From assembly GCF_003633755.1 (NCBI RefSeq), contig NZ_RBIL01000001.1, positions 3,891,426 to 3,955,425 on the forward strand: a stretch of 64,000 nucleotides of DNA. The letters run 5' to 3'. The notes under the pieces were generated by a model. That model was not told the origin of the DNA and searched no databases. It saw nothing but the letters and a program-made list of their open reading frames with translations. A program made the position numbers and the translations under genes. This document shows positions 1-64,000 of the stretch, piece after piece; the first letter of the stretch is position 1; each line of letters starts with the position of its first letter. The stretch is from Solirubrobacter pauli. Its GTDB lineage: Bacteria; Actinomycetota; Thermoleophilia; Solirubrobacterales; Solirubrobacteraceae.

Positions 1-1
1 C

Positions 2-568
2 ACGGCCGGGAACGCGCTCGAGGTCCGCGAGGCCGTCGACTACCTGACCGGCGCCGCCCGGGAGACGCGCCTGCACGAGGTCACCGCCTCACTCGCGAGC
101 GCCGTGCTCGTCCAGGCGCGCCTGGCCTCCGACGAGGACGCGGCCCGCGCGCAGGTGGACGAGGTGCTCGAGAGCGGCGCGGCCGCGGAGGTCTTCGGCT
201 CGATGGTCGCCGCGCTCGGCGGCCCGGCCGACTTCGTGGAGAACCCGACGCTGCCGTCGGCGTCGGTCACGCGGCCCGTGGCGCCGCAGCGCCCCGGCTA
301 CGTGACGAGCGTCGACACGCGTGCCGTCGGCCTCGTCGTCACGGGGCTCGGCGGCAACCGCCGGCGCGAGGACGACCAGATCGACTACGGCGTGGGCCTG
401 AGCCGGATCGCGCCGATCGGCGCGGAGGTCGGGCCCGACCGCCCGCTGGCGATCGTCCACGCCCGCGGCGACAGCAGCGCGGCCGAAGCGGCCACGGCGC
501 TGCTCAAGGCGGTCCGCACCAGCGACGAGCCGCCCGCCGAGCGCCCCGTGCTGCTGGGGCGCGTATGA
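2..568 (+). CDS. deoA: Thymidine (pyrimidine-nucleoside) phosphorylase, C-terminal part
   Basis: The reading frame is open from the window edge, so the N-terminal part is missing. The first residues read TAGNALEVREAVDYLTG, the conserved Gly-Asn-x-x-Glu segment of the nucleoside phosphorylase II family, followed by the usual alpha/beta C-terminal domain. The enzyme splits thymidine or deoxyuridine with phosphate into base and deoxyribose-1-phosphate in the cytoplasm. The stop codon overlaps the start of the adenosine deaminase gene (ATGA), so the two are co-translated. Together with the following transporter genes this is a nucleoside uptake and salvage operon. Family assignment is firm; pyrimidine specificity is inferred. 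Confidence 0.9.
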   Translation, partial: TAGNALEVREAVDYLTGAARETRLHEVTASLASAVLVQARLASDEDAARAQVDEVLESGAAAEVFGSMVAALGGPADFVENPTLPSASVTRPVAPQRPGYVTSVDTRAVGLVVTGLGGNRRREDDQIDYGVGLSRIAPIGAEVGPDRPLAIVHARGDSSAAEAATALLKAVRTSDEPPAERPVLLGRV

Positions 569-1557
569 ACCTGCCCTTGGCGGAGCTGCACGTCCACCTC
601 GAGGGCACGGCGCCGCCGGCGCTGATCCGCAGGCTCGCCGACCGCAACGGGCTCAAGGTCCCCGAGGGCGTCTTCGCGACCCCGGAGCAGTTCCGCTGGG
701 TCGACTTCCTCGACTTCCTGCGCACCTACGACCTCGCGGCGAGCGTGATCCGCACGCCCGAGGACTACCGCGACGTCACCTACGAGTACCTCGTCGGCTG
801 CGCGCGCGAGGGCGCCATCTACGTCGAGCTGATCGCGTCACCGGACCACGCGGCGAACGTCGGGCTCAGCGACGCCGACCACTACGCGGGCATCGCGGCC
901 GGGATCGACGACGCGCGGCGCGACACCGGCATCGAGGCGCGCATCCTCGTCACCGCGATCCGCAACTTCGGCGTCGAGGCCGCGGTGGAGATCGCGCGCC
1001 GCCAGGCGGAGGACCGGCACCCGTACGTCGTCGGCTTCAACCTGGCGGGCGACGAGGCCGGGTACCCGCCGGCGCAGTTCCGCGAGGCGTACGAGATCGC
1101 GGCCGCGTCCGGCCTCGGCTGCACGGTCCACGCGGGCGAGCACGCGGGCGCCGAGTCGGTCCGCGAGGCGCTCACGCTCCCGGTCACGCGGCTGTCGCAC
1201 GGGGTGCGGGCGATCGAGGATCCGGCCCTGGTGGCGGAGATCGCCGAGCGCGGGATCGTGCTCGAGGCCTGCCCCACGTCCAACGTGGCCACGCACGTCT
1301 TCCCTTCGTACGAGGAACATCCACTTCGCAAACTCCATGAAGCGGGTGTGAAGTGGACGTTGGGTTCTGACGACCCTCCCTACTTCGGCTGTAGCATCGG
1401 CGGCGAGTACGCCGTGGCGCGCGAGCGCTTCGGCTTCGAGGAGGGTGAGTTGCGGTCGATCACGCGCACGGCGGTCCGGGCGTCCTTCGCGGACGATGCG
1501 GCCAAAGCCACCCTGCTCAATCGAATTACTGCCTCAGACGACCGCGGCGACCACTAG
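565..1557 (+). CDS. add: Adenosine deaminase
   Basis: Metal-dependent hydrolase of 330 aa that deaminates adenosine or deoxyadenosine to inosine. Visible signature elements are HVHLEGT at residues 9-15 (first two zinc ligands), the HAGE segment near residue 189 (third His and catalytic Glu), SHGVRAIEDP near residue 212, and LGSDDPP near residue 267 (zinc-binding and catalytic Asp). Length is normal for the family. The ATG lies inside the stop of the phosphorylase gene, and a BMP-type nucleoside importer follows within about 40 bp, which supports a salvage role. An adenine deaminase relative is possible, but the motifs fit adenosine deaminase. Confidence 0.93.
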   Translation: MNLPLAELHVHLEGTAPPALIRRLADRNGLKVPEGVFATPEQFRWVDFLDFLRTYDLAASVIRTPEDYRDVTYEYLVGCAREGAIYVELIASPDHAANVGLSDADHYAGIAAGIDDARRDTGIEARILVTAIRNFGVEAAVEIARRQAEDRHPYVVGFNLAGDEAGYPPAQFREAYEIAAASGLGCTVHAGEHAGAESVREALTLPVTRLSHGVRAIEDPALVAEIAERGIVLEACPTSNVATHVFPSYEEHPLRKLHEAGVKWTLGSDDPPYFGCSIGGEYAVARERFGFEEGELRSITRTAVRASFADDAAKATLLNRITASDDRGDH

Positions 1558-1598
1558 GGTCGCGGCTCGGTCGTTCCAATCGAAAAGGAGTCCCGGCC

Positions 1599-2645
1599 GT
1601 GCGCCGACCACTTCATTTCATCGCCTTGCTGGCCATGGTGTGTTCTCTCTTCGTTGCCGCGTGCGGCTCGGATGAGGAAGAACCGGCCGGCGGCGGTACC
1701 CCCTCCGCGGAGGAGACTCCGGCCAAGGAAGCGATCAAGGTCGGCCTGGTCACGGACATCGGCGGCCTGAACGACCGCTCGTTCAACCAGCTGGCCAACG
1801 AGGGCCTCGAGCGGGCGAAGTCCGAGCTCGGCGTGGAGACGCGTGTGCTGATCTCCAAAGCCAACTCGGACTACGTGCCGAACCTCTCGACGCTCGCGCA
1901 GCAGCAGTACGACCTCGTGATCGGCGTCGGCTTCCTCATGGCCGACGCGATGAACACGGTCGCCCCGAAGTTCCCGAACACCAAGTTCGCGATCATCGAC
2001 GTCGACGCCACGTCGCTCGAGGCCAAGCCCACCAACGTCTCCGGCGCGCTGTTCAAGGAGAACGAGGCGGGCTACCTCGTCGGCTACATGGCCGGCCTCT
2101 ACATCAAGGACGAGGGCGGCGGGACGGCCGGCTCGGTCGGCGGCCAGAAGATCCCGCCGGTCGACCACTACATCGCGGGCTATCAGGCCGGCGTGCAGGC
2201 TGCCAACCCGGACGCGAAGGTCGTCAACGGCTACTCGCAGAAGTTCGACGATCCCGCCCCGTGCAAGGAGCTCGCGCTCGACCAGATCGCCCAGGGCGCG
2301 AAGGTCGTGTTCCAGGTCGCCGGTGGCTGCGGCCTCGGCGCGCTGGACGCCGCCAAGGAGAAGAGCGTCCAGGGCATCGGCGTCGACGCCGACCAGGCCT
2401 ATCTGGGCGACCAGATCATGACCTCGGCGCTCAAGAAGGTCGACGTCGCCGTGGAGAACGAGATCAAGGCCGTGCAGGACGGCTCGTTCAAGGGCGGCGA
2501 CAACGCGATCTTCGACGTCAAGTCGGGCGGCGTGGGTATCGGCGAGACCAACGAGGTCGGCGCCAAGTACGCCGACCAGGTCAAGGAGATCCAGGACAAG
2601 ATCGCCTCCGGCGAGCTGACCGACATCCCGGACACGGTGAAGTAG
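1599..2645 (+). CDS. BMP-family nucleoside-binding lipoprotein (ABC importer)
   Basis: 348 aa. The N-terminus is a lipoprotein signal peptide with lipobox VAAC and the acylated Cys at position 22, then an acidic Gly/Pro-rich linker and a PnrA/BMP periplasmic-binding fold (VTDIGGLNDRSFNQ, KFAIIDVDA, VFQVAGGCGLGALDAA). The Asp and Phe of the GxxNDRSFN segment are typical nucleoside contacts in PnrA/TmpC. It should capture purine nucleosides outside the membrane and hand them to the permeases encoded downstream. The GTG start at 1599 is preceded by AAGGAG. The ATPase gene begins 3 bp after the stop. Confidence 0.9.
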   Translation: MRRPLHFIALLAMVCSLFVAACGSDEEEPAGGGTPSAEETPAKEAIKVGLVTDIGGLNDRSFNQLANEGLERAKSELGVETRVLISKANSDYVPNLSTLAQQQYDLVIGVGFLMADAMNTVAPKFPNTKFAIIDVDATSLEAKPTNVSGALFKENEAGYLVGYMAGLYIKDEGGGTAGSVGGQKIPPVDHYIAGYQAGVQAANPDAKVVNGYSQKFDDPAPCKELALDQIAQGAKVVFQVAGGCGLGALDAAKEKSVQGIGVDADQAYLGDQIMTSALKKVDVAVENEIKAVQDGSFKGGDNAIFDVKSGGVGIGETNEVGAKYADQVKEIQDKIASGELTDIPDTVK

Positions 2646-2648
2646 GCA

Positions 2649-4158
<1,510 letters not shown>

Positions 4159-4175
<17 letters not shown>

Positions 4176-5358
4176 GGACGAGCTCCCCGCGAACATCACG
4201 GTCGCCGCGCGCATGGCGACGTTCTTCCGCGGCGGTGGCGTGATCGCGCCGATCGTCACCGTGCTGGTCGCGTTCATCGCGGGCGGCTTCGTGGTCCTGC
4301 TGACGGGCCACAACCCGATCGAGACCTACTCGGCGATCTTCAAGGGCACCGGCTTCAACTGGTTCTTCCCGTGGCTGTCGGAGGACGACCGGATCATCGC
4401 GGCGCTGAACCTCCAGCAGACGCTGATCATCACGACGCCGCTGATCCTCACGGGCCTGGCGGTGGCGTTCGCGTTCCGCTGCGGCCTGTTCAACATCGGC
4501 GGCCAGGGCCAGTACATCGTCGGCGTGATCTTCTCGGTGTGGGTCGGCTCGTCGTTCGACGGGCTGCCGGCCTTCGTCCACATCGTCCTCGCGATCCTCG
4601 CGGGCATGCTCTCGGGCGCGGTGTGGGCGGGCATCGCGGGCCTGCTGAAGGCGCTCGCGGGCACCAACGAGGTGATCACCACGATCATGCTCAACTGGAT
4701 CGCGATCTGGGTCGGCGTGTGGGTGTTCAACCTCGGCAGCCCGCTGCAGAACGACAACCCGGCGCAGGTCGACGTGCCGGTCTCCAACGACATCGCGGCG
4801 AGCGCGAAGCTGCCGGTCTTCTGGGGCGACCCGCAGCTGCAGGGCCTGCACATCGGCATCTTCATCGCGCTCGCCGCGCTGGTGGTGTTCTGGGTGCTGC
4901 TGAACCGCACGACGCTCGGCTACGAGGTGCGCGCGGTCGGCTTCAACCCGGACGCGGCGGAGGCGTCGGGCATCAACGTCCGGCGCAACTACGTGCTCGT
5001 CATGGCCATCTGCGGCGCGTTCGCCGGCCTCGGCGGGGCGTTGGACCTGCTCGGCTGGCAGTTCCGCGTCGCCACCAACGACATCCAGACCACCAAGCTC
5101 GCGTTCTTCGGGATCGCGGTCGCGCTGCTCGGGCGCAACACCGCGATCGGGACGTTGCTGAGCGCGTTGCTGTTCGCCGGCCTGATCACCGGCACGTCCG
5201 TGCGCAACCTCGACCCGACGGTGTTCGAGCCCCAGCTGGCCACGAACCTGACCTACATGATCCAGGGACTTGTCGTGCTGCTCATCTCGACCGACGTGCT
5301 GGTGGTCTACCTGATGCGGCTTCGACGCAAGCGCCGAGCACAGGCGGTGACGGCATGA
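4159..5358 (+). CDS. Nucleoside ABC transporter permease 1
   Basis: 399-aa polytopic membrane protein of the BPD_transp_2 (RbsC/NupP) family. It has a cytoplasmic N-terminus, a first transmembrane helix near residue 35, a long extracytoplasmic loop, then eight or so further helices. The signature FRCGLFNIGGQGQ near residue 108 and the coupling segment RAVGFNPDAAEASGIN near residue 258 match nucleoside permeases of BMP systems. It overlaps the ATPase gene upstream, and its stop overlaps the next permease start (ATGA), so the importer is translationally coupled. Confidence 0.9.
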
Positions 5359-6515
5359 CGGCCAAGCGCGTCGGCTGGGCGGGCGTCGCCCTCGGGTTCC
5401 TGGCGTTCTTCGTCGCGGTGCCGCCGCTGACGGTGCGGTCGCCGCTCGTCGTGATCGTGCTGGCCGTGCTGGCGATGGCGGCGGGCTCGTACGCGATCGC
5501 GGGCGGCGAGCGGCGCCTCGGCTGGAGCGCGATCGTCGCGGGGCTGGTCGGCCTGGCGGGCGGCTACGCGGCCACGCAGTCCGGGGTGGCGAACCTCGAC
5601 CGCGTGGTCGTCTGGGGCGCGCTCGGCGCCGCGACCCTGCGCTACGCGACGCCGCTGATCTTCGGCGCGCTCGGCGGCCTGTTCTCCGAGCGCTCGGGCG
5701 TGATCAACATCGGCCTCGAAGGCATGATGCTGATGGGCGCGTTCTTCGGCGCGTGGGGCGCGGACCTCACCAGCTCGTGGATCCTCGGGCTGCTGATCGC
5801 GATCGCGGCCGGCGCCGTCTTCGGCGCGCTGCACGCGCTGTTCGCGGTCACGTTCCGCGCCGATCAGATCGTGTCGGGAACGGCGCTGAACCTGCTGGCG
5901 GTCGGCATCACCGGCTACCTCTTCGTGGAGGTCTACGGGGACCTGGGCACGCCCGACGACCTCCCGCAGGTCCCGAACGTCTCGCTGCCGATCGACTGGC
6001 TGCCGCTGCTCGGCGACGTCTTCGGCGAGCTGAACCTGCTCGTCTGGCTCGCGCTCGGCGCCGTGCTCGTCACCTGGGTGTTCATGTTCCGCACGCCGAT
6101 GGGCCTGCGGCTGCGGTCGGCCGGCGAGAACCCGCTGGCGGCCGAGACCGCCGGCCTGAACGTCGTCCGCACGCGCTACTTCGCCGTGATGACCTCCGGC
6201 GGCCTGGCGGCGATGGGCGGCGCGTTCCTGTCGATCGGCTTCCTGCACACGTTCACGCAGGAGATGACCGCGGGGCGCGGGTTCATCGCGCTCGCGGCGT
6301 TGATCTTCGGGCGCTGGCGCCCGGGGCTCGCGCTCACGGCGACGCTGCTGTTCGGGTTCGGCTCCGCGCTCGCGGGGCGCCTGCCGGTGTTCTCGCCGTC
6401 GGGCGCGGTGCTCTTCCAGGCACTGCCGTACGTGCTGACGCTGATCGCGGTGACCGGCCTGATCGGCCGCTCGATCCCGCCGCTCGCCCTCGGGCGTCCT
6501 CTCCCTCGTTCGTGA
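5355..6515 (+). CDS. Nucleoside ABC transporter permease 2
   Basis: 386 aa when started at the ATG that overlaps the preceding stop; the frame is open further upstream, but that part reads as shadow sequence. Several N-terminal helices precede the conserved FSERSGVINIGLEGMMLMGAF segment typical of NupQ-type permeases, and the coupling motif RSAGENPLAAETAGLNV lies near residue 255. It pairs with permease 1 to form the membrane channel of the nucleoside importer. It is the last gene of the salvage/transport operon. Confidence 0.9.
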   Translation: MTAKRVGWAGVALGFLAFFVAVPPLTVRSPLVVIVLAVLAMAAGSYAIAGGERRLGWSAIVAGLVGLAGGYAATQSGVANLDRVVVWGALGAATLRYATPLIFGALGGLFSERSGVINIGLEGMMLMGAFFGAWGADLTSSWILGLLIAIAAGAVFGALHALFAVTFRADQIVSGTALNLLAVGITGYLFVEVYGDLGTPDDLPQVPNVSLPIDWLPLLGDVFGELNLLVWLALGAVLVTWVFMFRTPMGLRLRSAGENPLAAETAGLNVVRTRYFAVMTSGGLAAMGGAFLSIGFLHTFTQEMTAGRGFIALAALIFGRWRPGLALTATLLFGFGSALAGRLPVFSPSGAVLFQALPYVLTLIAVTGLIGRSIPPLALGRPLPRS

Positions 6516-6552
6516 AGGTCTGAATTGCCGGCCGGCGTGGAATGCTGATGGC

Positions 6553-7080
6553 ATGACTCGCCGCCGGTGGCTGGGAGCGCTCGCGGCGCTCGGACTGCTC
6601 GTCGCGGGATGCGGGGAGTCGGGGAAGCGCGAGCCGCAGCAGCTCGCGCTCAAGCCGTCGGCGACGCCGAGCGCGACGCCCGAGCGGCGCCTGCCGGTGA
6701 CCGACGCCGAGAAGCGCGTGATCCGCGGCTGGGCGAACGAGCTCCGCCACGGCGACGTCCGCGCCGCCGCGCGCTACTTCAGCGTGCCGAGCGAGATCGT
6801 GAACTTCCAGCCCGAGCCGCTCGAGCTCGAGTCGGCCCGGCGCGTCGTCGACTTCAACGACAGCCTGCCGTGCGGGGCGGAGGTCATCTCCATCATCCGC
6901 ACCGTCAGCCAGCTCGTCGTCGGCGAGTTCGAGCTGACGGACCGCCCGGGCGGCGACTGCGGCTCGGTCGCCGGCACCCGCGCGACGTTCGCGTTCCTCG
7001 TCGGCGCCGACGAGCACATCAAGCGCCTGATCCTGATCGACGCCGGCAGCATGCCGACGCCGGACACGACCCTAACCTAG
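6553..7080 (+). CDS. Small lipoprotein of unknown function
   Basis: 175 aa with an N-terminal Arg cluster (MTRRRW), a hydrophobic stretch and a lipobox LVAGC with Cys20, so it is probably anchored on the outer face of the membrane. The mature part reads TDAEKRVIRGWANELRHGDV, then a compact alpha+beta segment containing two Cys residues (residues 111 and 136) that could form a disulfide. This resembles small SnoaL/NTF2-like lipoproteins, but I cannot assign a family with certainty. It starts 37 bp after the importer operon and runs convergently into the response-regulator gene, overlapping it by 9 bp. Confidence 0.75.
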   Translation: MTRRRWLGALAALGLLVAGCGESGKREPQQLALKPSATPSATPERRLPVTDAEKRVIRGWANELRHGDVRAAARYFSVPSEIVNFQPEPLELESARRVVDFNDSLPCGAEVISIIRTVSQLVVGEFELTDRPGGDCGSVAGTRATFAFLVGADEHIKRLILIDAGSMPTPDTTLT

Positions 7081-7476
7081 GCTCGGGCTCACGTACCGCT
7101 CGCCCCGCAGCACGGCGTCGAGCCCGTCGATCAGCTCCGGCAGTCCGCCCTCCTTGAGCACGATCCCGTCCGCGCCCGCCTCAAGCACGGAGTCGAGCTC
7201 CTTGGGGTCCGTGGTGGCCGTGAAGACGAGCACCTTCGTGCCGGCCTCCGAGCCGGCCAGCCGCCGGATCAGCGACGCCCCGCCGCCCTCCGACGCCAGG
7301 TGCAGGTCCACCACGGCGACGTCCGGCTTCGTCGACAGCACCAGCTCCGCGCCGCTCTCCGCCGTGCCCGCCACGCCCGTCACGTCCCAGCCGCGTTGCT
7401 GAAGCACGTCCCGCAGGAAGATCCGCAGCGCACCGTGGTCCTCGACGATCGCCACGCTGCGGGAGTCGTTGCTCAT
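7072..7476 (-). CDS. Single-domain response regulator (receiver protein)
   Basis: About 134 aa, a receiver domain with no output domain. It shows the acidic pair in VAIVEDHG, the phospho-acceptor Asp in VAVVDLHLA, the Thr in LVFTATTD and the invariant Lys in IVLKEG. The start at 7476 (MSNDSR) places the beta-1 strand at the expected distance; ATG codons at 7488 and 7515 are alternatives, and the one at 7488 would abut the divergent gene that starts at 7494. No kinase gene is adjacent, so its partner is unknown. Confidence 0.85.
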   Translation of the reverse strand: MSNDSRSVAIVEDHGALRIFLRDVLQQRGWDVTGVAGTAESGAELVLSTKPDVAVVDLHLASEGGGASLIRRLAGSEAGTKVLVFTATTDPKELDSVLEAGADGIVLKEGGLPELIDGLDAVLRGERYVSPSLG

Positions 7477-7493
7477 GCCAGCCTTCATACCGC

Positions 7494-7802
7494 ATGACCG
7501 TCCTGGTGGATCCACTCCGGCGCTACGAGCACGTCCCGTTCTCGGTCAAGGACTGGTGCCACATGGCGGTGGACGGCTCGTTCGAGGAGCTGCACCGCTT
7601 CGCCGCCTCCCTCGGCATCCCGCGCAGCCGCTTCCAGGGCGATCACTACGACCTCGTCCCGTGGGTCCGGGCCCGCGCGGTCGTCCTCGGCGCGGTGGAG
7701 GTCGAGACGGCCGAGCTGCTCCTGCGGATGGCCGGCCCGCGCGGCGACCGCGCCCGCCGCCGCGCCGCCGCCCGCGATTCGCAAGGCGGCTCGACGGAGT
7801 AG
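7494..7802 (+). CDS. DUF4031 domain protein
   Basis: 102 aa. The sequence TVLVDPLRRYEHVPF, W..M..D, ELHRFAASLGIPRSRFQGDHYD and a C-terminal Arg-rich tail match the small DUF4031 family found across actinobacteria. The conserved His, Asp and Tyr suggest a metal- or nucleic-acid-linked role, but no function has been established to my knowledge. The gene is divergent from the receiver gene, with start codons only 18 bp apart, so their promoters must overlap the coding starts. Confidence 0.8.
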   Translation: MTVLVDPLRRYEHVPFSVKDWCHMAVDGSFEELHRFAASLGIPRSRFQGDHYDLVPWVRARAVVLGAVEVETAELLLRMAGPRGDRARRRAAARDSQGGSTE

Positions 7803-8067
7803 GTGCTGCCGCGGCCACGCTCATGGGGCCGAGAGGATGAACGACGCGAGGTAGAGCGCCACAACCCCGAGCGTGGTGACGGTGACGAGTTGAACGTCGA
7901 CGGGGCGGCGCCGTGCAGCCGCTCCGAGGGGGTTCGTAGTTCCGCCCGCCGAAAGGTCGTTTCCTTCCAGGCATGGGGGCGCATTCGCCTTGCCAGGACG
8001 GGGCTGAGCGCGTGGATCACGTTCGTCCCGTCAACAGACTAATTAACGGAATGTCGCTAGCCCGTCC
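7803..8067. other. Intergenic stretch without a supported gene
   Basis: No convincing gene is visible here. On the minus strand one frame (about 8025 down to 7820) ends in a sequence that looks like a single transmembrane helix (VQLVTVTTLGVVALYLASF), but it has no ATG, GTG or TTG start. It may be a decayed small membrane-protein gene. Confidence 0.4.
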
Positions 8068-8096
8068 TTGACGGAGAAAGTGCCCGGCCGTATTGT
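8068..8096 (+). promoter_or_regulatory. Sigma-70-type promoter of the GH43-like gene
   Basis: TTGACG (8068-8073) and TATTGT (8091-8096) are separated by 17 bp, an almost ideal housekeeping promoter. Transcription would start near 8103 and give a leader of roughly 34 nt before the ATG at 8137. This supports the 8137 start over the earlier in-frame TTG, which is the -35 box itself. Confidence 0.65.
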
Positions 8097-8136
8097 GCGC
8101 TACGTCACAAACCGCGGGGTCCAGAGGGGGAGCTTC

Positions 8137-10950
8137 ATGAAGAAGTTGTTGCGGTCTGTCCTGTTGGCGTGCGTGGGGGCGCTCGTCTTTGCGAGCGGCG
8201 CCCAGGCCCAGGTACCGGGAGCGCTGCCGGTCGGGCCATCGGGAAAATCGGTCGTGCAGAACCCGACCACGTACACCAACCCCATTTCGCTTACGCAGGG
8301 TTCGGAGAGGATTCTGACGGCCGGCGAGCCTGTCATCAAGATCATCGGCGGTGACTACTACCTGTTCACGCGCGGGAGGCGTGGCTACTGGTGGTCATCT
8401 GACTTCGCGAACTGGAACTACGTCAATGCGCCCAACCTCCTGGGCGGGATCGTTGGCATGACGGAAATTGACGGCAAGCTGTACAACTACGCCGGCAATA
8501 CCAACAACCGAGTGATGACGACCGACGATCCGAAGTCGGGAGTCTGGTACGAAGCCGGTACGTTCTCCAGCAACAACTATGGCGACGCCAGCATGCTGTA
8601 CGACGAAGACACTGGCCGGCTGTTCATGTACTACGGATGGTCGCAGCTTCTGGGCATCCGGGTCGTCGAGTTGAACAAGCAGACCTTCAAGGAGATCAGC
8701 AAGCCGGAGGTCGTCAATTGGGGCGACCCCCATAAGCACGGCTGGGAAACCCGCTATTCGAGCGACCTGATCTTCCCATTCTTCTCCGACCGGCAATACC
8801 GTCCTCAGGAATATGGATGGACTGAAGGCCCCCATCCGCTCAAGTACAACGGCAAGTACTACGTGTTGTACTCATCGATCGGTCTCGAATTCGCCTCCTA
8901 CGCGCAGGGTGTGTACGTGGCAGACGACCCGATGGGTCCATATGTCTATGACCAGCACAACCCGCTGACCCGGATGGTGTCGGGCTCCGCGCCGGGCGCG
9001 GGCCACGGCAGCTTCTTCCAGGACAAGCAGGGCAAGCTCTGGACCATCGCCATGGTGGCGTTCACGCAGAATGGCGGTAACGGCAACACGCTCATGTCCC
9101 TCTTCCCCACGGATGTGGACAAGGAGGGCGTGATGCACGGAAACGTCGAGTACGGCGACTACCCGCAGTACCTGCCCGGCGTCAAGAAGGATCCCATCAC
9201 GGACAACTTCACGGGATGGACGCTTCTGTCGCTGAACAAGAAGGTCCAGACCTCTTCCACGCAGCCCCCCGGTGCCCAGACGGGCAACTACTGGCCGGCA
9301 TTCGCGGTGGACCAGAACGGCAAGACGTTCTGGAGCGCTCAGACGGGCAACCCGGGCGAGTACATGACCGTCGACCTCGGCACGACGAGCGACATCCGCG
9401 GGATCCAGATCCAATTCGACAGGGCTGGTGCCACCGGCAACGCGGCACTCACCCGCTACCAGTCATACACCGTCGAAGTGTCCAGCGATAACCAGACCTG
9501 GACCAAGGTCGTCGACAAGAGCGACAATCCCCAGGACCTGCGGTCCGATTACATCGAGCTCCCGACGGCCGTAAGCGGTCGCTATGTGCGGCTGACCAAT
9601 GTCTTCACGCCCGACAACGGACGGTTCGCCGTGAAGGAGTTGCGTGTCTTCGGCAATCCGGATGCGTCGAAGTTCACACCAGTGCCTCCGGGCAACCTCA
9701 TGGCCGTCCGCAACGAAGTGGACCGTCGCCAGGCCGATCTGCTGTGGAAGCCCGTGGATGGCGCCGATGGCTACGTGGTGCGCTACGGCATTGAGCGGGA
9801 CAAGCTGTACCAGAGCGACATGGTCTATGGGAAGAACGCTCTGAACATCAATGCCCTGAACGTCGATCCGGAGTACTACTTCGAGGTGGAGGCGTTCTCC
9901 AGCGGCACGCCTCGATACGTGGAGAACCCGTTCGAGACGCGGGGCAGGGGCGCCGAGCTCGATCTGATCAGGCGGCCGACAGGAGGCACGCAGAGCACCA
10001 CAAGGCAGATGACGTATGAGACCTACGGCAAGGACGAGGTGTATGTCTTTGACAACATCACGCCTGGTTCCTACACGTTGAATCACACCTACGGTGTTGG
10101 GATCTGGGGTCCGCAACAGCTGACGGCGGAGCAACTCATCGGGACGGACACCACCACGCCTACGGTCACGGCACTCGACCTGACGCAGTTCGGCAATGGT
10201 TCGACCCAGTGGGGTACCGTCGAGGTCCGGGTGTATCCGGGGCCGACGAGCGGACGGATCGAGGTGACCTTCCACTACACGGAGCACCGAGTGGATCAGG
10301 CGATCACCTTCGCGCCCCTGACGGCTCCGCCCTACAGGGTGAGCGCGACCGCGAGCTCAGGCTTGCCTGTGAGCTTCAGCGCCGCGGGCACCTGCACCCT
10401 CTCCGACGACATCGTCACCGTCACCGGTGCAGGCACGTGCACCATCACCGCCTCGCAGTCCGGCAACGCGGACTACTTCCCCGCGCGCGACGTGTCGCGG
10501 AGCTTCCAGGTCGGCACAACGCAGGCGGGTGGTGACGTGGGCGGCACCGTGCCCGCGACCCTGGCCCTGACGCTGGGGGCGCCCGCGCCGCTTGGCGTCT
10601 TCGAACCGGGGGTCAGTCGCCCGTATGAGGCGACCACCACGGCGACGGTGACCTCGACGGCGGGCGACGCGCTGCTGTCGGTCACCGATCCGAGCCCGTC
10701 GGCGACCGGGCGGCTCGTGAACGGGTCCTTCGCGCTCGGCGAGCGGTTGCAGGTGCGGGCCAACGCCAACGCGTTCGCGCCGCTGAGTGCGACGGCGGGC
10801 AGCCCGCTCGCGCTGTTGAGCTACGGGGGGCCGGTGAGCAACGACTCGGTGTCGATCGCCTTCCGTCAGGAGATCGGCGCCGGCCAGGCGCTGCGAACGG
10901 GCGCCTACGGCAAGACGCTGACGTTCACGCTGTCGACGACCACGCCCTGA
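8137..10950 (+). CDS. Secreted GH43-like protein with discoidin and Fn3-like domains
   Basis: 937 aa from the ATG preceded by GGGGGAG. A Sec signal peptide (MKKLLRSVLLACVGALVFASGAQA region) is followed by a five-bladed-propeller GH43-like region to about residue 350 (DASMLYDEDTG, EGPHPLKYNGKYYVLYSS, GHGSFFQD), an F5/8 type C (discoidin) carbohydrate-binding domain at about 380-508, an Fn3-like domain to about 605, an unassigned beta-rich region, an ITFAPL/CTITASQ module at about 720-800 and a C-terminal domain ending in GKTLTFTLSTTTP that I recall from Solirubrobacterales exoproteins. It probably degrades arabinan- or xylan-like polysaccharide outside the cell. The first three quarters are clearly less GC-rich than the end. 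Confidence 0.8.
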   Translation: MKKLLRSVLLACVGALVFASGAQAQVPGALPVGPSGKSVVQNPTTYTNPISLTQGSERILTAGEPVIKIIGGDYYLFTRGRRGYWWSSDFANWNYVNAPNLLGGIVGMTEIDGKLYNYAGNTNNRVMTTDDPKSGVWYEAGTFSSNNYGDASMLYDEDTGRLFMYYGWSQLLGIRVVELNKQTFKEISKPEVVNWGDPHKHGWETRYSSDLIFPFFSDRQYRPQEYGWTEGPHPLKYNGKYYVLYSSIGLEFASYAQGVYVADDPMGPYVYDQHNPLTRMVSGSAPGAGHGSFFQDKQGKLWTIAMVAFTQNGGNGNTLMSLFPTDVDKEGVMHGNVEYGDYPQYLPGVKKDPITDNFTGWTLLSLNKKVQTSSTQPPGAQTGNYWPAFAVDQNGKTFWSAQTGNPGEYMTVDLGTTSDIRGIQIQFDRAGATGNAALTRYQSYTVEVSSDNQTWTKVVDKSDNPQDLRSDYIELPTAVSGRYVRLTNVFTPDNGRFAVKELRVFGNPDASKFTPVPPGNLMAVRNEVDRRQADLLWKPVDGADGYVVRYGIERDKLYQSDMVYGKNALNINALNVDPEYYFEVEAFSSGTPRYVENPFETRGRGAELDLIRRPTGGTQSTTRQMTYETYGKDEVYVFDNITPGSYTLNHTYGVGIWGPQQLTAEQLIGTDTTTPTVTALDLTQFGNGSTQWGTVEVRVYPGPTSGRIEVTFHYTEHRVDQAITFAPLTAPPYRVSATASSGLPVSFSAAGTCTLSDDIVTVTGAGTCTITASQSGNADYFPARDVSRSFQVGTTQAGGDVGGTVPATLALTLGAPAPLGVFEPGVSRPYEATTTATVTSTAGDALLSVTDPSPSATGRLVNGSFALGERLQVRANANAFAPLSATAGSPLALLSYGGPVSNDSVSIAFRQEIGAGQALRTGAYGKTLTFTLSTTTP

Positions 10951-10960
10951 GTCAGGTCCC

Positions 10961-10987
10961 GGGCCGCCCCGAAGGTCGGGGCGGCCC
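10961..10987 (+). terminator. Hairpin terminator after the GH43-like gene
   Basis: A perfect 10-bp stem (GGGCCGCCCC / GGGGCGGCCC) with a 7-nt loop starts 10 bp after the stop codon. There is no T-tract, as is common in high-GC actinobacteria. Confidence 0.65.
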
Positions 10988-11021
10988 GCAGCGCCCGCCG
11001 CGGTACTTCGGGTCTCCGCTC

Positions 11022-11334
11022 GATGTTGCCGCGTGCGGCAGCGACGACACGCCGTCGACAAGCGGCGCCGGCGGTGACGCGACGGCGACTGAGGCGGCGA
11101 AGGCCAACGGCAAGTTCATCGGCGTCGACGCCGCCAACGACGGCCTCGGCGGCGCCGTGGTCAGCGTCTTGAAGCGCAACGGCCAGAACGGCAAGGTCCC
11201 GGTCACCAGCCAGGACGCGCCCGACGAAGGTCTGCCGACGGGTTCGCCACTGCCGACAAGGTGTGCACGAGCGCGGCGCTGAAGAAGGCCTGCCAGGAGA
11301 ACGGCGTCGGCGGATGGGCCTGGCCGTCGAGGGG
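11022..11334 (+). pseudogene. Remnant of a sugar ABC transporter substrate-binding protein
   Basis: Read in frame from 11022 the DNA gives a lipobox-like DVAACGSDDTPSTSG, which passes directly into NGKFIGVDAANDGLGGAVVS and then VLKRNGQNGKVPVTSQDAPDEGL. These are an N-terminal and a late segment of xylose/ribose-type binding proteins, joined with the middle missing. From about 11240 the match continues in another frame with FATADKVCTSAALKKACQENG. The gene has therefore suffered a large internal deletion plus a frameshift and has no start. It sits just outside the left repeat of the island, so the island insertion or its decay may have destroyed it. Confidence 0.7.
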
Positions 11335-11433
11335 ACAGCAGCGTGCCGCGGGTAGTGCCTGGAAACTACGTTATTCCGCGCCGTACAGCCCGGCTTGTGG
11401 TGCTAGTGGATATGGTCGGCATTCCGGGGGTTC

Positions 11434-11454
11434 TGTCACCCAATTGTCACCAGG
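11434..11454. repeat. Left copy of a 21-bp direct repeat bounding the island
   Basis: TGTCACCCAAT-T-GTCACCAGG; the copy at 33251 has C in place of the central T and otherwise matches in the same orientation. The two copies bound the accessory region. Within each copy GTCACC occurs twice. From 11335 to 11589 I see no gene besides this repeat. Confidence 0.55.
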
Positions 11455-11589
11455 ACGGGACCTCGTGGGAGAGCTCGTGCGCGGTCGCGGGATCATCGTC
11501 GAGTGAGCGGTACCGGGGGAGCGCGACTCCCCATCGTCTAGTTGGATTCCGTCCTCACGCGGCCCGATGCATCCCCTCGCTCCAATCGA

Positions 11590-12231
11590 TCACCACATGC
11601 CGCTGATCCGCTGCCAGTGGTCGTCCGTGATCCTGACCGAAGCCCCGTCGCGCGTGATCAGGTCGGCAGCGTCGTCTCGACTCACGACTCCTCGTGCGAC
11701 GAGTTGCTCGAGGTGCTCGAGGCGCGCTGGTGTGGCGCGAGTGTCTCCCTCGGAGGTGACCCGGTATGCGGACGCGTCCGCGTTGGTGGGGCGGCTGTCG
11801 TGACTGATGATCACGGAGGAATCGAGTGCGCGCAGTTCGTCCTGCACGGCGCGCATGTAGGGTCGGATGAACCGTGCGTCGGACGTCACCCCCAGCAGGC
11901 CGGGGAGGCCGATACGGCCCGACGACGCCAGCCGTACGGAGCAGAGCGTTCGGTCAGAGCCGGTCTTCTCGATCTGAAGGGCAACCTCAGACCCGATCGC
12001 CGAGTCTTGCTCGCGGGCTCCGGCGTCCGTCAACATGCCGGCCGCGGCGCCGAGACCCTTGCGGCCGAGGTAGATGGCTAGGGCCCCTCGGTCGGTGGTG
12101 CGGACTTCCCAGCTCGCCTTCGCGACGAGTCCGCCGCGGCCCGAGAAGGCCCGGACGAACGCTTCGATGCATGCCTCTCGCGAGGCCGCGACGTCGTATC
12201 GCCAAGTGCGACGGTGATCCAGAAACCCCAC
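11590..12231 (-). CDS. Island protein with RTWRY N-terminus and SHOCT-like C-terminus
   Basis: 213 aa starting at GTG behind GGAGG. The protein begins MGFLDHRRTWRYDVAAS, contains an alpha/beta region (KASWEVRTTDRGALAIYLGRKG) and FIRPYMRAVQDELRALDSS, and ends with LEHLEQLVARGVVSRDDAADL, which resembles the short SHOCT oligomerisation motif. I do not recognise the family. A truncated paralogue lies at the other end of the island (32883-33163), confirming that the start and the RPYMRAV segment are genuinely coding. It is the last gene of a minus-strand island operon led by a SARP-type site at 13411-13439. Confidence 0.7.
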   Translation of the reverse strand: MGFLDHRRTWRYDVAASREACIEAFVRAFSGRGGLVAKASWEVRTTDRGALAIYLGRKGLGAAAGMLTDAGAREQDSAIGSEVALQIEKTGSDRTLCSVRLASSGRIGLPGLLGVTSDARFIRPYMRAVQDELRALDSSVIISHDSRPTNADASAYRVTSEGDTRATPARLEHLEQLVARGVVSRDDAADLITRDGASVRITDDHWQRISGMW

Positions 12232-12538
12232 GTGTCCTCCAGATCAGGTTGAGCGGCGCAGGTACAAGGTTCGCGAGGTTTACCACCCGTTGCGCGGTGC
12301 GTTCGTCGCGGAACGCTGTGACTTGCCCGTCGGGGTAGCGGACCTCGGTGTCGTTCTGGGTGAGAACGCATTCGGGAAGGTCATAACTGACCAGCAGTCT
12401 GGGCTTCTTGTAGTTCTTCTCGACGAAGACGTGGACGTGCTGGTCGGTGACCGCGACGCGGTGACGTTCGACGTCCACGTGCGGTTCCTCGCTGTCCTCC
12501 CACGGATCCGTGACGAGCGCCACCAGGTCCCAGCTCAT
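11987..12538 (-). CDS. Unknown island protein; long 3' overlap with the next gene
   Basis: The ATG at 12538 overlaps the stop of the preceding gene (ATGA). The first 100 or so residues look genuinely coding (MSWDLVALVTDPWEDSEEP, VHVFVEKNYKKPRLLVSYDLP, FRDERTAQRVVNLANLVP). After about residue 102, where the next gene starts at 12231, the frame turns into Arg/Gly-rich shadow sequence and stops only at 11987. Either the true stop was lost by a frameshift near 12240 or the 245-bp overlap is real. I do not recognise the family. Confidence 0.55.
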   Translation of the reverse strand: MSWDLVALVTDPWEDSEEPHVDVERHRVAVTDQHVHVFVEKNYKKPRLLVSYDLPECVLTQNDTEVRYPDGQVTAFRDERTAQRVVNLANLVPAPLNLIWRTRGVSGSPSHLAIRRRGLARGMHRSVRPGLLGPRRTRREGELGSPHHRPRGPSHLPRPQGSRRRGRHVDGRRSPRARLGDRV

Positions 12539-12870
12539 GCCGCGCAGTGATAGCCCGGGTGGGCCGCGCGCCGCTCGTCCACGTGCTTGCGCACGCCGCG
12601 CAACCATTTCCCAGGTTCGGCCGGCTTGGCGCGTTCCTCCCGCTCCGCGCGTTCGCGTTCCCTCTGCGCGGGATCGACGCCGACCTCCACGAGTACCCCG
12701 CGCTCGCCCAAGATCCGCATGCTCTGGATAAAGTCGGCGGCGTGCAGTGCGCTCGTGTCGATCTGCGCAGCCTCAAGCACGCTGAGTACCTGGCCCCGGT
12801 GGAGATGGATGCTGTGGCTGTCCGGGAAGACGATGCGCGTGCCGTCGCCCCTGATACCGCCCGGCCCCAC
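12535..12870 (-). CDS. Unknown island protein, start uncertain
   Basis: The supported part reads DGTRIVFPDSHSIHLHRGQV, LSVLEAAQIDTSALHAADF, IQSMRILGERGVLVEVGVDP and then a strongly charged helix (QRERERAEREERAKPAEPGK). I start it at the GTG at 12870, but the frame is open to an ATG at 13089 and residues such as RERRVYLFKG further upstream also look coding, so the true start may be a non-standard codon near 12960. Its stop overlaps the start of the following gene, which shows co-translation. Function unknown. Confidence 0.5.
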   Translation of the reverse strand: MGPGGIRGDGTRIVFPDSHSIHLHRGQVLSVLEAAQIDTSALHAADFIQSMRILGERGVLVEVGVDPAQRERERAEREERAKPAEPGKWLRGVRKHVDERRAAHPGYHCAA

Positions 12871-12995
12871 GGCACATTCGCTGAGGCGCTGTCCGGGGCG
12901 ATCGAGTCGTCGGCCTTTGAACAGGTAGACGCGCCTTTCTCGGCCGCTTGCTGTCGGTCGTGGTCGCTGATCATCGCGATGGACGTGAAGCCTGG

Positions 12996-13184
12996 TCAGC
13001 TCTGGTGCTGAGACCGGCTGTGGCCGCAGTCGCAGAACTGCCAGTCGTTGCTCTTGGTCGTGTAGCGAGGACAACTGCACATGTTGCACTTGCCGAACTT
13101 CGCCACGGTCGAGATCTCACGCTCCGTGGTCGAAGCTTCGCCCAGGGTCGTGATGTCGCGCTCATATGAAGCGGTGACTGGCAT
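12996..13184 (-). CDS. Small Cys-rich putative zinc-binding protein
   Basis: 62 aa with a good AGGAG site 6-10 nt before the ATG. The C-terminal half carries CNMCSCPRY, then FCDCGHSRSQHQ, a C-x2-C-x-C...C-x-C-x-H...H arrangement likely to bind zinc. The N-terminal half is polar and Thr/Glu-rich. It is the first well-supported gene of the minus-strand island operon, below the SARP-type site. Comparable small CxCxxY...CxCGHxxxxH proteins occur in actinobacterial accessory regions, but I cannot name a function. Confidence 0.65.
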   Translation of the reverse strand: MPVTASYERDITTLGEASTTEREISTVAKFGKCNMCSCPRYTTKSNDWQFCDCGHSRSQHQS

Positions 13185-13344
13185 GGTTAGCTCCTCGCTT
13201 GGCCGACCCGACGCTCGTCTTTGAACGCCGAATGGGCTCGGCGTCGGCGTTCAGGCCCTCGATTTGTTGAGGCATTGTCAAATCCTCAGCACGTCTTGCC
13301 GTGATCATGAGACTGTTGAGGCCGGCGATCAGTGGTTGCCGCAC
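13162..13344 (-). CDS. Possible 60-aa island protein
   Basis: A GTG-started frame between the SARP-type site (13411-13439) and the Cys-rich gene, overlapping the latter by 23 bp. The predicted protein is polar (TARRAEDLTMPQQIEGLNAD) and has no recognisable motif. It is listed because something should lie between the putative promoter and the next gene; it may be leader RNA instead. Confidence 0.25.
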   Translation of the reverse strand: MRQPLIAGLNSLMITARRAEDLTMPQQIEGLNADAEPIRRSKTSVGSAKRGANHASHRFI

Positions 13345-13410
13345 TTCAGTGCTTGTCCTGGTAGACCGTCATCTCATGCCTCTGTCCGACTGGACGGGCA
13401 CACCCGCAAC

Positions 13411-13439
13411 TCAACCTGCGCTCGCTGAAATGTCACTGA
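13411..13439 (-). promoter_or_regulatory. SARP-type direct-repeat site 1 (minus strand)
   Basis: On the minus strand: TCAGTGA-catt-TCAGCGA-gcgc-AGGTTGA, heptamers spaced every 11 bp. The site lies in the last codons of the carboxymuconolactone-decarboxylase-like gene and would drive the minus-strand genes ending at 11590. It matches the sites at 18335, 22819, 30641 and 31158. Confidence 0.6.
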
Positions 13440-13965
13440 CGCGCGGCACCTCGGCGTCCGGCGAGCCCGTGCGGCGCGCAGCGCTCGGTGTCTCCAGGCC
13501 CGCGATCGACGGGATGTCGTCCTCGGGCCCCGCATCCCGCATCAGCGCACCCACGAGCGCGTAGAAGCCGGTGGCGATGGTGACGCGGACAGCGTCGGAG
13601 CCGAGCGTGGCGCGCGAGGCGGCGCTGAGCCCTCCGGCCAGGATCTCGTCCACGGCGCGGAGCAGGTCCGCGTCATCGCCGGCGAACGCGTCCGCTCCGA
13701 GCGTCACGCGAGCCACCTCGTCAGGGGAGAGGACCGCGAGTCGCTGGGTGGACAGGAACGCGTGCGCCCGCCACACGTATTCGACGTCGACGACGGCGCT
13801 CACGCGCAGCGCGATGAGCTCGAGCACGCGGGCGTCCATGAGCTCGCTGAGCAGGCGGCCCTGGGCGTTGACGGTCTCGCCCAGCTCCGGCTCCGCCGCG
13901 AGACGGGCGAGCAATCGCCACGGGCGGATGTCGTGCCGCCAGTGGGTGGGGAACGCGCTGGACAC
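13411..13965 (-). CDS. Carboxymuconolactone decarboxylase-like protein lacking catalytic Cys
   Basis: 184 aa from the GTG at 13965, which lies 8 bp after the stop of the TPP-enzyme gene with GAGG in between. ELIALRVSAVVDVEYVWRAH and LLRAVDEILAGGLS match the AhpD/CMD helical fold. The Cys residues of the CxxC or CxxxH active site are absent, so it is probably not a peroxidase; a role beside the TPP enzyme is unknown. The frame is open upstream to 14160 but there it only shadows the TPP gene. The C-terminal 40 residues are low in structure and end inside a SARP-type site. Confidence 0.75.
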   Translation of the reverse strand: MSSAFPTHWRHDIRPWRLLARLAAEPELGETVNAQGRLLSELMDARVLELIALRVSAVVDVEYVWRAHAFLSTQRLAVLSPDEVARVTLGADAFAGDDADLLRAVDEILAGGLSAASRATLGSDAVRVTIATGFYALVGALMRDAGPEDDIPSIAGLETPSAARRTGSPDAEVPRVSDISASAG

Positions 13966-13973
13966 GACGACCC

Positions 13974-15635
13974 TCAGCGCCTCGCCCGCGCGCCGATCGG
14001 CGGCGCGACGGACGGGTCGAGGACGATGTCGATCAGATGCGGCGAGCGCGTCTCGAGCGCGAGCGTGAGCGCCTGCTCGAGCTGGGATGCGCTGGTGACC
14101 CGCGTCGCCCTCGCGCCCTTGGCTCGGGCCACGGCGGCGAAGTCGGTGTCGGGATACCAACCGTCATGGTCGAAGCGCCCGTGGGCTTCCATCCCGAAGC
14201 GGACGATGCTCGGCCCGCCGTTCGACATCACGCCCCAGATCGTGGGGAGGTCGTACTTGACGGCCGTGTTGATCTCGTCCTGCATGTGCATCGACGCGTC
14301 ACCGCACAGCGCGAACACGGGCGTGCGCAGCGCCGCGGCGGCGCCGACCGCGGCCGCGCCGGCGAACCCCATCGAACCCCAGGCCTGCTCCGAGAAGTAG
14401 CGATCGGCGACGGGGAACTCGAGGCGGTTGGCGCTCCAGAACATCGCGCTGGATGCGTCCGCGAAGTAGGGGAGCCCGGCGTCCACGACGACACGCTGCA
14501 GCACCTCGAGCATCTCGACGGGGTGGAGGCGGTCCGCCTGGGGCGTCGGCGCCGCGAACAGCCCTCGTGGCGGCCGCCGGCGCCGGAACCCGCGGCGTGC
14601 CAGCGGGCCGTCCAGCAGTGCCCGGAGCGTGAGCCCGATGTCGGCTTCGACGGCGATCGTCGGCGCCTGCGGGAAGCCGATCCCGAAGGCGCGATGGTCG
14701 TGGTCGACGTGAATCAGCCCGCCGGTCGGGACGAGCCGCGCATCCCAGCCCGAGGTCGCCTCGCCGAGCCGCGAGCCGAGCACGAGCACGCGCTCGACGC
14801 CGTAGCGCGCCAGCTCCTCGAAGACGAGCTCGTGGCCGCCGTTCCCGGTCACGCCGACGAACGTCGCGCAGCCGTCGGCGATCCCGAGCGCGCGCGGCGA
14901 CGCCAGCACCGGCAGCTGCGCCTTGGCGACGAACCGCCGCACGAGCTCGGCGTGCGGGCGTGCTCCGAACCCCACCCACACGGCGACCCGTTCGTCGTCG
15001 ATGATGGTCCGGATCTGCTCGACCTGGGTGGGGGAGGGCGCTCGCTTGGAGGGCGCGCACGGCGGGACCGCGATCTGGACGCTCGTCGCCTCGGCCTGCA
15101 GCGTTGTCGGCAGGGCGATGTGAGCGGTGAATCCCGGATCGTGTGCCAGACCGCGTGCGATCCGGCCGAACACCGCGGGCAGCTGGTCGGCCGTGTGGAC
15201 GTGGGCGACGTAGTCGAACAGGCGACCGGCGGCATGCAGCTCCGACAGCGTGAACCCGGAAGGCCCGGTCGCCTGGATGCCCAGCCGGTTGGTCTCGATC
15301 GGCGGGGTGAGCGGCGTCAGCAGGATGAGCGGCATGCGGGTCATCCGCGCGGCCATCAGCGCGTTGATCACGTTGGCGAGCCCCGGCCCGGTGGTCGCGG
15401 CGATGGCGGTCAGCCCGTCGGAGACCATCCAGTCACCGATCGCCATGAAGCCCGCACCGCTCTCGTGCCGGGCCTGGATCACGGCGATCGCGCTTCGGCC
15501 GAGCGCGTCGATCATGGGCGAGATCTCGCGCCCGCCGAGCGCGTACGCGCGCTCCACGCCGAGCGCGATCAGGCCGTCGGTGACCGCTTCCGCGACTTCG
15601 CGGACGCGTACCTGGGGGAAGGCTGCCTTGGTCAT
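13974..15635 (-). CDS. Thiamine-diphosphate-dependent enzyme (acetolactate synthase-like)
   Basis: 553 aa with the three domains of the POX/AHAS superfamily. The N-terminal Pyr domain has ALGG near residue 34, the catalytic Glu in QARHESGAGFMAIGD and the TTGPGLANVINAL loop; the central Rossmann-like domain has VWVGFGARPHAEL; the C-terminal PP domain has GDASMHMQDE followed about 20 residues later by SNGG, the ThDP/Mg site. The last Asn of the usual NN is replaced by Gly. It decarboxylates or ligates a 2-keto acid; the substrate cannot be told. Probably co-transcribed with the downstream CMD-like gene. Confidence 0.85.
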   Translation of the reverse strand: MTKAAFPQVRVREVAEAVTDGLIALGVERAYALGGREISPMIDALGRSAIAVIQARHESGAGFMAIGDWMVSDGLTAIAATTGPGLANVINALMAARMTRMPLILLTPLTPPIETNRLGIQATGPSGFTLSELHAAGRLFDYVAHVHTADQLPAVFGRIARGLAHDPGFTAHIALPTTLQAEATSVQIAVPPCAPSKRAPSPTQVEQIRTIIDDERVAVWVGFGARPHAELVRRFVAKAQLPVLASPRALGIADGCATFVGVTGNGGHELVFEELARYGVERVLVLGSRLGEATSGWDARLVPTGGLIHVDHDHRAFGIGFPQAPTIAVEADIGLTLRALLDGPLARRGFRRRRPPRGLFAAPTPQADRLHPVEMLEVLQRVVVDAGLPYFADASSAMFWSANRLEFPVADRYFSEQAWGSMGFAGAAAVGAAAALRTPVFALCGDASMHMQDEINTAVKYDLPTIWGVMSNGGPSIVRFGMEAHGRFDHDGWYPDTDFAAVARAKGARATRVTSASQLEQALTLALETRSPHLIDIVLDPSVAPPIGARARR

Positions 15636-15677
15636 GCCGCCCTATCTGCGGCATGAACGGGCACGCCGTCCAAGCGC

Positions 15678-15693
15678 GCCCGGGAATCCGGGC
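15678..15693 (-). terminator. Short hairpin after the response-regulator gene
   Basis: GCCCGG-GAAT-CCGGGC, a perfect 6-bp stem with a 4-nt loop, directly beyond the stop of the regulator gene at 15694. An almost identical hairpin (loop GTTT) lies at the other end of the kinase/regulator pair. Confidence 0.45.
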
Positions 15694-16455
15694 TCAGGGC
15701 TCCGGGATCATCCCCGGGTCGAGCACGAGCGGAAGCGGCGGGGCGGTCGGCAGGAGCCGGTCGTCTCGCAGGTCGACCCAGACCCAGCCGTCCGCTCGCG
15801 CCTTGGCCGCCATCGCGTGGGCGCCCGTCGCGACGTGCTGGCCGAAGTGCCCGACCACGGCCTTGCGCAGCTCGTCCGCGCGCGTCGACACGACCGACGG
15901 CTCGATGCCGAGCCGGGTGGCGATCTCGTCGTTCGGGATGCCCGCGTCGAAGTGACGGATGACGGCGCGCACGCTCGGCGGCAGCGCCAGCGCCGGCCTG
16001 TCGGGCCACCACTCGGCGCCCTCCATCACGGTGTACAGCAGCTCGACGCGCTCCGACCAGCCGTTGAGCGCCTTGCTCATGACGTGCTGGCCGCCGCAGA
16101 CGCGAAAGGTCCAGAACAGCTGGTCGTCGTTGCTCGACGTCCACAGCACCAGCCGCGTGTCCGTGAGCTGCTCCTCGCGGCGTCGCTGCGTGTAGATGAA
16201 GCTCGCCAGCTCGAGTGCGGACGGCCGCGGCTTCGCGTCCGCGCCACGGCGGAGGTGGTGGTCGATCAGCACGATGTCCGGGAATCGCTCGAGGTCCATC
16301 AGCGCGTCCTTGGCCCCGTCGAAGGTCCGCGCCTGGCCGACGATCCGCAGGCGCGGGCGGCCCGCGCGGCACTTGTCGATCTCCGCTTGCACCTGGTCGG
16401 CGTGCTCGATGTCCTCGCAGAGGAACAGCTCGATGTCGTCAGTCGCCCCGGACAT
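15694..16455 (-). CDS. Response regulator with LuxR-like C-terminal HTH
   Basis: 253 aa from the ATG at 16455, which overlaps the end of the upstream kinase-like gene by 17 bp. Receiver features are LFLCEDIEHAD (acidic pair), IVLIDHHLRRG (phospho-Asp), LVLWTSSNDDQ and VMSKALNGW (Lys). The C-terminal third reads VIRHFDAGIPNDEIATRLGI, EPSVVSTRADELRKAVVG, a helix-turn-helix of the NarL/sigma-4 type. The receiver has a long insert after the Asp (DAKPRPSALELASFIY), unlike ordinary NarL proteins. Partner of the adjacent membrane kinase-like protein. Its targets may include island genes, but no site is visible. Confidence 0.8.
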   Translation of the reverse strand: MSGATDDIELFLCEDIEHADQVQAEIDKCRAGRPRLRIVGQARTFDGAKDALMDLERFPDIVLIDHHLRRGADAKPRPSALELASFIYTQRRREEQLTDTRLVLWTSSNDDQLFWTFRVCGGQHVMSKALNGWSERVELLYTVMEGAEWWPDRPALALPPSVRAVIRHFDAGIPNDEIATRLGIEPSVVSTRADELRKAVVGHFGQHVATGAHAMAAKARADGWVWVDLRDDRLLPTAPPLPLVLDPGMIPEP

Positions 16456-18268
16456 GATCGGGGAACCCTGACAGAACGGCCGCCGAGCAGGACACCTCGA
16501 CGCCGAACCATCCCGGTCGCGGCCGCAACCCGACGAAGGCGCCGTCGGTGTTCTCCCGGCGGTCGAGGCGGCCCTGCGGCAGCTGCCGTGCCAGCCGTTC
16601 GATCCGCGCTCCCCCGCTTCCCCGCCGACCCCGTCGAGGGACAGGGCGACGCTCGTTGGCGACGCGCAGCACGAGCCGGTCACCCACGACGTCCAGCGCC
16701 ACGTACGCGCGCATCGTGCCGTGCACCTCCGCCTCGCGGATCAGCACCACCAGCAGGTTGTGCAGCGTCCTGGCGTCCTTGGCTGAACGCACGACGGCGG
16801 TCCGCAGCCCTTCGACGTCTCCGAACAGCGGCGTGCGCAGCTCCACGGGGGCCGGCTCACCCGCGAGCTCTGCGTCACGGGCGCGTGTCGCTGCCGCGTC
16901 CGTGTCGCCGAGCGGCACGTCGCTGTGACGGAACGCGGTCTCGACGAGCTCGAAGAGCACGTCGGGTGGCTGCTCGATCGCGTCGGCGTTGGCTTCGAGC
17001 ACGGCGGCGGCCTCGACCACCGTCGTGACGTCGGCGTCCAGCTCGAGCCCGGCGACCGCTTCCCGCAGCGTCCCCGCGACGTCGAGCATCCGCTCGCGCG
17101 CCTCGCGCACGGCGCGCACCGGCAAGGTCCCACTCGCGATGACCTGCGCCGCGGTGCTCGCGGACAGGGGCAAGATCGCGCCGTAGCTCGAGCCCGTGTA
17201 GAACACGGCCGCGAGCCCCGCCGCCACCTCCGCCGCGGTGCGTGGGAACGACACGCCGCGACGCGTCAGTCCCACGCTCTGCACGGTCGTCACGACCCCG
17301 ACGAACGTCGCGAGCCGTCGCCAGCTGAAGTCGGGGCGCTGCGCCCAGTTCGTCCAGCCGCCCGCGAAGACGCCGGACATCCACGACGGCTGGGTGTACA
17401 GCAGCACGCACGTCGCCGGTACTTCCACGCGGAGCAGCGCGTGGCGCACACGCCGTCCGGCGGCGCCACGATCCATGGCCGCGTCCGCGACGCGGGGTCC
17501 GGCGGTCGCGGTCGCGGTCGCGATCGCCGCGGCCGCCGCCCACGCCATCCCGCCCGGATGCCGCAGGTCAACCGGCGCCGCCGTCGCGTTGCTCAGCGCA
17601 GGGGCCAGACCGACGATCGCCGCCCGTGCCCAGAGCGTGAACAGCAGCGTCGACCACTCGATCTCGGCGGTGTGCAGCAGCCGCACCTCGTCGAGGACCA
17701 GCCCCACCTGCTCGATGACGTCGCCCAGCTCCGCGGGCACCCGTGCCGGCAGTCGCGGTCGCACGCCGTAGAGCGCGAGTGGGTCGCCGGCGCGTGAGGG
17801 CGCGTGCGGCGCGAAGCCGCCGAGCCGGCGTTGCTGGTCGACATCCTTGTCGCTCTCGCGCTGGGCGCGTGTCTCGAACAGCTGGCGCTCGAGAGCGTTG
17901 ATCCCGGCTCGTGCCGACGCGATCCGCCGCGCAGCGTCCGCGGCCATCGGCCCTGCCTGCAGACGTTCGAGCGCCGCCTCCGCGGCGCCGAAGGACGGCG
18001 TGTGCGTGCCGTCGTCCAGCAGCAGGTCGCGGAACGCACGCGCACGCTCCTGCTCGAAGGTCCGTCGCCCAGGCCCGATGCCCAGCGCGTGCTGGATCGC
18101 CCGTCGCGCGTTCGCGTAGGCGATGACCTGGCCGGCGAGGACCGCTGCGGCCGCGACCAGCGGCGAGCGCGCACGCTGCCGGTAGGCGAGCGTCCCCGTG
18201 GCCGCTGCGCCCAAGAGGGCAGCCGCGGCCCAGGGGGCCGGTCGCCAACGCTCGGAGTCGGTGTCCAT
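16439..18268 (-). CDS. Membrane sensor with degenerate histidine-kinase C-terminus
   Basis: 609 aa. An N-terminal pair of helices is followed by a charged coiled region, a block of about six further hydrophobic helices (residues about 215-360, including FTLWARAAIVGLAPAL and VAAGLAAVFYTGSSYGAIL), and a C-terminal region LLVVLIREAEVHGTMRAYVALDVVGDRLVLRVANERRP that aligns with an HATPase_c N-box and following strands. The G-boxes are degraded (RRGSGGARIERLARQLPQG). No clear phospho-accepting His box is visible. Overlap with the response regulator gene argues for a signalling pair. The gene is divergent from the GrpE-like gene, with a hairpin and a SARP-type site between them. Confidence 0.7.
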   Translation of the reverse strand: MDTDSERWRPAPWAAAALLGAAATGTLAYRQRARSPLVAAAAVLAGQVIAYANARRAIQHALGIGPGRRTFEQERARAFRDLLLDDGTHTPSFGAAEAALERLQAGPMAADAARRIASARAGINALERQLFETRAQRESDKDVDQQRRLGGFAPHAPSRAGDPLALYGVRPRLPARVPAELGDVIEQVGLVLDEVRLLHTAEIEWSTLLFTLWARAAIVGLAPALSNATAAPVDLRHPGGMAWAAAAAIATATATAGPRVADAAMDRGAAGRRVRHALLRVEVPATCVLLYTQPSWMSGVFAGGWTNWAQRPDFSWRRLATFVGVVTTVQSVGLTRRGVSFPRTAAEVAAGLAAVFYTGSSYGAILPLSASTAAQVIASGTLPVRAVREARERMLDVAGTLREAVAGLELDADVTTVVEAAAVLEANADAIEQPPDVLFELVETAFRHSDVPLGDTDAAATRARDAELAGEPAPVELRTPLFGDVEGLRTAVVRSAKDARTLHNLLVVLIREAEVHGTMRAYVALDVVGDRLVLRVANERRPVPRRGRRGSGGARIERLARQLPQGRLDRRENTDGAFVGLRPRPGWFGVEVSCSAAVLSGFPDHVRGD

Positions 18269-18294
18269 CGGCGAGAGCGTCTCAGAACGCGCAA

Positions 18295-18320
18295 GCGCCG
18301 CCCGGGTTTCCGGGCAGCGC
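18295..18320. terminator. GC hairpin in the divergent intergenic region
   Basis: GCGC-c-GCCCGG-gttt-CCGGGC-a-GCGC, an 11-bp stem interrupted by one mismatch. It sits between two divergent genes, so it may be a regulatory structure or an insulator rather than a true terminator. Confidence 0.4.
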
Positions 18321-18334
18321 TGGACGACGACGGA

Positions 18335-18363
18335 TCAGCGGGAAATCAGCGCCGGATGCGACA
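18335..18363 (+). promoter_or_regulatory. SARP-type direct-repeat site 2
   Basis: TCAGCGG-gaaa-TCAGCGC-cgga-TGCGACA, period 11 bp. It lies 9 bp before the GTG chosen for the GrpE-like gene. If this is an activator site the transcript would be leaderless or the true start lies a little further downstream. Confidence 0.6.
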
Positions 18364-18371
18364 AGACAGGG

Positions 18372-19289
18372 GTGATCGCCGACGCGTGGAGAGCATTCGC
18401 CGAGAAACCCGTCGAGGACTTCGAGGCGCCGGCCCCGGCGCTCGAGCTGGCGACGGTGCTCGAACGCCACCACACGGACATGGACGCCGCCGCGCGCGCC
18501 GCGGCGCAGGGACGCGAGCGCGGGTTGCACGGCCTTGCGGAAGTCGCGGTGTTGGCCGTCGACCTCGAGAACCTGCTCGAGCGCAGCGGAGGTGCGTGGA
18601 GCGCCGCGCTGCGGGTGTTGAAAGACCAGATGCTCGCGGACATCGCCGCCGCAGGCCTGGAGATCGTGCGGCTGCGGGGCCTGCCCGCGCGTGCGACGGT
18701 CGACCTGGTCGACGTCGAGAGCTGGCGCTACGACGACGCGTACGCGGAAGCGGTCGTCGTGGAGGAGCTGGCGGTGGCGGTTCGTCATCTCGGACGACCG
18801 TTGCGGCGCGGTCGCGTCGTGATGGGAGCGCCCCAGAGCGGGGGTCCGCGGACGACGGACGACGGCCGTGCGCGAGCCTCACGGAGCGCGGCCGCGGAGG
18901 CGCACCCGCAGCGGCCGGTCGCGACCGTGCCGGGCAGCATCCTGTGCCCGGTCACGAGCTGCCGGCATCCGAACGCCCCGGACGCCGACGTGTGCGCGGC
19001 GTGCCTCACCCAGCTGGTCGTGTACCGTCGCTTCTCCCAGTTCCCCCAGGTGCTGTTCAACCGCGGTCTCCAGGCGGCCCGGTCGAGCGATCCGACGGGT
19101 GCTCGCGATCAGTTCGCGGCGGCTCTCGCCTGGGCTCCCGAGGACACGGAAGTCCGCAACGCCTACGCGCTCGCCTGCTTCGAGGCCGACGACGAGCCCG
19201 CGGCGCGTCGAGCGTGGGAAGAGGTGCTCGAGCGGATGCCGACCGACGCGCGCGCCCTCGCCGGGCTGAGCCGGCTGTCGAAGCGTTGA
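18372..19289 (+). CDS. GrpE-like protein fused to zinc ribbon and TPR domain
   Basis: 305 aa from GTG. Residues about 50-160 resemble GrpE: a helical part (AVDLENLLERSGGAWSAALRVLK), then the small beta domain (GLEIVRLRGLPARATVDLVD, AVVVEELAVAVRHLGRPLRRG), comparable to the Glu-Glu and GRVLRPA positions of GrpE. A four-Cys ribbon follows (CPVTSC...CAAC) and the C-terminus is a tetratricopeptide-like repeat (ALAWAPEDTEVRNAYALACF, RMPTDARALAGLSRLSKR). GrpE exchanges nucleotide on DnaK; the fusion suggests a dedicated adaptor that targets a chaperone to an island component. Starts at ATG 18480 or GTG 18460 are alternatives. Confidence 0.7.
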   Translation: MIADAWRAFAEKPVEDFEAPAPALELATVLERHHTDMDAAARAAAQGRERGLHGLAEVAVLAVDLENLLERSGGAWSAALRVLKDQMLADIAAAGLEIVRLRGLPARATVDLVDVESWRYDDAYAEAVVVEELAVAVRHLGRPLRRGRVVMGAPQSGGPRTTDDGRARASRSAAAEAHPQRPVATVPGSILCPVTSCRHPNAPDADVCAACLTQLVVYRRFSQFPQVLFNRGLQAARSSDPTGARDQFAAALAWAPEDTEVRNAYALACFEADDEPAARRAWEEVLERMPTDARALAGLSRLSKR

Positions 19290-19387
19290 CGCGCGCCACA
19301 TAGCCACACGTATAGGAACTCTTGACCTGATGGACATGGCTCTGATTGGGTTGTCGCGGCCGCTCGGTCGGCGGTCCTCCACCTTCA

Positions 19388-22300
19388 ATGCCCGAGGTCG
19401 ACTACAGCATCCTGGGTCCGCTGGCCGTCCGGCTGGAGCCCGACGCGGTCGCGGTCGAGCTGCGCGAGACGCATCGCATGCTGCTTGGTCGCTTCCTGCT
19501 CGCCCCGGGGACGGTCCTGTCGGCAAGCACGCTCGCCGACGACGTCTGGGGTGAGGACCGTGAGCTCAAGCGCCGCTCGAACAGCGTGCAGGTCGCCATC
19601 GGACAGCTGCGTCAGAGGCTCAACGACTCGGGGCCCGCCTGGCGGGTGATCAACACGGTCGGCGCCGGGTATCGCCTCGTGGTCAACGACGCGATGCGGC
19701 TCGACGCCGAGCGCTTTCGGGCACTCGCAGGACGAGGCAAGGCGCTGTCGGAGTCGCAGCCGCGCGTCGCCCGGGCGATGCTCCAGGAGGCCTTGGCGTG
19801 TTGGCGTGGCCCGGTCCTGGGCGACCACGGCCGGCTGCACTGGGCGATCGGCCACGCGACCGAGCTCGAGATCCTGCGCAACCGCGCCGAGACCGACTTC
19901 AACGACGTGCGGCTCCTCCTGCACGAGTACGACGGGCTCGAAAGCACGTTGCGCCGGCAGATCCACGAGCACCCGGCGGATGAGCGCCGGCGGGCGCAGC
20001 TCATTCGCGCGCTCGACGGCGCCGGCCGTACCGCGGAGGCCGGCCTCGCATACCGGGATGCGGTGCGCGACCTCGGTGCGCTGGGTGCTGAGCTGCGACG
20101 GCTCGGCGAGCGGATCGGCCGTGGGCAGCGTGCCGACGACACGCGGATCTCCACCGTCGTGCACGCGCCGTTCGACGGTGCCCTGCTCTGCGCCAGGCTC
20201 GGCCCGACGCGCGATCCGGCCGGGCCTCGCCTCGGCACGACGGCGCTCCTCGTGGACCGCTGGGGCGGTGCGGCCCACGTGGTCGGTGACGACGAGCTCG
20301 TCGCGTGGTTCGAGGACCCGGGCGCGGCCATCCACGCCGCCGACGCGCTGGTCGCCGATGAGCGGCTGCGGCCCGCGATCGCTGTGCACGCCGGTCCATT
20401 GGTGCGGTTGGGCGATCTGATCGCCGGCGCCGGCCCGTCCCGCGCGCGTCTCCTCGCGGAGGCCGCCCATCCGGGACAGGTGCTCGTGTCCGAGGAAGCG
20501 CGGGCGCGGTGCAAGACCGGGCGGCCGCTGCGGAACCTCGGAGCGCAACGGTTCGCCGACCTTCTCCCGGGCGAGCCACTCTACGAGTTCGGCGGTGCAC
20601 AGAGCGAGCCCTTCCCGGCGCCTGAGACCCTCGACGTCGGGTTGCACAACCTGCCGGTCCAGCAGACGACGTTCGTCGGCCGTCGGCGCGCGCTGACCGA
20701 CATCTCGCGGCTCCTGTCCCTCGGGCAGCTTGTGACCGTCCTCGGGGCGGGCGGATGCGGGAAGACGCGCCTCGCGCTGCAGGTGGCCGCGAACCGGTTG
20801 CCCTTCTTCCATGACGGTGCGTGGTTCGTCGAGCTCGGGCAGCTCGAGACCGGCGCGGACGTCGAGACGCTCGCGATCGCCGCAGGCGGGCAACTCGGCG
20901 TTCGCCCGCTGCCTGACGAGCTTGCCTCCTCCGCGCTCGTCCGGCATCTCTCCGACCGTGCCCTGCTGCTGGTGCTCGACAACTGCGAGCACGCGCTGGC
21001 CGGCTGCGTCGAGCTCGTGTCGCAGATCCGGAGGTCCTGCCCCCGTGTCTGCGTCCTCGCGACCAGCCGTCAGCCTCTGCGGCTCGCGGGCGAGCGCGTC
21101 GTCGAGCTGCCCGCCATGGACCTCACGCACGCGAGTCCGGACGCGCTTCCCGAGGCCGTTCAGCTGCTGCTCGAGCGGTCCGGTCCGCTCGCCGGCGACG
21201 CGCGCGCGACCGTGCACGCCGCGACCCGGATCTGTCGGGCCGTCGAGGGCTCGCCGCTCGGCATCGAGCTCGCCGCCGGGCTCGTGGCCACGCGTGGGCT
21301 CGTGAACGTCGCCGATGACCTCGACACGCAGGTGCTCGGAGATCGGGTGCCGGACTTCTCCGATCCTGCACGCCCGCCGCGCCAGCGGACGATCGAAGCC
21401 ACGATCCGTTGGAGTCACGAGTTGCTCGACGCGCGCGCGAGACGTGTGCTGCATCGGCTCGCGGTGTTTCGAGGCTCGTTCGCGCTCGCCGAGGCGCAGG
21501 CGGTCGCCGGCGGCGACGACGAGGTCGGGCACGTGTTCGACGCGCTGATCGAGCGGTCGATGCTGACCGCCGAGCGGGCGGTCGCCGGTGAGCCGCGCAT
21601 GCGCCTCGGCCAACCCATCCGCGCGTTCGCGCTGGCTCGAGCCACCGACGACGAAGTCGAGCGCGTGCGTCGCCGACATGCCGAGGCGTTCCGAGACCTG
21701 GTCACGCGGATCGCGCCACGGCTGTTCGGCCCGGACGAGCAGATCGCGCTCGAGCGTCTCGAAGCGGATCACGACAACTTCCGCGCGGCGCTCGCGTGGA
21801 TGATCGAGGACGGGGATGTCGACGGCGCCCTGACCCTCGTCGGTGGGCTCTGGTGGCTGTGGTTCTCCCATGGCCACTTCGAGGAAGGCGCGGGGTGGAC
21901 GCAACAGGTCCTGGCGATGGATGAGCGCCCGTCGCAGCGGCGGGTACGCGCGCTGCGCGCCGGCTCGCACCTGTCCTGGTGGCGCGGTGACTACGCGCAG
22001 ACCCGGGCGTACAACCACGCGCTCGAAGCCTGTGCCCGAGAGCTGGGGGACGAGTGGGGCCTCGCCTGGGCGGCGCTCGGCGTCGGCGCCGCCCAGATGT
22101 TCCCGGACCCGGAGGGCTCGCTACCCCGGTTCGAGGAGAGCCGGAGCCGCTTCCAACGTCTTGGACGTGACTGGGAGGCGGCGTACGCGCAACAGCTCGT
22201 CGCCGCGTCGCATTGGTTCCGCGGCGACGAGAGAGCCGCCGGGCGCGCGTACCTCCAAGCCGCGGACGAGTTCGAGCGGCTCGAGCACGGCTCCGTCCTC

Positions 22301-22810
22301 GCCTCGGTGCGTCGCGGCGCCGGCCTGATGGCCGCGCGTTGCGGGCAGCTCGGCCGCGGCGAGGCGCTCTGCGAGGCCGCGCTGCGGTTCACGGACGCGA
22401 TCGGCGACCGGGCGGGCAGTGCCCAGGCGTTGAACTTCCTCGCCGCGATCAGTCGCGGCGCGGGCGAGTTCACGAGTGCGCTCGAGCGGTACGCGGAGGC
22501 GCTCAAGCACGCCCGTGAAGTCGGCGAGCTGTGGGCGACGTGCTCGGCGCTGGACGGCATCGCCGGCGCCGCCCAGCGGCGCGAAGAGAACGAGCTCGCC
22601 GCACGTCTGCTCGCCTGCTCGGGACGGCTGGCCGAACGCTCGGGCTATCGGCCTTCGGTGGCTGATCGCCAGCTCCGCGAGCAAGACCTGGCGCGAGTGC
22701 GGGAGGCCCTCGACAGCCGCGACTTCGACCGAGCGCTGGCCGAGGGCGAGCTGATGAGCGTGGGTGAGGCCGTCGCATCCGCCTTGGCGTTCGCCGAACG
22801 CGCCGTCTGA
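19388..22810 (+). CDS. Large SARP-family regulator (wHTH-BTAD-cyclase-like-NB-ARC-TPR)
   Basis: 1140 aa. Residues 1-95 form an OmpR-like winged helix (LADDVWGEDRE, NSVQVAIGQLRQRL, VGAGYRLVV); about 100-245 is the bacterial transcriptional activation domain; about 257-400 resembles a nucleotide-cyclase homology domain (AWFEDPGAAIHAADAL, AVHAGPLVRLGDLIAG, GQVLVSEEARARC) without an obvious catalytic set; about 417-750 is an NB-ARC STAND ATPase with Walker A GAGGCGKT and Walker B LLLVLDNCEHAL; the rest is TPR-like. This is the AfsR/GutR-like layout of pathway-specific activators that bind 11-bp-spaced direct repeats. Such repeats occur at five places in the same island, so it is the likely master regulator. 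I see none before its own start. Confidence 0.88.
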   Translation: MPEVDYSILGPLAVRLEPDAVAVELRETHRMLLGRFLLAPGTVLSASTLADDVWGEDRELKRRSNSVQVAIGQLRQRLNDSGPAWRVINTVGAGYRLVVNDAMRLDAERFRALAGRGKALSESQPRVARAMLQEALACWRGPVLGDHGRLHWAIGHATELEILRNRAETDFNDVRLLLHEYDGLESTLRRQIHEHPADERRRAQLIRALDGAGRTAEAGLAYRDAVRDLGALGAELRRLGERIGRGQRADDTRISTVVHAPFDGALLCARLGPTRDPAGPRLGTTALLVDRWGGAAHVVGDDELVAWFEDPGAAIHAADALVADERLRPAIAVHAGPLVRLGDLIAGAGPSRARLLAEAAHPGQVLVSEEARARCKTGRPLRNLGAQRFADLLPGEPLYEFGGAQSEPFPAPETLDVGLHNLPVQQTTFVGRRRALTDISRLLSLGQLVTVLGAGGCGKTRLALQVAANRLPFFHDGAWFVELGQLETGADVETLAIAAGGQLGVRPLPDELASSALVRHLSDRALLLVLDNCEHALAGCVELVSQIRRSCPRVCVLATSRQPLRLAGERVVELPAMDLTHASPDALPEAVQLLLERSGPLAGDARATVHAATRICRAVEGSPLGIELAAGLVATRGLVNVADDLDTQVLGDRVPDFSDPARPPRQRTIEATIRWSHELLDARARRVLHRLAVFRGSFALAEAQAVAGGDDEVGHVFDALIERSMLTAERAVAGEPRMRLGQPIRAFALARATDDEVERVRRRHAEAFRDLVTRIAPRLFGPDEQIALERLEADHDNFRAALAWMIEDGDVDGALTLVGGLWWLWFSHGHFEEGAGWTQQVLAMDERPSQRRVRALRAGSHLSWWRGDYAQTRAYNHALEACARELGDEWGLAWAALGVGAAQMFPDPEGSLPRFEESRSRFQRLGRDWEAAYAQQLVAASHWFRGDERAAGRAYLQAADEFERLEHGSVLASVRRGAGLMAARCGQLGRGEALCEAALRFTDAIGDRAGSAQALNFLAAISRGAGEFTSALERYAEALKHAREVGELWATCSALDGIAGAAQRREENELAARLLACSGRLAERSGYRPSVADRQLREQDLARVREALDSRDFDRALAEGELMSVGEAVASALAFAERAV

Positions 22811-22818
22811 GCGCGGCG

Positions 22819-22847
22819 TCAGCGGTTCTTCAGCGTCGCCCTGTGGA
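22819..22847 (+). promoter_or_regulatory. SARP-type direct-repeat site 3
   Basis: TCAGCGG-ttct-TCAGCGT-cgcc-CTGTGGA, period 11 bp, followed by a small palindrome GTGGAG-TG-CTCCAC at 22843-22856. It lies 35 bp before the 41-aa gene that opens the FtsK operon. Confidence 0.65.
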
Positions 22848-22881
22848 GTGCTCCACGCACGGCAACCCCAAGGAGGGTCGG

Positions 22882-23007
22882 ATGGAGTACAACCCGGAGA
22901 AGACCAACGCCAACACGAGCGGCAACCTGCCGCCGAAGGACAAACCGGTCGACCCGAAGATCGCGAAGGGCCTCGGCAGCACGGCGCTCGGCGGCGGCAA
23001 GAAGTGA
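22882..23007 (+). CDS. 41-aa island protein, first gene of the FtsK operon
   Basis: A short gene with an excellent AGGAGGG ribosome site 5 nt before the ATG. The protein is hydrophilic and Lys/Asn/Pro/Gly-rich (MEYNPEKTNANTSGNLPPKD at the N-terminus, ending LGSTALGGGKK) and has no membrane segment. It might be a small substrate, a modified peptide or a structural peptide of the system. The site, the SARP-type repeats just upstream and the coding run up to the next gene all favour its being real. Confidence 0.65.
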   Translation: MEYNPEKTNANTSGNLPPKDKPVDPKIAKGLGSTALGGGKK

Positions 23008-23074
23008 ACGTGACGCTGTGGCCGGGGGGCGCGTTCCCCCCGGCCCGGCGGCGATCCCGCCGATCGGTCTGACC

Positions 23075-23920
23075 ATGGGGTTCTTCTCGCGCGGCCCCGC
23101 GCGTCGCCCGCCGTACCTGTCCGCGACGCCGGCTGATCTGCGCCGGCTCGGCGAGCTGGCGTTCGGCGGGGAGAGCCCGTACCCGCCCGGCGTCAACGCC
23201 TTCCCGCCGGGTGAGCTGGATGGCTACGCGATGCACTTCCTCAAGGTCGCCGGATATCCGCCGATGGACTCGCCGCAGGGCCGCCAGGCGCAAGGCCAGT
23301 TCCTCGACGAGCTCGAGGCGGCCGCCGCGTCGGCCGGGGCGTGGGCCTACGTCGGCGCGATCTTCGTCGGCTGGAACGCGCTCACCGGGTCGTTCCTGGA
23401 AGACCCGCGCTACCGGCGCGTGGCCGATCGTGGCCTCGACACGCTGCGACGTGACGGCGTCTCCTACACGGCGATCCCGCCGTTCGCGCTCGACTGCTGG
23501 ACGCAGGCCCACGGCTACGAGGGCAGCCACCCGGCCGGCTGGCCGACCGCGCTGGCCGACCTGCCGATCCCGAACGAGGACGAAGCGCCGCCGGTGAAGG
23601 ACCTGGCGGACGGCGAAGCGCGCCGCCTCGCCCAGGCACCGGCCGCCCCCGCGAACTCGATCTACGCGGAACGCCGGCCCGACGGCACCGTGCAGGCGGT
23701 GGTCGAGGGCGTCGACCCGGACACCGGTGTGCTTCGCCGCTGGGACTGGGACGGGCTCAGCGCCCCGAGCTATCCCGCGTTCCTACGGGAGCTCGGCGAG
23801 CGTCTCGTCACGCACTCGTACTGGGCGCACGACGACCTGATCCCGTACTTCCCGTGCCGGCGTCGCTCGCGCGACCAGATGCGCGTCGAGGCCGGCGCGT
23901 TCCAGGCCGGAGCCCGGTAG
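23075..23920 (+). CDS. Unknown island protein with PYFP.RR C-terminal domain
   Basis: 281 aa from the ATG at 23075; the earlier in-frame start at 23018 adds only low-complexity residues. The N-terminus MGFFSRGPARRPPYL resembles MGWFSKGPKP of the protein segment starting at 32369. The middle is helical with conserved Trp/Tyr (YVGAIFVGWNALTG). The C-terminal 75 residues (NSIYAERRPDGTVQAVVEG, LRELGERLVTHSYWAHDDL, IPYFPCRRR) are homologous to the C-terminus of the protein at 29674-30318. The stop lies 3 bp before the ATPase gene. No known family recognised. Confidence 0.7.
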   Translation: MGFFSRGPARRPPYLSATPADLRRLGELAFGGESPYPPGVNAFPPGELDGYAMHFLKVAGYPPMDSPQGRQAQGQFLDELEAAAASAGAWAYVGAIFVGWNALTGSFLEDPRYRRVADRGLDTLRRDGVSYTAIPPFALDCWTQAHGYEGSHPAGWPTALADLPIPNEDEAPPVKDLADGEARRLAQAPAAPANSIYAERRPDGTVQAVVEGVDPDTGVLRRWDWDGLSAPSYPAFLRELGERLVTHSYWAHDDLIPYFPCRRRSRDQMRVEAGAFQAGAR

Positions 23921-23923
23921 CGC

Positions 23924-26900
23924 GTGTCCCGGCCGGTCGAGCACGCGGAGGTCGGCGGTGCCGCGGACCAGCTGATGCGTCGCGTCCTCAATGAGGTCGA
24001 CGGGCTCCGCGCCCGGGTGCTGCGCGACGCGGACGACATCCGCAAGCTCCGCGACGACGTGCGCACCGCCCTGATCGAGGTCGAGCAGCGTGCTCGCGAG
24101 CACGTCGGCGCGTTCGTCCCGCGGGATCTCGGGGAGAGCATGCGTCGCGACCTCCAGCACGCGTTCGGCCGGGAGCTGCCGCGGCGCCGGCCGCCGCAGC
24201 CCCCGCCCACGACGTTCGACGAGGCACGCCAGGAATGGAACGGCCTCGTCGCCTTCGCGCAGGACGACGTCCGCGGCCTGATCGCCGCCAGACGCGCGTG
24301 GGACCAGAAGCTCGTCAAGCGCCGCAAGACGATGCCGACCGTCGGTGAAGCGCTCTGGACGGTGACCGTGCGGCTGTCGGAGATCCACGCCGCGCTGCCG
24401 GCCCTGCGCGAGAGGTACGTCACCGAGCGGCTCGACGCGAAGGCGGATCTGAACGGCGAGCTCAACGTGGAGATCGCCCGTCGCGCGCAGGTGATGGACG
24501 AGGTGTTCAGCGCTTCGCGGCGGGTGCTCGCCGAGGCCGAGCGAGCTGCGGGCCTGCCCGGCGCGGACTGGTCGGACCCGGGCTGGCGACAGGCGGCGCC
24601 GGCCGGCGCCCTCCAGCGCATGATCCGCGCGGGGGAGATCGACCCGCGGCTGCCGGCGTCCTCGGGCATCACGCGGCTTCCGCTCCTCCTCAGCCACCCG
24701 CTCACGTCGGGCGTCGCCATCGCGAGTGGCGTCGCGCGACGCCAGGAAGCGATCGATCTCGCGCGCTCGCTCGCGCTGCGGTCACTGGCCGCGACCCCAC
24801 CGGGCAAGCTGCGCTTCATCTTCGTCGACCCGGTCTCGCTCGGCCAGTCGGTCGCGGACTTCCGGCACCTCGCGGAGTACGACACCCGCCTGGTGGACAC
24901 GAAGACGTGGACCACCGAGCGGGAGATCGAGACCAAGGTGCATGAGCTCGCGGCCCATCTCGAGGTCGTCATCTCGACCTATCTGCGCGGGCAGTTCGAC
25001 TCGATCGAGGACTACAACCGCCAGGCCGGCGAGGTGGCCGAGCCCTACCGGGTGCTCGTCGTCCTCGACTACCCGACCGGCTTCTCGGCCGCGGCCGCGC
25101 GCCAGCTGCTGAGCCTGATCGAGAACGGCACCCGCTGCGGCGTGCACGTGATCCTCCAGCACGACCCTGAGCGCGGCTCGGTCGGCGAGGTGCCGCTCGC
25201 GCGCCTGACGCACTCCATGCAGCGCATCGACTTGACCACGACCGTGGGGCGGGTGATCCTGCCCGCCCCGATCGGCGAGGTCGCGGCGGATTTCGTGCCG
25301 GACGGGCTACCGCGGATGACGTTCACCGCGGACGGGCGTGCGGAGACGCCGACGGCGCAGCTCCTGCTCCGCGTCGGTGCCGAAGCGCGGCGGGCGCCGT
25401 CCGGGCCTGTGACGCTGCGCCAGGTGGTGCCGATCGTCAACCGGCTCGTCGCCACCGACCTGTCGTCGCAGGTCCCGGCGGTCCGGCCCGGCGCCCCGGA
25501 TCTCGATCCAGCGGACTCGGCGACGTGGTGGAACGCGACCACCGCGACCGGCGCGTGCGCGCCGATCGGACGGTCGGGCGCGCACGACATCGCCGCCCTC
25601 TACTTCTCCTCGACGGAGATCGCCGGCGGCGCGATCGTCGTCGGCCTGCCGCGAACCGGCAAGAGCACGGCGCTCCACGCCGCGATCGTCTCGTTGGCGA
25701 TGGTCTATCCACCGGAGGAGCTCGAGCTCTACCTCGTCGACAGCAAGCACGGTGTCGAGTTCAAGGTCTACGAGCACCTGCCGCACGCCCGTCTCGTGTC
25801 GATCAACAGCGAGCGCGAGTTCTCGGTCAACGTGCTCCAGAGCCTCGACGGCGAGATCCGCCGGCGCGCGGAGCTGATGAAGCGCGAGACCGCCGGCAAG
25901 GCGAACATCACGGAGTACCGGAGCACGACGGGCAAGGCGATGCCGCGGATCGTCCTGTTCATGGACGAGTTCCACGAGCTGTTCGAGGAGGACGATGCGC
26001 TCGGCCAGGCTGCGTTCCGGGCGTTCAGCAACATCGTCCGGCAAGGTCCGTTCGCGGGCGTCCATGTCGTCGTCTCGTCGCAGACGCTGTCGAGCATGCC
26101 GGCGATGGACCGGTCCACGCTCGCGCTGCTGCCGATGCGCGTCGCCTTCATGTGCAACGACGCCGACGCGGACCTCGTGATGGGCGACCTCAACCGCGAG
26201 GTCCGCGCGCTCACGCAGCAGGGCGAGGGCATCTTCAACCCCGCGCGCGGAGAGCCTTCGCACAACAAGCCGTTCCGTGGCCTGTACATCCCCTCCGACG
26301 AGCGCGGCCTGCTGCTCACCGAGATCGGGCAGAAGGCCGCGCGGGCCGGGATCACCCGCGTCCCGCGCGTGTTCGACGGCGATCGTCTCGCGCAGCGCCC
26401 TTCCGCGTGGCCTCAGGTCAGCGCCGGTCGGCCGGTGCTCGCCCTCGGCGAGCCGTTCGACCTGGATCCGTACGCCGGCATCGCGCTGCGCCGCGGCCGC
26501 GGCAGCAACGTGCTGCTCCTGGGCTCGGCCGCCGACGACGCCGACGCGGACCCGGCGGTCGCGGCCGCCCTGCAGTCGTGCGTGGCCGGAGCGAAGGTTA
26601 ACGGGATGGCGGTCCAAGTCATCGACTTCATCGGCGACACCGAACCTGCGGAAGGGCTCGACCTGCTGGAGCTGTGCGAGGCGCTCTCGGTGTCGTACCG
26701 GCGCGCATCCGGGTTCCTCGGCGAGCTGGAGGCGACGTTGGGGGAGGTGGAGACGCGGCGACGCGCTGAGGACTACCGCCGGCCCGGGCGGCTGCTCGTG
26801 CTCAACGGGATCCACCGGGCGTTCGACCTCGCTCCGGAGGACCCGTACGCCGACCCGGACGATCCACCCCGGCCCGGCACGCTGCTCGCACGCGTCGTGC

Positions 26901-27190
26901 GCGACGGTCCGGAGGTCGGCTGCCACACAGCCGTGCTGGTCGACAGCCTGGTGCAGTTCGAACGCAAGGCCGGTCGCGATCTGCTGTCCGAGTTCGAGTG
27001 GTGCGTCACCGGAAGCGACGCGACCGTGGCCGAGATCACGACCGTCACCGACGTCTACAACGCGCCGGCGGTCCGCTCGAGCCAGTTGTTGCTCGCCGAC
27101 CGCGCCGGCGGAAAGCAGCGCCGGATCCGTGCCTATCCGCGCCACACGATCAAGTCATTGCCCAGGTCTGACCACAGGAGCAGCACATGA
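23924..27190 (+). CDS. FtsK/SpoIIIE-type ATPase, EccC-like
   Basis: 1088 aa from GTG. The N-terminal 230 residues are helical and coiled-coil-like. The first ATPase-like domain (about 245-480) has no P-loop but keeps a Walker-B-like VLVVLDYP. The central domain is intact, with Walker A GLPRTGKST near residue 575 and Walker B RIVLFMDEFHELFE near 675, then VVVSSQTLSSM, the sensor region of FtsK motors. The third domain (about 860-1088) is degenerate (VLLLGSAADDADAD at the P-loop position). Three tandem FtsK-like domains resemble EccC of type VII secretion, but transmembrane helices, EccB/D/E and mycosin genes are absent. It overlaps the next gene by ATGA. Confidence 0.85.
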   Translation: MSRPVEHAEVGGAADQLMRRVLNEVDGLRARVLRDADDIRKLRDDVRTALIEVEQRAREHVGAFVPRDLGESMRRDLQHAFGRELPRRRPPQPPPTTFDEARQEWNGLVAFAQDDVRGLIAARRAWDQKLVKRRKTMPTVGEALWTVTVRLSEIHAALPALRERYVTERLDAKADLNGELNVEIARRAQVMDEVFSASRRVLAEAERAAGLPGADWSDPGWRQAAPAGALQRMIRAGEIDPRLPASSGITRLPLLLSHPLTSGVAIASGVARRQEAIDLARSLALRSLAATPPGKLRFIFVDPVSLGQSVADFRHLAEYDTRLVDTKTWTTEREIETKVHELAAHLEVVISTYLRGQFDSIEDYNRQAGEVAEPYRVLVVLDYPTGFSAAAARQLLSLIENGTRCGVHVILQHDPERGSVGEVPLARLTHSMQRIDLTTTVGRVILPAPIGEVAADFVPDGLPRMTFTADGRAETPTAQLLLRVGAEARRAPSGPVTLRQVVPIVNRLVATDLSSQVPAVRPGAPDLDPADSATWWNATTATGACAPIGRSGAHDIAALYFSSTEIAGGAIVVGLPRTGKSTALHAAIVSLAMVYPPEELELYLVDSKHGVEFKVYEHLPHARLVSINSEREFSVNVLQSLDGEIRRRAELMKRETAGKANITEYRSTTGKAMPRIVLFMDEFHELFEEDDALGQAAFRAFSNIVRQGPFAGVHVVVSSQTLSSMPAMDRSTLALLPMRVAFMCNDADADLVMGDLNREVRALTQQGEGIFNPARGEPSHNKPFRGLYIPSDERGLLLTEIGQKAARAGITRVPRVFDGDRLAQRPSAWPQVSAGRPVLALGEPFDLDPYAGIALRRGRGSNVLLLGSAADDADADPAVAAALQSCVAGAKVNGMAVQVIDFIGDTEPAEGLDLLELCEALSVSYRRASGFLGELEATLGEVETRRRAEDYRRPGRLLVLNGIHRAFDLAPEDPYADPDDPPRPGTLLARVVRDGPEVGCHTAVLVDSLVQFERKAGRDLLSEFEWCVTGSDATVAEITTVTDVYNAPAVRSSQLLLADRAGGKQRRIRAYPRHTIKSLPRSDHRSST

Positions 27191-27462
27191 GCGACGCCGT
27201 CGTCGCCGACCCGGACGACGTCAAGCGACTCGCGCGCGAGCTCGAGACGTACCGGTCGAAGATCCAGGACGCGAGCAAGCAGGCGCAGAACGCGATCAAC
27301 CGAGCGAACTGGAAGGATCGCCAGAAGCAGCAGTTCGAGGACAAGTTCCGCGACTTCCAGCGCCAGACGGACCGCTTCGTCGACGCGCAGGTCAAGGACT
27401 TCGTCAAGCAGCTGAACGCGCTGGCGCACGACCTCGAGAAGGCACGGAGCCACCGGTTCTGA
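27187..27462 (+). CDS. WXG100-like small coiled-coil protein
   Basis: 91 aa, almost entirely helical and charged. The centre reads NRANWKDRQKQQFEDKFRDF, a Trp in a turn between two helices followed by spaced Phe residues, as in WXG100/EsxA-like proteins, with WKD in place of WxG. The start overlaps the stop of the FtsK-like ATPase gene (ATGA), the gene pairing expected for an ESX-type substrate and its motor. No C-terminal YxxxD/E secretion signal is evident. Assignment to the WXG100 superfamily is by fold and context. Confidence 0.7.
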   Translation: MSDAVVADPDDVKRLARELETYRSKIQDASKQAQNAINRANWKDRQKQQFEDKFRDFQRQTDRFVDAQVKDFVKQLNALAHDLEKARSHRF

Positions 27463-27920
27463 TGGCGGCTCCCGTCGATGCTCGCGTCAGCGCCGTGCGC
27501 ACCTTGGCGGACGGTTTGACGACCTACCAGCGCGGGTTCCAGGCCGCGATCGCGTCCGCACGCTCGGACATGACCCGTGCGGTCGCCGATTTCCAGGTGG
27601 CGACGGCACGGAGCCAGGCCTCGTTCGACCGCGCGGCCCGCGAAGCCGCGGCGCGAGAAGCTGAGCTGGCTCGCTGCACCGAGCGCTGCGAGGACCTGGC
27701 ACGCGCCCACGCGCGGGCGGTCGTGCACCGTGACGAGTGCCGCCGGCACCGGGATCGGCACAAGCAGGCGCTCGCGAAGGTCGAACGGGCGGCGGAGGAT
27801 CTGTTGGCGACGATCCAGGCCGTCGAGGGCGCGGCCGGCCAGACGATCCCGCGCGGGCGCAAGCACATCCAGGAGTACGCGACGATCCTCGATCAGTACC
27901 TGCAGCGGAGCGCGTCATGA
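27462..27920 (+). CDS. Coiled-coil island protein
   Basis: 152 aa beginning one base inside the previous stop. It is a long alpha-helical protein with heptad-like Ala/Arg/Glu content (AAREAAAREAELARCTERCE) and two Cys in the central helix, ending in AAGQTIPRGRKHIQEYATIL. It could be a structural partner or chaperone of the WXG100-like protein. No family recognised. The coupling on both sides makes it an obligate member of the operon. Confidence 0.7.
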   Translation: MAAPVDARVSAVRTLADGLTTYQRGFQAAIASARSDMTRAVADFQVATARSQASFDRAAREAAAREAELARCTERCEDLARAHARAVVHRDECRRHRDRHKQALAKVERAAEDLLATIQAVEGAAGQTIPRGRKHIQEYATILDQYLQRSAS

Positions 27921-28132
27921 GCGAGCTGCGCCAGGCGCTCACGAGCCAGCGCGAAGCGTTGCAGGCGCTCACGCACAGCCGGGCCTCGGCCGGGGCGTGG
28001 GTGGACGGCCAGCGCGCGAGCCTGGACAAGCACTGCCTCGATCCGCTGGCAGCGGACGGGCGTCGGTTGTACGAGGCGATGAAGCACGCGTCCCAGGAGA
28101 TCCTGGCGGCACAGCGGATGCTGGCGCCATGA
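27917..28132 (+). CDS. Second small WXG100-like helical protein
   Basis: 71 aa coupled by ATGA overlaps at both ends. Two helices flank SAGAWVDGQRASLDKH, where AWVDG sits in the turn position of WXG100 proteins. With the 27187 gene it could form the heterodimer typical of ESX systems, although it is shorter than the usual 100 residues. The N-terminus is QALTSQREALQALTHSR, strongly amphipathic. Confidence 0.6.
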   Translation: MSELRQALTSQREALQALTHSRASAGAWVDGQRASLDKHCLDPLAADGRRLYEAMKHASQEILAAQRMLAP

Positions 28133-29643
28133 TCGGGCCGAAGACCGAGGCGGCGTTGCAGCGCGCGGACCTGTGGCCGCCCAGCTCGGAGACGAGAGAG
28201 CTGATCCAGCTCGGGCTGATGCGGATGGGCGCCGGCGACGACGACGTGCTCGAGATCACGCGTGCGTTCTGGCGAACCGAGACGCACGGCGGCCAGAGCG
28301 TCCTCATCCTCACGCGGACCCAGCAGTGCGCCGTGCTGGAACCGGTGTCGGTCGGCGTCCTGCGGCGGCGCAAGAGCCGTCCCGCGGTGCTGCAGATCAA
28401 GCACACGCAGGTCCGGGACCTGATCGACAGCAACGACGAAGGGGCGGTGATCTTCTTCGTCGGGGCGGGCGAGAACCCCGACTTCCTGCTCGCCTTCGAC
28501 CGCACCGCCGAACGCGATCGCTTCTACCCATGCGTGTTCGCCGCGCAGCGCGGCGACTTCACCCGCTGGGGCTTGCAGCTCGACCCCGCGCACTACGTCG
28601 CCGACTTCGATCGCTTCTACGCGGAGCTCGTCGCCTCGGGCATCGAGGACCGACGCGCGTTGTCGCAGTGGGTCGAAGCGCAATACGAGGAGCACGCGAT
28701 CGAGAGCGCGCTTGGGTTCGCGACCGCGTGGCGTGGCGCCGAGCTGGACGACCGCACGCCATCGAGATGGAACACGAGCGCCCGGGTCGGCCGGATCGCT
28801 CAGCCCGCACCCTGGGACCACCACCCCCAGAGTCACCGGCTGTTCGTGCGTCTGGGCGAGCAGCTCTACGACGACGGCCTGCTCGGCCCGCCGTACGACG
28901 AACGCAGCTTCGACACCGGCGAGCCGTTGAGCTCGGGCGATGCCGGCCCCGCACGGCTGCTCGCGCTGATGTGGCTCGCGGCGTTCGCGCACGAGCTCCG
29001 CGACCACCGCGCGACGGAGTTCATCGGGGCGGCGCGACCGTACCTGCGCTCGGTTCCCGCGCAGGTCTTCTCGGGGGCGCTGCGGACGGCGTGGGCCGAC
29101 ATCGCGTCCCTTCCGGATCCGGAGGAGCCACGCGAGCTCGAGATCTGGGAGGACACCGAGGTCGCGATGATCTGCAAGCCGCAGGACGGTGCCGTGCGCT
29201 ACGACACCAGCGCCCTGGGACCGGTCGATCGCGCGCACGTCGAACGGTTCCTGCAGAGCTTGAGCACGATCGACGAACAGGCGGGCTGCATCGCAGCCGC
29301 GCTCGCCGCCGTCAACGCCTACGAGGAGCTCTCCCCGCTGGCACCCGTCGGATGGCGCAAGCTGCTCGTGTACCACGCGTCCGAGCTGGCGCACCACGTC
29401 TGGCGCCGGTTCGGCCTCGACCACGAGACCGCGATGCTCGCGCAGTGGGTCGTCGTGACGATCGGCGCGCAGGGCTGGGGACCGGACGGCAACTCCAGCC
29501 CGCTCGGCCAGCACCACTCCTACGCCATGCACCTCGCGGGCGAGACGACGGTCGGGCTGCTGGTGATCGACCCGGAGACTGGGCGCGCGTCGGTCCCGAC
29601 CGGGGACGAAGCGCGCCGCGCCGCGGACAGAGGAGCGTTCTGA
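28129..29643 (+). CDS. Unknown 504-aa island protein with PH-like N-terminus
   Basis: Starts at the ATG inside the preceding stop. Residues about 25-135 are beta-rich and resemble a bacterial PH-like fold (QSVLILTRTQQCAVLEPVSV, SRPAVLQIKHTQVRDLID, AVIFFVGAGENPDFLLAF). The remainder is mainly helical with conserved aromatic positions (HRLFVRLGEQLYDDGLLGPP, AALAAVNAYEELSPL, SELAHHVWRRFGLDHE). No enzyme motif is evident. PH-like domains often bind lipids or partner peptides, so it may be a membrane-side scaffold of the FtsK-like machine. Novel as far as I can tell. Confidence 0.7.
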   Translation: MIGPKTEAALQRADLWPPSSETRELIQLGLMRMGAGDDDVLEITRAFWRTETHGGQSVLILTRTQQCAVLEPVSVGVLRRRKSRPAVLQIKHTQVRDLIDSNDEGAVIFFVGAGENPDFLLAFDRTAERDRFYPCVFAAQRGDFTRWGLQLDPAHYVADFDRFYAELVASGIEDRRALSQWVEAQYEEHAIESALGFATAWRGAELDDRTPSRWNTSARVGRIAQPAPWDHHPQSHRLFVRLGEQLYDDGLLGPPYDERSFDTGEPLSSGDAGPARLLALMWLAAFAHELRDHRATEFIGAARPYLRSVPAQVFSGALRTAWADIASLPDPEEPRELEIWEDTEVAMICKPQDGAVRYDTSALGPVDRAHVERFLQSLSTIDEQAGCIAAALAAVNAYEELSPLAPVGWRKLLVYHASELAHHVWRRFGLDHETAMLAQWVVVTIGAQGWGPDGNSSPLGQHHSYAMHLAGETTVGLLVIDPETGRASVPTGDEARRAADRGAF

Positions 29644-29673
29644 TGTTCGAGTGGGGGCTGGAGTGATGAAACG

Positions 29674-30318
29674 GTGGTTCACGCGGGCTACGGCCCGGAG
29701 CGACGGCGCGGTTCCCGCGCACGTCGTGGCCCTGCTCCCGGCATCGACGCGGTGCTCGACGGGTTGCAGGCGGCGGCGCTCGACGCCGCCGACCGCAGGG
29801 CGGCGACGATCGGCGCCTACGGGCTGTTCGGCGAGCTCGAACCGGAGTCGCGCGACCCGCGGTTCCTGTCCCTGTTGGACGACACGCTGGAGCAGATCCG
29901 CGCCGCCGGGCTCTCCAGTGGGCATCTCAACCGGTATGAGGCGGACCGGTGGATCGAGCTCCACGGCGAGCTGCGGTCGAGCTTCGACCGGGTCTTCGAG
30001 GTCGAGGTCCCGGATGTCGCGGACCTCCCGTCCGCCCGTCCCCTGATGCGCGGAGACGTCCGCCGGCTCGCGCTCACGGAACCGCTGCCGTTCGGCAACG
30101 CGTTCTTCGCCGAGCACCGGCAGGACGGCACCTTCGTCGTGTTCTCCGAGCGCATCTACAGCCACGAGGACCCCACGCGCTCGCGGTACGACGAGCACCA
30201 TCTCGGCATGTTCCACACCTTCGAGGATCTGCTCCGAGCGCTGGGAGGCGAGCTGCGTACGCCGACCCACTGGTTCGACGACGACCTCGAGCCGTACTTC
30301 CCGCAGCGGCGGGCTTGA
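29674..30318 (+). CDS. Unknown island protein with PYFP.RR domain; probable frameshift at its 5' end
   Basis: As read, 214 aa beginning with shadow-like residues. A better N-terminus exists in another frame from the ATG at 29666 (MKRWFTRATARSDGAVPAHV), which joins PGIDAVLDGLQAAALDAADR if one G is added in the run ccggc near 29740. The true protein is therefore probably 29666-30318 with a one-base deletion or sequencing error. The C-terminal half (NAFFAEHRQDGTFVVFSERI, LLRALGGELRTPTHWFDDDL, EPYFPQRR) is homologous to the C-terminus of the protein at 23075. Unknown function. Confidence 0.6.
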   Translation: MVHAGYGPERRRGSRARRGPAPGIDAVLDGLQAAALDAADRRAATIGAYGLFGELEPESRDPRFLSLLDDTLEQIRAAGLSSGHLNRYEADRWIELHGELRSSFDRVFEVEVPDVADLPSARPLMRGDVRRLALTEPLPFGNAFFAEHRQDGTFVVFSERIYSHEDPTRSRYDEHHLGMFHTFEDLLRALGGELRTPTHWFDDDLEPYFPQRRA

Positions 30319-30360
30319 CCCGCGCGCAGAACCACCGACACCACGAACCAAGGAAGCCAC

Positions 30361-30537
30361 GTGACCTCTGTCTTGACGTTTCTGCTGAGCCTTTACATCG
30401 CAGTCGCCTTCATCGCCTGGCCGTTCATGTGGGCGACCCGGACGAGCCGGGAGGACGCCCCCATCAATCGACGGCTCCAGTCGCTGATCCTCGCCCTGAT
30501 GTGGCCCTTCGCGCTCGCGGGGCGCTTCCTCCGCTGA
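30361..30537 (+). CDS. 58-aa membrane protein ending the FtsK operon
   Basis: A GTG start preceded by AAGGAAG. The protein has two hydrophobic helices (LTFLLSLYIAVAFIAWPFMW and LILALMWPFALAGRFL) separated by a charged loop (TSREDAPINRRLQ). It could supply the membrane anchor that the FtsK-like ATPase itself lacks. It was recognised by translation, being too short for ordinary ORF cut-offs. Confidence 0.6.
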   Translation: MTSVLTFLLSLYIAVAFIAWPFMWATRTSREDAPINRRLQSLILALMWPFALAGRFLR

Positions 30538-30640
30538 TTCTGCAGCGCGGCTATGGCGAGTGAAGCACGCGCAAATGATCGGTCGACAACGTCGCTGGGC
30601 GCGCATCCGGTTCGATCGATGTCGGCCTCCCTCCACTGCG

Positions 30641-30669
30641 TCAGTGAAGTTTCAGCGCGGTCCGGTGGA
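30641..30669 (+). promoter_or_regulatory. SARP-type direct-repeat site 4
   Basis: TCAGTGA-agtt-TCAGCGC-ggtc-CGGTGGA, period 11 bp, 46 bp before the start of the gene at 30715. Confidence 0.65.
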
Positions 30670-30714
30670 GTCCGCGGTGCAGGGCTCCGTATCAGCGAAG
30701 GACTGGAGGGAAGG

Positions 30715-31101
30715 GTGGGCGAGAAGTCAGCCGAGTTCCGAACCGCACTGAGCGTCAAGGAGTGTGGCTTGCGGTTCCGGTCAGGCATCGAGGGCGGGCG
30801 CGGAGCGAGCGCGTGGATCGGCGGCCTCACGGCAAAGGCGCTCGGAGGTGAGACGCTCACCTGGTACACCCCGCGCGACAACACGCCGTTCGCGGCACTC
30901 AACGACGACCCACCGATGTTCAGCGTCGGTGTCGGCGTCCCGAAAGCGCAGGGCGCGCACCAGCACGGCACCAACGTGCAGATGCACGTCTGGGATCGCG
31001 GCAGCTACCGCGACGTGGTCCTGTGGGCACACCACTCCCTCGCCGGCGGGATGCATGCGTCGAAGCTGCTCGCGGCTGCAGAGGCGGCGGTCAGGGCCTG
31101 A
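30715..31101 (+). CDS. Unknown 128-aa island protein
   Basis: GTG start with GGAGGG 5 nt upstream; the frame is open further upstream, but that stretch contains the SARP-type site and is not convincing. The protein is Gly/Trp-rich with few charged patches (IEGGRGASAWIGGLTAKALG, WYTPRDNTPFAALNDDPPMF, SVGVGVPKAQGAHQHG, RDVVLWAHHSLAGGMH). It is a monocistronic unit between its own SARP-type site and a very strong hairpin, so it is probably highly expressed. Possibly an exported substrate or structural protein; no signal peptide is visible. No family recognised. Confidence 0.65.
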   Translation: MGEKSAEFRTALSVKECGLRFRSGIEGGRGASAWIGGLTAKALGGETLTWYTPRDNTPFAALNDDPPMFSVGVGVPKAQGAHQHGTNVQMHVWDRGSYRDVVLWAHHSLAGGMHASKLLAAAEAAVRA

Positions 31102-31102
31102 T

Positions 31103-31143
31103 CGTGCCCGCGGGTGCCCCCACGCGGGGCACCCGCGGGCACG
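31103..31143 (+). terminator. Strong hairpin terminator
   Basis: A perfect 18-bp stem (arms 31103-31120 and 31126-31143, beginning CGTGCCCGCGGG) with a 5-nt loop cacgc, beginning one base after the stop codon of the 30715 gene. It separates two SARP-controlled units. Confidence 0.8.
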
Positions 31144-31157
31144 CGGTGACGGTGCCG

Positions 31158-31197
31158 TCAGTGGGATTTCAGTGAAGGCAGTTGCACTGATCACTAC
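31158..31197 (+). promoter_or_regulatory. SARP-type direct-repeat site 5
   Basis: TCAGTGG-gatt-TCAGTGA-aggc-AGTTGCA-ctga-TCACTAC, period 11 bp with a weaker fourth copy, 61 bp before the HEAT-repeat gene. Confidence 0.65.
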
Positions 31198-31258
31198 GTG
31201 ATCGGCGAGTGCCGGTCGTAAACGAGAGTTCACGGATGATGGGTGGTGGAGCGCACCA

Positions 31259-32851
31259 ATGCTGATGCTGGCGAAGCAAGGCTGGGATCTAGTACAGGGC
31301 TCGCGCAAGGTCTACGAGCACTGGAAGCGGCTGCCGGACGCCGACCGCGAGCTCACGCGCGCGTCGGCGGAGCGCGTCGGCGCGCTGGGCGCGGAGCTCA
31401 GCAAGGCGTTGGCGATGAGCCGATTTCGCCGCGACGCGACCCCGGGCGGCCGCGGGGCCGACCTGGTCGCAAGCGAGTTGCAGACGGTGCTCAAGGAGAT
31501 CGCGACCGGGCCGCTCGGCGTCGTGGCCCTCGCTGCGCTGCGCCCTAAGGGCCGGTTCGCGCGAGCGGCGGTAACCGGCGGAGGCTTCGTGGTCCGTAGG
31601 ATCAACCGCAAGAACGGGGCCGCCGTCCTCCCGGCCGGCCCAGCCTCGGACCCGGCCGCTACGCACGTGGCGATCCAGCTCGACCAACTGCGCGCCGTGC
31701 ACCGTGAGCACGACCGCTCGGGCGTCGGCCTCGCGAACCTGCCTCAGTACAACCATGCCATGGGCGAGCTCTTCCGCATGGGCCCGCACGCCGTGCCGCC
31801 CCTGATCGCGGTGCTCGGCGGGCCCCGGCCGAGCACGGACACGCCCGAGGGTCTCGTCGAGGACGGCGTGGCCAACGACATCGCCGAGGTGCTCGGGGCG
31901 ATCGGGGATCCAGAGGCGATCGACGTCCTGGTCGCGCAGTTCGATCGCTTCATCGTCGCCGCGCACCGCGCCCTGGCGCAGTTCTCGGAAGGCGTCGAGA
32001 CACTCCTCGCCGGCTTGGACGCCCCGGACGACTTCACCCGCGGTTGCTGCATCCAGGGCCTGGCGTTCGCTCGCGTCGAGCGCACGCGCGCGGCGCAGGG
32101 AGTCACCCAGGCCCTTGGGGACGGCGTGGCCCACAACCGCGAGCTCGCCGCGCTCTCGGCGCAGCGGCTCGCCTGCCCGGATCCACAGCTCCTCGCAGTC
32201 CTCGACCGTCTAGCGATGGACGACCCGAGCGAGCGGGTCCGAGCGAAGGCCCTGCAAACCCACCACGAACTCGCGTCGCAACTCGGACCCGAGGTCTCCG
32301 CCCAAGGCGTTGGGAGCGGGAACCGGGAGAACGGCACAAACTCCACTCAAGCCCACGAAAGGAAGCAGATGGGGTGGTTCTCGAAGGGTCCTAAACCGGT
32401 GAGCGCGTCGCTGCCCGATCCGGAATGGTCCGCGGCATCCCGGGCCACATACGTCCGGGAGGTGTCGAAGTACTACGGCACCCCCGAGACGATGGCCGAC
32501 GGTGGGCGCAAGCATCTGGCCGCCGGCGATCCCGGCACGGCGGTACACCTGCTGTGCAAGAGCATCGACATGATGCACACCGCCTACGGGTACGCCGAGA
32601 TGCGAGATCGACAGCCGGGGCCCGCCGACCAACCGATCCTGGACGATTTCTGCGAGGCCGTGGCAGCGTCACTCGCCGCGCATCCCCAAGCCGACCTCGA
32701 CGAGCCTGTTCGCGAGGTCACGCACCGTCTTCGCGCGATCGCGCACGCGTGCGAGCAACGACAGCTACCGGCGGGGATGTTTCGCTTGGCGCACGACCGG
32801 TTGGGGCGGATCGCTCCCCGGGTTCCCACCGACGACTTGCTGTGGGCCTAG
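31259..32851 (+). CDS. HEAT-repeat-like island protein, in-frame with a second protein segment
   Basis: 530 aa as read, ATG preceded by GGTGGAG. Residues about 1-130 are charged helices with a short hydrophobic stretch (IATGPLGVVALAAL); about 150-345 form HEAT-like helical repeats (MGPHAVPPLIAVLGG, VANDIAEVLGAIGDPEAIDV, SAQRLACPDPQLLAVLDRL). A Ser/Asn-rich linker leads at residue 371 into MGWFSKGPKPVSASLPDPEW, which is preceded by AAAGGAAGCAG, a good ribosome site. The single ORF may thus be two genes joined by loss of a stop, or one gene with internal initiation. Confidence 0.65.
   Translation: MLMLAKQGWDLVQGSRKVYEHWKRLPDADRELTRASAERVGALGAELSKALAMSRFRRDATPGGRGADLVASELQTVLKEIATGPLGVVALAALRPKGRFARAAVTGGGFVVRRINRKNGAAVLPAGPASDPAATHVAIQLDQLRAVHREHDRSGVGLANLPQYNHAMGELFRMGPHAVPPLIAVLGGPRPSTDTPEGLVEDGVANDIAEVLGAIGDPEAIDVLVAQFDRFIVAAHRALAQFSEGVETLLAGLDAPDDFTRGCCIQGLAFARVERTRAAQGVTQALGDGVAHNRELAALSAQRLACPDPQLLAVLDRLAMDDPSERVRAKALQTHHELASQLGPEVSAQGVGSGNRENGTNSTQAHERKQMGWFSKGPKPVSASLPDPEWSAASRATYVREVSKYYGTPETMADGGRKHLAAGDPGTAVHLLCKSIDMMHTAYGYAEMRDRQPGPADQPILDDFCEAVAASLAAHPQADLDEPVREVTHRLRAIAHACEQRQLPAGMFRLAHDRLGRIAPRVPTDDLLWA
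32369..32851 (+). other. Internal translation start giving a 160-aa TPR-like protein
   Basis: An ATG with AAAGGAAG 6 nt upstream lies inside the HEAT-repeat ORF and in the same frame. The resulting protein begins MGWFSKGPKP, like the 23075 protein (MGFFSRGPAR), and continues with helical, TPR-like sequence (GRKHLAAGDPGTAVHLLCKS, LRAIAHACEQRQLPAGMFRL). Likely an independent product or a formerly separate gene. Confidence 0.5.
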
Positions 32852-32882
32852 CGGGTGGATCACCGAGAAGGGAGTCTCGACC

Positions 32883-33163
32883 ATGGGCGTACTTGATCAC
32901 AGGCGCACGTGGCGCTACATCGTTCAGGCGACGCCGCGCGAGTGCACTCAAGCGTTCTCGGCCGCCTTCACCGGCCGTGGCGGACGGCTGGCGAAGGCGG
33001 AGTGGAGCTGATGCGACCCTACATGCGCGCGGTCGAGGACGAGCTGCGTCGGGTCGACCCAAGCCTGCGGGTGGCCAAAGGCCTTTTCGGAGCCCAGGAA
33101 GCCGTCCTCGCTGGAGAGGGCGCGGGGGAACTCGCGAGCCACCACCAGCGCCCCCAAGGGTGA
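32883..33163 (+). pseudogene. Truncated paralogue of the 11590-12231 gene
   Basis: The first frame encodes MGVLDHRRTWRYIVQATPRE, ending AKAEWS and a stop at 33009-33011; it matches residues 1-42 of the 213-aa protein. A second frame starting in that stop encodes MRPYMRAVEDELRRVDPSL, matching residues near 144 onward. The middle 100 residues are deleted. A 5' GGGAG site remains. The copy lies on the opposite strand to its intact relative, so the two ends of the island carry inverted paralogues. Confidence 0.75.
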
Positions 33164-33230
33164 GGAGAAGCGCCGCTGTCCGGCGAGTGTCGACACGCGC
33201 TCTCGGGGCGTCGTCGACGTTGTGTCACCG

Positions 33231-33246
33231 GGCCCGCTTCCGGGCC
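33231..33246. terminator. Short GC hairpin at the right island edge
   Basis: GGCCCG-cttc-CGGGCC, a perfect 6-bp stem, directly before the right 21-bp repeat. Confidence 0.35.
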
Positions 33247-33250
33247 GTCG

Positions 33251-33271
33251 TGTCACCCAATCGTCACCAGG
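33251..33271. repeat. Right copy of the 21-bp direct repeat
   Basis: TGTCACCCAAT-C-GTCACCAGG, 20 of 21 bases identical to 11434-11454 in the same orientation. It lies 80 bp from the 3' end of the tRNA-Thr gene, a common integration neighbourhood. Confidence 0.55.
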
Positions 33272-33351
33272 GGCGAATCCTGGATGGGCGCCACCCGCGA
33301 GGCGGAGAGCGGAAGGCGCGAAATTCGCGCTCTAACGCGACATCGCCGCAA

Positions 33352-33424
33352 GCCGGAGGACGGATTCGAACCGACGACCTACCGCTTACAAGGCGGTTGC
33401 TCTGGCCAGCTGAGCTACTCCGGC
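33352..33424 (-). tRNA. tRNA-Thr (anticodon TGT)
   Basis: 73 nt on the minus strand. The acceptor arms GCCGGAG and CTCCGGC pair perfectly; the D arm is AGCTCAGCTGGCCAGAGC; the anticodon stem ACCGC/GCGGT encloses the loop CTTGTAA with anticodon TGT; the T-loop is GGTTCGAATCC. CCA is not encoded. Protein-like frames across it are shadows. Confidence 0.95.
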
Positions 33425-33482
33425 GGGGGGAAGGAGTGTAGGGAGCGTCAAGGCCAGGGCGCATCCGGCCGATTAACTGACC

Positions 33483-35753
33483 GTGACGGTTCCCCCCGCC
33501 TTAGAGACCGAGCGCGGATCGGCGCTGGAGGCGCTGGTGGATGCGGCCTCGGGCATCTTGAGCGCCGACTCGCTGGACGGGACGCTCGGGCGGATCGCCC
33601 ACCACCTGCGGGCGCTGCTGCGCTACGACGACCTGGCCGTGTACGAGATCGACGAGCCGGCCGAGCTGCTGCGCCCGGTGTTCGCGGTCGGCGACTGGGT
33701 CGCGGAGGTGATGTCGGACCCGATCCCGCTCGGCACCGGCGTGACGGGCTGGAGCGTCGCCCACCGGCGCACGCGCAACGTTCCGAACTCGCACGAGGAG
33801 CCGCTGTGCAACGTCGTGGGCGGGACGCCGGACGACGCTGAGGCGTTCGTGTGCGTGCCGCTGCTCGCGCAGGAGCGTGTGGTGGGCGCGCTGAACGTGT
33901 ACCGCTCGCTCGAGAACGAGTCGTTCAGCGCGGACGAGGTCGAGCTCGTCGAGCGGTTCGCGACGATGGCGGCGCTCGCGTACGACTCGGCGCGCCAGCG
34001 GGAGCATCTGCGCGAGCAGGTCCAGCGGGACGGGCTGACCGGGCTGCTCAACCATCGCGCGTGCCATGAGCGGCTCAACGCCGCGCTCGCGGACGACGGC
34101 GCGGTGGCGGTCGTGCTGATCGACCTGGATCACTTCAAGGTCGTCAACGACACGCTCGGCCATGCCGAGGGTGACCGCGTGCTGGTGGCTTCGGCGGAAC
34201 GGCTGCGGAGCGCGGTGCGCGCCGGTGACGTCGTCGGGCGCATGGGCGGCGAGGAGTTCGTGCTGATCCTGCCGGGGGCGGACGCCGAGGCGGCCGAGGA
34301 TTGCGCCGAGCGGGCGCGGGCGGCGCTGGCGGAGCTGACCGTGCACGGTCGTCCGGTCGCGGCTTCGGCCGGGGTGGCGGCCGCGCCGACCGACGGCACC
34401 GAGGCGGCGGTCCTGCTCGAGAACGCGGACGCCGCGCTGTACTGGGCCAAGCGCTCGGGCCGGGGTCGCACGGTGCGGTACGTGCGTGGGGCGGTGCGGC
34501 CGGAGTCCGAGCAGCGCAACGAGATCGCGGCGCTGCTGGAGCGTGGCACGCAGGCGATCGACATCGTCTTCCAGCCGCTCGTGGAGCTCGCGACCGGGCG
34601 CGCCGGCGGGTACGAGGCGCTCACGCGCATCGACGTCGAGCCGCGGCGGGGACCGGACGAGTGGTTCGCGCAGGCGCATCGCGTCGGGCTCGGCAACGAG
34701 CTCGAGGCGCTCGCGATCCGGGCCGCGCTCGAGGTGCCCGACCGGCCGTCGGGCACGTTCCTCGCGCTCAACGTCTCGCCGCGCGCGCTGCTGTCGAAGG
34801 CCGTGCAGGACACGCTGCCGTCGGGCCTCACCGGGATCGTCATCGAGCTCACCGAGCACGAGGTGTTCGGGGACGAGGACGAGCTGTCGCGCGCGCTCGT
34901 GAACCTGCGCGCGCGTGGCGCGCTGATCGCCCTCGACGACGCGGGCGCGGGCTACGCCGGCCTGCAGCAGATGATCCAGATCGCGCCCGACATCCTCAAG
35001 CTCGACCGCACGCTCGTGCACGGCGCGCACGCCGACGACTCACGCCAGGCGCTGCTGGAAGCGCTGATCGGGTTCGCATCGTCGACCGGCGCGGCGATCT
35101 GCGCCGAGGGCGTCGAGGACCTCGACGACCTGCGCGCGCTCGTGGAGCTCGACATCACGTACGCGCAGGGGTACGGCCTGTGCCGCCCGGCACCGGCCTG
35201 GCCGCAGCCGGACCCCGCCGCGGCGGCGTCCGGCACGTCCGAGATCCGCGCGGGCCTGCGCGTCTCGATGCGCACCCGCAGCGGCGCCGGCGCCTTCGCG
35301 CGCGGCATCGCCGAGCTGGCGGAGGAGCTGGCGGCGGCCGAGACCGCCTGGGACGTCGGGGCGGCGAGCACACGCGCCGCGCAGCTGCTCGGCGCCGACG
35401 ACCTCGCCGTCCTGCTCGTCCGGGCCGACCAGCTGGAGCTGATCTCCGACCAGTACGACGAGGTCGGCCAGTGCTGGCCGATCGAGGACTACCCGGCGAG
35501 CCGCTACGTGCTCGACGCCGGCATCCCCGGCCAGGTGATCGCCGGCGACGCGTCCGGTGACCCGCTCGAGCTGGCCGAGCTGGAGCGCCTGGGCTTCGCC
35601 ACCGCGCTGCTCGTCCCGGTCACGTGGGGCAACCGCCCGCTGGCGCTGCTCGAGCTCTACCGCGTCCGCGCGCAGGCCTTCACGAGCCACGAGGTCGACC
35701 GCGCGCGCGTGCTCGCGCAGCAGTTCGGCGCGGCGCTCGACCGCTTCAGCTAG
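33483..35753 (+). CDS. GAF-GGDEF-EAL-GAF cyclic-di-GMP signalling protein
   Basis: 756 aa from GTG, no membrane segment. An N-terminal GAF domain spans about 15-175; the GGDEF domain about 180-335 has an intact active-site loop MGGEEF near residue 255; the EAL domain about 350-575 has YEALTR, NVSPRAL, IELTEHE, DDAGAGYAGL, LKLDRTL, CAEGVED and QGYGLCRP, so most metal and substrate residues are kept (the second Asp of the DDFGTGYSS loop is present). A second GAF domain forms the C-terminus. It can in principle make and break c-di-GMP under GAF control. The 3' end touches the convergent epimerase gene. Confidence 0.9.
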   Translation: MTVPPALETERGSALEALVDAASGILSADSLDGTLGRIAHHLRALLRYDDLAVYEIDEPAELLRPVFAVGDWVAEVMSDPIPLGTGVTGWSVAHRRTRNVPNSHEEPLCNVVGGTPDDAEAFVCVPLLAQERVVGALNVYRSLENESFSADEVELVERFATMAALAYDSARQREHLREQVQRDGLTGLLNHRACHERLNAALADDGAVAVVLIDLDHFKVVNDTLGHAEGDRVLVASAERLRSAVRAGDVVGRMGGEEFVLILPGADAEAAEDCAERARAALAELTVHGRPVAASAGVAAAPTDGTEAAVLLENADAALYWAKRSGRGRTVRYVRGAVRPESEQRNEIAALLERGTQAIDIVFQPLVELATGRAGGYEALTRIDVEPRRGPDEWFAQAHRVGLGNELEALAIRAALEVPDRPSGTFLALNVSPRALLSKAVQDTLPSGLTGIVIELTEHEVFGDEDELSRALVNLRARGALIALDDAGAGYAGLQQMIQIAPDILKLDRTLVHGAHADDSRQALLEALIGFASSTGAAICAEGVEDLDDLRALVELDITYAQGYGLCRPAPAWPQPDPAAAASGTSEIRAGLRVSMRTRSGAGAFARGIAELAEELAAAETAWDVGAASTRAAQLLGADDLAVLLVRADQLELISDQYDEVGQCWPIEDYPASRYVLDAGIPGQVIAGDASGDPLELAELERLGFATALLVPVTWGNRPLALLELYRVRAQAFTSHEVDRARVLAQQFGAALDRFS

Positions 35754-36646
35754 GCCGCGCGGAACGACGCGAGCGCGTCGGCCAGCGTCTGCTCGAGCGG
35801 GATCTGCGGGCGCCAGCCCGTCGCCGCCTCGAGCTTGGACGCGTCGCCGCGGATCTCCATCACCTCGTGCGCGCGCACGCGCGCCGGGTCGACCACGTGG
35901 TCGACCGCGACGCCCGCGATCTCGGCGAGCCCCGCGACCAGCTCGCGGGCCGAGCGGGTCACGCCGGAGCAGACGTTGTAGACCTCACCCGGCGTGCCCT
36001 GGGCGGCGAGCAGGCGGTAGGCGCGCACGATGTCACGCACGTCGGTGTAGTCGCGGCGCGTGTCGGCGTTGCCCGTCTCGATCCGGATCGGGTCCTCGCC
36101 GGCGTCCAGGCCGCGCGCGATCTGCTGCGCGAACGCCGCGATCGCGTAGATCGGCTCCTGACCTGGCCCGGAGTGGTTGAACGCGCGGGCGTGGATCACG
36201 CGCAGCCCGTACGCGTCCGCGTAGAACCGCGCGGCGAGCCCGCCCGACGCCTTCGACACCGCGTACGGGTTCTGCGGCCGCAATGGATGGACCTCGGTGG
36301 TCGGCACGGTCTCCGGCGGTCCGTACTCCTCGCCGGAGCCGACCGAGACGACCGTGGCATCCGGGGCGTCTTGGCGGACCGCCTCCAGCACGTTGGCGGC
36401 GACCAGGACGTTCTGCTCGATCGTGCCGACCGGGTCGTCCCAGGACTTGCCCACGTGCGCGCGGGCGGCGAGGTGGTAGACGACCTCGGGCCGCGCGTCG
36501 GCGATCAGCGCACGGGTTACCGCCGGGTCACGCAGGTCGGCCTCCGCCGAGGACGGCGCGGCGATCACCTCGTCGCCGGCGGCTTCGCACGCCGCTACGA
36601 GATGGGCGCCGGCGAACCCCGACGCCCCCGTGATGAAGACCCGCAC
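35750..36646 (-). CDS. GDP-mannose dehydratase/reductase-like NAD-dependent epimerase
   Basis: 298 aa extended SDR. The N-terminal ITGASGFAGAHL is the dinucleotide-binding loop; the catalytic set is Ser in VSVGSGEEYG and Y-x3-K in NPYAVSKASGG; HSGPGQ and RRDYTDVRDIVRAY are typical of GDP-6-deoxy-D-mannose reductase (RMD) and GMD relatives. It most likely forms a 6-deoxyhexose nucleotide for surface polysaccharide. The ATG is read from the minus strand, and the downstream convergent overlap with the GGDEF/EAL gene is 4 bp. Confidence 0.85.
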   Translation of the reverse strand: MRVFITGASGFAGAHLVAACEAAGDEVIAAPSSAEADLRDPAVTRALIADARPEVVYHLAARAHVGKSWDDPVGTIEQNVLVAANVLEAVRQDAPDATVVSVGSGEEYGPPETVPTTEVHPLRPQNPYAVSKASGGLAARFYADAYGLRVIHARAFNHSGPGQEPIYAIAAFAQQIARGLDAGEDPIRIETGNADTRRDYTDVRDIVRAYRLLAAQGTPGEVYNVCSGVTRSARELVAGLAEIAGVAVDHVVDPARVRAHEVMEIRGDASKLEAATGWRPQIPLEQTLADALASFRAA

Positions 36647-36649
36647 GCG

Positions 36650-37180
36650 CTAATTCAGCGAGACGACGTACTCGGCGTGCCCGTGGCCGTTGGACGCCGC
36701 GGAAGCGGGGTCGATCGGCTGCGGCTCGGAGTCCGGCGGGTTCAGCCGCCGCTCGAGCTCGCCCAGCACGGTGCCGAACAGCAGGTGCCGCCAGGTGGCC
36801 TGCGCGAACGCGCGACCGGAGCCCCACAGCTGCGGGAGCTCGTCGCCCGCCGGGTGCATCCGCGGCAGCGCGGGCGTGCCCGGCCACGTCGCGAGGTGCT
36901 CGGCCAGGCCGGCCAGCGGCCCGCGCAGCGCGCGTGGCACCGGGATGTCCCGCGCGACGTTCGCGTAGAGCGCGCCGAAGACCGCACCGTTGGCGACGTG
37001 CATCGCGAGTCCGATCGGATACGCGGCGCGGCCGTTGGTGACGAAGCGCCCGAGCAGCTCGGCGTCGTCGTAGTCGCAGCCGAACACGCGCTGGTCCAGC
37101 GGCTGCTGCGCGGCCCACACGGCCGCGGCGGCGGCGCCGGCGAGAGCGCCTCGAAGGGTGCGGGTGCGGTCGAGGGCCAT
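36650..37180 (-). CDS. Unknown membrane-associated protein
   Basis: 176 aa from the ATG at 37180; longer starts overlap the divergent acyltransferase gene. TLRGALAGAAAAAVWAAQQP and IGLAMHVANGAVFGALYANV look like membrane helices, followed by ALRGPLAGLAEHLATWPGT and a cytoplasmic tail rich in Pro/Ser. This resembles small DUF1440/DUF6789-like four-helix membrane proteins, but I am not sure. It stops 3 bp before the epimerase gene start and is probably co-transcribed with it. Confidence 0.65.
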   Translation of the reverse strand: MALDRTRTLRGALAGAAAAAVWAAQQPLDQRVFGCDYDDAELLGRFVTNGRAAYPIGLAMHVANGAVFGALYANVARDIPVPRALRGPLAGLAEHLATWPGTPALPRMHPAGDELPQLWGSGRAFAQATWRHLLFGTVLGELERRLNPPDSEPQPIDPASAASNGHGHAEYVVSLN

Positions 37181-37248
37181 GACCCGACTGTAACGCGCGC
37201 AACGGCAACGGTGTACGAAATCGGCGAGGAGGACGGCTACCCCACCCC

Positions 37249-38907
37249 ATGGATCACTCACGTCTGCATGCACGCGCCCGCACGAAGGGCGTCAACCCGA
37301 TCGTCTACTGGCTGATGCGCGCCTGGGTCCAACCCTTCGCGCACATCTACTGGCGGCTCTCGCGCCTCGGTCGCGAGCACGTCCCGCAGAGCGGACCGGT
37401 GATCTTCGTCTCCAACCACCGGTCGTTCATCGACCCCTTCATCATCGGCCTCTGCAGCCGGCGCCCCGTGTACTACGTGGCCAAGCAGGAGCTGTTCAAG
37501 ATCAAGGCGCTCGGGTGGTTCCTGTCCAGCCTCGGCGCGTTCCCCGTCAAGCGCGGCGAAGCCGACGGCGACATGATCGAGACCGCCAAGGCGATCCTCG
37601 ACCGCGGTGACCCGGTCCTGATCTTCCCCGAGGGCACCCGCACCCGCCCCGGCGCGCTGGGCAAGCCCAAGCGCGGCGTCGGCCGGCTCGCGCTGGAGAC
37701 CGGCGCGACCGTCGTCCCCGTGGCGATGATCGGCACCGAGTCGATCCGCAAGGGCTTCCGCATCCGCCCGCACAAGATCCGCGTGCGGATCGGCGCGCCG
37801 CTCACCTTCCCCAAGACCGAGAACGTCACCGGTCCGCTCGCGGCGGCCGTCACCGACCGCATCTGGCCGAACGTGATGCTGCAGTGGGAGTGGCTCGGCG
37901 GCCTGCCGCCGCTCCGGCGCGCGGCCGTCATCGGCGGTGGCTCGTGGGGCACCGCGGTCGCGGCCATGCTCGCCCGCTCGGGCATCGACGTCGACCTCGG
38001 CTGCCGCACCAAGGCGCAGGCCGACCTGATCAACGCCACCCGCGAGAACGACCGCTACCTGCCGGGCGTCCAGCTCTCGAGCCGGATCACGGCCGTCCGC
38101 GCCGCCGACCTCGAGCTCGGCCGCCACGACCTCGTCGCGTTCGCCGTGCCCGCCGCCGAGCTGCCGCAGGTGGTCGCCGCGCACGCGTCCAAGCTCGCCC
38201 CGCGCACGGGCGTGCTCGTCCTCAGCAAGGGCCTCGTCCCGCCGCTCGGCACGCTGCCGTCGGCGTTCGTCGCCGAGCGCACGCAGTCGTGGGCGGTCGG
38301 CGTCCTCGGCGGCCCGGCGCACGCCGCCGACGCGCTCTCCGACGGCGCGTCGCTCGTCCTCGCCGCCAAGGACCCGTCCTTCTCGCGCCAGGTCTCCGAC
38401 GCGCTGTTCGCCGCCGGCCTGCAGGTCACCAACACCACCGACGTGATCGGCGTCGAGCTCGCGGGCTGCGCGAAGAACGCCGCCGCGCTCGCCGCCGCGG
38501 CCGCCGACACCCCGAACGCCGCCGGCGCCGCCGCCGGCAAGGTGTTCGCGGAGGTCGACGCGTTCGCCCGCGCGGAGGGCGCCCGGCCGGAGACGTTCAG
38601 CGGCCTGGCCGGCACCGGCGACCTCGTCGCCACCGTGCTCGCCGAGGGCTCGCGCAACCGCCGCGCCGGCGAGCTGCTCGCGCAGGGCATGCCCGCGGGG
38701 GAGGTCGGCGCCGTGATCGGCCAGACGGCCGAGGCCGTCGAGACGATCCCGCTGCTCGCCGCCCGGCTCAAGGACGCGGGCGTCGACGCGCCCGCCCTCC
38801 GCGGCCTGGCGAACCTGGTCGAGGGCAAGATCGAGCCCGACCGCTGGCGCGCCTCCATCACCGCTCCGAAGAAGGCGAAGAAGGCGCAGCGCGCAAAGGC
38901 GGCGTAG
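37249..38907 (+). CDS. PlsC-GpsA fusion: acylglycerolphosphate acyltransferase and G3P dehydrogenase
   Basis: 552 aa with two complete enzymes. Residues 1-220 are a 1-acyl-glycerol-3-phosphate acyltransferase: NHRSFID (His57, Asp62), the region around GAFPVKRGEADG, and FPEGTRTRPG. Residues about 222-535 are NAD(P)-dependent glycerol-3-phosphate dehydrogenase: GGGSWGTAVA nucleotide loop, AFAVPAAELP, VLSKGL, the catalytic Lys in GCAKNAAAL, and SGLAGTGDLVATV. One protein could thus both make glycerol-3-phosphate and acylate a later intermediate of phosphatidic acid synthesis. No stop or start lies at the junction. Confidence 0.92.
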   Translation: MDHSRLHARARTKGVNPIVYWLMRAWVQPFAHIYWRLSRLGREHVPQSGPVIFVSNHRSFIDPFIIGLCSRRPVYYVAKQELFKIKALGWFLSSLGAFPVKRGEADGDMIETAKAILDRGDPVLIFPEGTRTRPGALGKPKRGVGRLALETGATVVPVAMIGTESIRKGFRIRPHKIRVRIGAPLTFPKTENVTGPLAAAVTDRIWPNVMLQWEWLGGLPPLRRAAVIGGGSWGTAVAAMLARSGIDVDLGCRTKAQADLINATRENDRYLPGVQLSSRITAVRAADLELGRHDLVAFAVPAAELPQVVAAHASKLAPRTGVLVLSKGLVPPLGTLPSAFVAERTQSWAVGVLGGPAHAADALSDGASLVLAAKDPSFSRQVSDALFAAGLQVTNTTDVIGVELAGCAKNAAALAAAAADTPNAAGAAAGKVFAEVDAFARAEGARPETFSGLAGTGDLVATVLAEGSRNRRAGELLAQGMPAGEVGAVIGQTAEAVETIPLLAARLKDAGVDAPALRGLANLVEGKIEPDRWRASITAPKKAKKAQRAKAA

Positions 38908-38919
38908 TGTCCATGGCGG

Positions 38920-39468
38920 ATGGCCACAGCACCGGACAAGGCCAAGCTCGACCACGACTTCAGCGAGCTTTACAAGGCACACCTGAAGGACGTCTACTCG
39001 TACGCGTACTACCGCGTGGGCAATCACCACGACGCGGAGGACCTGACCGAGCAGACGTTCCTGCAGGCGTACCGCCACTTCGCGCGCGCCCAGCAGGAGT
39101 CGGACGGACGGCCGCTGCGGCCGTGGCTGATCCGCATCGCGCACAACCTGGCGGCGAACTACTACCGCGACCGCTCCCGGCGGCCGCAGACGAACATCGA
39201 CGACGCGGGCGCGATCAGCACCCCGCACACGACCGAGGGCCTGGTGCAGGACCGCGACGACCTGGCGCGGATCCTGCGCGGCGTCCAGCAGCTCCCCGAC
39301 GACCGGCGCGAGGCGCTGATCATGCGCTTCGCGCTCGGGATGGACAACCGCGAGATCGCACGGGCGCTCGACCGCACGGACGGGGCGACCAAGGTGCTCA
39401 TCCACCGCGCCATCCGGCAGCTGGAGGAGATCGTGCAGGCCGACGCGAACGGAACTGGACAGGACTGA
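38920..39468 (+). CDS. ECF-type RNA polymerase sigma factor
   Basis: 182 aa. Region 2 reads LYKAHLKDVYSYAYYRVGNH, then DAEDLTEQTFLQAYRHF, with RPWLIRIAHNLAANYYRD; region 4 reads LPDDRREALIMRFALGMDNR and EIARALDRTDGATKVLIHRA. Regions 1.1 and 3 are missing, as in ECF factors. The neighbour starting 2 bp after the stop is a single-span membrane protein that may serve as its anti-sigma or accessory protein. Target promoters cannot be read from the window. Confidence 0.9.
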   Translation: MATAPDKAKLDHDFSELYKAHLKDVYSYAYYRVGNHHDAEDLTEQTFLQAYRHFARAQQESDGRPLRPWLIRIAHNLAANYYRDRSRRPQTNIDDAGAISTPHTTEGLVQDRDDLARILRGVQQLPDDRREALIMRFALGMDNREIARALDRTDGATKVLIHRAIRQLEEIVQADANGTGQD

Positions 39469-39469
39469 C

Positions 39470-39844
39470 GTGAGCACACCGTTCCCGGACATCGAGGCGC
39501 GCCTGCGCGCGGCCCTCTCACCCGTCGAGCCGCCGGTGCACATGCAGGAGCGGCTGGAGACGACGCTGGACTCGATCGTCGAGCTGGCGGCCGACGAGCT
39601 GGAGTCGTGGGAGCTGGAAGCGATCAAGGACCCGCGGAACTGGCCTCGCGCCGCGGTCGGCCCCGCGGCCGCCGTCGTCGTGGGCGGCGGCGCAGCGGTC
39701 GGCCTGGTCGTGCTCAGGACCCAGCGGCGGCGCCACAAGCGACGAGCCGCCGCCCGCGGCGCGCGGGACCTGCTGGCCCGCACGCTCAAAGACGCCGGGC
39801 GCGAGGCGCTCAAGGTCTTCGACGACTTGGCGCCCAAGCGCTGA
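39470..39844 (+). CDS. Single-span membrane protein paired with the ECF sigma factor
   Basis: 124 aa from GTG, one base after the sigma gene. An acidic cytoplasmic-like N-terminus (DIEARLRAALSPVEPPVHMQ, ELAADELESWELEAIKDPR) precedes one hydrophobic helix (VGPAAAVVVGGGAAVGLVVL) and a highly basic C-terminus. No zinc-finger anti-sigma motif is present. Position suggests an anti-sigma or membrane tether; the function is inferred from context only. Confidence 0.7.
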   Translation: MSTPFPDIEARLRAALSPVEPPVHMQERLETTLDSIVELAADELESWELEAIKDPRNWPRAAVGPAAAVVVGGGAAVGLVVLRTQRRRHKRRAAARGARDLLARTLKDAGREALKVFDDLAPKR

Positions 39845-39877
39845 TCCAACTTGGACTTCGGCGCGCATGGGAAGGAC

Positions 39878-40447
39878 ATGGACGTGCGCGCCCTGGCCGA
39901 CGAAGACCTGATCCCGATGATGGCCCGGGGCGACGCGCGGGCGTTCGAGGCCCTCTACGAGCGCCACTCCGGTGCCGCCTACTCGCTCGCCTATCGCATG
40001 GTCGGCAAGCAGGCGATGGCCGAGGACGTCATCCAGGAGGCCTTCCTGAACCTGTGGCGCTCCGGCGCCCACTACGACCGCGGGCGTGGGTCCGTGCGCA
40101 CGTGGATCCTGGGCATCGTCCACCACCGGGCGATCGACGCGCTGCGGCGCAACTCGGTCCACGCCAAGCGCCGGTCCGACGACGAGACCGCGGCCGAGCG
40201 CCTCGAGTCGCCGGAGCGGGTCGAGGAGGACGTCGCCCGGCGCGACGAGGCGAGCATCGTGCGTGGCGCGATGGAGGTCCTCCCGGCCGATCAGCTGAAG
40301 GTGATCGAGCTCGCCTACTTCGGCGGGTTCACGCACACCGAGATCGCCGACATGCTCGAGTCCCCGGTGGGCACGGTCAAGGGCCGGATGCGGCTCGGGT
40401 TGAAGAAGATGCGTGAGGCCCTCTCGCACGGGGCGGTGGAGGCATGA
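39878..40447 (+). CDS. ECF sigma factor, SigK-like
   Basis: 189 aa from ATG 39878; a TTG at 39851 is the longest start but has no ribosome site. Region 2: FEALYERHSGAAYSLAYRMV, EDVIQEAFLNLWRSG, TWILGIVHHRAIDALRR. Region 4: LPADQLKVIELAYFGGFTHT, EIADMLESPVGTVKGRMRLG. The stop overlaps the RskA-type anti-sigma gene (ATGA), the standard SigK/RskA arrangement in actinobacteria. Likely responds to redox or envelope stress through release from the anti-sigma factor. Confidence 0.9.
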   Translation: MDVRALADEDLIPMMARGDARAFEALYERHSGAAYSLAYRMVGKQAMAEDVIQEAFLNLWRSGAHYDRGRGSVRTWILGIVHHRAIDALRRNSVHAKRRSDDETAAERLESPERVEEDVARRDEASIVRGAMEVLPADQLKVIELAYFGGFTHTEIADMLESPVGTVKGRMRLGLKKMREALSHGAVEA

Positions 40448-41148
40448 GCGTGGGTCCTGATCACGAGCGTTGGGCGGACACGGCCGGCGTGTACGTCCTC
40501 GGCGCCCTGCCCGAGGACGAGCACGCCGCCTACGAGGAGCACCTCGCCACCTGCGCGACCTGCCGTGCCGAAGCCGACGAGCTGCGCGTCGCGGCGCAGG
40601 CGCTGCCGCTCTCGGCGCCGCCGATGCTGCCGCCGCCGTCGCTGAAGGCGCGGATCATGGCCGAGGTCGAGCGCGAGGCGGAGCTGCTCGCGAGCGCCGG
40701 TGGGGCGGCCAAGGCCGCCCCGAAGCGGGAGAAGCGGCGCTGGCTGCGCCTGCCGCTGCCCGCGCTCGCCCTGGCGTGCGCGGCGCTGATCGCCGGCGTG
40801 GTCGTCGGCGGCGTGCTCTTCGCGGGCGACGACGGGCGCACCATCGACATGCAGTCGACGCTGGCCGACGCCTCGGCCGAGCTGGAGCTGAACGAGGACG
40901 GTGCGATCCTCGTCGCCAACAACCTGCCCACGCCGCCCGAGGGCAAGGTCTACATGGTCTGGATCCAGAAGCCCGGGCGCGCGCCCGAGCCGACGTCGGC
41001 GCTGTTCACGCCGCGCCGCGACGGGTCCGCGACGGCGTCGGTGACGGGCGACCTGGACGACGTCGAGACCGTGCTCGTCAACACCGAGCCGCTCGGCGGC
41101 TCGACGACGCCGACGTCAGAGCCCTTCTTGGTCGCCAACCTCTCGTAG
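40444..41148 (+). CDS. RskA-family anti-sigma factor
   Basis: 234 aa. The N-terminal zinc-binding anti-sigma domain shows H-x3-C-x2-C (HLATCATC) within YVLGALPEDEHAAYEEHL; a Pro-rich and basic linker leads to one transmembrane helix (LPALALACAALIAGVVVGGV), and the extracytoplasmic RskA domain follows (NNLPTPPEGKVYMVWIQKPG, TVLVNTEPLGGSTTPTSEP). It should hold the preceding sigma factor at the membrane until proteolysis. The 3' end overlaps the convergent TetR gene by 33 bp. Confidence 0.9.
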   Translation: MSVGPDHERWADTAGVYVLGALPEDEHAAYEEHLATCATCRAEADELRVAAQALPLSAPPMLPPPSLKARIMAEVEREAELLASAGGAAKAAPKREKRRWLRLPLPALALACAALIAGVVVGGVLFAGDDGRTIDMQSTLADASAELELNEDGAILVANNLPTPPEGKVYMVWIQKPGRAPEPTSALFTPRRDGSATASVTGDLDDVETVLVNTEPLGGSTTPTSEPFLVANLS

Positions 41149-41748
41149 CGACTCCAGCCCGCGGACGAGCAGCTCGATCGCCCACTCGAAGCGCTCGTCC
41201 AGGTCGCCGGCGACCAGCTCGTCGGCGAGCCCGGTGATGACCGGGAACTCCTCGGGCGGGAGTGAGCTGAAGATCCCGCGCATCTGCTCGACGTCCGGCG
41301 CGGGCATGGACTCCTCGTAGGCGAACGCGCCGACGTAGAGGCTGAACATGTCCGCGGCGTAGGCGATCACCTGGGCCGGCAGCGCGGCCGCGGCCAGCAC
41401 GGCCAGGTAGCGCTCGAGCACCGGCAGCGCGTTCGGGCCGGCCGGGATGCGCCCCATCGACAGCTGGGCCGCGTCGCGCCGGGACTTGAGCAGCTTGCGC
41501 GTGGCGCGGGCGAGGTCCTTGACCTGCTCGCGCCAGTGCTCGGGGTCCGGGTCGGGCACCTCGTTCTCACCGACGATGCGGTCGAGCATCAGGCCGAGCA
41601 GCTGCTCCTTGTCGCCGACGTGCCAGTACAGCGTCGCCGCTCCGGCGTCGAGCTCCTGCGCGAGCTTGCGCATGGAGATCCCCTGCATTCCCTCGCGTTC
41701 GAGGAGGGCGAGCGCGGCGTTGACGATCTTGTCGCGGGTGAGCGCCAT
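41116..41748 (-). CDS. TetR-family repressor
   Basis: 210 aa from the ATG at 41748; the frame runs on through the divergent ABC gene as a shadow. The N-terminal HTH is DKIVNAALALLEREGMQGIS, MRKLAQELDAGAATLYWHVG, followed by a TetR_C-like ligand domain (RIPAGPNALPVLERYLAVLA). It is divergent from the drug-exporter-like ABC genes and presumably binds the 32-bp inverted repeat at 41774-41805 to repress them. Confidence 0.88.
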   Translation of the reverse strand: MALTRDKIVNAALALLEREGMQGISMRKLAQELDAGAATLYWHVGDKEQLLGLMLDRIVGENEVPDPDPEHWREQVKDLARATRKLLKSRRDAAQLSMGRIPAGPNALPVLERYLAVLAAAALPAQVIAYAADMFSLYVGAFAYEESMPAPDVEQMRGIFSSLPPEEFPVITGLADELVAGDLDERFEWAIELLVRGLESLREVGDQEGL

Positions 41749-41773
41749 TTGACACCGACAGCGTAGTCGACTA

Positions 41774-41805
41774 GAACACTGTTCGAGATGACTCGTACAG
41801 TGTTC
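41774..41805. promoter_or_regulatory. TetR-type operator spanning the exporter start codon
   Basis: GAACACTGTTCGAG (41774-41787), a 4-bp spacer atga, then CTCGTACAGTGTTC (41792-41805); the arms are inverted repeats with one mismatch. The ATG of the ABC ATPase gene is the spacer itself, so repressor binding would block both initiation and elongation. Confidence 0.75.
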
Positions 41806-42555
41806 GAGAACGCGATCGAGGCACGTGGCCTCGTCAAGCGCTACGGCGAGGTACAGGCCCTGGACGGGGTCGACCTCGACGTCGAGGCCGGGACGGTGTT
41901 CGGCCTGCTGGGACCCAACGGCGCCGGGAAGTCGACGACGGTCCGGATCCTCACGACGCTGTCCCGCCCGGACGCGGGGACGGTGCGCGTGGCGGGTGTG
42001 GACGCGCTCCGCGATCCCGTCGGCGTGCGGCGGGCGATCGGCGTCGTCGGCCAGAAGCACTCCGCGGATCCCGACGCCACCGGGCGCGAGAACCTGATCC
42101 TGCAGGCCGAGCTCTACGGCCTCCGCGACCGCTCCCGCGTCGACGAGCTGCTCGAGCGCTTCGGGCTGGCCGATGCGGCGCACCGGCAGGTCAAGACCTA
42201 CTCGGGCGGGATGGTGCGGCGCCTCGACGTCGCCATCGGGCTCATCCACACGCCGAAGGTGCTGTTCCTGGACGAGCCGACGACGGGCCTGGACCCCGAG
42301 GCGCGCGCCGACCTGTGGGCCGAGGTCGAGCGGCTCGCCCACGAGGAGCGGATGACGATCCTGCTGACCACGCACTACCTCGAGGAGGCCGACCGGCTCG
42401 CCTCGCAGCTCGCGATCGTCGACCGTGGCCGGATCGTCGCGCGCGGCACGCCCGACGAGCTCAAGGCCGAGATGCAGCGGGCCACGCAGAGCGACACGCC
42501 CCCGTCGCTCAACGACGTCTACCTCAACCACGCCGGAAGGGCGGTGGCCGCATGA
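41788..42555 (+). CDS. DrrA-like drug-export ABC ATPase
   Basis: 255 aa. Walker A GPNGAGKST near residue 45, signature YSGGMVRRLDVAIG near 140, Walker B VLFLDEPTTGLDPEAR near 160, LLTTHYLEEAD near 190. The beginning LVKRYGEVQALDGVDLDVEA is characteristic of daunorubicin-resistance type exporters. No ribosome site precedes the ATG, so the mRNA may be leaderless; a GTG at 41800 is an alternative start. It is coupled to the permease by ATGA. Confidence 0.9.
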   Translation: MTRTVFENAIEARGLVKRYGEVQALDGVDLDVEAGTVFGLLGPNGAGKSTTVRILTTLSRPDAGTVRVAGVDALRDPVGVRRAIGVVGQKHSADPDATGRENLILQAELYGLRDRSRVDELLERFGLADAAHRQVKTYSGGMVRRLDVAIGLIHTPKVLFLDEPTTGLDPEARADLWAEVERLAHEERMTILLTTHYLEEADRLASQLAIVDRGRIVARGTPDELKAEMQRATQSDTPPSLNDVYLNHAGRAVAA

Positions 42556-43289
42556 GCGCGATCCGGCAGAGCTGGCAGGTCTCCCTGCGCTACTTCCGCG
42601 TGCTGGCGCGCCAGCCCGCGTTCCTGCTGATCACGATCGTGCAGCCGCTGATCTGGTTGCTGCTGTTCGGCGCCCTCTTCGAGGCCGTCACGCAGATCCC
42701 CGGCTTCGGTGGCAGCGGCGACTACCTGGACTACCTCACGCCCGGCATCGTGGTCATGCTCGCCGTGTCCTCCGCCGGCTGGACCGGGATGGGCTTCGTC
42801 GAGGACATCAACAGCGGCGTCATGGACCGCATGCTCGTCTCGCCCGCCTGGCGCGGCGCGTTCAACGTCGGCAGCGTCGCGCAGTGCGTCGTGTCCGTGC
42901 TGCTGCAGACGCTGCTGATCGTCGGGCTGGCGCTGCTCATGGGCGCCGCGGTGCCGCACGTCGGCGTGCTGCTGCTCGTGGCCGCGTTGCTGGCCGCAGC
43001 GTTCGCGTCGCTCAGCAACGCCCTGGGGGTGCTCACGCGTCAGCGCGAGTCGCTGATCGGCGCCGTCTCGCTGCTCCTGCTCCCGCTCACGTTCCTGTCG
43101 AGCGCGCTGATGCAGCTCAGCCTGGCGCCCGGCTGGATCGGGACCGCGGCCAAGCTGAACCCGGTCGACTGGGCCGTGGTCGCCGCGCGCGACCCCGAGC
43201 TGCTGCGCATCGGCCTGCTGGTGGCGCTCACCCTGCTCTCAGGATGGTTCGCGACCCGCGCTTTCGCGGTCTACCAGCGTTCTTTGTGA
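42552..43289 (+). CDS. ABC-2 type permease (DrrB-like)
   Basis: 245 aa with six predicted helices. Features typical of DrrB: an N-terminal amphipathic start (SWQVSLRYFRVLARQPAFLL), IVQPLIWLLLFGALFEAV, YLTPGIVVMLAVSSAGWTGM, a cytoplasmic SGVMDRMLVSP loop, LLLLPLTFLSSALMQLS, and the late LNPVDWAVVAAR. With the ATPase it exports a hydrophobic compound, perhaps an antibiotic; the substrate is unknown. Confidence 0.9.
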   Translation: MSAIRQSWQVSLRYFRVLARQPAFLLITIVQPLIWLLLFGALFEAVTQIPGFGGSGDYLDYLTPGIVVMLAVSSAGWTGMGFVEDINSGVMDRMLVSPAWRGAFNVGSVAQCVVSVLLQTLLIVGLALLMGAAVPHVGVLLLVAALLAAAFASLSNALGVLTRQRESLIGAVSLLLLPLTFLSSALMQLSLAPGWIGTAAKLNPVDWAVVAARDPELLRIGLLVALTLLSGWFATRAFAVYQRSL

Positions 43290-43324
43290 CTCCCTGAAGA
43301 AAGCGCTGCTAGCTTCGCTTCGCG

Positions 43325-44128
43325 ATGGCCACCTGCTACCGCCACCCGAACCGCGAAACGGGCGTCTCGTGCTCGAACTGCGGACGCCCGATCTGCCCGG
43401 ACTGCATGACCCCGACGCCCGTCGGCATGCGCTGCCCGGAGTGCTCGCAGCAGAAGACGCAGGTGCGCAATCTGCGGACGATGAACGTCGAGCCGATCGC
43501 GACGTACATCTTGATCGCGATCAACGTGATGATCTTCATCGGCGCCCAGCAGAACTTCCGCGTCGAAGAGCAGCTCGTCCTCATCAACCTGGCGCAGGAC
43601 TCGACCGGCGCGCTCGTGGGCGTGAGCGAGGGGCAGTGGTGGCGGCTGATCACGTCCGGCTTCCTGCACACCGAGCTGATCCACATCGGGCTGAACATGC
43701 TCGCGCTGTTCTGGCTCGGGCGGATGATCGAGCCCGCGCTCGGCCATGCGCGCTTCGTCGGCATCTACTTCGCGTCGCTGCTGACCGGCTCGCTCGGCGT
43801 CATGATCCTGGACCCGGACGCGGCCACGCGCGGTGCCTCGGGCGCGATCTACGGCCTGCTCGGCGCGGCGATCGTGATGGCCCGGAACCGCAACATCGAC
43901 CTGATGCAGTCCGGGCTGATCCCGATCCTGGCGATCAACCTGCTGTTCACCTTCTTCGCCAACGGCATCTCGATCGGCGGGCACATCGGCGGCCTGATCG
44001 GCGGTCTGGTGGTGACGTTCGTGGTCGAGGAGCTCGCGGCGCGCCGGCGCGGCTCGACGTCGATCGCGGTCGGCTTCTGCGCCGTGATCGGGATCGCCGC
44101 CGCGGCGGCCTCCATCGCGCTCGCCTAA
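43325..44128 (+). CDS. Rhomboid-family intramembrane serine protease with N-terminal zinc motif
   Basis: 267 aa. The N-terminus has a B-box-like zinc cluster (CYRHPNRETGVSCSNCGRPI, CPDC, CPEC), then six membrane helices: WWRLITSGFLHTELIHIGLN, GASGAIYGLLGA with the catalytic Ser near residue 171, and GGHIGGLIGGLVV with the catalytic His near 220. Length and layout match actinobacterial rhomboids. Substrate unknown. It stops where the convergent BtuF-like gene ends (4-bp overlap). Confidence 0.92.
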   Translation: MATCYRHPNRETGVSCSNCGRPICPDCMTPTPVGMRCPECSQQKTQVRNLRTMNVEPIATYILIAINVMIFIGAQQNFRVEEQLVLINLAQDSTGALVGVSEGQWWRLITSGFLHTELIHIGLNMLALFWLGRMIEPALGHARFVGIYFASLLTGSLGVMILDPDAATRGASGAIYGLLGAAIVMARNRNIDLMQSGLIPILAINLLFTFFANGISIGGHIGGLIGGLVVTFVVEELAARRRGSTSIAVGFCAVIGIAAAAASIALA

Positions 44129-45012
44129 GAGAGAGCGCGGACGCCGCCCGGCGGCTCCGGCACGCGGTCCGGGTGCAGCGCGTGGGCGAGCCACTCCAGG
44201 CCGTCCACGAGCCGCGGGCCCGGGCGCGAGAACCAGGCGGACGCGTCGGCGACGACGATCCGGCCGGCGCCCAGCGCGGCCAGCCGGTCGGCGTACGCAG
44301 CGGCCTCCTGCGCGCCGCGCTCGACGTCGTAGCCACACGGTGCGACGACCACGACCTCCGGCTGCGTGGCGGCGACCTCGTCCCAGGTGCGCTGCTCGGA
44401 CGGCTCGCCCGGCAGCCCCAGCGGGTCGACGCCCCCGGCGAGCTCGATCAGCTGCGGGACCCAGTGGCCGCCGATGAACACCGGGTCCAGCCACTCGAGC
44501 ATCGCGACCCGCACCGGCGGCGCGTCGCGCACTGCGAGGCGGACCTTATCGATCCGCGCGGCGGCCGCGTTGACCAGGTCCACGCCCGCGTCCTTGCGGT
44601 CCGTGGCCTGGGCCAGCGTGCGGACGTCGCCGAGGACCTCGCCGAGCGTGTGCGGGTCCAGGCTGACGATGGCCGGCGCGGGGTCCATGCGCTCGGCGAT
44701 CGCGCGCACGTCGTCGACGGACACGGCGCAGACGCTGCACAGCGCCTGGGTGACGATCAGGTCGGGCTGCAGGCGCCGCAGGGTCGCCTCGTCCAGCTCG
44801 TAGATCGAGCGGCCCTCCTGGGTGAGGGCGCGGACCGCCGCGTCGATCTCGGCGGGCGCCAGGCCCGGGCCGATTACGTCACGCGTGACCTTGGGTAAGT
44901 TGAGCGCCTGTGACGGGTGATCGCACTCGTGCGTGACCGCGGTGACCTCGGCCCCCAGGCCGAGGGCGAACAGGGTCTCGGTGGCGGACGGCACAAGGGA
45001 GACGATGCGCAT
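44125..45012 (-). CDS. BtuF/FepB-like binding protein without signal peptide
   Basis: 295 aa of the helical-backbone-type metal/cobalamin-binding family: IVSLVPSATETLFALGLG, VTHECDHPSQALNLPKVTRD, IVTQALCSVCAVS, IVSLDPHTLGEVLGDV, EWLDPVFIGGHWVPQLIELA, VVVAPCGYDVER. It starts directly with the first beta strand and has no signal peptide or lipobox, as seen in a cytoplasmic subgroup (cobalamin-binding protein). No ABC transporter genes are adjacent. Three Cys residues in the middle (CSVCAV, APCGY) could bind metal. Confidence 0.82.
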   Translation of the reverse strand: MRIVSLVPSATETLFALGLGAEVTAVTHECDHPSQALNLPKVTRDVIGPGLAPAEIDAAVRALTQEGRSIYELDEATLRRLQPDLIVTQALCSVCAVSVDDVRAIAERMDPAPAIVSLDPHTLGEVLGDVRTLAQATDRKDAGVDLVNAAAARIDKVRLAVRDAPPVRVAMLEWLDPVFIGGHWVPQLIELAGGVDPLGLPGEPSEQRTWDEVAATQPEVVVVAPCGYDVERGAQEAAAYADRLAALGAGRIVVADASAWFSRPGPRLVDGLEWLAHALHPDRVPEPPGGVRALS

Positions 45013-45253
45013 GGCCTCAGACGCAGTATGGCGGCAGGAGGGCGAGTCGCTGGTCCACGACTACGAGTTCGAGGACTTCAAGGCGGCCGTCGCCTTCGTC
45101 AACCGCGTGGCCGACGTCGCCGAGGAGGCCAACCACCACCCGGACATCCTCGTCCACGGCTGGAACAAGGTGCGGTTGACGCTCACCACGCACTCCGAGG
45201 GTGGGCTCACCGACGACGACCACCGGCTGGCGAAGCGCATCGACGCTCTGTGA
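45011..45253 (+). CDS. Pterin-4a-carbinolamine dehydratase (PCD/DCoH family)
   Basis: 80 aa from the ATG at 45011, 8-9 nt after AGGGAG (the ATG at 45005 is too close). YEFEDFKAAVAFVNRVADVA and EEANHHPDILVHGWNKVRLT carry the conserved HHPD dyad, with HSEGGLTDDDHRLAKRID at the end. The enzyme regenerates tetrahydropterin by dehydrating 4a-hydroxytetrahydrobiopterin. No phenylalanine hydroxylase gene is near. Its start overlaps that of the divergent BtuF-like gene by 2 bp. Confidence 0.88.
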   Translation: MASDAVWRQEGESLVHDYEFEDFKAAVAFVNRVADVAEEANHHPDILVHGWNKVRLTLTTHSEGGLTDDDHRLAKRIDAL

Positions 45254-45317
45254 CGGGGTATTCTGCGCCCGTCGCCCTGATGAACGACGACGACAGCTCC
45301 CGAAGTAAGAGGACCAC

Positions 45318-46640
45318 ATGATCGCCCTGCTCCTGTTGGCGGTCCTGGTCCTCATCCTGCTCAACGCGTTCTTCGTGGCCGCCGAGTTCGCTCTCGTGCG
45401 CTCGCGCAAGGCCCACCTGCAGACGGACGCGGACGAGGGCAAGAAGGGCGCCGCGACCGCGGTGAACATGATGGACGACCTCTCGCGCTACCTGAGCGCG
45501 GCGCAGGTCGGCATCACGCTCACGTCGCTGGGCCTCGGCTTCCTCGGCGAGCCGGCGATCGGCTCGCTGATCGAGGACATCCTCGGCGAGGACGTGCCGC
45601 ACTGGGCCTCGACGCTGGTGTCGGTCGGCCTCGCCTACCTGATCACCACGTCGATCCACATCACGCTTGGCGAGCAGGTGCCGAAGATCTACGCGATCCA
45701 GAAGGCCGAGCCCGTCGCCCGCTGGGTAGCCCGGCCGCTGTTCGTGTTCACGCGCGTGTTCTCGCCGTTCATCGGCGCCCTGAACGCCACCTCGAACGGG
45801 ATCCTGCGGTTGGTCGGCGTCAAGACGGCGGGACAGCTCGACGAGGGCGAGTCGCCGGAGGAGCTGCGCGTGCTCATCCAGGAGTCCGTCACCGGCGGCA
45901 AGCTCGACCCGGGCGAGGCGGGCATGCTCACGGGCGTCTTCCACCTGCACGAGCAGCAGGCGCGGCAGGTCATGACGCCCGCGCCGGCCGTGATCACCGT
46001 GGACACGTCCGAGGACGTCGAGACCGCGCTGCGGCGCTGCGTGGCGTCCGGGCACACGCGCCTGGTCGTCACCGAGGACGAGAACAAGGACCGCGTGAAG
46101 GGCATCGTGCACTCGAACCAGCTCGCGCAGCTGCTGCTCACCGAGGGGCCGCAGGCGACGCTGGACGGGCTGGTGCGCGAGGTGCCGATCGTGCCCGAGA
46201 CCAAGCCGCTGGACGACCTGCTCGCCGACCTGCAGCGCTCGCGCTCCTCGCTGGCGGTCGTGATCGACGAGTACGGCCGCACCGCCGGCATCGTCACCGT
46301 CGAGGACATCATCGAAGAGGTCGTCGGCGAGATCGACGACGAAACTGACCCTCAGGGCGGCGAAGTTCGCAGATTGGCCAACGGCGACTGGTTCGTCCGC
46401 GGCCACGTCGCGATCACCGACCTGATCGACTACGGGCTCGAGCTGCCGGTCGACTCGGACGCCTACAACAGCGTCGGCGGCTTCGTCTTCGGGGAGCTCG
46501 GACGGCTGCCGAAGCGCGGCGACACGGTGGTGCACAACGGCTACTCGATCCGCGTCGAGTCCGTCCGCGAGAACCGGATCGAGGCCGTTCGCATCCGCGA
46601 TCGGCACGTTCCGAAGGCCGAGTCGAACGTCCAGTCTTGA
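45318..46640 (+). CDS. CNNM/CorC-family transporter with CBS domains (hemolysin-type)
   Basis: 440 aa. An N-terminal DUF21/CNNM membrane domain has three to four helices (LLLLAVLVLILLNAFFVAAE, LVSVGLAYLITTSIHITLGE, QVPKIYAIQKAEPVARWVAR), then a CBS pair (VMTPAPAVITVDTSEDVETA, LAVVIDEYGRTAGIVTVEDI) and a C-terminal CorC/HlyC domain (VSDAYNSVGGFVFGELGRLP-like region). The family moves Mg2+ or Co2+ and binds ATP at the CBS domains. GTG/ATG choice is clear: ATG preceded by AAGAGG. Confidence 0.9.
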   Translation: MIALLLLAVLVLILLNAFFVAAEFALVRSRKAHLQTDADEGKKGAATAVNMMDDLSRYLSAAQVGITLTSLGLGFLGEPAIGSLIEDILGEDVPHWASTLVSVGLAYLITTSIHITLGEQVPKIYAIQKAEPVARWVARPLFVFTRVFSPFIGALNATSNGILRLVGVKTAGQLDEGESPEELRVLIQESVTGGKLDPGEAGMLTGVFHLHEQQARQVMTPAPAVITVDTSEDVETALRRCVASGHTRLVVTEDENKDRVKGIVHSNQLAQLLLTEGPQATLDGLVREVPIVPETKPLDDLLADLQRSRSSLAVVIDEYGRTAGIVTVEDIIEEVVGEIDDETDPQGGEVRRLANGDWFVRGHVAITDLIDYGLELPVDSDAYNSVGGFVFGELGRLPKRGDTVVHNGYSIRVESVRENRIEAVRIRDRHVPKAESNVQS

Positions 46641-46769
46641 AATGAAACTGCGTGACGAATTGCACTTTCGCCTCTGACGCGCTACCTTCCCGCCAGCCAA
46701 CTTGCCGCTCCGGCGGTTGAGGAGGAGAGAGAGGGAGATCCTGGGGAGGATCGACCGAGTAAGCACGCA

Positions 46770-46802
46770 GCGCCCGGGCTCAGGGGAGCGAGACCCGGGC
46801 GC
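46770..46802 (+). ncRNA. Hairpin with conserved 16-nt loop, upstream of the radical SAM gene
   Basis: A 9-bp stem GCGCCCGGG / CCCGGGCGC closes the loop CTCAGGGGAGCGAGA. The motif CTCAGGGGAGCGAGAC recurs unchanged in a second hairpin (47934-47970) with a different stem. A purine-rich run (ggaggagagagagggag) precedes it. Possibly a structured leader of the downstream gene. Confidence 0.55.
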
Positions 46803-46856
46803 GACGTGTTTAACGGGCCTGATCCGCGATTCGCGGCCGGTCCGTATCCGCGTGTG

Positions 46857-47930
46857 ATGTCCGCTGTGCCGGCCGACCGGCTCCTCCAGATCGACACGAT
46901 CTACCTCGAGCCCGCCGCCACCGAGCTCGCTCGTGGGCAGCAGGTGCTCGCACGGTTCCCGGACGCGCGGCTCGTCGAAGTCGGCTCGCACTGGCAGATC
47001 CCCGAGCTGCACGGCAACGCCGGCAACGTCGCCGACTGGAACCGGATCAAGCGGACGCATCTCGTCCTCGGGACGCTGAAGTCCCCGCGGATCCGGCCGA
47101 ACGGGCGGTCGAGCGACTTCATCGCGCCGTCGCAGGCCAACGGGTGCACGATGAGCTGCGCCTACTGCTACGTGCCGCGGCGGAAGGGCTACGCGAACCC
47201 GATCACGGTCTTCGCGAACATCGACCAGCTGCTGCGGGCGACGGAGCGGCACATCGCCCGCCAGGGCGTGAAGGCGACGCCGAACCAGTGCGACCCGCGC
47301 GACTGGGTCTACGACATCGGCGAGAACTCCGACTGCTCCGTCGACGCGTTGATCTCCGACAACGTGCGCGACTACGTCGAGCTGTTCGCCCGGACGGACG
47401 GGGCGAAGGCGTCGTTCGCGACGAAGGCGGTCAACCGCGAGCTGCTCGACTGGGACCCGCGCGGCGGGACGCGGGTGCGCTTCTCGCTGATGCCGCGTGA
47501 CCTGTCACGGCTGCTCGACGTCCGCACCGACCCGGTGGGCGAGCGGATCGCCGCGATCGACGACTTCGTGGCCGCGGGCTACGAGGTGCACGTGAACCTC
47601 TCGCCGGTCGTCGTGCACGAGGGCTGGCTCGAGGCCTGGGACGAGCTGCTCGGGGAGCTCGACGCGGGGGTGGGCGCCGCGGCGAAGGCGCAGCTCGCCG
47701 CCGAGGTCATCTTCCTCACGCACAACGAGCAGCTGCACGAGGTCAACCTCGGCTGGCACCCACGGGCGGAAGCGGTGCTGTGGACGCCCGGGACGCAGGA
47801 GCGCAAGCGCTCGCAGAGCGGCGGGCTCAACGTGCGCTACCGGTCGGGCTGGAAGGGCGCTCGCGTGCGCGAGCTGCTGGCCCTCATCGAGCGCCGCACC
47901 CCGTGGCTCCGCGTGCGATACGCGTTTTAA
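46857..47930 (+). CDS. Spore photoproduct lyase-like radical SAM protein
   Basis: 357 aa from ATG 46857; a GTG at 46806 directly after the hairpin would add 17 residues. The 4Fe-4S motif is CTMSCAYC near residues 97-104, framed by DFIAPSQANG and YVPRRKGYANPITVF, a signature of the SplB-like family outside Bacillus. The middle has SFATKAVNRELLDWDP and the C-terminus VNLSPVVVHEGWLEAWDELL, ending AVLWTPGTQERKRSQSGG. Family members repair 5-thyminyl-dihydrothymine in UV-damaged spore DNA; the substrate in a probable non-sporulator is open. The gene is framed by two hairpins and by GTGTTTAA...TTAAACAC. Confidence 0.85.
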   Translation: MSAVPADRLLQIDTIYLEPAATELARGQQVLARFPDARLVEVGSHWQIPELHGNAGNVADWNRIKRTHLVLGTLKSPRIRPNGRSSDFIAPSQANGCTMSCAYCYVPRRKGYANPITVFANIDQLLRATERHIARQGVKATPNQCDPRDWVYDIGENSDCSVDALISDNVRDYVELFARTDGAKASFATKAVNRELLDWDPRGGTRVRFSLMPRDLSRLLDVRTDPVGERIAAIDDFVAAGYEVHVNLSPVVVHEGWLEAWDELLGELDAGVGAAAKAQLAAEVIFLTHNEQLHEVNLGWHPRAEAVLWTPGTQERKRSQSGGLNVRYRSGWKGARVRELLALIERRTPWLRVRYAF

Positions 47931-47933
47931 ACA

Positions 47934-47970
47934 CTTCCGGCCGCCTCAGGGGAGCGAGACAGCCGGGAAG
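47934..47970 (+). ncRNA. Second hairpin with the same 16-nt loop, downstream of the radical SAM gene
   Basis: Stem CTTCCGGC / GCCGGGAAG (8 bp with one bulged G) around a loop containing the identical CTCAGGGGAGCGAGAC (47945-47960). It begins 3 bp after the stop codon and is followed by a purine-rich run (ggaggaggggtgcgatgag). It could also act as terminator. Confidence 0.55.
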
Positions 47971-48063
47971 TGGTTCTGGAGGAGGGGTGCGATGAGAAGA
48001 TCGTCGCGAAGCTGATGCTCCCAACGCGATCTCAATCGTAGCTAAACATTCCCTCGATGTAAA

Positions 48064-48855
48064 TCAATATGTATGGAAACCGCGTCCGGTCTTGCGGCCG
48101 AGCGCGCCTTCGGCGATCAACCGGTCGATGGTCGCCGGGACGTCCGCGTCGATCGTGCGGCCGATCGCGGCGCTCACGTCCAGCCCGACGAGGTCCAGCA
48201 GGGCGAGCGGGCCCATCGGGTGGCCGGCGCCGAGCTGCATGCAGGTGTCGATCGCCTCGGCGCTCAGCTCGGTGCGCTCCATCAGGCGGACGGCCTCGAA
48301 CAGGAACGGGAACAGCAGGCGGTTGACGACGAAGCCGGGCGTGTCCGGCACCTCGACGGCGGTCTTGCCGAGGGCCGTGCACAGGTCGCGCGCCCGCTGC
48401 TTGGTCGTCGGGCTCGCCTCGGGCGGGAACGCGAGCTCCACGAGGTCCATCTTCGGCACGGGGTTGAAGACGTGCAAGCCGACGAAGCGCTCGGGGTGGC
48501 CGCTCGCCTGCGCCAGGTCGCTCACCGGCAGGCTGCTGGTGGTGGTGGCCAGGATCGCGTCGCCGGCCACGTGGGCGTCGAGGTCTTCCCAGAAGGCGGC
48601 CTTGGCGTGCGGGTCCTCGACGATCGCCTCGACGACGAACGTGGCGTCGCGCAGGACGTGCGCGTCCCGGCTGACGGTGACGTTGCCGTTCACCGCCGTT
48701 CCCAGCCGCTCGCAGATCGAGTGGACCTTCGCGGTCGCCCGCTCGCACGAGGAGTCGGAGCGCGCGAGCACCGTTACCTCGCCCCGCGTGGCGGCGACGG
48801 CCGCCAGCCCGCATGCGATGGCTCCGGATCCTGCGATGGCCAGACGCTCCGACAC
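48064..48855 (-). CDS. 3-hydroxyacyl-CoA (3-hydroxybutyryl-CoA) dehydrogenase
   Basis: 263 aa from GTG, with AAGGAGAG 5 nt upstream. The N-terminal NAD-binding loop is LAIAGSGAIACGLAAV; ATFVVEAIVEDPHAKAAFWE, TTTSSLPVSDLA, HVFNPVPKMDLVEL (catalytic His), DTPGFVVNRLLFP and GHPMGPLALLDLVGLD are diagnostic. It oxidises (S)-3-hydroxyacyl-CoA in fatty acid or butyrate metabolism. No other beta-oxidation gene is adjacent. A perfect 16-bp palindrome 20 bp before the start is its likely operator. Confidence 0.92.
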   Translation of the reverse strand: MSERLAIAGSGAIACGLAAVAATRGEVTVLARSDSSCERATAKVHSICERLGTAVNGNVTVSRDAHVLRDATFVVEAIVEDPHAKAAFWEDLDAHVAGDAILATTTSSLPVSDLAQASGHPERFVGLHVFNPVPKMDLVELAFPPEASPTTKQRARDLCTALGKTAVEVPDTPGFVVNRLLFPFLFEAVRLMERTELSAEAIDTCMQLGAGHPMGPLALLDLVGLDVSAAIGRTIDADVPATIDRLIAEGALGRKTGRGFHTY

Positions 48856-48874
48856 TGGTCTCTCCTTCCAGTGG

Positions 48875-48890
48875 TTGACTCGCGAGTCAA
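48875..48890. promoter_or_regulatory. Perfect 16-bp palindrome, likely operator
   Basis: TTGACTCGCGAGTCAA, fully symmetric, located 20 bp upstream of the dehydrogenase start. It contains TTGACT, which could double as a -35 box. The form fits TetR/FadR-like regulators of fatty-acid genes. Confidence 0.6.
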
Positions 48891-48981
48891 TCCGGATCGT
48901 ACGGTCGTGGGCGCTATGGTCGTGTGACGAGCCGCACGGACTTGCTCGCAGCGGGCGTGCGGCGTAGGGTCAACCCCACGT

Positions 48982-49674
48982 ATGGAGCCCTTGACGCTCG
49001 GAAGCCGGACACCTGAGGAACACGAGGAGCGCCAGGCCGCGCTCGATCGGGGAGTGCCGTTCCTGGTGTTCCGCGACGGCGACGGCCGCCAGCGGATCTT
49101 CAACCTCGAGTCCGCGTCCGACTCGATCACGGTCGGCCGCCGCTACGAGGCCGACGTCTCGCTGCCGTGGGACCCGGAGGCCTCGCGCCTGCACGCGGAG
49201 CTGTCCTACCGCGCCGGCGAGTGGACGATCTGCGACGACGGCTGGTCCCAGAACGGCACGTGGGTCAACGGCCTGCGGCTCGCCGGGCGCCGCCGGCTCG
49301 CGGACGGCGACCTCGTGAAGATCGGCCGGACGATCATGGGCTTCCACGCGCCGGGCAGCGGCGGCCCCGGCCCGACCATGGTCGAGGCCGAGCTGTCCTC
49401 CACACCGCGCTTCTCCGAGCAGCAGCAGCGCATCCTGCGCGCGCTCTGCCGGCCGCTGTTCGCCGACGGTGACGGCTTCAACCCGAACTCCGACCTCGAA
49501 GTGGCGGAGGAGACCGGGGTGGACGTCGACATCGTCACCCAGGAGCTGGACCTGCTCGCCCGCCTGTTCGGGCTCGAGGACATGCCGCGCGCCGAGCGCC
49601 GGGCGGAGGTCGCGCTGCTGGCCGTGCGCTCCGGCCTGGTCGGTGCCGACGAAGGTGGCGGCACCCAGGCGTAA
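48982..49674 (+). CDS. FHA-domain protein with C-terminal winged-helix-like region
   Basis: 230 aa. Residues about 45-125 form an FHA fold: SITVGRRYEADVSLPWDPEA, SRLHAELSYRAGEWTICDDG, SQNGTWVNGLRL, which includes the Arg, Ser-x-x-His and Asn-Gly phosphothreonine-binding residues. The C-terminal 85 residues are helical (FSEQQQRILRALCRPLFADG, EETGVDVDIVTQELDLLARL) and resemble a winged helix. It likely reads a Ser/Thr-kinase signal; no kinase is nearby. The following oxidoreductase starts 13 bp downstream. Confidence 0.87.
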   Translation: MEPLTLGSRTPEEHEERQAALDRGVPFLVFRDGDGRQRIFNLESASDSITVGRRYEADVSLPWDPEASRLHAELSYRAGEWTICDDGWSQNGTWVNGLRLAGRRRLADGDLVKIGRTIMGFHAPGSGGPGPTMVEAELSSTPRFSEQQQRILRALCRPLFADGDGFNPNSDLEVAEETGVDVDIVTQELDLLARLFGLEDMPRAERRAEVALLAVRSGLVGADEGGGTQA

Positions 49675-49687
49675 CCTTGCTCGCCTG

Positions 49688-50641
49688 ATGCGGGCATTCG
49701 TTGCAGAGAAGACGGACGACGACGTCACGCGCGGGGTGCGTGACGACTTCGAGCTCGAAGGTGCGGACGGCGTCGTCGTCGACGTCGAGTACTCGAGCGT
49801 GAACTACAAGGACGGGCTGGCGACGATCGCCAAGGGGCAGGTGGCGCGGATCTCGCCGCTCGTGCCGGGCATCGACCTGGCGGGGCGCACGGCCGACGGC
49901 CAGGCCGTGCTCGCTCACGGGTACGGGCTGGGCGTCTCGCAACACGGCGGCTACGCCGAGCAGGCGCGGGTGCCGTCGGAGTGGCTCGTGCCGCTGCCGG
50001 ACGGGCTGAGCGCGCGCCAGGCGATGGCGATCGGGACGGCCGGCTACACGGCGGCGCGCTGCGTGATGGCGCTGGAGGCGGCCGGGCTGGCGCCGGGCGC
50101 CGGGCCGGTGCTGGTGACGGGCGCGAGCGGCGGCGTCGGCTCCACGGCGGTCGACATCCTGGCGGCGCGCGGCTACGAGGTCGTCGCCTCGTCCGGCAAG
50201 GACCCGGCATGGCTGAAGGCGCTGGGCGCGTCCGAGGTCATCTCGCGCGAGGAGGCCGCGGGGGACGCCTCCCGGCCGCTGGAGAAGACGCGCTGGGCGG
50301 GCGCCGTGGACTGCGTGGGCGGCGCCGTGCTGGCGGGCGTCGTGCGGGCATTGAGCTACGGCGGCGCCGTGGCGGCGTGCGGCAACACCGGGGGCGTGAA
50401 GCTCGAGGCGACGGTCCTGCCGTTCATCCTGCGCGGCGTCTCGTTGCTCGGCGTGGACTCGGTGCAGACGCCGATCGAGGCGCGCCGGGAGACGTGGGCG
50501 CGGCTGGCGACGGACCTGCGCCCCCCGCACCTCGACGAGGCGATCACGCGCGAAGTCGGGCTGGACGGGCTAGAAGATGCGTTGAGCGCCGTGCTGCGCG
50601 GCGAGCTGCAGGGCCGGACCGTGGTCCGGGTCGCGGTCTAA
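49688..50641 (+). CDS. Zinc-independent MDR oxidoreductase (AcuI/YhdH-like)
   Basis: 317 aa from ATG. VEYSSVNYKDGLATIAKGQV, PLVPGIDLAGRTADG, HGGYAEQARVPSEWLVPLPD, IGTAGYTAARCVMALE and the dinucleotide loop VLVTGASGGVGSTAVDILAA, with ASGKDPAWLKALGASEVI-type sequence after it, match the acrylyl-CoA reductase subgroup of quinone oxidoreductases. Cys zinc ligands are absent. It probably reduces an enoyl- or acrylyl-CoA with NADPH. It ends 4 bp into the convergent xseB gene. Confidence 0.88.
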   Translation: MRAFVAEKTDDDVTRGVRDDFELEGADGVVVDVEYSSVNYKDGLATIAKGQVARISPLVPGIDLAGRTADGQAVLAHGYGLGVSQHGGYAEQARVPSEWLVPLPDGLSARQAMAIGTAGYTAARCVMALEAAGLAPGAGPVLVTGASGGVGSTAVDILAARGYEVVASSGKDPAWLKALGASEVISREEAAGDASRPLEKTRWAGAVDCVGGAVLAGVVRALSYGGAVAACGNTGGVKLEATVLPFILRGVSLLGVDSVQTPIEARRETWARLATDLRPPHLDEAITREVGLDGLEDALSAVLRGELQGRTVVRVAV

Positions 50642-50859
50642 GCCGCTTCGAGGCGGGCGACGAGCTCGTCGAGGCGCAGCTCTTCGAGGCCCTGGCCGAC
50701 GGCTTCGAGCTCTGCGGCGCAGAACTCCACGAGCCCGCGGCCCTCCCGGCACAAATCCAGTGTTTCGCGCAGCCCGGCCTCTCCGGAGTCCAGGCGGGCG
50801 ATGATCGCCTCCAGCCGGGTGCTGGCGGTCTCGTAGGTCAGCGTCTCCTCGGCGGCCAT
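50638..50859 (-). CDS. xseB: Exodeoxyribonuclease VII small subunit
   Basis: 73 aa. TYETASTRLEAIIARLDSGE, then GLRETLDLCREGRGLVEFCA and an acidic helical tail, the standard XseB coiled-coil hairpin. It forms the ExoVII complex with XseA (52022-53668), which degrades single-stranded DNA in both directions. Unusually the two subunit genes are separated by an HD-GYP gene on the other strand. Confidence 0.92.
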   Translation of the reverse strand: MAAEETLTYETASTRLEAIIARLDSGEAGLRETLDLCREGRGLVEFCAAELEAVGQGLEELRLDELVARLEAA

Positions 50860-50879
50860 GCCATTGACCCTAGCGGGGG

Positions 50880-52025
50880 GTGCGGCGGGTAAAGAGCGGC
50901 GTGAACGCGCCGATCTACGGGGTCGTGCGTTTGATCCCTTCCCGCAAGATCCGCGACGGCGTCGAGCTGGCGCGGGACGTGGTGGCCGGCCCTCCCGGGA
51001 CGGCGCCGCTGTTGCGGGCCGGCGTCAAGCTGTCCGCGCGGTACGCGGATCTGCTCCCCAAGGCGGGGGTCGGCTCGGTCTGGATCGAGGACGAGCTGGG
51101 CGCGGACATCGACATCGCCGAGCCGCTCACGCCCGAGACGCGGGCAAAGGTCCACAAGGCGACGGCGGGCGCGCTCAGCGCGGCGGGCACCGCGCTGCGC
51201 TCCGGCTCGGGCATGCCGCGCGACGTCGTGGAGTCGCTGGGGGACGTCGCCTCCTCGATGGTCAACGACCTGCTGGACGTGCCCGAGGCCGCGCTCGCCC
51301 TCGACGACCTCAACGCCTTCGACGACTACACCCACAAGCACAGCGTCCAGGTGACGATCCTCGGGCTCCTGATCGCCCGCCGCGTGTGGCAGACCGAGGG
51401 CTGGATCGACTATCGCGGACGACGCCGCAAGGACCGGATCGAGGACCGCCTGCGCAAGCTCGGCCTCGGCCTGCTCGTCCACGACGTCGGCAAGCTCGCC
51501 GTGCCGCCGGAGATCCTCAACAAGCCCGGCCGCCTGACCGACCCGGAGATGGAGATCATGAAGACGCACGCGATGGCGGGCGTCGAGCTGCTCCGGCCGG
51601 CCGACCTCTCCCCGCTCTCGCTCGGCGTCGTCCGCGACCACCACGAGCGCATCGACGGCTCCGGCTACCCCGAGGGCCTGTTCGGCTCCCAGGTCCAGGA
51701 GTTCCCCCGCATCGCCGCCGTGGCCGACGTCTTCGACGCCGTGACCTCCGAGCGCGTGTACAAGCCGGCCGCGCCGCCGCACGTCGGCGTCCGCGTCATC
51801 CGCGAAGGCGCCGGCACCCAGTTCTGCACCGAGGTCGTCCGCCACTTCCGCGCGGTCGTCATGCCGTACCCCGTCGGCCACGAGGTCACCCTCCCCGACG
51901 GCCGCACCGGCGTCGTCTCGGGCGTCTCGATCGACGAGCCCGACGCACCCACGGTGCGCGTGCTGGGCCCGGCCGGCGTCGAAGAGCTCACCGTCGACAT
52001 GACGGCCGAGCAGGCCGCGGCCTAG
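50880..52025 (+). CDS. HD-GYP domain phosphodiesterase
   Basis: 381 aa from GTG. An N-terminal DUF3391-like region (VRLIPSRKIRDGVELARDVV) precedes the HD-GYP core: DYTHKHSVQVTILGLLIAR, LLVHDVGKLAVPPEILNKPG with the HD dyad near residue 201, KTHAMAGVELL, VVRDHHERIDGSGYPEGL with GYP near 262, and ADVFDAVTSERVYK. Complete metal ligands predict c-di-GMP hydrolysis. The C-terminal tail (DGRTGVVSGVSIDEPDAPTV) is a small beta domain. The gene lies between xseB and xseA, read in the opposite direction and divergent from xseB by 20 bp. Confidence 0.9.
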   Translation: MRRVKSGVNAPIYGVVRLIPSRKIRDGVELARDVVAGPPGTAPLLRAGVKLSARYADLLPKAGVGSVWIEDELGADIDIAEPLTPETRAKVHKATAGALSAAGTALRSGSGMPRDVVESLGDVASSMVNDLLDVPEAALALDDLNAFDDYTHKHSVQVTILGLLIARRVWQTEGWIDYRGRRRKDRIEDRLRKLGLGLLVHDVGKLAVPPEILNKPGRLTDPEMEIMKTHAMAGVELLRPADLSPLSLGVVRDHHERIDGSGYPEGLFGSQVQEFPRIAAVADVFDAVTSERVYKPAAPPHVGVRVIREGAGTQFCTEVVRHFRAVVMPYPVGHEVTLPDGRTGVVSGVSIDEPDAPTVRVLGPAGVEELTVDMTAEQAAA

Positions 52026-53668
52026 AAGAGCCGCGCCTCTTCCTCGTGCGCGGCCCGTCCGGCGGCCGTGGCGGGCTTCAGCCGGCGTGGGGCGGGCGCG
52101 GCCTCGTCGGGCGGAGCGAGCCCGTCGGGCAGCGCCGCGGGCTCGCCAGGCGCCGCCGGCTCGTCGGGCGCCGTCGCGGGCTCGTCCGTCGTCGCCACCG
52201 GCTCGTCCGTCGCCGCCACCGGCTCGTCCGTCGCCGCCACCGGCTCGTCCGTCGTCGCCACCGGCTCGTCCGTCGCCATCGGCTCGTCCGTCGCCGTCGC
52301 GGGCTCGTCCGGCGCGGCCGTCGCGCGCTCCGGGCGCGCGTGGACACGGCCGTCGTGGAGGCGGATCGTGAGGCGCTGCTGGGCTTCTGCGGCGGCCGCC
52401 GTCGTGATCGGCTCCCCGTGCTCGTCCTCCAGGAGCGCGTAGCCCCGTTCGAGCGTGCGTTGCGGGTCGTGGGCGGCGAGCGTGCCCAGGATCCGGTCCA
52501 GGTCCCGCCGGCGGCGTTCCAGGGCGGCGGCGGACGCGCGGTCGAGCGTCGCGGCGTCCGTCTGGGCGCGGCGGGCGGCGCGTTCGGCGCCGAACGACGC
52601 AGCGGTGGCCTTGCGGGTCAGCGCGGCGGCGCGTTGCTGGGTGCCGCGTTCGCCGGTGGTGATCGCGCGGCGGGTGGCGGCGCGGAGCTCGCGCAGCTGC
52701 TGGTGCAGGCGGGTGCGGTGGCGGGCGACGTGGTGGCCCGGCGCGCGGGACAGGCGCGCGAGCGTGCGGGCGCGGTCCAGCACGGCGCGGCGGCTCTGGC
52801 GGTGCAGGCGCGCGGCCGAGCCCGCCAGCGCGGCGCGGGCCGCGGTGCAGTCGACCGGCACGGCGGTCTCGGCGGCGTGGGTCGGCGTCGAGCACGCGAC
52901 GGCGGCGACGTCGTCGAGCAGCGTGCGGTCCGTGTGATGGCCGACGCTCGAGATGACCGGCACGCGCAGCAGGGCGACCGTCCGGCACAGGGTCTCGTCG
53001 CAGAACGCGAACAGGTCGGCCAGCGACCCGCCGCCGCGCGCGACCACGATCACCTCGACCTCCTCGCACGCCGCGAGGTCCTGGAGCTTGCGCGTGATCG
53101 CCGGCGCGGCATGACGGTCCTGCACGGGCGCGAAGCCCCAGACGACCCGTCCGGCCCAACCGCGGCGGCGCAGGCCGGCGAGGACGTCGTCGCGCGCCTT
53201 GCCCGACTCGCCCGTGACCACGCCGATCACCTTCGGCAGTCGTGGCCGCGGGAGCGCCTTCTGCGGCTCGAACAGGCCCTCGGCGTGCAGCCGCTTGCGG
53301 AGCTGGTCCAACTGCGCGAGCAGATCGCCCTCGCCCGCGACCCGCAGCCGCGTCACCGAGAACGAGAACGACGGCGACGCCGTGCGTGAGCCCGGGTAGT
53401 AGTCGCACCCGCCCGCCACGACGACCTGCGCGCCGTCCGCGAGCGGCCCGACCTTGAGCTTGTCGAAGTCCTCGCGCCACATCGAGCAGGGCAGCGCGCC
53501 GGATGCGTCCCGCAGCTCGAACCACACCTTCGCGCGGCCCGCCTTGAACCCGAAGACCTCGCCGAAGACCTGCACGCGCGTGAAGCCGCGCAGGCGGTCC
53601 TTGAGGGCGGCCGCGTACTGGCCGACCGGAAACGGGCCCGTGAGGGTGGAGCCGGGAATGCCGTCCAT
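52022..53668 (-). CDS. xseA: Exodeoxyribonuclease VII large subunit with repeat-rich C-terminal tail
   Basis: 548 aa, longer than the usual 400-450. An N-terminal OB-fold (VFGFKAGRAKVWFELRDASG) is followed by the catalytic core: RLPKVIGVVTGESGKARDDV, VIVVARGGGSLADLFAFCDE, PVISSVGHHTDRTLLDDVAA, STPTHAAETAVPV, then a long coiled coil (RLHRQSRRAVLDRARTLARL) and ERGYALLEDEHGEPI. The extra C-terminus is a Thr/Asp/Glu/Pro-rich tail built from DEPVAAT-type 7-residue repeats (52160-52311), probably disordered. Core assignment is certain. Confidence 0.93.
   Translation of the reverse strand: MDGIPGSTLTGPFPVGQYAAALKDRLRGFTRVQVFGEVFGFKAGRAKVWFELRDASGALPCSMWREDFDKLKVGPLADGAQVVVAGGCDYYPGSRTASPSFSFSVTRLRVAGEGDLLAQLDQLRKRLHAEGLFEPQKALPRPRLPKVIGVVTGESGKARDDVLAGLRRRGWAGRVVWGFAPVQDRHAAPAITRKLQDLAACEEVEVIVVARGGGSLADLFAFCDETLCRTVALLRVPVISSVGHHTDRTLLDDVAAVACSTPTHAAETAVPVDCTAARAALAGSAARLHRQSRRAVLDRARTLARLSRAPGHHVARHRTRLHQQLRELRAATRRAITTGERGTQQRAAALTRKATAASFGAERAARRAQTDAATLDRASAAALERRRRDLDRILGTLAAHDPQRTLERGYALLEDEHGEPITTAAAAEAQQRLTIRLHDGRVHARPERATAAPDEPATATDEPMATDEPVATTDEPVAATDEPVAATDEPVATTDEPATAPDEPAAPGEPAALPDGLAPPDEAAPAPRRLKPATAAGRAAHEEEARLF
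52160..52311 (-). repeat. 21-bp tandem repeats in the xseA 3' end
   Basis: About seven imperfect copies of a 21-bp unit (plus strand gtcgccgccaccggctcgtc plus one c) encode DEPVAAT-like heptapeptides. Copies are in frame, so slippage changes tail length without a frameshift. Confidence 0.85.
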
Positions 53669-53892
53669 CGTTGCTCACGCTAGTCCTGACGGCGGACGAA
53701 GCCGCGTGGACGGCGACCACACCCGCGGGCGCCGCGTCAACCAATTCATGCCCCGGCGTGGGCGGAGAGCGCGGCGTGGGTCAGGAACTGCTTGACCCGT
53801 CGCGGCGGGCGTGGTGTGCGCGGGTGAGCCGGGTTCCCCGGACTGTGAACGCGTTCGCGTCCCTGTTTCCATGGCTAGGGCCGGTTTCGCGG

Positions 53893-53943
53893 GGGGGTGT
53901 GTCCGCAAACCTTCCTGTGAGGACGGTTTCCGGACACACCCCC
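53893..53943. repeat. Central hairpin 1 of the palindrome
   Basis: GGGGGTGTGTCCG / CGGACACACCCCC (13 bp), then a c-c mismatch, AAACC / GGTTT (5 bp), a t-c mismatch, TCCT / AGGA (4 bp) and a GTG loop: a 51-nt almost perfect stem. Confidence 0.8.
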
Positions 53944-53964
53944 TCTAGACGGCCGCGTTTTCGG

Positions 53965-54013
53965 GGGGTAGGCCCGGAAACTTTCGCTCAGCGAAAGCCA
54001 GCGGGCCTACCCC
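53965..54013. repeat. Central hairpin 2 of the palindrome
   Basis: GGGGTAGGCCCG / CGGGCCTACCCC (12 bp), an internal loop (gaaa / ccag), and CTTTCGC-tca-GCGAAAG (7 bp). It has the same overall shape as hairpin 1 with a different sequence. Confidence 0.8.
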
Positions 54014-54450
54014 TCCCCGGCGAACCGGCGCGCTCGGTCCCGAGCCATCGAATCGCGGTGAACGCCGGAGCGTTCACTCAGTGAGGGGAACCCTCCTCAC
54101 CTGCCCACATCACACCCGCCGCGACGGGTCAAGCGATTCCTGACGACCGCGCCGCTCTCCGCCCGCGCCCGGGCATTAATTGCTTGACGCGGCGCCCGCG
54201 GGTGTGATCAGCCGTAAGCCGTTACCCGCGCGGCCGGCGCCCCGTCACAGACGAACGGGACGACAGACGCGGCCGGGGCGCAAACGCCGGCCGCCGCGGC
54301 GCACGCGACGAGGCATGTGGCGGCCCCGCGTGGTCGGCCACCGCCAGCAACTCCAACAGCAACACCGTGAGCAGCACGTCCCGCGCGGCATCCGCGTGGC
54401 GACCGGAGGTCGCGCGGAGCGCCAGGACGAGCAGCTCGTTCAACCCGGGA

Positions 54451-54762
54451 TCAACCCTTGGTGGCTCCCGGGAGGTAACGCGGCTGCTCGTGGTCGCTGA
54501 CGCTGGCCAGCGTGCCGATGCCGTCCTCGTTGGGCGTGCCGCGGACCTCGCCGGTGAAGCCGAGGCGCTCGAGCTTGCTGATCTCGCCCTCCGCGTAAAT
54601 GCGGACCTGGCTGTCCTGCGGGAGGCCGGCGACGAGCTTCCGGATCCGGTTGCGGATCTGGTACGAGAAGTGCGGCGTGGCGGACGCGACGAGCTGGCGG
54701 ATGTCGTCGACGGTCACGTCGCGGTCGCCGCGGATGCGTTCGGGCTGCTCGGCTTCGGCCAT
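54451..54762 (-). CDS. Unknown conserved small protein
   Basis: 103 aa beginning MAEAEQPERIRGDRDVTVDD. IRQLVASATPHFSYQIRNRI and KLVAGLPQDSQVRIYAEGEI are well-structured, followed by SKLERLGFTGEVRGTPNEDG. It starts 5 bp after the stop of the lipoprotein gene and is probably co-transcribed with it. The fold may bind nucleic acid (basic first half), but I do not recognise the family. The frame upstream belongs to the lipoprotein gene in another phase. Confidence 0.7.
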   Translation of the reverse strand: MAEAEQPERIRGDRDVTVDDIRQLVASATPHFSYQIRNRIRKLVAGLPQDSQVRIYAEGEISKLERLGFTGEVRGTPNEDGIGTLASVSDHEQPRYLPGATKG

Positions 54763-54767
54763 CGTGC

Positions 54768-55961
54768 TCAGGGTGCTCCGGTATCGACGGGGGTGATCTC
54801 CAGCAGGGTATCTATGCGGTCCTGGACCGCGGCCGCCAACGCGCTCTCGTCGCCGATGATCCAGCCGTGGTTGTAGACGCCGCGCACGGCGGGGGTGGCG
54901 TCGTCGTAGCCGGGCTGGATGTCCAGGAGGTAGTTCTGCAGCGGCTCCGACAGCACGCCGGCGTCGCTCACCAGCAGCAGCGGCGCGTACTTGCCGTGCG
55001 TGCTCAACGGCGCGGCGGCCGCGGCGTCCTGGGGGCGGCGGACGTTCGCGAACACGAGCCCGTGCCCTGGATCGACCACGCCCCAGCCGAAGTTGCCGTC
55101 GGTGTAGCGGGCGAACGCGATCGCGGTGTTGGAGGCGTCGCCCGCGGCGATCCGCTTGACGGTGCCGAGCTTGCCGAGCGCGTCGAACACGGCGTCCGGG
55201 ACGGCGTCCTCGGGCCCGAGGACGTAGATCGCCGCCGAGCGGTGCCGCTTGAGCGCCTCGGTCGTCTCCGCGGGCACGCCCTGCGCGGTCACCCACAGGA
55301 TCGGGGTGCCCGACCAGGCGGCGTAGCCGGCGGCGGGCATCGCGTACTCGGGCCGGTCGGAGCTCGCGACGATCACGGCCGGCGACGCGGCGCCGGAGGC
55401 GCTGATCTGCAGCCGGTCCACCGCCGCGGCCAGCGCGGCCGGGGACGCGGCGGCCGGGATGTCCGTCGTCTTGTAGCCCTCGACGGGCGCCTTGGTCCCG
55501 ACGCGGATGATCTGCGCGCCGCCGGCCTCCTTGGAGCCGGTCGGCCGCAGCGCGTCGAGCGCGGCGCGGGTCGCGTCCGGGATCGTGTCGCCGTCGGCGA
55601 ACAGGATCGGCGCGCGGATCGGCTTCGCGGCCAGTACGGACGCCGCGATCCCCGTCTGCCACGCGCGCGCCTCGGCAAGGATCACGGCCGGCGGGCGCGA
55701 CTCGTCCGTGCGCGCGGGATACGTCGCCAGCGCGATGCCGGCGGCGTCCGCGATCGCGTCCGCGCCCGCGACGCGCGTCGTGTTCTTGGTGGCGAACACC
55801 GGGAAGCCGAGCGGCGGGCCGCTCGCGGGCACCTCGCCGCCGGACTGGCCGGTCACGGGTGGGGTGGAAGGCGGTGTGGCGCTCGCGCTCGGCGCGTTGC
55901 CGCTGTCCCCACAGCCGGCGACGAGCACGAGCACCGCCAGCAGGCAAGCAATCGGACGCAC
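54768..55961 (-). CDS. Cell-wall-binding-repeat lipoprotein
   Basis: 397 aa from GTG 55961; ATG 56021 is possible but adds non-signal residues. Signal peptide MRPIACLLAVLVLVAGCGDS with lipobox and Cys17. The mature protein has repeated alpha/beta units of the cell wall binding repeat 2 (PF04122) type: GFPVFATKNTTRVAGADAIA, SVLAAKPIRAPILFADGDTI, AAIYVLGPEDAVPDAVFDAL, VKRIAAGDASNTAIAFARYT, YNHGWIIGDESALAAAVQDR. It should be membrane-anchored and bound to wall polymer. The divergent neighbour is a wall hydrolase under c-di-AMP control. Confidence 0.82.
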   Translation of the reverse strand: MRPIACLLAVLVLVAGCGDSGNAPSASATPPSTPPVTGQSGGEVPASGPPLGFPVFATKNTTRVAGADAIADAAGIALATYPARTDESRPPAVILAEARAWQTGIAASVLAAKPIRAPILFADGDTIPDATRAALDALRPTGSKEAGGAQIIRVGTKAPVEGYKTTDIPAAASPAALAAAVDRLQISASGAASPAVIVASSDRPEYAMPAAGYAAWSGTPILWVTAQGVPAETTEALKRHRSAAIYVLGPEDAVPDAVFDALGKLGTVKRIAAGDASNTAIAFARYTDGNFGWGVVDPGHGLVFANVRRPQDAAAAAPLSTHGKYAPLLLVSDAGVLSEPLQNYLLDIQPGYDDATPAVRGVYNHGWIIGDESALAAAVQDRIDTLLEITPVDTGAP

Positions 55962-56063
55962 CCCGACGAGGCTACTCAAGGTTCGCGGCGCCGCGTCGAT
56001 CAAAGGTGAAAGCGACCCCATCCCCCGGATGGGGCGCACGACTGGACAATTGACTGCGGCTTC

Positions 56064-56204
56064 CGCTAGGTTGCCGCGTACGCCGAGTCCCCGGTTGGTC
56101 GCCGGGGAGCGGGGGACCCAAGTAGTTGGGGCGAGTCGCGCGCAAGCGTGAGACGCAGGCTCTTTCAGCGTCAGCCCGTCAGCTAACCCCGCAGGCCGAC
56201 GAAA
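56064..56204 (+). promoter_or_regulatory. c-di-AMP riboswitch (ydaO-yuaA type)
   Basis: Conserved elements in order: CGCTAGGTTGCCG, GCCGAGTCC, GGTTGGTCGCCGGGGA, GGGGGACCCAAG, TTGGGGCGA, a variable GC stem with GCAA loop, then GCTCTTTCAGCG, CCCGTCAGCTAACCCCGCAG and GGCCGACGAAAG. This is the standard ydaO-yuaA consensus. The aptamer ends about 10 nt before the wall-hydrolase start, so it can control transcription or access to the ribosome site. In actinobacteria this riboswitch class typically precedes NlpC/P60 and Rpf genes. Confidence 0.93.
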
Positions 56205-56213
56205 GAGGAACAT

Positions 56214-56855
56214 TTGCCTTCCCTGCGGGCGATCGCGGTTGCGATCTCGACAACTTTGACGCTGGTTCTTCCCGCCACGGCCGTGGCGCAAGCGCCCGCT
56301 CCCGACAAGTCCGGCGGCGCCGTGTACCAGGCGCCCACGCCGGTCCCGACCCCGCCGCCGGCCCCGACGGACATCGTCGTCCCCGGCGCGGTGGCCCAGC
56401 TGCTCCCCGACGGCACCGCGGCCGCCCCGGCCGACGCCCCGCCGCAGGTCCAGCAGGCGATCTTCGCGGCCAACAAGCTCCAGGCCAAGCCGTACATCTA
56501 CGGCGGCGGCCACGCCAAGGTCGAGGACAAGGGCTACGACTGCTCCGGCACCGTCTCGTACGCGCTGCTCGGCGGCGGCGAGCCGCTCGGCCTCGAGTCC
56601 CCGCTGGACTCCGGCAGCTTCATGAAGTGGGGCGAAGCGGGCGAAGGCCAGTGGATCACGATCTACACCAACCCCGGTCACGCCTACGCCGTCATCGCGG
56701 GCCTGCGCCTGGACACGAGCATCGGCTCCTCGCCGCGCGGCGCGGACCGCAAGCTGGCCGCCCAGCACAAGAAGGCGATGGAGAAGGGGCCGCGCTGGCG
56801 CCCCTGGGAGCGCTCCTCCCGCGGCTTCAAGAAGCGCCACCCGGTCGGCTTCTAG
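56214..56855 (+). CDS. Secreted NlpC/P60-like cell-wall hydrolase
   Basis: 213 aa from TTG, preceded by AAGAGG. A Sec signal peptide (IAVAISTTLTLVLPATAVAQ) and a Pro-rich linker (TPVPTPPPAPTDIVV) lead to a compact NlpC/P60-type domain: YIYGGGHAKVEDKGYDCSGT, with the nucleophilic Cys in DCSGT near residue 110, and the His in PGHAYAVIAG near 159. The domain is at the small end for the family. It likely cuts peptide stems of peptidoglycan; expression is set by c-di-AMP through the riboswitch. Confidence 0.87.
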   Translation: MPSLRAIAVAISTTLTLVLPATAVAQAPAPDKSGGAVYQAPTPVPTPPPAPTDIVVPGAVAQLLPDGTAAAPADAPPQVQQAIFAANKLQAKPYIYGGGHAKVEDKGYDCSGTVSYALLGGGEPLGLESPLDSGSFMKWGEAGEGQWITIYTNPGHAYAVIAGLRLDTSIGSSPRGADRKLAAQHKKAMEKGPRWRPWERSSRGFKKRHPVGF

Positions 56856-56914
56856 CGCCGACGGGTACGCTTGGTCGAACTGACTCAGTTCCGACCACAG
56901 GAAAGGGAGGTGCC

Positions 56915-57694
56915 GTGGCCGGTATGTCCGGGCGGTTCTCCACGGTAATCAAGGCCAAGATCAATCGGATGCTCGACAAGGCCGAGGATCCGTCTGAGAC
57001 GCTGGAGTACAGCTACCAGAAGCAGATGGAGCTGCTCCAGAACGTCAAGAAGGGCATCGCTGACGTCGTCACCTCCAAGAAGCGCCTGCAGCTCCAGCAG
57101 CAGAAGCTCGAGCAGCAAGTCGTGAAGCTGGACACGCAGGCGCGTCAGGCGCTTGCCCAGAACCGCGAGGACCTGGCGCGCGTCGCGCTCGAGCGCAAGC
57201 AGTTCGCCCAGGGCGAGCTGCAGGGCCTGGACAGCCAGGTCCAGGAGCTCGAGGCCCAGCAGCAGGCGCTCGTCGACAAGGAGCAGAAGCTCCGCGCCAA
57301 GATCGACCAGTTCCGCACCAAGAAGGAGGTCATCAAGGCGCAGTACTCCGCCGCCGAGGCCTCCGTGAAGATCTCCGAGGCCGCGTCCGGCGTGGGCGAG
57401 GAGATGGCGGACGTCGGCATGGCGATGCAGCGCGCCATCGACAAGACCGAGAACATGCGTGCTCGGGCGAACGCGATGGACGAGCTCGAGGCTTCGGGCG
57501 CGTTCGACGACCAGCTGAGCCTCACGGCCGGCCAGGACGACATCGACCGCCAGCTGCACGAGCTGAGCTCGCAGTCCGCCGTGGACGACGACCTCGCGCG
57601 CCTGCGCGCCGAGCTCGGCCAGGGCTCCGCGCCGCAGCAGGCCCTCGGCGCCGGCGACGAGACGCAGACCCCCTCCCAGGAGAAGCCCGCGTGA
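56915..57694 (+). CDS. PspA/IM30-family membrane-stress protein
   Basis: 259 aa from GTG 56915, best placed for AAGGGAGG. A long coiled coil: INRMLDKAEDPSETLEYSYQ, QKQMELLQNVKKGIADVVTS, KRLQLQQQKLEQQVVKLDTQ, and GEEMADVGMAMQRAIDKTEN near the end. The N-terminal amphipathic helix (FSTVIKAKINRMLDKAEDP) binds membranes. PspA-type proteins polymerise on and stabilise damaged membranes. The stop overlaps the PspAA gene (start at 57691), the usual actinobacterial pairing. Confidence 0.92.
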   Translation: MAGMSGRFSTVIKAKINRMLDKAEDPSETLEYSYQKQMELLQNVKKGIADVVTSKKRLQLQQQKLEQQVVKLDTQARQALAQNREDLARVALERKQFAQGELQGLDSQVQELEAQQQALVDKEQKLRAKIDQFRTKKEVIKAQYSAAEASVKISEAASGVGEEMADVGMAMQRAIDKTENMRARANAMDELEASGAFDDQLSLTAGQDDIDRQLHELSSQSAVDDDLARLRAELGQGSAPQQALGAGDETQTPSQEKPA

Positions 57695-57969
57695 TCGTCC
57701 GGATCGCGACCGAAGGCCAGTACGAGCTGCCCGACGAAGACGTGGATCGCCTCAACGAGCTCGACAACGAGCTCGTGGCGATCGTCGAGGCGGGTGACGA
57801 AGAGCGCTTCGGCGAGGTCTTCGCGTCGCTCATCGAGCTCGTCCGCAGCGACGGCAAGCCCGTCGCCGACGACGTGCTGGAGGAGTCCGACGTGATCCTG
57901 CCGCCGCCCGACCTCACGTTCGAGGAAGCGGGCGAGCAGTTCAGCGGCGAGGGCCTCATCCCCGACTGA
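57691..57969 (+). CDS. PspA-associated protein PspAA
   Basis: 92 aa from GTG overlapping the pspA stop. VRIATEGQYELPDEDVDRLN, ELDNELVAIVEAGDEERFGE, LVRSDGKPVADDVLEESDVI, LPPPDLTFEEAG match the PspAA domain family: acidic, with the terminal SDLILPP-like motif. The protein is known as a genomic partner of PspA; its biochemical role is unclear. A two-component system follows. Confidence 0.88.
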   Translation: MIVRIATEGQYELPDEDVDRLNELDNELVAIVEAGDEERFGEVFASLIELVRSDGKPVADDVLEESDVILPPPDLTFEEAGEQFSGEGLIPD

Positions 57970-58048
57970 CGTCGGGCTAACCAGAAGCGCAAGAAGCGGG
58001 GTGGCTGGTCTGGTCGCCACCCCGCCCGGCGCATACCGTTCTCGCCAG

Positions 58049-59260
58049 ATGAACGTGCGCCGCATGACCGAGACGACGATCTACGTCGCGCTGAGCGCGG
58101 CCCTCGGGTTCGTCTCGTTCCTCGTCCTGTCGATCTCGCTCGTGATCGGCATCCCCACCTTGCTGGTGGCGCTGGCCGGCGCACCGCTGATCGCCCTGGC
58201 GTTCTTCACCGCGCACGTCCTCGCGCGGATCGAACGCCGCCGCGCCGCCGCCCTCCTCGGCATCGACTTCCCCACCCGCGCGTTCCCCCGCGAGGGCTCG
58301 GTGCCGGTGCGGGCGGTGGCGTGGATGAGCTCGCGCGGCGCGTGGATGGAGATGCTCTACGCGCTCGTCGCGCTCCCGGTCGTCGGGATCTTCGGCGCCG
58401 GGCTCGTGTTCTGGGCCTGGGGCGCCGCGATCGGCCTGCTCAGCTATCCGCTGTGGGGTTGGGCGACGCCGGGCGACGACGTCTTCGGCCTCAGCTACGT
58501 CCCGGCCGCGTTCCTGCACGTGCTGCTCGGCATGGCCGCGCTGGGCGCCGCGCCGTGGCTGGCCCGCGGCGCCGCCGCGGTGCAGCTGGCGATGGCCCGG
58601 CTCCTGCTGGAGCCGGGGGAGCGCGAGCGGCTCACCGCCCGCGTGGACACGCTGGAGGAGACGCGCGCCGGCATGGTCGCCGCCGCCGACGCCGAGCGGC
58701 GCCGGATCGAGCGCGACCTGCACGACGGCGCGCAGCAGCGCCTCGTCGCCCTGGCGATGACGCTGGGCCGCGCCCGGGCCTCCGAGGATCCCGTGCACAC
58801 GCAGCGGCTCGTCGCCGAGGCGCACGGCGAGGCCAAGGAGGCGCTCGTGGAGCTGCGCAACCTGGCGCGCGGCATCCATCCCGCCGTGCTGACCGACCGG
58901 GGCCTGGACGCGGCGGTGTCCGCGCTCGCCGCGCGCTGCCCCGTGCCCGTGGCCGTCGACGTCGACCTGCCACGCCGCTGCAGCCCCGGCAGCGAGGCGA
59001 TCGCCTACTTCTTCGTCGCCGAGGCGCTCACCAACGTCGCCAAGCACGCGCAGGCGTCCCGTGCGTGGCTCAGCGCCGAGCTCCAGGGCGACCGGCTGGT
59101 CGTCGAGGTGCTCGACAACGGGATCGGCGGCGCGGAGCTCAACGGGACCGGCCTGGTGGGACTGCGCGACCGCGTCCGGGCCGTGGATGGTGAGATGACG
59201 GTTGTGAGCCCACTAGGACACGGAACCAACCTGCGCGTGGAGTTGCCATGCGAGCGGTGA
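58049..59260 (+). CDS. Sensor histidine kinase, LiaS/NarX-like
   Basis: 403 aa from ATG 58049. Four N-terminal membrane helices (TIYVALSAALGFVSFLVLSI, TLLVALAGAPLIALAFFTAH, MLYALVALPVVGIFGAGLVF, FLHVLLGMAALGAAPWLARG) with almost no extracellular sensor loop, a coiled linker, then HisKA_3 with the phospho-His in ERDLHDGAQQRLV and HATPase with AEALTNVAKHAQA, VLDNGIGGA and GTGLVGLRDRV. The DUF4153/LiaF-like context with PspA suggests envelope-stress sensing. It overlaps the regulator gene by 13 bp. Confidence 0.91.
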   Translation: MNVRRMTETTIYVALSAALGFVSFLVLSISLVIGIPTLLVALAGAPLIALAFFTAHVLARIERRRAAALLGIDFPTRAFPREGSVPVRAVAWMSSRGAWMEMLYALVALPVVGIFGAGLVFWAWGAAIGLLSYPLWGWATPGDDVFGLSYVPAAFLHVLLGMAALGAAPWLARGAAAVQLAMARLLLEPGERERLTARVDTLEETRAGMVAAADAERRRIERDLHDGAQQRLVALAMTLGRARASEDPVHTQRLVAEAHGEAKEALVELRNLARGIHPAVLTDRGLDAAVSALAARCPVPVAVDVDLPRRCSPGSEAIAYFFVAEALTNVAKHAQASRAWLSAELQGDRLVVEVLDNGIGGAELNGTGLVGLRDRVRAVDGEMTVVSPLGHGTNLRVELPCER

Positions 59261-59910
59261 TCGCCGAGGACGCGGTGCTGCTGCGCGAGGGCCTCGTGCG
59301 GCTGCTCGAGGAAGGCGGCTTCGACGTCGTCGCGTGCGTCGACAACGGCGAGGACCTCCTGCGCGCCGTCGAGCAGCACCAGCCGGACGTGTGCGTCGTC
59401 GACGTGCGCATGCCGCCCACCTTCAACGACGAGGGCGTCAAGGCCGCGCTCGTGATCCGGCGGCAGTGGCCGGACGTCGCGATCCTGATGCTCTCCCAGT
59501 ACGTCGAGGAGCGCTACGCGGTCGACCTGATCGCCGGCGACTCGCGCGGCATCGGCTACCTGCTCAAGGACCGGGTGGCGGACGTGCGCGAGTTCCTCGA
59601 GGCACTCCGCCGCGTCGCCATGGGCGGCGCCGCGCTGGACCCCGAGGTCGTCACCCAGCTGCTCGTGCGCTCAGGCAAGCAGGACCCGCTCGAGCAGCTC
59701 TCCCCGCGTGAGCGCGAGGTGCTCGGCCTGATGGCCGAGGGCCGCACGAACGGCCTGATCGCCGAGGCGCTCGTCGTCACCGAGGGCGCCGTCGAGAAGC
59801 ACGTCACGAATATCTTCAACAAGCTCGGGCTGCCCCCGGCCGACCAGGCGCACCGTCGCGTCCTGGCCGTCCTGCGCTACCTCGAGCACGGGACGGACAA
59901 TCACGCATGA
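59248..59910 (+). CDS. NarL/LiaR-family response regulator
   Basis: 220 aa. The receiver has IAEDAVLLREGLVRLLEEGG, phospho-Asp in VCVVDVRMPP, IGYLLKDRVADV with the Lys; the LuxR HTH is LSPREREVLGLMAEGRTNGL, IAEALVVTEGAVEKHVTNIF. It is the partner of the overlapping kinase gene and, by analogy with LiaSR, may control the psp genes and the DUF4097 protein that follows with an ATGA overlap. Confidence 0.92.
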   Translation: MRAVIAEDAVLLREGLVRLLEEGGFDVVACVDNGEDLLRAVEQHQPDVCVVDVRMPPTFNDEGVKAALVIRRQWPDVAILMLSQYVEERYAVDLIAGDSRGIGYLLKDRVADVREFLEALRRVAMGGAALDPEVVTQLLVRSGKQDPLEQLSPREREVLGLMAEGRTNGLIAEALVVTEGAVEKHVTNIFNKLGLPPADQAHRRVLAVLRYLEHGTDNHA

Positions 59911-60683
59911 CCCGCCGCACGGATCGTCGCTTCGCGCTGCTCGCCGGGGGCGGGCTGGCCGTCTTCTTCGCCCTCTGCGCGGCCATGTCGGTCGCGTCAT
60001 GGAGCGTCGGGACGGTCGAGGGCACCTCGTCCCGCACGATTGCCGGGAGCGTGGAGCAGCTGATGGTGGAGGCCGCCAACGGCGACGTGACGATCCTGCG
60101 GTCCGACGACGGCGCCATCCACGTCGATGGCCGCGCGGAAGGGACGCTGCACGCTCCCGCCCCGCGGATCGACGTGGACGGCTCGCTGGTGCGGGTCAAC
60201 GCCAACTGCCCTGTGTGGGGCTTCGGCGAGTGCCACAGCAAGGTCACTCTGCGCGTGCCCGCGACGACGGCCGTGACGGTCGACGCGGGCTCGGGCGACA
60301 TCGTCGCGCAGGATCTCGGCGGCGATGCGGATCTGCACACCTCCTCGGGCGACATCGCCGTCGACGGCGGCGCTGGCGACGTGAGCCTGGACACCGGCTC
60401 CGGCGACATCGTTGCGCGCGGCCTGCGCGGGGAGCGCGCGATCGCCGAGACCGCCTCGGGTGACGTGGACCTGCGCTTCGCGGTGGCGCCCCGCAACGCC
60501 GACGCCAACACCGGATCGGGCGACATCCGCATCCTCGTCCCGACCGGCGTCGAGAAGTACGACGTGGACTGGGACACCGGGAGTGGCGACGGGAACATCG
60601 GCGTTCCCGACAACGACGGCTCGGACCGCCGGCTGCGCGCCGACACGGGCTCGGGCGACATCGTCGTCGACTACGGCGGGTAG
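59907..60683 (+). CDS. DUF4097 beta-helix-like membrane-anchored protein
   Basis: 258 aa, coupled to the regulator gene. One N-terminal transmembrane helix (FALLAGGGLAVFFALCAAMS) is followed by an extracellular right-handed beta repeat with recurrent GSGDIV/SGDIAV turns (VDAGSGDIVAQDLGG, LHTSSGDIAVDGG, LDTGSGDIVARGL, ANTGSGDIRILVP, ADTGSGDIVVDYG). DUF4097 proteins of Lia-type systems act in feedback with the kinase; here the same neighbourhood supports such a role. Two Cys (NANCPVWGFGECHSK) may form a disulfide. Confidence 0.85.
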   Translation: MTRRTDRRFALLAGGGLAVFFALCAAMSVASWSVGTVEGTSSRTIAGSVEQLMVEAANGDVTILRSDDGAIHVDGRAEGTLHAPAPRIDVDGSLVRVNANCPVWGFGECHSKVTLRVPATTAVTVDAGSGDIVAQDLGGDADLHTSSGDIAVDGGAGDVSLDTGSGDIVARGLRGERAIAETASGDVDLRFAVAPRNADANTGSGDIRILVPTGVEKYDVDWDTGSGDGNIGVPDNDGSDRRLRADTGSGDIVVDYGG

Positions 60684-60695
60684 CCTCCGGCGGCG

Positions 60696-61424
60696 ATGAG
60701 CGCCGCTGACGACCTGGACGCGTACTTCAGCGACTTCTACCTGCGGATCTACGCGCACTCGGACCCCGCCGACGACGCGGCGGAGGCCCTTGCCGCCGCG
60801 CGGCTCGCGAAGGCCGCGCCGGAGCACGAGGTCCTCGACGTCGGCTGCGGGTTCGGCCGTCACTGCGTGCCGCTCGCCGAGGCGGGCTACCGGGTCACCG
60901 GCGTGGATCGGTCGCAGACGCTGCTCGACGAGGCGCGCCGCCGCGCCGGCTCGCAGCGCTGGCCCAAGTTCGCGCGCGCCGACTACCGCGAGCTGCCGTT
61001 CGCCGACGACCGGTTCGACGCCGCGTTGAACCTGTTCTCACTCGGCTACCAGGAGGACGCGAACGTGCTCGCGGAGACCCGGCGCGTGCTCAAGCCCGGC
61101 GGCAGGCTGGTGCTCGAGTCCCAGCACCGCGACCAGCTCGTGCGCACGTGGCAGGACAACGACTGGCGGCTCGTGGGTGAGGGGCGCCTGCTCCTGGAGC
61201 GGCGCACGTTCGATCCCGTCGAGGGCGTGACGCAGACCATCCAGACGTTGATCGAGGCCGGCGGCGAGCGCGAGTCGCGGCCGACGACGGCCCGGATCTA
61301 CACCGCGTCCGAGCTCGTCGCCCTCCTGCGTGCGGCCGGCTTCGACGAGGTCAAGTGCTGGGGCGGCTACGAGCACGAGCCGTTCACGCCCGACAGCCGC
61401 CTCGTCGTCGTGGCGACGGCCTAG
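60696..61424 (+). CDS. Class I SAM-dependent methyltransferase
   Basis: 242 aa. Motif I is VLDVGCGFGRHCVPLAEAGY, motif II VTGVDRSQTLLDEARRR, motif III FAADDRFDAALNLFSLGY-like sequence at residues about 105-125, then VLKPGGRLVLESQHRDQLV. The small-molecule or protein substrate is unknown. It follows the DUF4097 gene by 12 bp and ends convergently on PspAB with a 4-bp overlap. Confidence 0.87.
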   Translation: MSAADDLDAYFSDFYLRIYAHSDPADDAAEALAAARLAKAAPEHEVLDVGCGFGRHCVPLAEAGYRVTGVDRSQTLLDEARRRAGSQRWPKFARADYRELPFADDRFDAALNLFSLGYQEDANVLAETRRVLKPGGRLVLESQHRDQLVRTWQDNDWRLVGEGRLLLERRTFDPVEGVTQTIQTLIEAGGERESRPTTARIYTASELVALLRAAGFDEVKCWGGYEHEPFTPDSRLVVVATA

Positions 61425-61993
61425 ATGGGGATGCCCCAGAGGGGGAACCAGCGCTCGAGCTCGGGCTCGATCGGCAGGTCGGCGCCGATCTGGGCCTTCA
61501 GGCGCAGCTCGCGCTCGTTGTCGCGCTGCTGCTCGCCGCCGGAGGGCACGAACGGGTAGAAGCCGCCGCGCTTGTAGTTGTAGATCCAGTAGACGCGGCG
61601 GTCACGCGCGTCCTTCAACGCGAACACGGCGCAGAGGACCCGTTCGCCGTAGCCGCCGCCCTGGATCGCGGTGGAGACCGCGTTGATCCCGACGACGAGG
61701 TCCTCCATGTCGGGGTCGTTGAGGATCATCCAGCGGTAGCCGAACTCGTCGTCGTCGGAGGTGACGGTGGTGCCCGTCTCCTCGCCGGTCGCGTTGACGA
61801 CCTCCTCCATGTCCTTGACGATGCCCTCGAAGTCGGCGGTCGCCAGCGGCTGGAAGACGATCGCGGCCTTGCCGGTGGTCGTCAGCTCGAGCTCCATCTC
61901 GAGCTTGATGTACGCCGTGGACATGGCGAACAGCCGGTCCGCGGCAGGCTGCTTGAGCTCGCGCTTGCCGCGGAGGATGTCGAAGAGGCCCAT
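61421..61993 (-). CDS. PspA-associated protein PspAB
   Basis: 190 aa. MGLFDILRGKRELKQPAADR, LFAMSTAYIKLEMELELTTT, GKAAIVFQPLATADFEGIVK, and GGFYPFVPSGGEQQRDNERE match the PspAB family, soluble proteins that occur with PspA and PspAA. It precedes, on the same strand, nothing but its stop; upstream lies the HtpX gene, 9 bp away, so htpX and pspAB form an operon read toward the methyltransferase gene. Confidence 0.87.
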   Translation of the reverse strand: MGLFDILRGKRELKQPAADRLFAMSTAYIKLEMELELTTTGKAAIVFQPLATADFEGIVKDMEEVVNATGEETGTTVTSDDDEFGYRWMILNDPDMEDLVVGINAVSTAIQGGGYGERVLCAVFALKDARDRRVYWIYNYKRGGFYPFVPSGGEQQRDNERELRLKAQIGADLPIEPELERWFPLWGIPI

Positions 61994-62002
61994 ACCGGGA
62001 GA

Positions 62003-62893
62003 CTAGACCCGCTGGCCCTGCAGCTGCGCCTCGAGGCGGGAGAGGGCCTCGATGCGCTTCTCCATCGGCGGGTGCGTGGCGAACAGGCCGCCGATGCTCG
62101 TCGGGAAGATGAAGAACGCGTTCAGCTCGCTCGCCGAGCGCAGGTCCTTCTGCGGGATCTGGCCCATGCCGCTCGAGATCTTGTACAGGGCGCTGGAGAG
62201 CGCGCTCGGCCGGCCCGTGATCAGCGCCGCGCCGCGGTCGGCCGCGAACTCGCGGTACCGGGACAGCGCCTGGATGAGCAGGAACGAGACGAAGTACACG
62301 ACGATCGAGACGAGGAACAGGACCAGGAAGCTCGGGTTGTCGTCGTCGTCCGAGGACGAGCCACCGCCGAAGAAGAAGCCGAACTGGACGATGTAGGCGG
62401 CGATCGTGGCGAAGAAGGACGCCACGGTCATGATCGCCACGTCACGGTTGGCGACGTGCGTGAGCTCGTGCGCCATGACGCCCTCGAGCTCCGCGGGCGT
62501 GAGCAGCTCCATGATGCCCGTGGTGGCGCACACGGTCGCCTTCTTCGGCGAGCGGCCGAGGGCGAAGGCGTTGGGCATGCGCGTGTTGGCGATCGCGACC
62601 TGCGGCTTCGGCAGGTCGGCCTGGACGCACAGCCGGTCGATCATCGCGTGCAGCTGCGGCGCTTCCTGCGGCGTGACCACGCGGGCGCCCATGGCCGCCA
62701 GCGCGAGCTTGTCCGACGTGAAGAACTGCAACGCCGCCAAGCCGCCGAGGATCACGATCATCAGGACCGCGCTCTTGAGGAACAGGAACAGCACCGCGCC
62801 CAGCGCGACATACACAGCGCCGAGCAGGAACAACGTGACGGCCATGCGGATCTGCAGGCCGGTGTCCTTGCCGAAGGATGTGGGTCTGGGCAT
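62003..62893 (-). CDS. htpX: HtpX-type membrane zinc metalloprotease
   Basis: 296 aa from ATG 62893 (ATG 62905 also possible). Two N-terminal helices (MAVTLFLLGAVYVALGAVLF, SAVLMIVILGGLAALQFFTS), PQVAIANTRMPNAFALGRSP, the zinc site VMAHELTHVANRD, two further helices, and the third ligand in SRYREFAADRGAALITGRP; the end FATHPPMEKRIEAL is also conserved. It degrades misfolded membrane proteins and pairs with PspAB, in line with membrane-stress function for the whole segment. Confidence 0.93.
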   Translation of the reverse strand: MPRPTSFGKDTGLQIRMAVTLFLLGAVYVALGAVLFLFLKSAVLMIVILGGLAALQFFTSDKLALAAMGARVVTPQEAPQLHAMIDRLCVQADLPKPQVAIANTRMPNAFALGRSPKKATVCATTGIMELLTPAELEGVMAHELTHVANRDVAIMTVASFFATIAAYIVQFGFFFGGGSSSDDDDNPSFLVLFLVSIVVYFVSFLLIQALSRYREFAADRGAALITGRPSALSSALYKISSGMGQIPQKDLRSASELNAFFIFPTSIGGLFATHPPMEKRIEALSRLEAQLQGQRV

Positions 62894-63002
62894 CTGGCTT
62901 CTCATTTTCGCAGCAGGCCGCCAGGCCTTATGAAGATTTAGCCCTGCACCTTGCAGGCAAGCCTGCAGACCGCGCGCGAACTGCGGATAGCCTGGACCGC
63001 CG

Positions 63003-64000
63003 ATGCAGTCGCGTGCGGTCTGGGCCGCTGCTGTATTCCTGTGCTTGGTGCTGCCCGCGGTCGCGATCGCGCAGCAGAGCTCGGGACAGCTCCAAAAGAA
63101 GATCGATCGCAACAACTCGCTGATCGGCGGGCACAAAGCCCGTGAGCGCGTGCTGACGAGTGACATCACGTCGCAGACGAAGCGCATCGGCGGGTTGCAG
63201 TCCGACATCGACCGGCTCTCCGCTCGCCAGCAGAAGCTGCAGACGTCGCTGGACGCCAAGCGCGCCGAGCTGGCCGTCGTGCAGCGCAAGCTGCGCAGCG
63301 AGCGCGCCCGGCTCACGCGTCTGAAGGCGCGGCTGGTGGTCGTGCGCCACACGCTCGCCCAGCGCCTGCTCGACCTCTACAAGGCCGGCGACCCGGACCT
63401 GATCTCGGTCGTGCTCAACGCCGACGGCTTCGAGGACCTGCTCAGCCGCACCGAGTTCATGACCCGCATCTCCCGCCAGGACGCGAAGATCATGAACATC
63501 GTCGCGTCGGCCAAGCGGGACGCGACCGCGACCGAGGCCCGGCTCGACACGCTCGAGGCCAAGGAGGCGAAGGTCGCCGCCGCGATCGAGTCCGAGCGCG
63601 ACGAGGTGTCCACCGTGCGGGTCGGGCTCGTCGACCGCCGCGAGCGGATCGAGACCGCCCGCAGCACGAAGGTCGCGCTGCTGCGCGGCTCGCGGGAGCG
63701 TCGTCACGAGCTCGAGGACGACGTCGCCGACCTGCGTGACGCGCAGGCCAAGGTCCAGGCCCGGCTCGCGCGCCTCTCCGGCGGCCCCGCCACGGCCGGC
63801 CCGATCAAGCCCGGCCAGGGCGGCCTGATCTGGCCCGTCAACGGCCCGATCACGTCGCCGTTCTGCGAGTCCCGCGCCTGGGAGTCCTGCCACCCGGGCA
63901 TCGACATCGGCGTCCCGGCGGGCACGCCGATCCGCGCCGCGGCGTCCGGCAAGGTCGTCCTCATCCAGGGCGAGGCGGCCTCCGGCGGCTACGGCAACTT
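63003..64000 (+). CDS. M23-family peptidoglycan peptidase with EnvC-like coiled coil (partial)
   Basis: The frame is open to the window edge, so the C-terminus is missing (332 codons seen). Signal peptide MQSRAVWAAAVFLCLVLPAV with cleavage near AIAQQ; a long coiled coil (LQSDIDRLSARQQKLQTSLD, LRSERARLTRLKARLVVVRH, TLAQRLLDLYKAGDPDLISV) typical of EnvC/NlpD-like regulators; then the M23 domain: WPVNGPITSPFCE and CHPGIDIGVPAGTPI with the HxGxD zinc motif near residue 298. It cuts peptidoglycan cross-links or activates amidases. Confidence 0.9.
   Translation, partial: MQSRAVWAAAVFLCLVLPAVAIAQQSSGQLQKKIDRNNSLIGGHKARERVLTSDITSQTKRIGGLQSDIDRLSARQQKLQTSLDAKRAELAVVQRKLRSERARLTRLKARLVVVRHTLAQRLLDLYKAGDPDLISVVLNADGFEDLLSRTEFMTRISRQDAKIMNIVASAKRDATATEARLDTLEAKEAKVAAAIESERDEVSTVRVGLVDRRERIETARSTKVALLRGSRERRHELEDDVADLRDAQAKVQARLARLSGGPATAGPIKPGQGGLIWPVNGPITSPFCESRAWESCHPGIDIGVPAGTPIRAAASGKVVLIQGEAASGGYGN

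Follow-up and report, generated by a model that had tools for sequence, protein, structure and literature searches.

The window analysed here is a stretch of 64,000 nucleotides from the genome of Solirubrobacter pauli (GCF_003633755.1, contig NZ_RBIL01000001.1, positions 3,891,426–3,955,425, forward strand). It carries a gene for a large SARP and, scattered around it, five copies of a tandem heptamer repeat, and it raises the question of whether these form a single regulated system, as a sequence-only reading had proposed. To our knowledge, SARPs are known almost solely for switching antibiotic clusters of Streptomyces-like bacteria.

Five tandem repeats and their placement

All five copies of the motif TCAGYGR-N4-TCAGYG were found where they had been placed, with zero mismatches: at 13439–13423 on the minus strand and at 18335, 22819, 30641 and 31158 on the plus strand. 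Together with their downstream flanks, the sites are as follows.

13409–13439, minus strand: site 1, TCAGTGA-N4-TCAGCG with candidate -10 TTGAGT, within the final codons of the upstream minus-strand ORF
18335–18365, plus strand: site 2, TCAGCGG-N4-TCAGCG, the weakest, without a clear -10, upstream of the TPR protein and the SARP
22819–22849, plus strand: site 3, TCAGCGG-N4-TCAGCG with TGGAGT, upstream of the peptide/FtsK/WXG operon
30641–30671, plus strand: site 4, TCAGTGA-N4-TCAGCG with TGGAGT, upstream of the 128-aa protein
31158–31188, plus strand: site 5, TCAGTGG-N4-TCAGTG with TGCACT, upstream of the HEAT protein

Against these five exact matches, the mean of 100 dinucleotide shuffles of the window is 0.01. 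A scan of the whole genome (7,135,497 bases in four contigs), which bears on the earlier proviso that the motif be rare elsewhere, gave seven exact matches, five of them in this island within one 18 kb stretch, and a single exact match to a control motif read backwards. Taken over 146 genomes, the family-wide background averages about one match each. Allowing one mismatch raises the genome-wide count to 77, compared with 31 for the backward-read control, an excess that indicates a small number of additional sites or a modest level of background. Twenty of 70 one-mismatch matches, picked by their spacer, were inspected; the majority lie within predicted genes and one in a tRNA (L185), while two intergenic matches, L171 (C1:3730151) and L172 (C2:1826102), might be minor extra sites.

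To correct for the choice of the motif after the fact, every hexamer with one two-fold position was scored de novo over 11434–33272. TCAGYG emerged as the most enriched word at 11 bp, with 5 pairs against 0.031 expected and a -log10 p of 9.6; on the same scale, the best of 100 Markov simulations reached 4.6 and the best value at 14 other spacings 4.5. A looser enrichment test with one mismatch was dominated by GC-rich words. Since the test with no word named in advance again gives TCAGYG at 11 bp, the enrichment is not an artefact of motif choice, and the five-site observation is real and far from chance. In a matrix scan of the window, the five sites take the top five scores, which then drop from 28 to 12 bits; with leave-one-out matrices, four of the five rank 5th and site 2 ranks 22nd. 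The likeness among the sites is limited to the repeats and a -10-like block.

This block replaces an element of the earlier description. A weaker third heptamer had been assigned downstream of the pair, and it was rejected for its poor match: by hand count, sites 1 and 3 agree with TCAGYGR at only 2–3 of 7 bases over positions +23 to +29. What is conserved there instead is GTKGAGT, at +25 to +31, common to sites 1, 3 and 4; the significance of this triple identity is modest, with p about 0.003 in the near flank 3' of the repeat and 0.02 over a 200-base flank. The sequence T[TG]GAGT begins 7 bp past heptamer 2 in the same three sites, with TGCACT in site 5 and nothing clear at site 2. A SARP operator would be expected to leave about 8 bp between its 3' repeat and the -10 element; the afsS promoter itself has a poor -10, CACTGT (PMC10936776). 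Because T[TG]GAGT falls at -12 to -7 of the AfsR model, we read it as a weak candidate -10 element.

In that model, the 22-bp box at afsS is centred at -29.5 (PMC10936776). Applied here, it places the first T of heptamer 1 at -37 and predicts a transcription start 37 bases downstream of it. Measured from the predicted starts of sites 1–5, the nearest downstream start codon in the same orientation is 127, 0, 26, 37 and 64 nt away, a placement with p about 1.4e-6 relative to random positions on a hand-curated gene list. Each site had been said to precede an island gene or operon, and all five do point at a gene. Site 1 is directed at a 37-aa ORF (13275–13165) and the Cys-rich ORF. For site 2, the model puts the start exactly on the GTG at 18372, which would make the transcript leaderless.

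The large SARP and the published operators

The proposed regulator lies between sites 2 and 3.

19388–22810, plus strand: large SARP with an OmpR-type wHTH, a BTAD, a degenerate cyclase-like segment, a STAND NTPase and TPRs

The assignment of a 1140-aa SARP to this ORF is confirmed by its N-terminus, which matches PF00486 with 46.5 bits (cut-off 26.2) and then PF03704 with 65.6 bits (cut-off 22.1), wHTH and BTAD thus both lying well over the Pfam cut-offs, and by its relatives in the PDB, EmbR (E 3.6e-9) and AfsR (E 6e-6). The Walker A sequence GAGGCGKT is intact at residue 453. Matches to NB-ARC, AAA and TPR families fall below the Pfam cut-offs, and the alignment with related large SARPs is colinear. 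Residues from about 280 to 410 align to the cyclase domain of a relative without its LFTDIEGST motif, and this segment (window 20150–20740) gave no Pfam match. Close relatives of the protein were sought in 146 genomes of the family, 396 of the phylum and plasmids, and none was found; nor was an orthologous island in the same genome sets. Further large STAND-type SARP relatives are present in this genome.

The residues that AfsR uses to contact DNA were compared at six positions described as highly conserved in SARPs (Q48, W74, P79, T88, R94 and K95). Two of the six are kept in the island protein, as W54 and R75. The base-contacting T88 and R92 of AfsR correspond to V69 and Q73. With the base-contacting residues changed, membership of the SARP family is clear, yet the exact DNA preference is not predictable from the family.

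The repeats were compared with published operators directly. PapR2, shown by EMSA to bind at redP and redQ, has the consensus GTCAGSS (PMC7040171), which the ten island heptamers match at 5–7 of 7 positions, and in the afs box the upstream repeat includes TTCAGC (PMC10936776). The claimed resemblance to SARP heptameric repeats of 11-bp period is borne out by both. The PapR2 and RedD type of SARP has a practically identical heptamer and the same 4-bp spacers; these are, however, small SARPs without a STAND part that control antibiotic genes, whereas the island protein is large and of STAND type (PMC7040171).

AfsR and the afs box share with the island a large SARP with NTPase and TPR parts, two 11-bp repeats at the same spacing to a poor -10 (in the island a candidate one), and a small target gene just downstream of the SARP gene, afsS in the one case and a predicted target in the other (PMC10936776). 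AfsR is nevertheless a chromosomal pleiotropic regulator, whereas the putative targets of the island SARP number five within one island, and the island protein differs in the changes at T88 and R92 and in the added degenerate cyclase-like segment (PMC10936776). The SARP-LAL regulators of PimR type also combine a SARP domain with cyclase-like and NTPase parts, and their heptamers too have 4-bp spacers, but the PimR heptamer is CGGCAAG, its main operator consists of three repeats outside the -35 region and it has one target gene (PMC5930380).

A variable segment at tRNA-Thr and its cargo

The sites and the SARP gene lie in a segment that varies within the genus.

7777–33350: genus-variable segment between the conserved left flank and the tRNA-Thr gene (33351–33424)
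11434–11454, plus strand: left copy of TGTCACCCAAT(T/C)GTCACCAGG, a 21-bp candidate attachment repeat
33251–33271, plus strand: right copy of TGTCACCCAAT(T/C)GTCACCAGG, 80 bp from the tRNA-Thr gene

Of six genus relatives fetched, three share the conserved left flank (window 1–7776), and all six have the tRNA-Thr gene together with the sequence downstream of it. The 25.6 kb between the flanks is absent or replaced in the three relatives with the conserved left flank (1.5 kb in G138), and had no match in the regions fetched from the remaining three. The 21-bp repeat has no third copy genome-wide at up to three mismatches. It is itself an 11-bp direct repeat, TGTCACC-N4-TGTCACC, and a near-identical sequence stands beside tRNA-Thr in three relatives (G133, G134 and G137), adjoining a tyrosine integrase in G137; it may serve as an attachment site or as an arm site for an integrase. 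Among the window proteins searched, none gave a match to an integrase, and G137 carries its tyrosine integrase at the corresponding tRNA-Thr site (L165). The segment is probably a tRNA-Thr island that has lost its integrase or never had its own, with candidate left ends at 7.8 and 11.4 kb.

Some further features of the segment were noted. Besides the integrase, the same tRNA-Thr site in G137 (L165:954-10232) encodes a sigma-70-like factor and a pair of large dynamin-like GTPases; it is an exchange hotspot whose cargo may serve defence. Members of a family with the sequence MG(F/V)LDHRRTWRY lie at both island ends (11590–12231, minus strand, and 32883–33011, plus strand), the right copy seemingly truncated and degenerate. 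The minus strand from 13974 to 18268 encodes a TPP-dependent enzyme, an HTH protein and a 609-aa product with no family match, none of them preceded by a repeat of the TCAGYG kind.

The genes behind the five sites, apart from the SARP, are listed below.

12996–13184, minus strand: Cys-rich protein, 62 aa, behind site 1
18372–19289, plus strand: zinc-ribbon/TPR protein, first gene behind site 2
22882–23007, plus strand: peptide ORF, 41 aa, with a Shine-Dalgarno sequence, first ORF behind site 3
23075–23920, plus strand: 281-aa protein without a family match
23924–27190, plus strand: FtsK ATPase of EssC/EccC-like type, with one central Walker A (574) and without a membrane stretch
27187–27462, plus strand: WXG100-like protein, 91 aa, 21.0 bits, below the Pfam cut-off of 27.3
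27462–28132, plus strand: two small helical/coiled-coil ORFs (27462–27920 and 27917–28132)
28129–29643, plus strand: 504-aa protein without a family match
30715–31101, plus strand: 128-aa protein, with one close relative (64–66% identity) in a distant genome, G220
31259–32851, plus strand: HEAT-repeat protein, with site 5 upstream

The GrpE part of the label GrpE-TPR, given earlier to the product of 18372–19289, finds no support in Pfam, which gives TPR and a weak zinc ribbon only. The best NCBIfam matches of the FtsK protein are EccC and EssC, and its highest 19-residue hydropathy is 1.44. Its relatives, at about 30–37% identity, occur in Planctomycetota, Chloroflexota, Frankia, Nocardia and others, and a WXG-like gene frequently lies next to them; many have it in the same position as here, and the neighbours are similar in size, at 87–90 aa. 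No convincing SARP was seen near the relatives at 85 loci screened, many of them on contigs short enough to miss one, and the FtsK protein had no match in viral contigs. PADLOC returned generic FtsK-type (SspH, mad8) and TPR matches only.

The operons most like this cargo are the extended CoCoNuT and stand-alone mobile EssC-like FtsK/WXG100 operons, whose FtsK likewise has one active central ATPase and no membrane helices, and which include WXG100-like and helical partners and a HEAT protein (PMC11090510). The McrB-like GTPase and coiled-coil nuclease of the CoCoNuT systems were not found in the island, which has SARP-type operators (PMC11090510). Judged by its sequences, the cargo of a coiled-coil EssC-like FtsK with a WXG100-like partner is of a kind already described, and the putative SARP device probably controls a secretion- or conflict-like module, not an antibiotic pathway. 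Operator, regulator family and cargo class are thus each known; their combination was not found described in the open-licence literature.

Minor observations concern individual cargo genes. The 281-aa protein starts MGFFSRGP, and a similar MGWFSKGP occurs inside the HEAT ORF (at about 32369); two genes may have fused to give this ORF, or the motif may be a shared N-terminal signal. The 281-aa protein and the product of ORF 29644–30318 resemble each other at their ends (23820–23862 and 30269–30311; DDL.PYFP..R; DNA repeat D12), and the two are probably paralogues; the start region of the latter seems frameshifted. In G220 (L192:17221-19268), the only close relative of the 128-aa protein has an MvdD-like ATP-grasp gene nearby, itself a weak Pfam match, which may hint at a peptide-maturation setting.

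The probable regulon and rival explanations

With SARP-type sites ahead of its genes and a SARP gene of its own, the island probably answers to its own regulator, which would turn all of it on together. We hold with some confidence that the five repeats are the operators of one regulon under the SARP of 19388–22810. The original proposal of one SARP-regulated island is supported except in two details: the protein domains, the 11-bp period, the heptamer, the promoter position and the confinement to the island fit it, the third heptamer and the GrpE label fell away, and the link from protein to DNA is one that we infer.

In the proposed mechanism, a signal would switch the STAND NTPase and TPR part of the SARP. 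By analogy with AfsR, the protein would bind each 22-bp site as a side-by-side dimer, make up for the poor contact of sigma region 4 at -35 and recruit RNA polymerase, as AfsR does at afsS. The EssC-like FtsK/WXG100 operon, the 128-aa protein, the HEAT protein and the Cys-rich set would be co-activated, and, as the gene order suggests, the SARP would raise its own expression through site 2. Positive autoregulation is likely, because site 2 precedes the TPR–SARP gene pair.

A serious rival, though we think it improbable, is control from outside the island by an OmpR-type regulator of the host, either a PhoP/PhoB-like response regulator or another SARP. Direct repeats of 11 bp are the footprint of the entire OmpR/PhoB class, AfsR and PhoP of Streptomyces bind overlapping boxes, and the genome has other STAND-type SARP relatives while the recognition helix of the island protein is unusual. 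Host promoters should then carry such sites as well, but the genome has just two exact matches beyond the island, neither with the -10 block, and most of the 20 one-mismatch matches inspected are intragenic. A division of labour, in which the SARP is a repressor or acts at some sites only (e.g. in feedback at site 2) and a partner such as the HTH protein of 15694–16683 uses the rest, would account for the divergence of site 2 in the leave-one-out ranking and for the second HTH-like protein in the variable segment. We give it very little credence: both heptamers are exact at all five sites, and the candidate partner has only a weak Pfam HTH match, to a type that is not known to use tandem heptamers of 11-bp period.

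The least probable account, by a little, is that the repeats arose by coincidence, or were spread by duplication of a promoter segment, and have no present function. The motif was indeed picked after the sites had been seen, and the 128-aa and FtsK families occur elsewhere without sites; in G220, the relative of the 128-aa protein has no repeat upstream, and the single exact repeat of that genome sits elsewhere, upstream of an unrelated gene. The enrichment nevertheless holds after correction for choice, the sites resemble one another in the repeats and the -10-like block only, and their placement ahead of start codons is strict.

Returning to a regulon under the island SARP, a more far-reaching version is that the STAND-type protein is a combined infection or stress sensor and transcription factor: sensing would open its NTPase/TPR part, after which the SARP domain would turn on a WXG100/EssC-like conflict island through a positive-feedback promoter. 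We regard this version as doubtful. If the sensor reading were true, bacterial immunity would here put STAND sensing to transcriptional use. A five-promoter SARP regulon in a mobile island would make the SARP switch a portable module, it would suggest how such islands remain silent until needed, and one protein with five operators would offer a precise handle on an EssC-like FtsK/WXG100 system.

A related arrangement was seen in two genus relatives. In G133 (L187:9398; G133:C378:80397), and also in G134, three copies of TCAGCGG at 11-bp period lie between the gene for a LuxR-type STAND regulator and the next gene. As they adjoin this regulator and not a SARP, they were set aside as a SARP-linked operator; the triple repeat is a probable further tandem operator.
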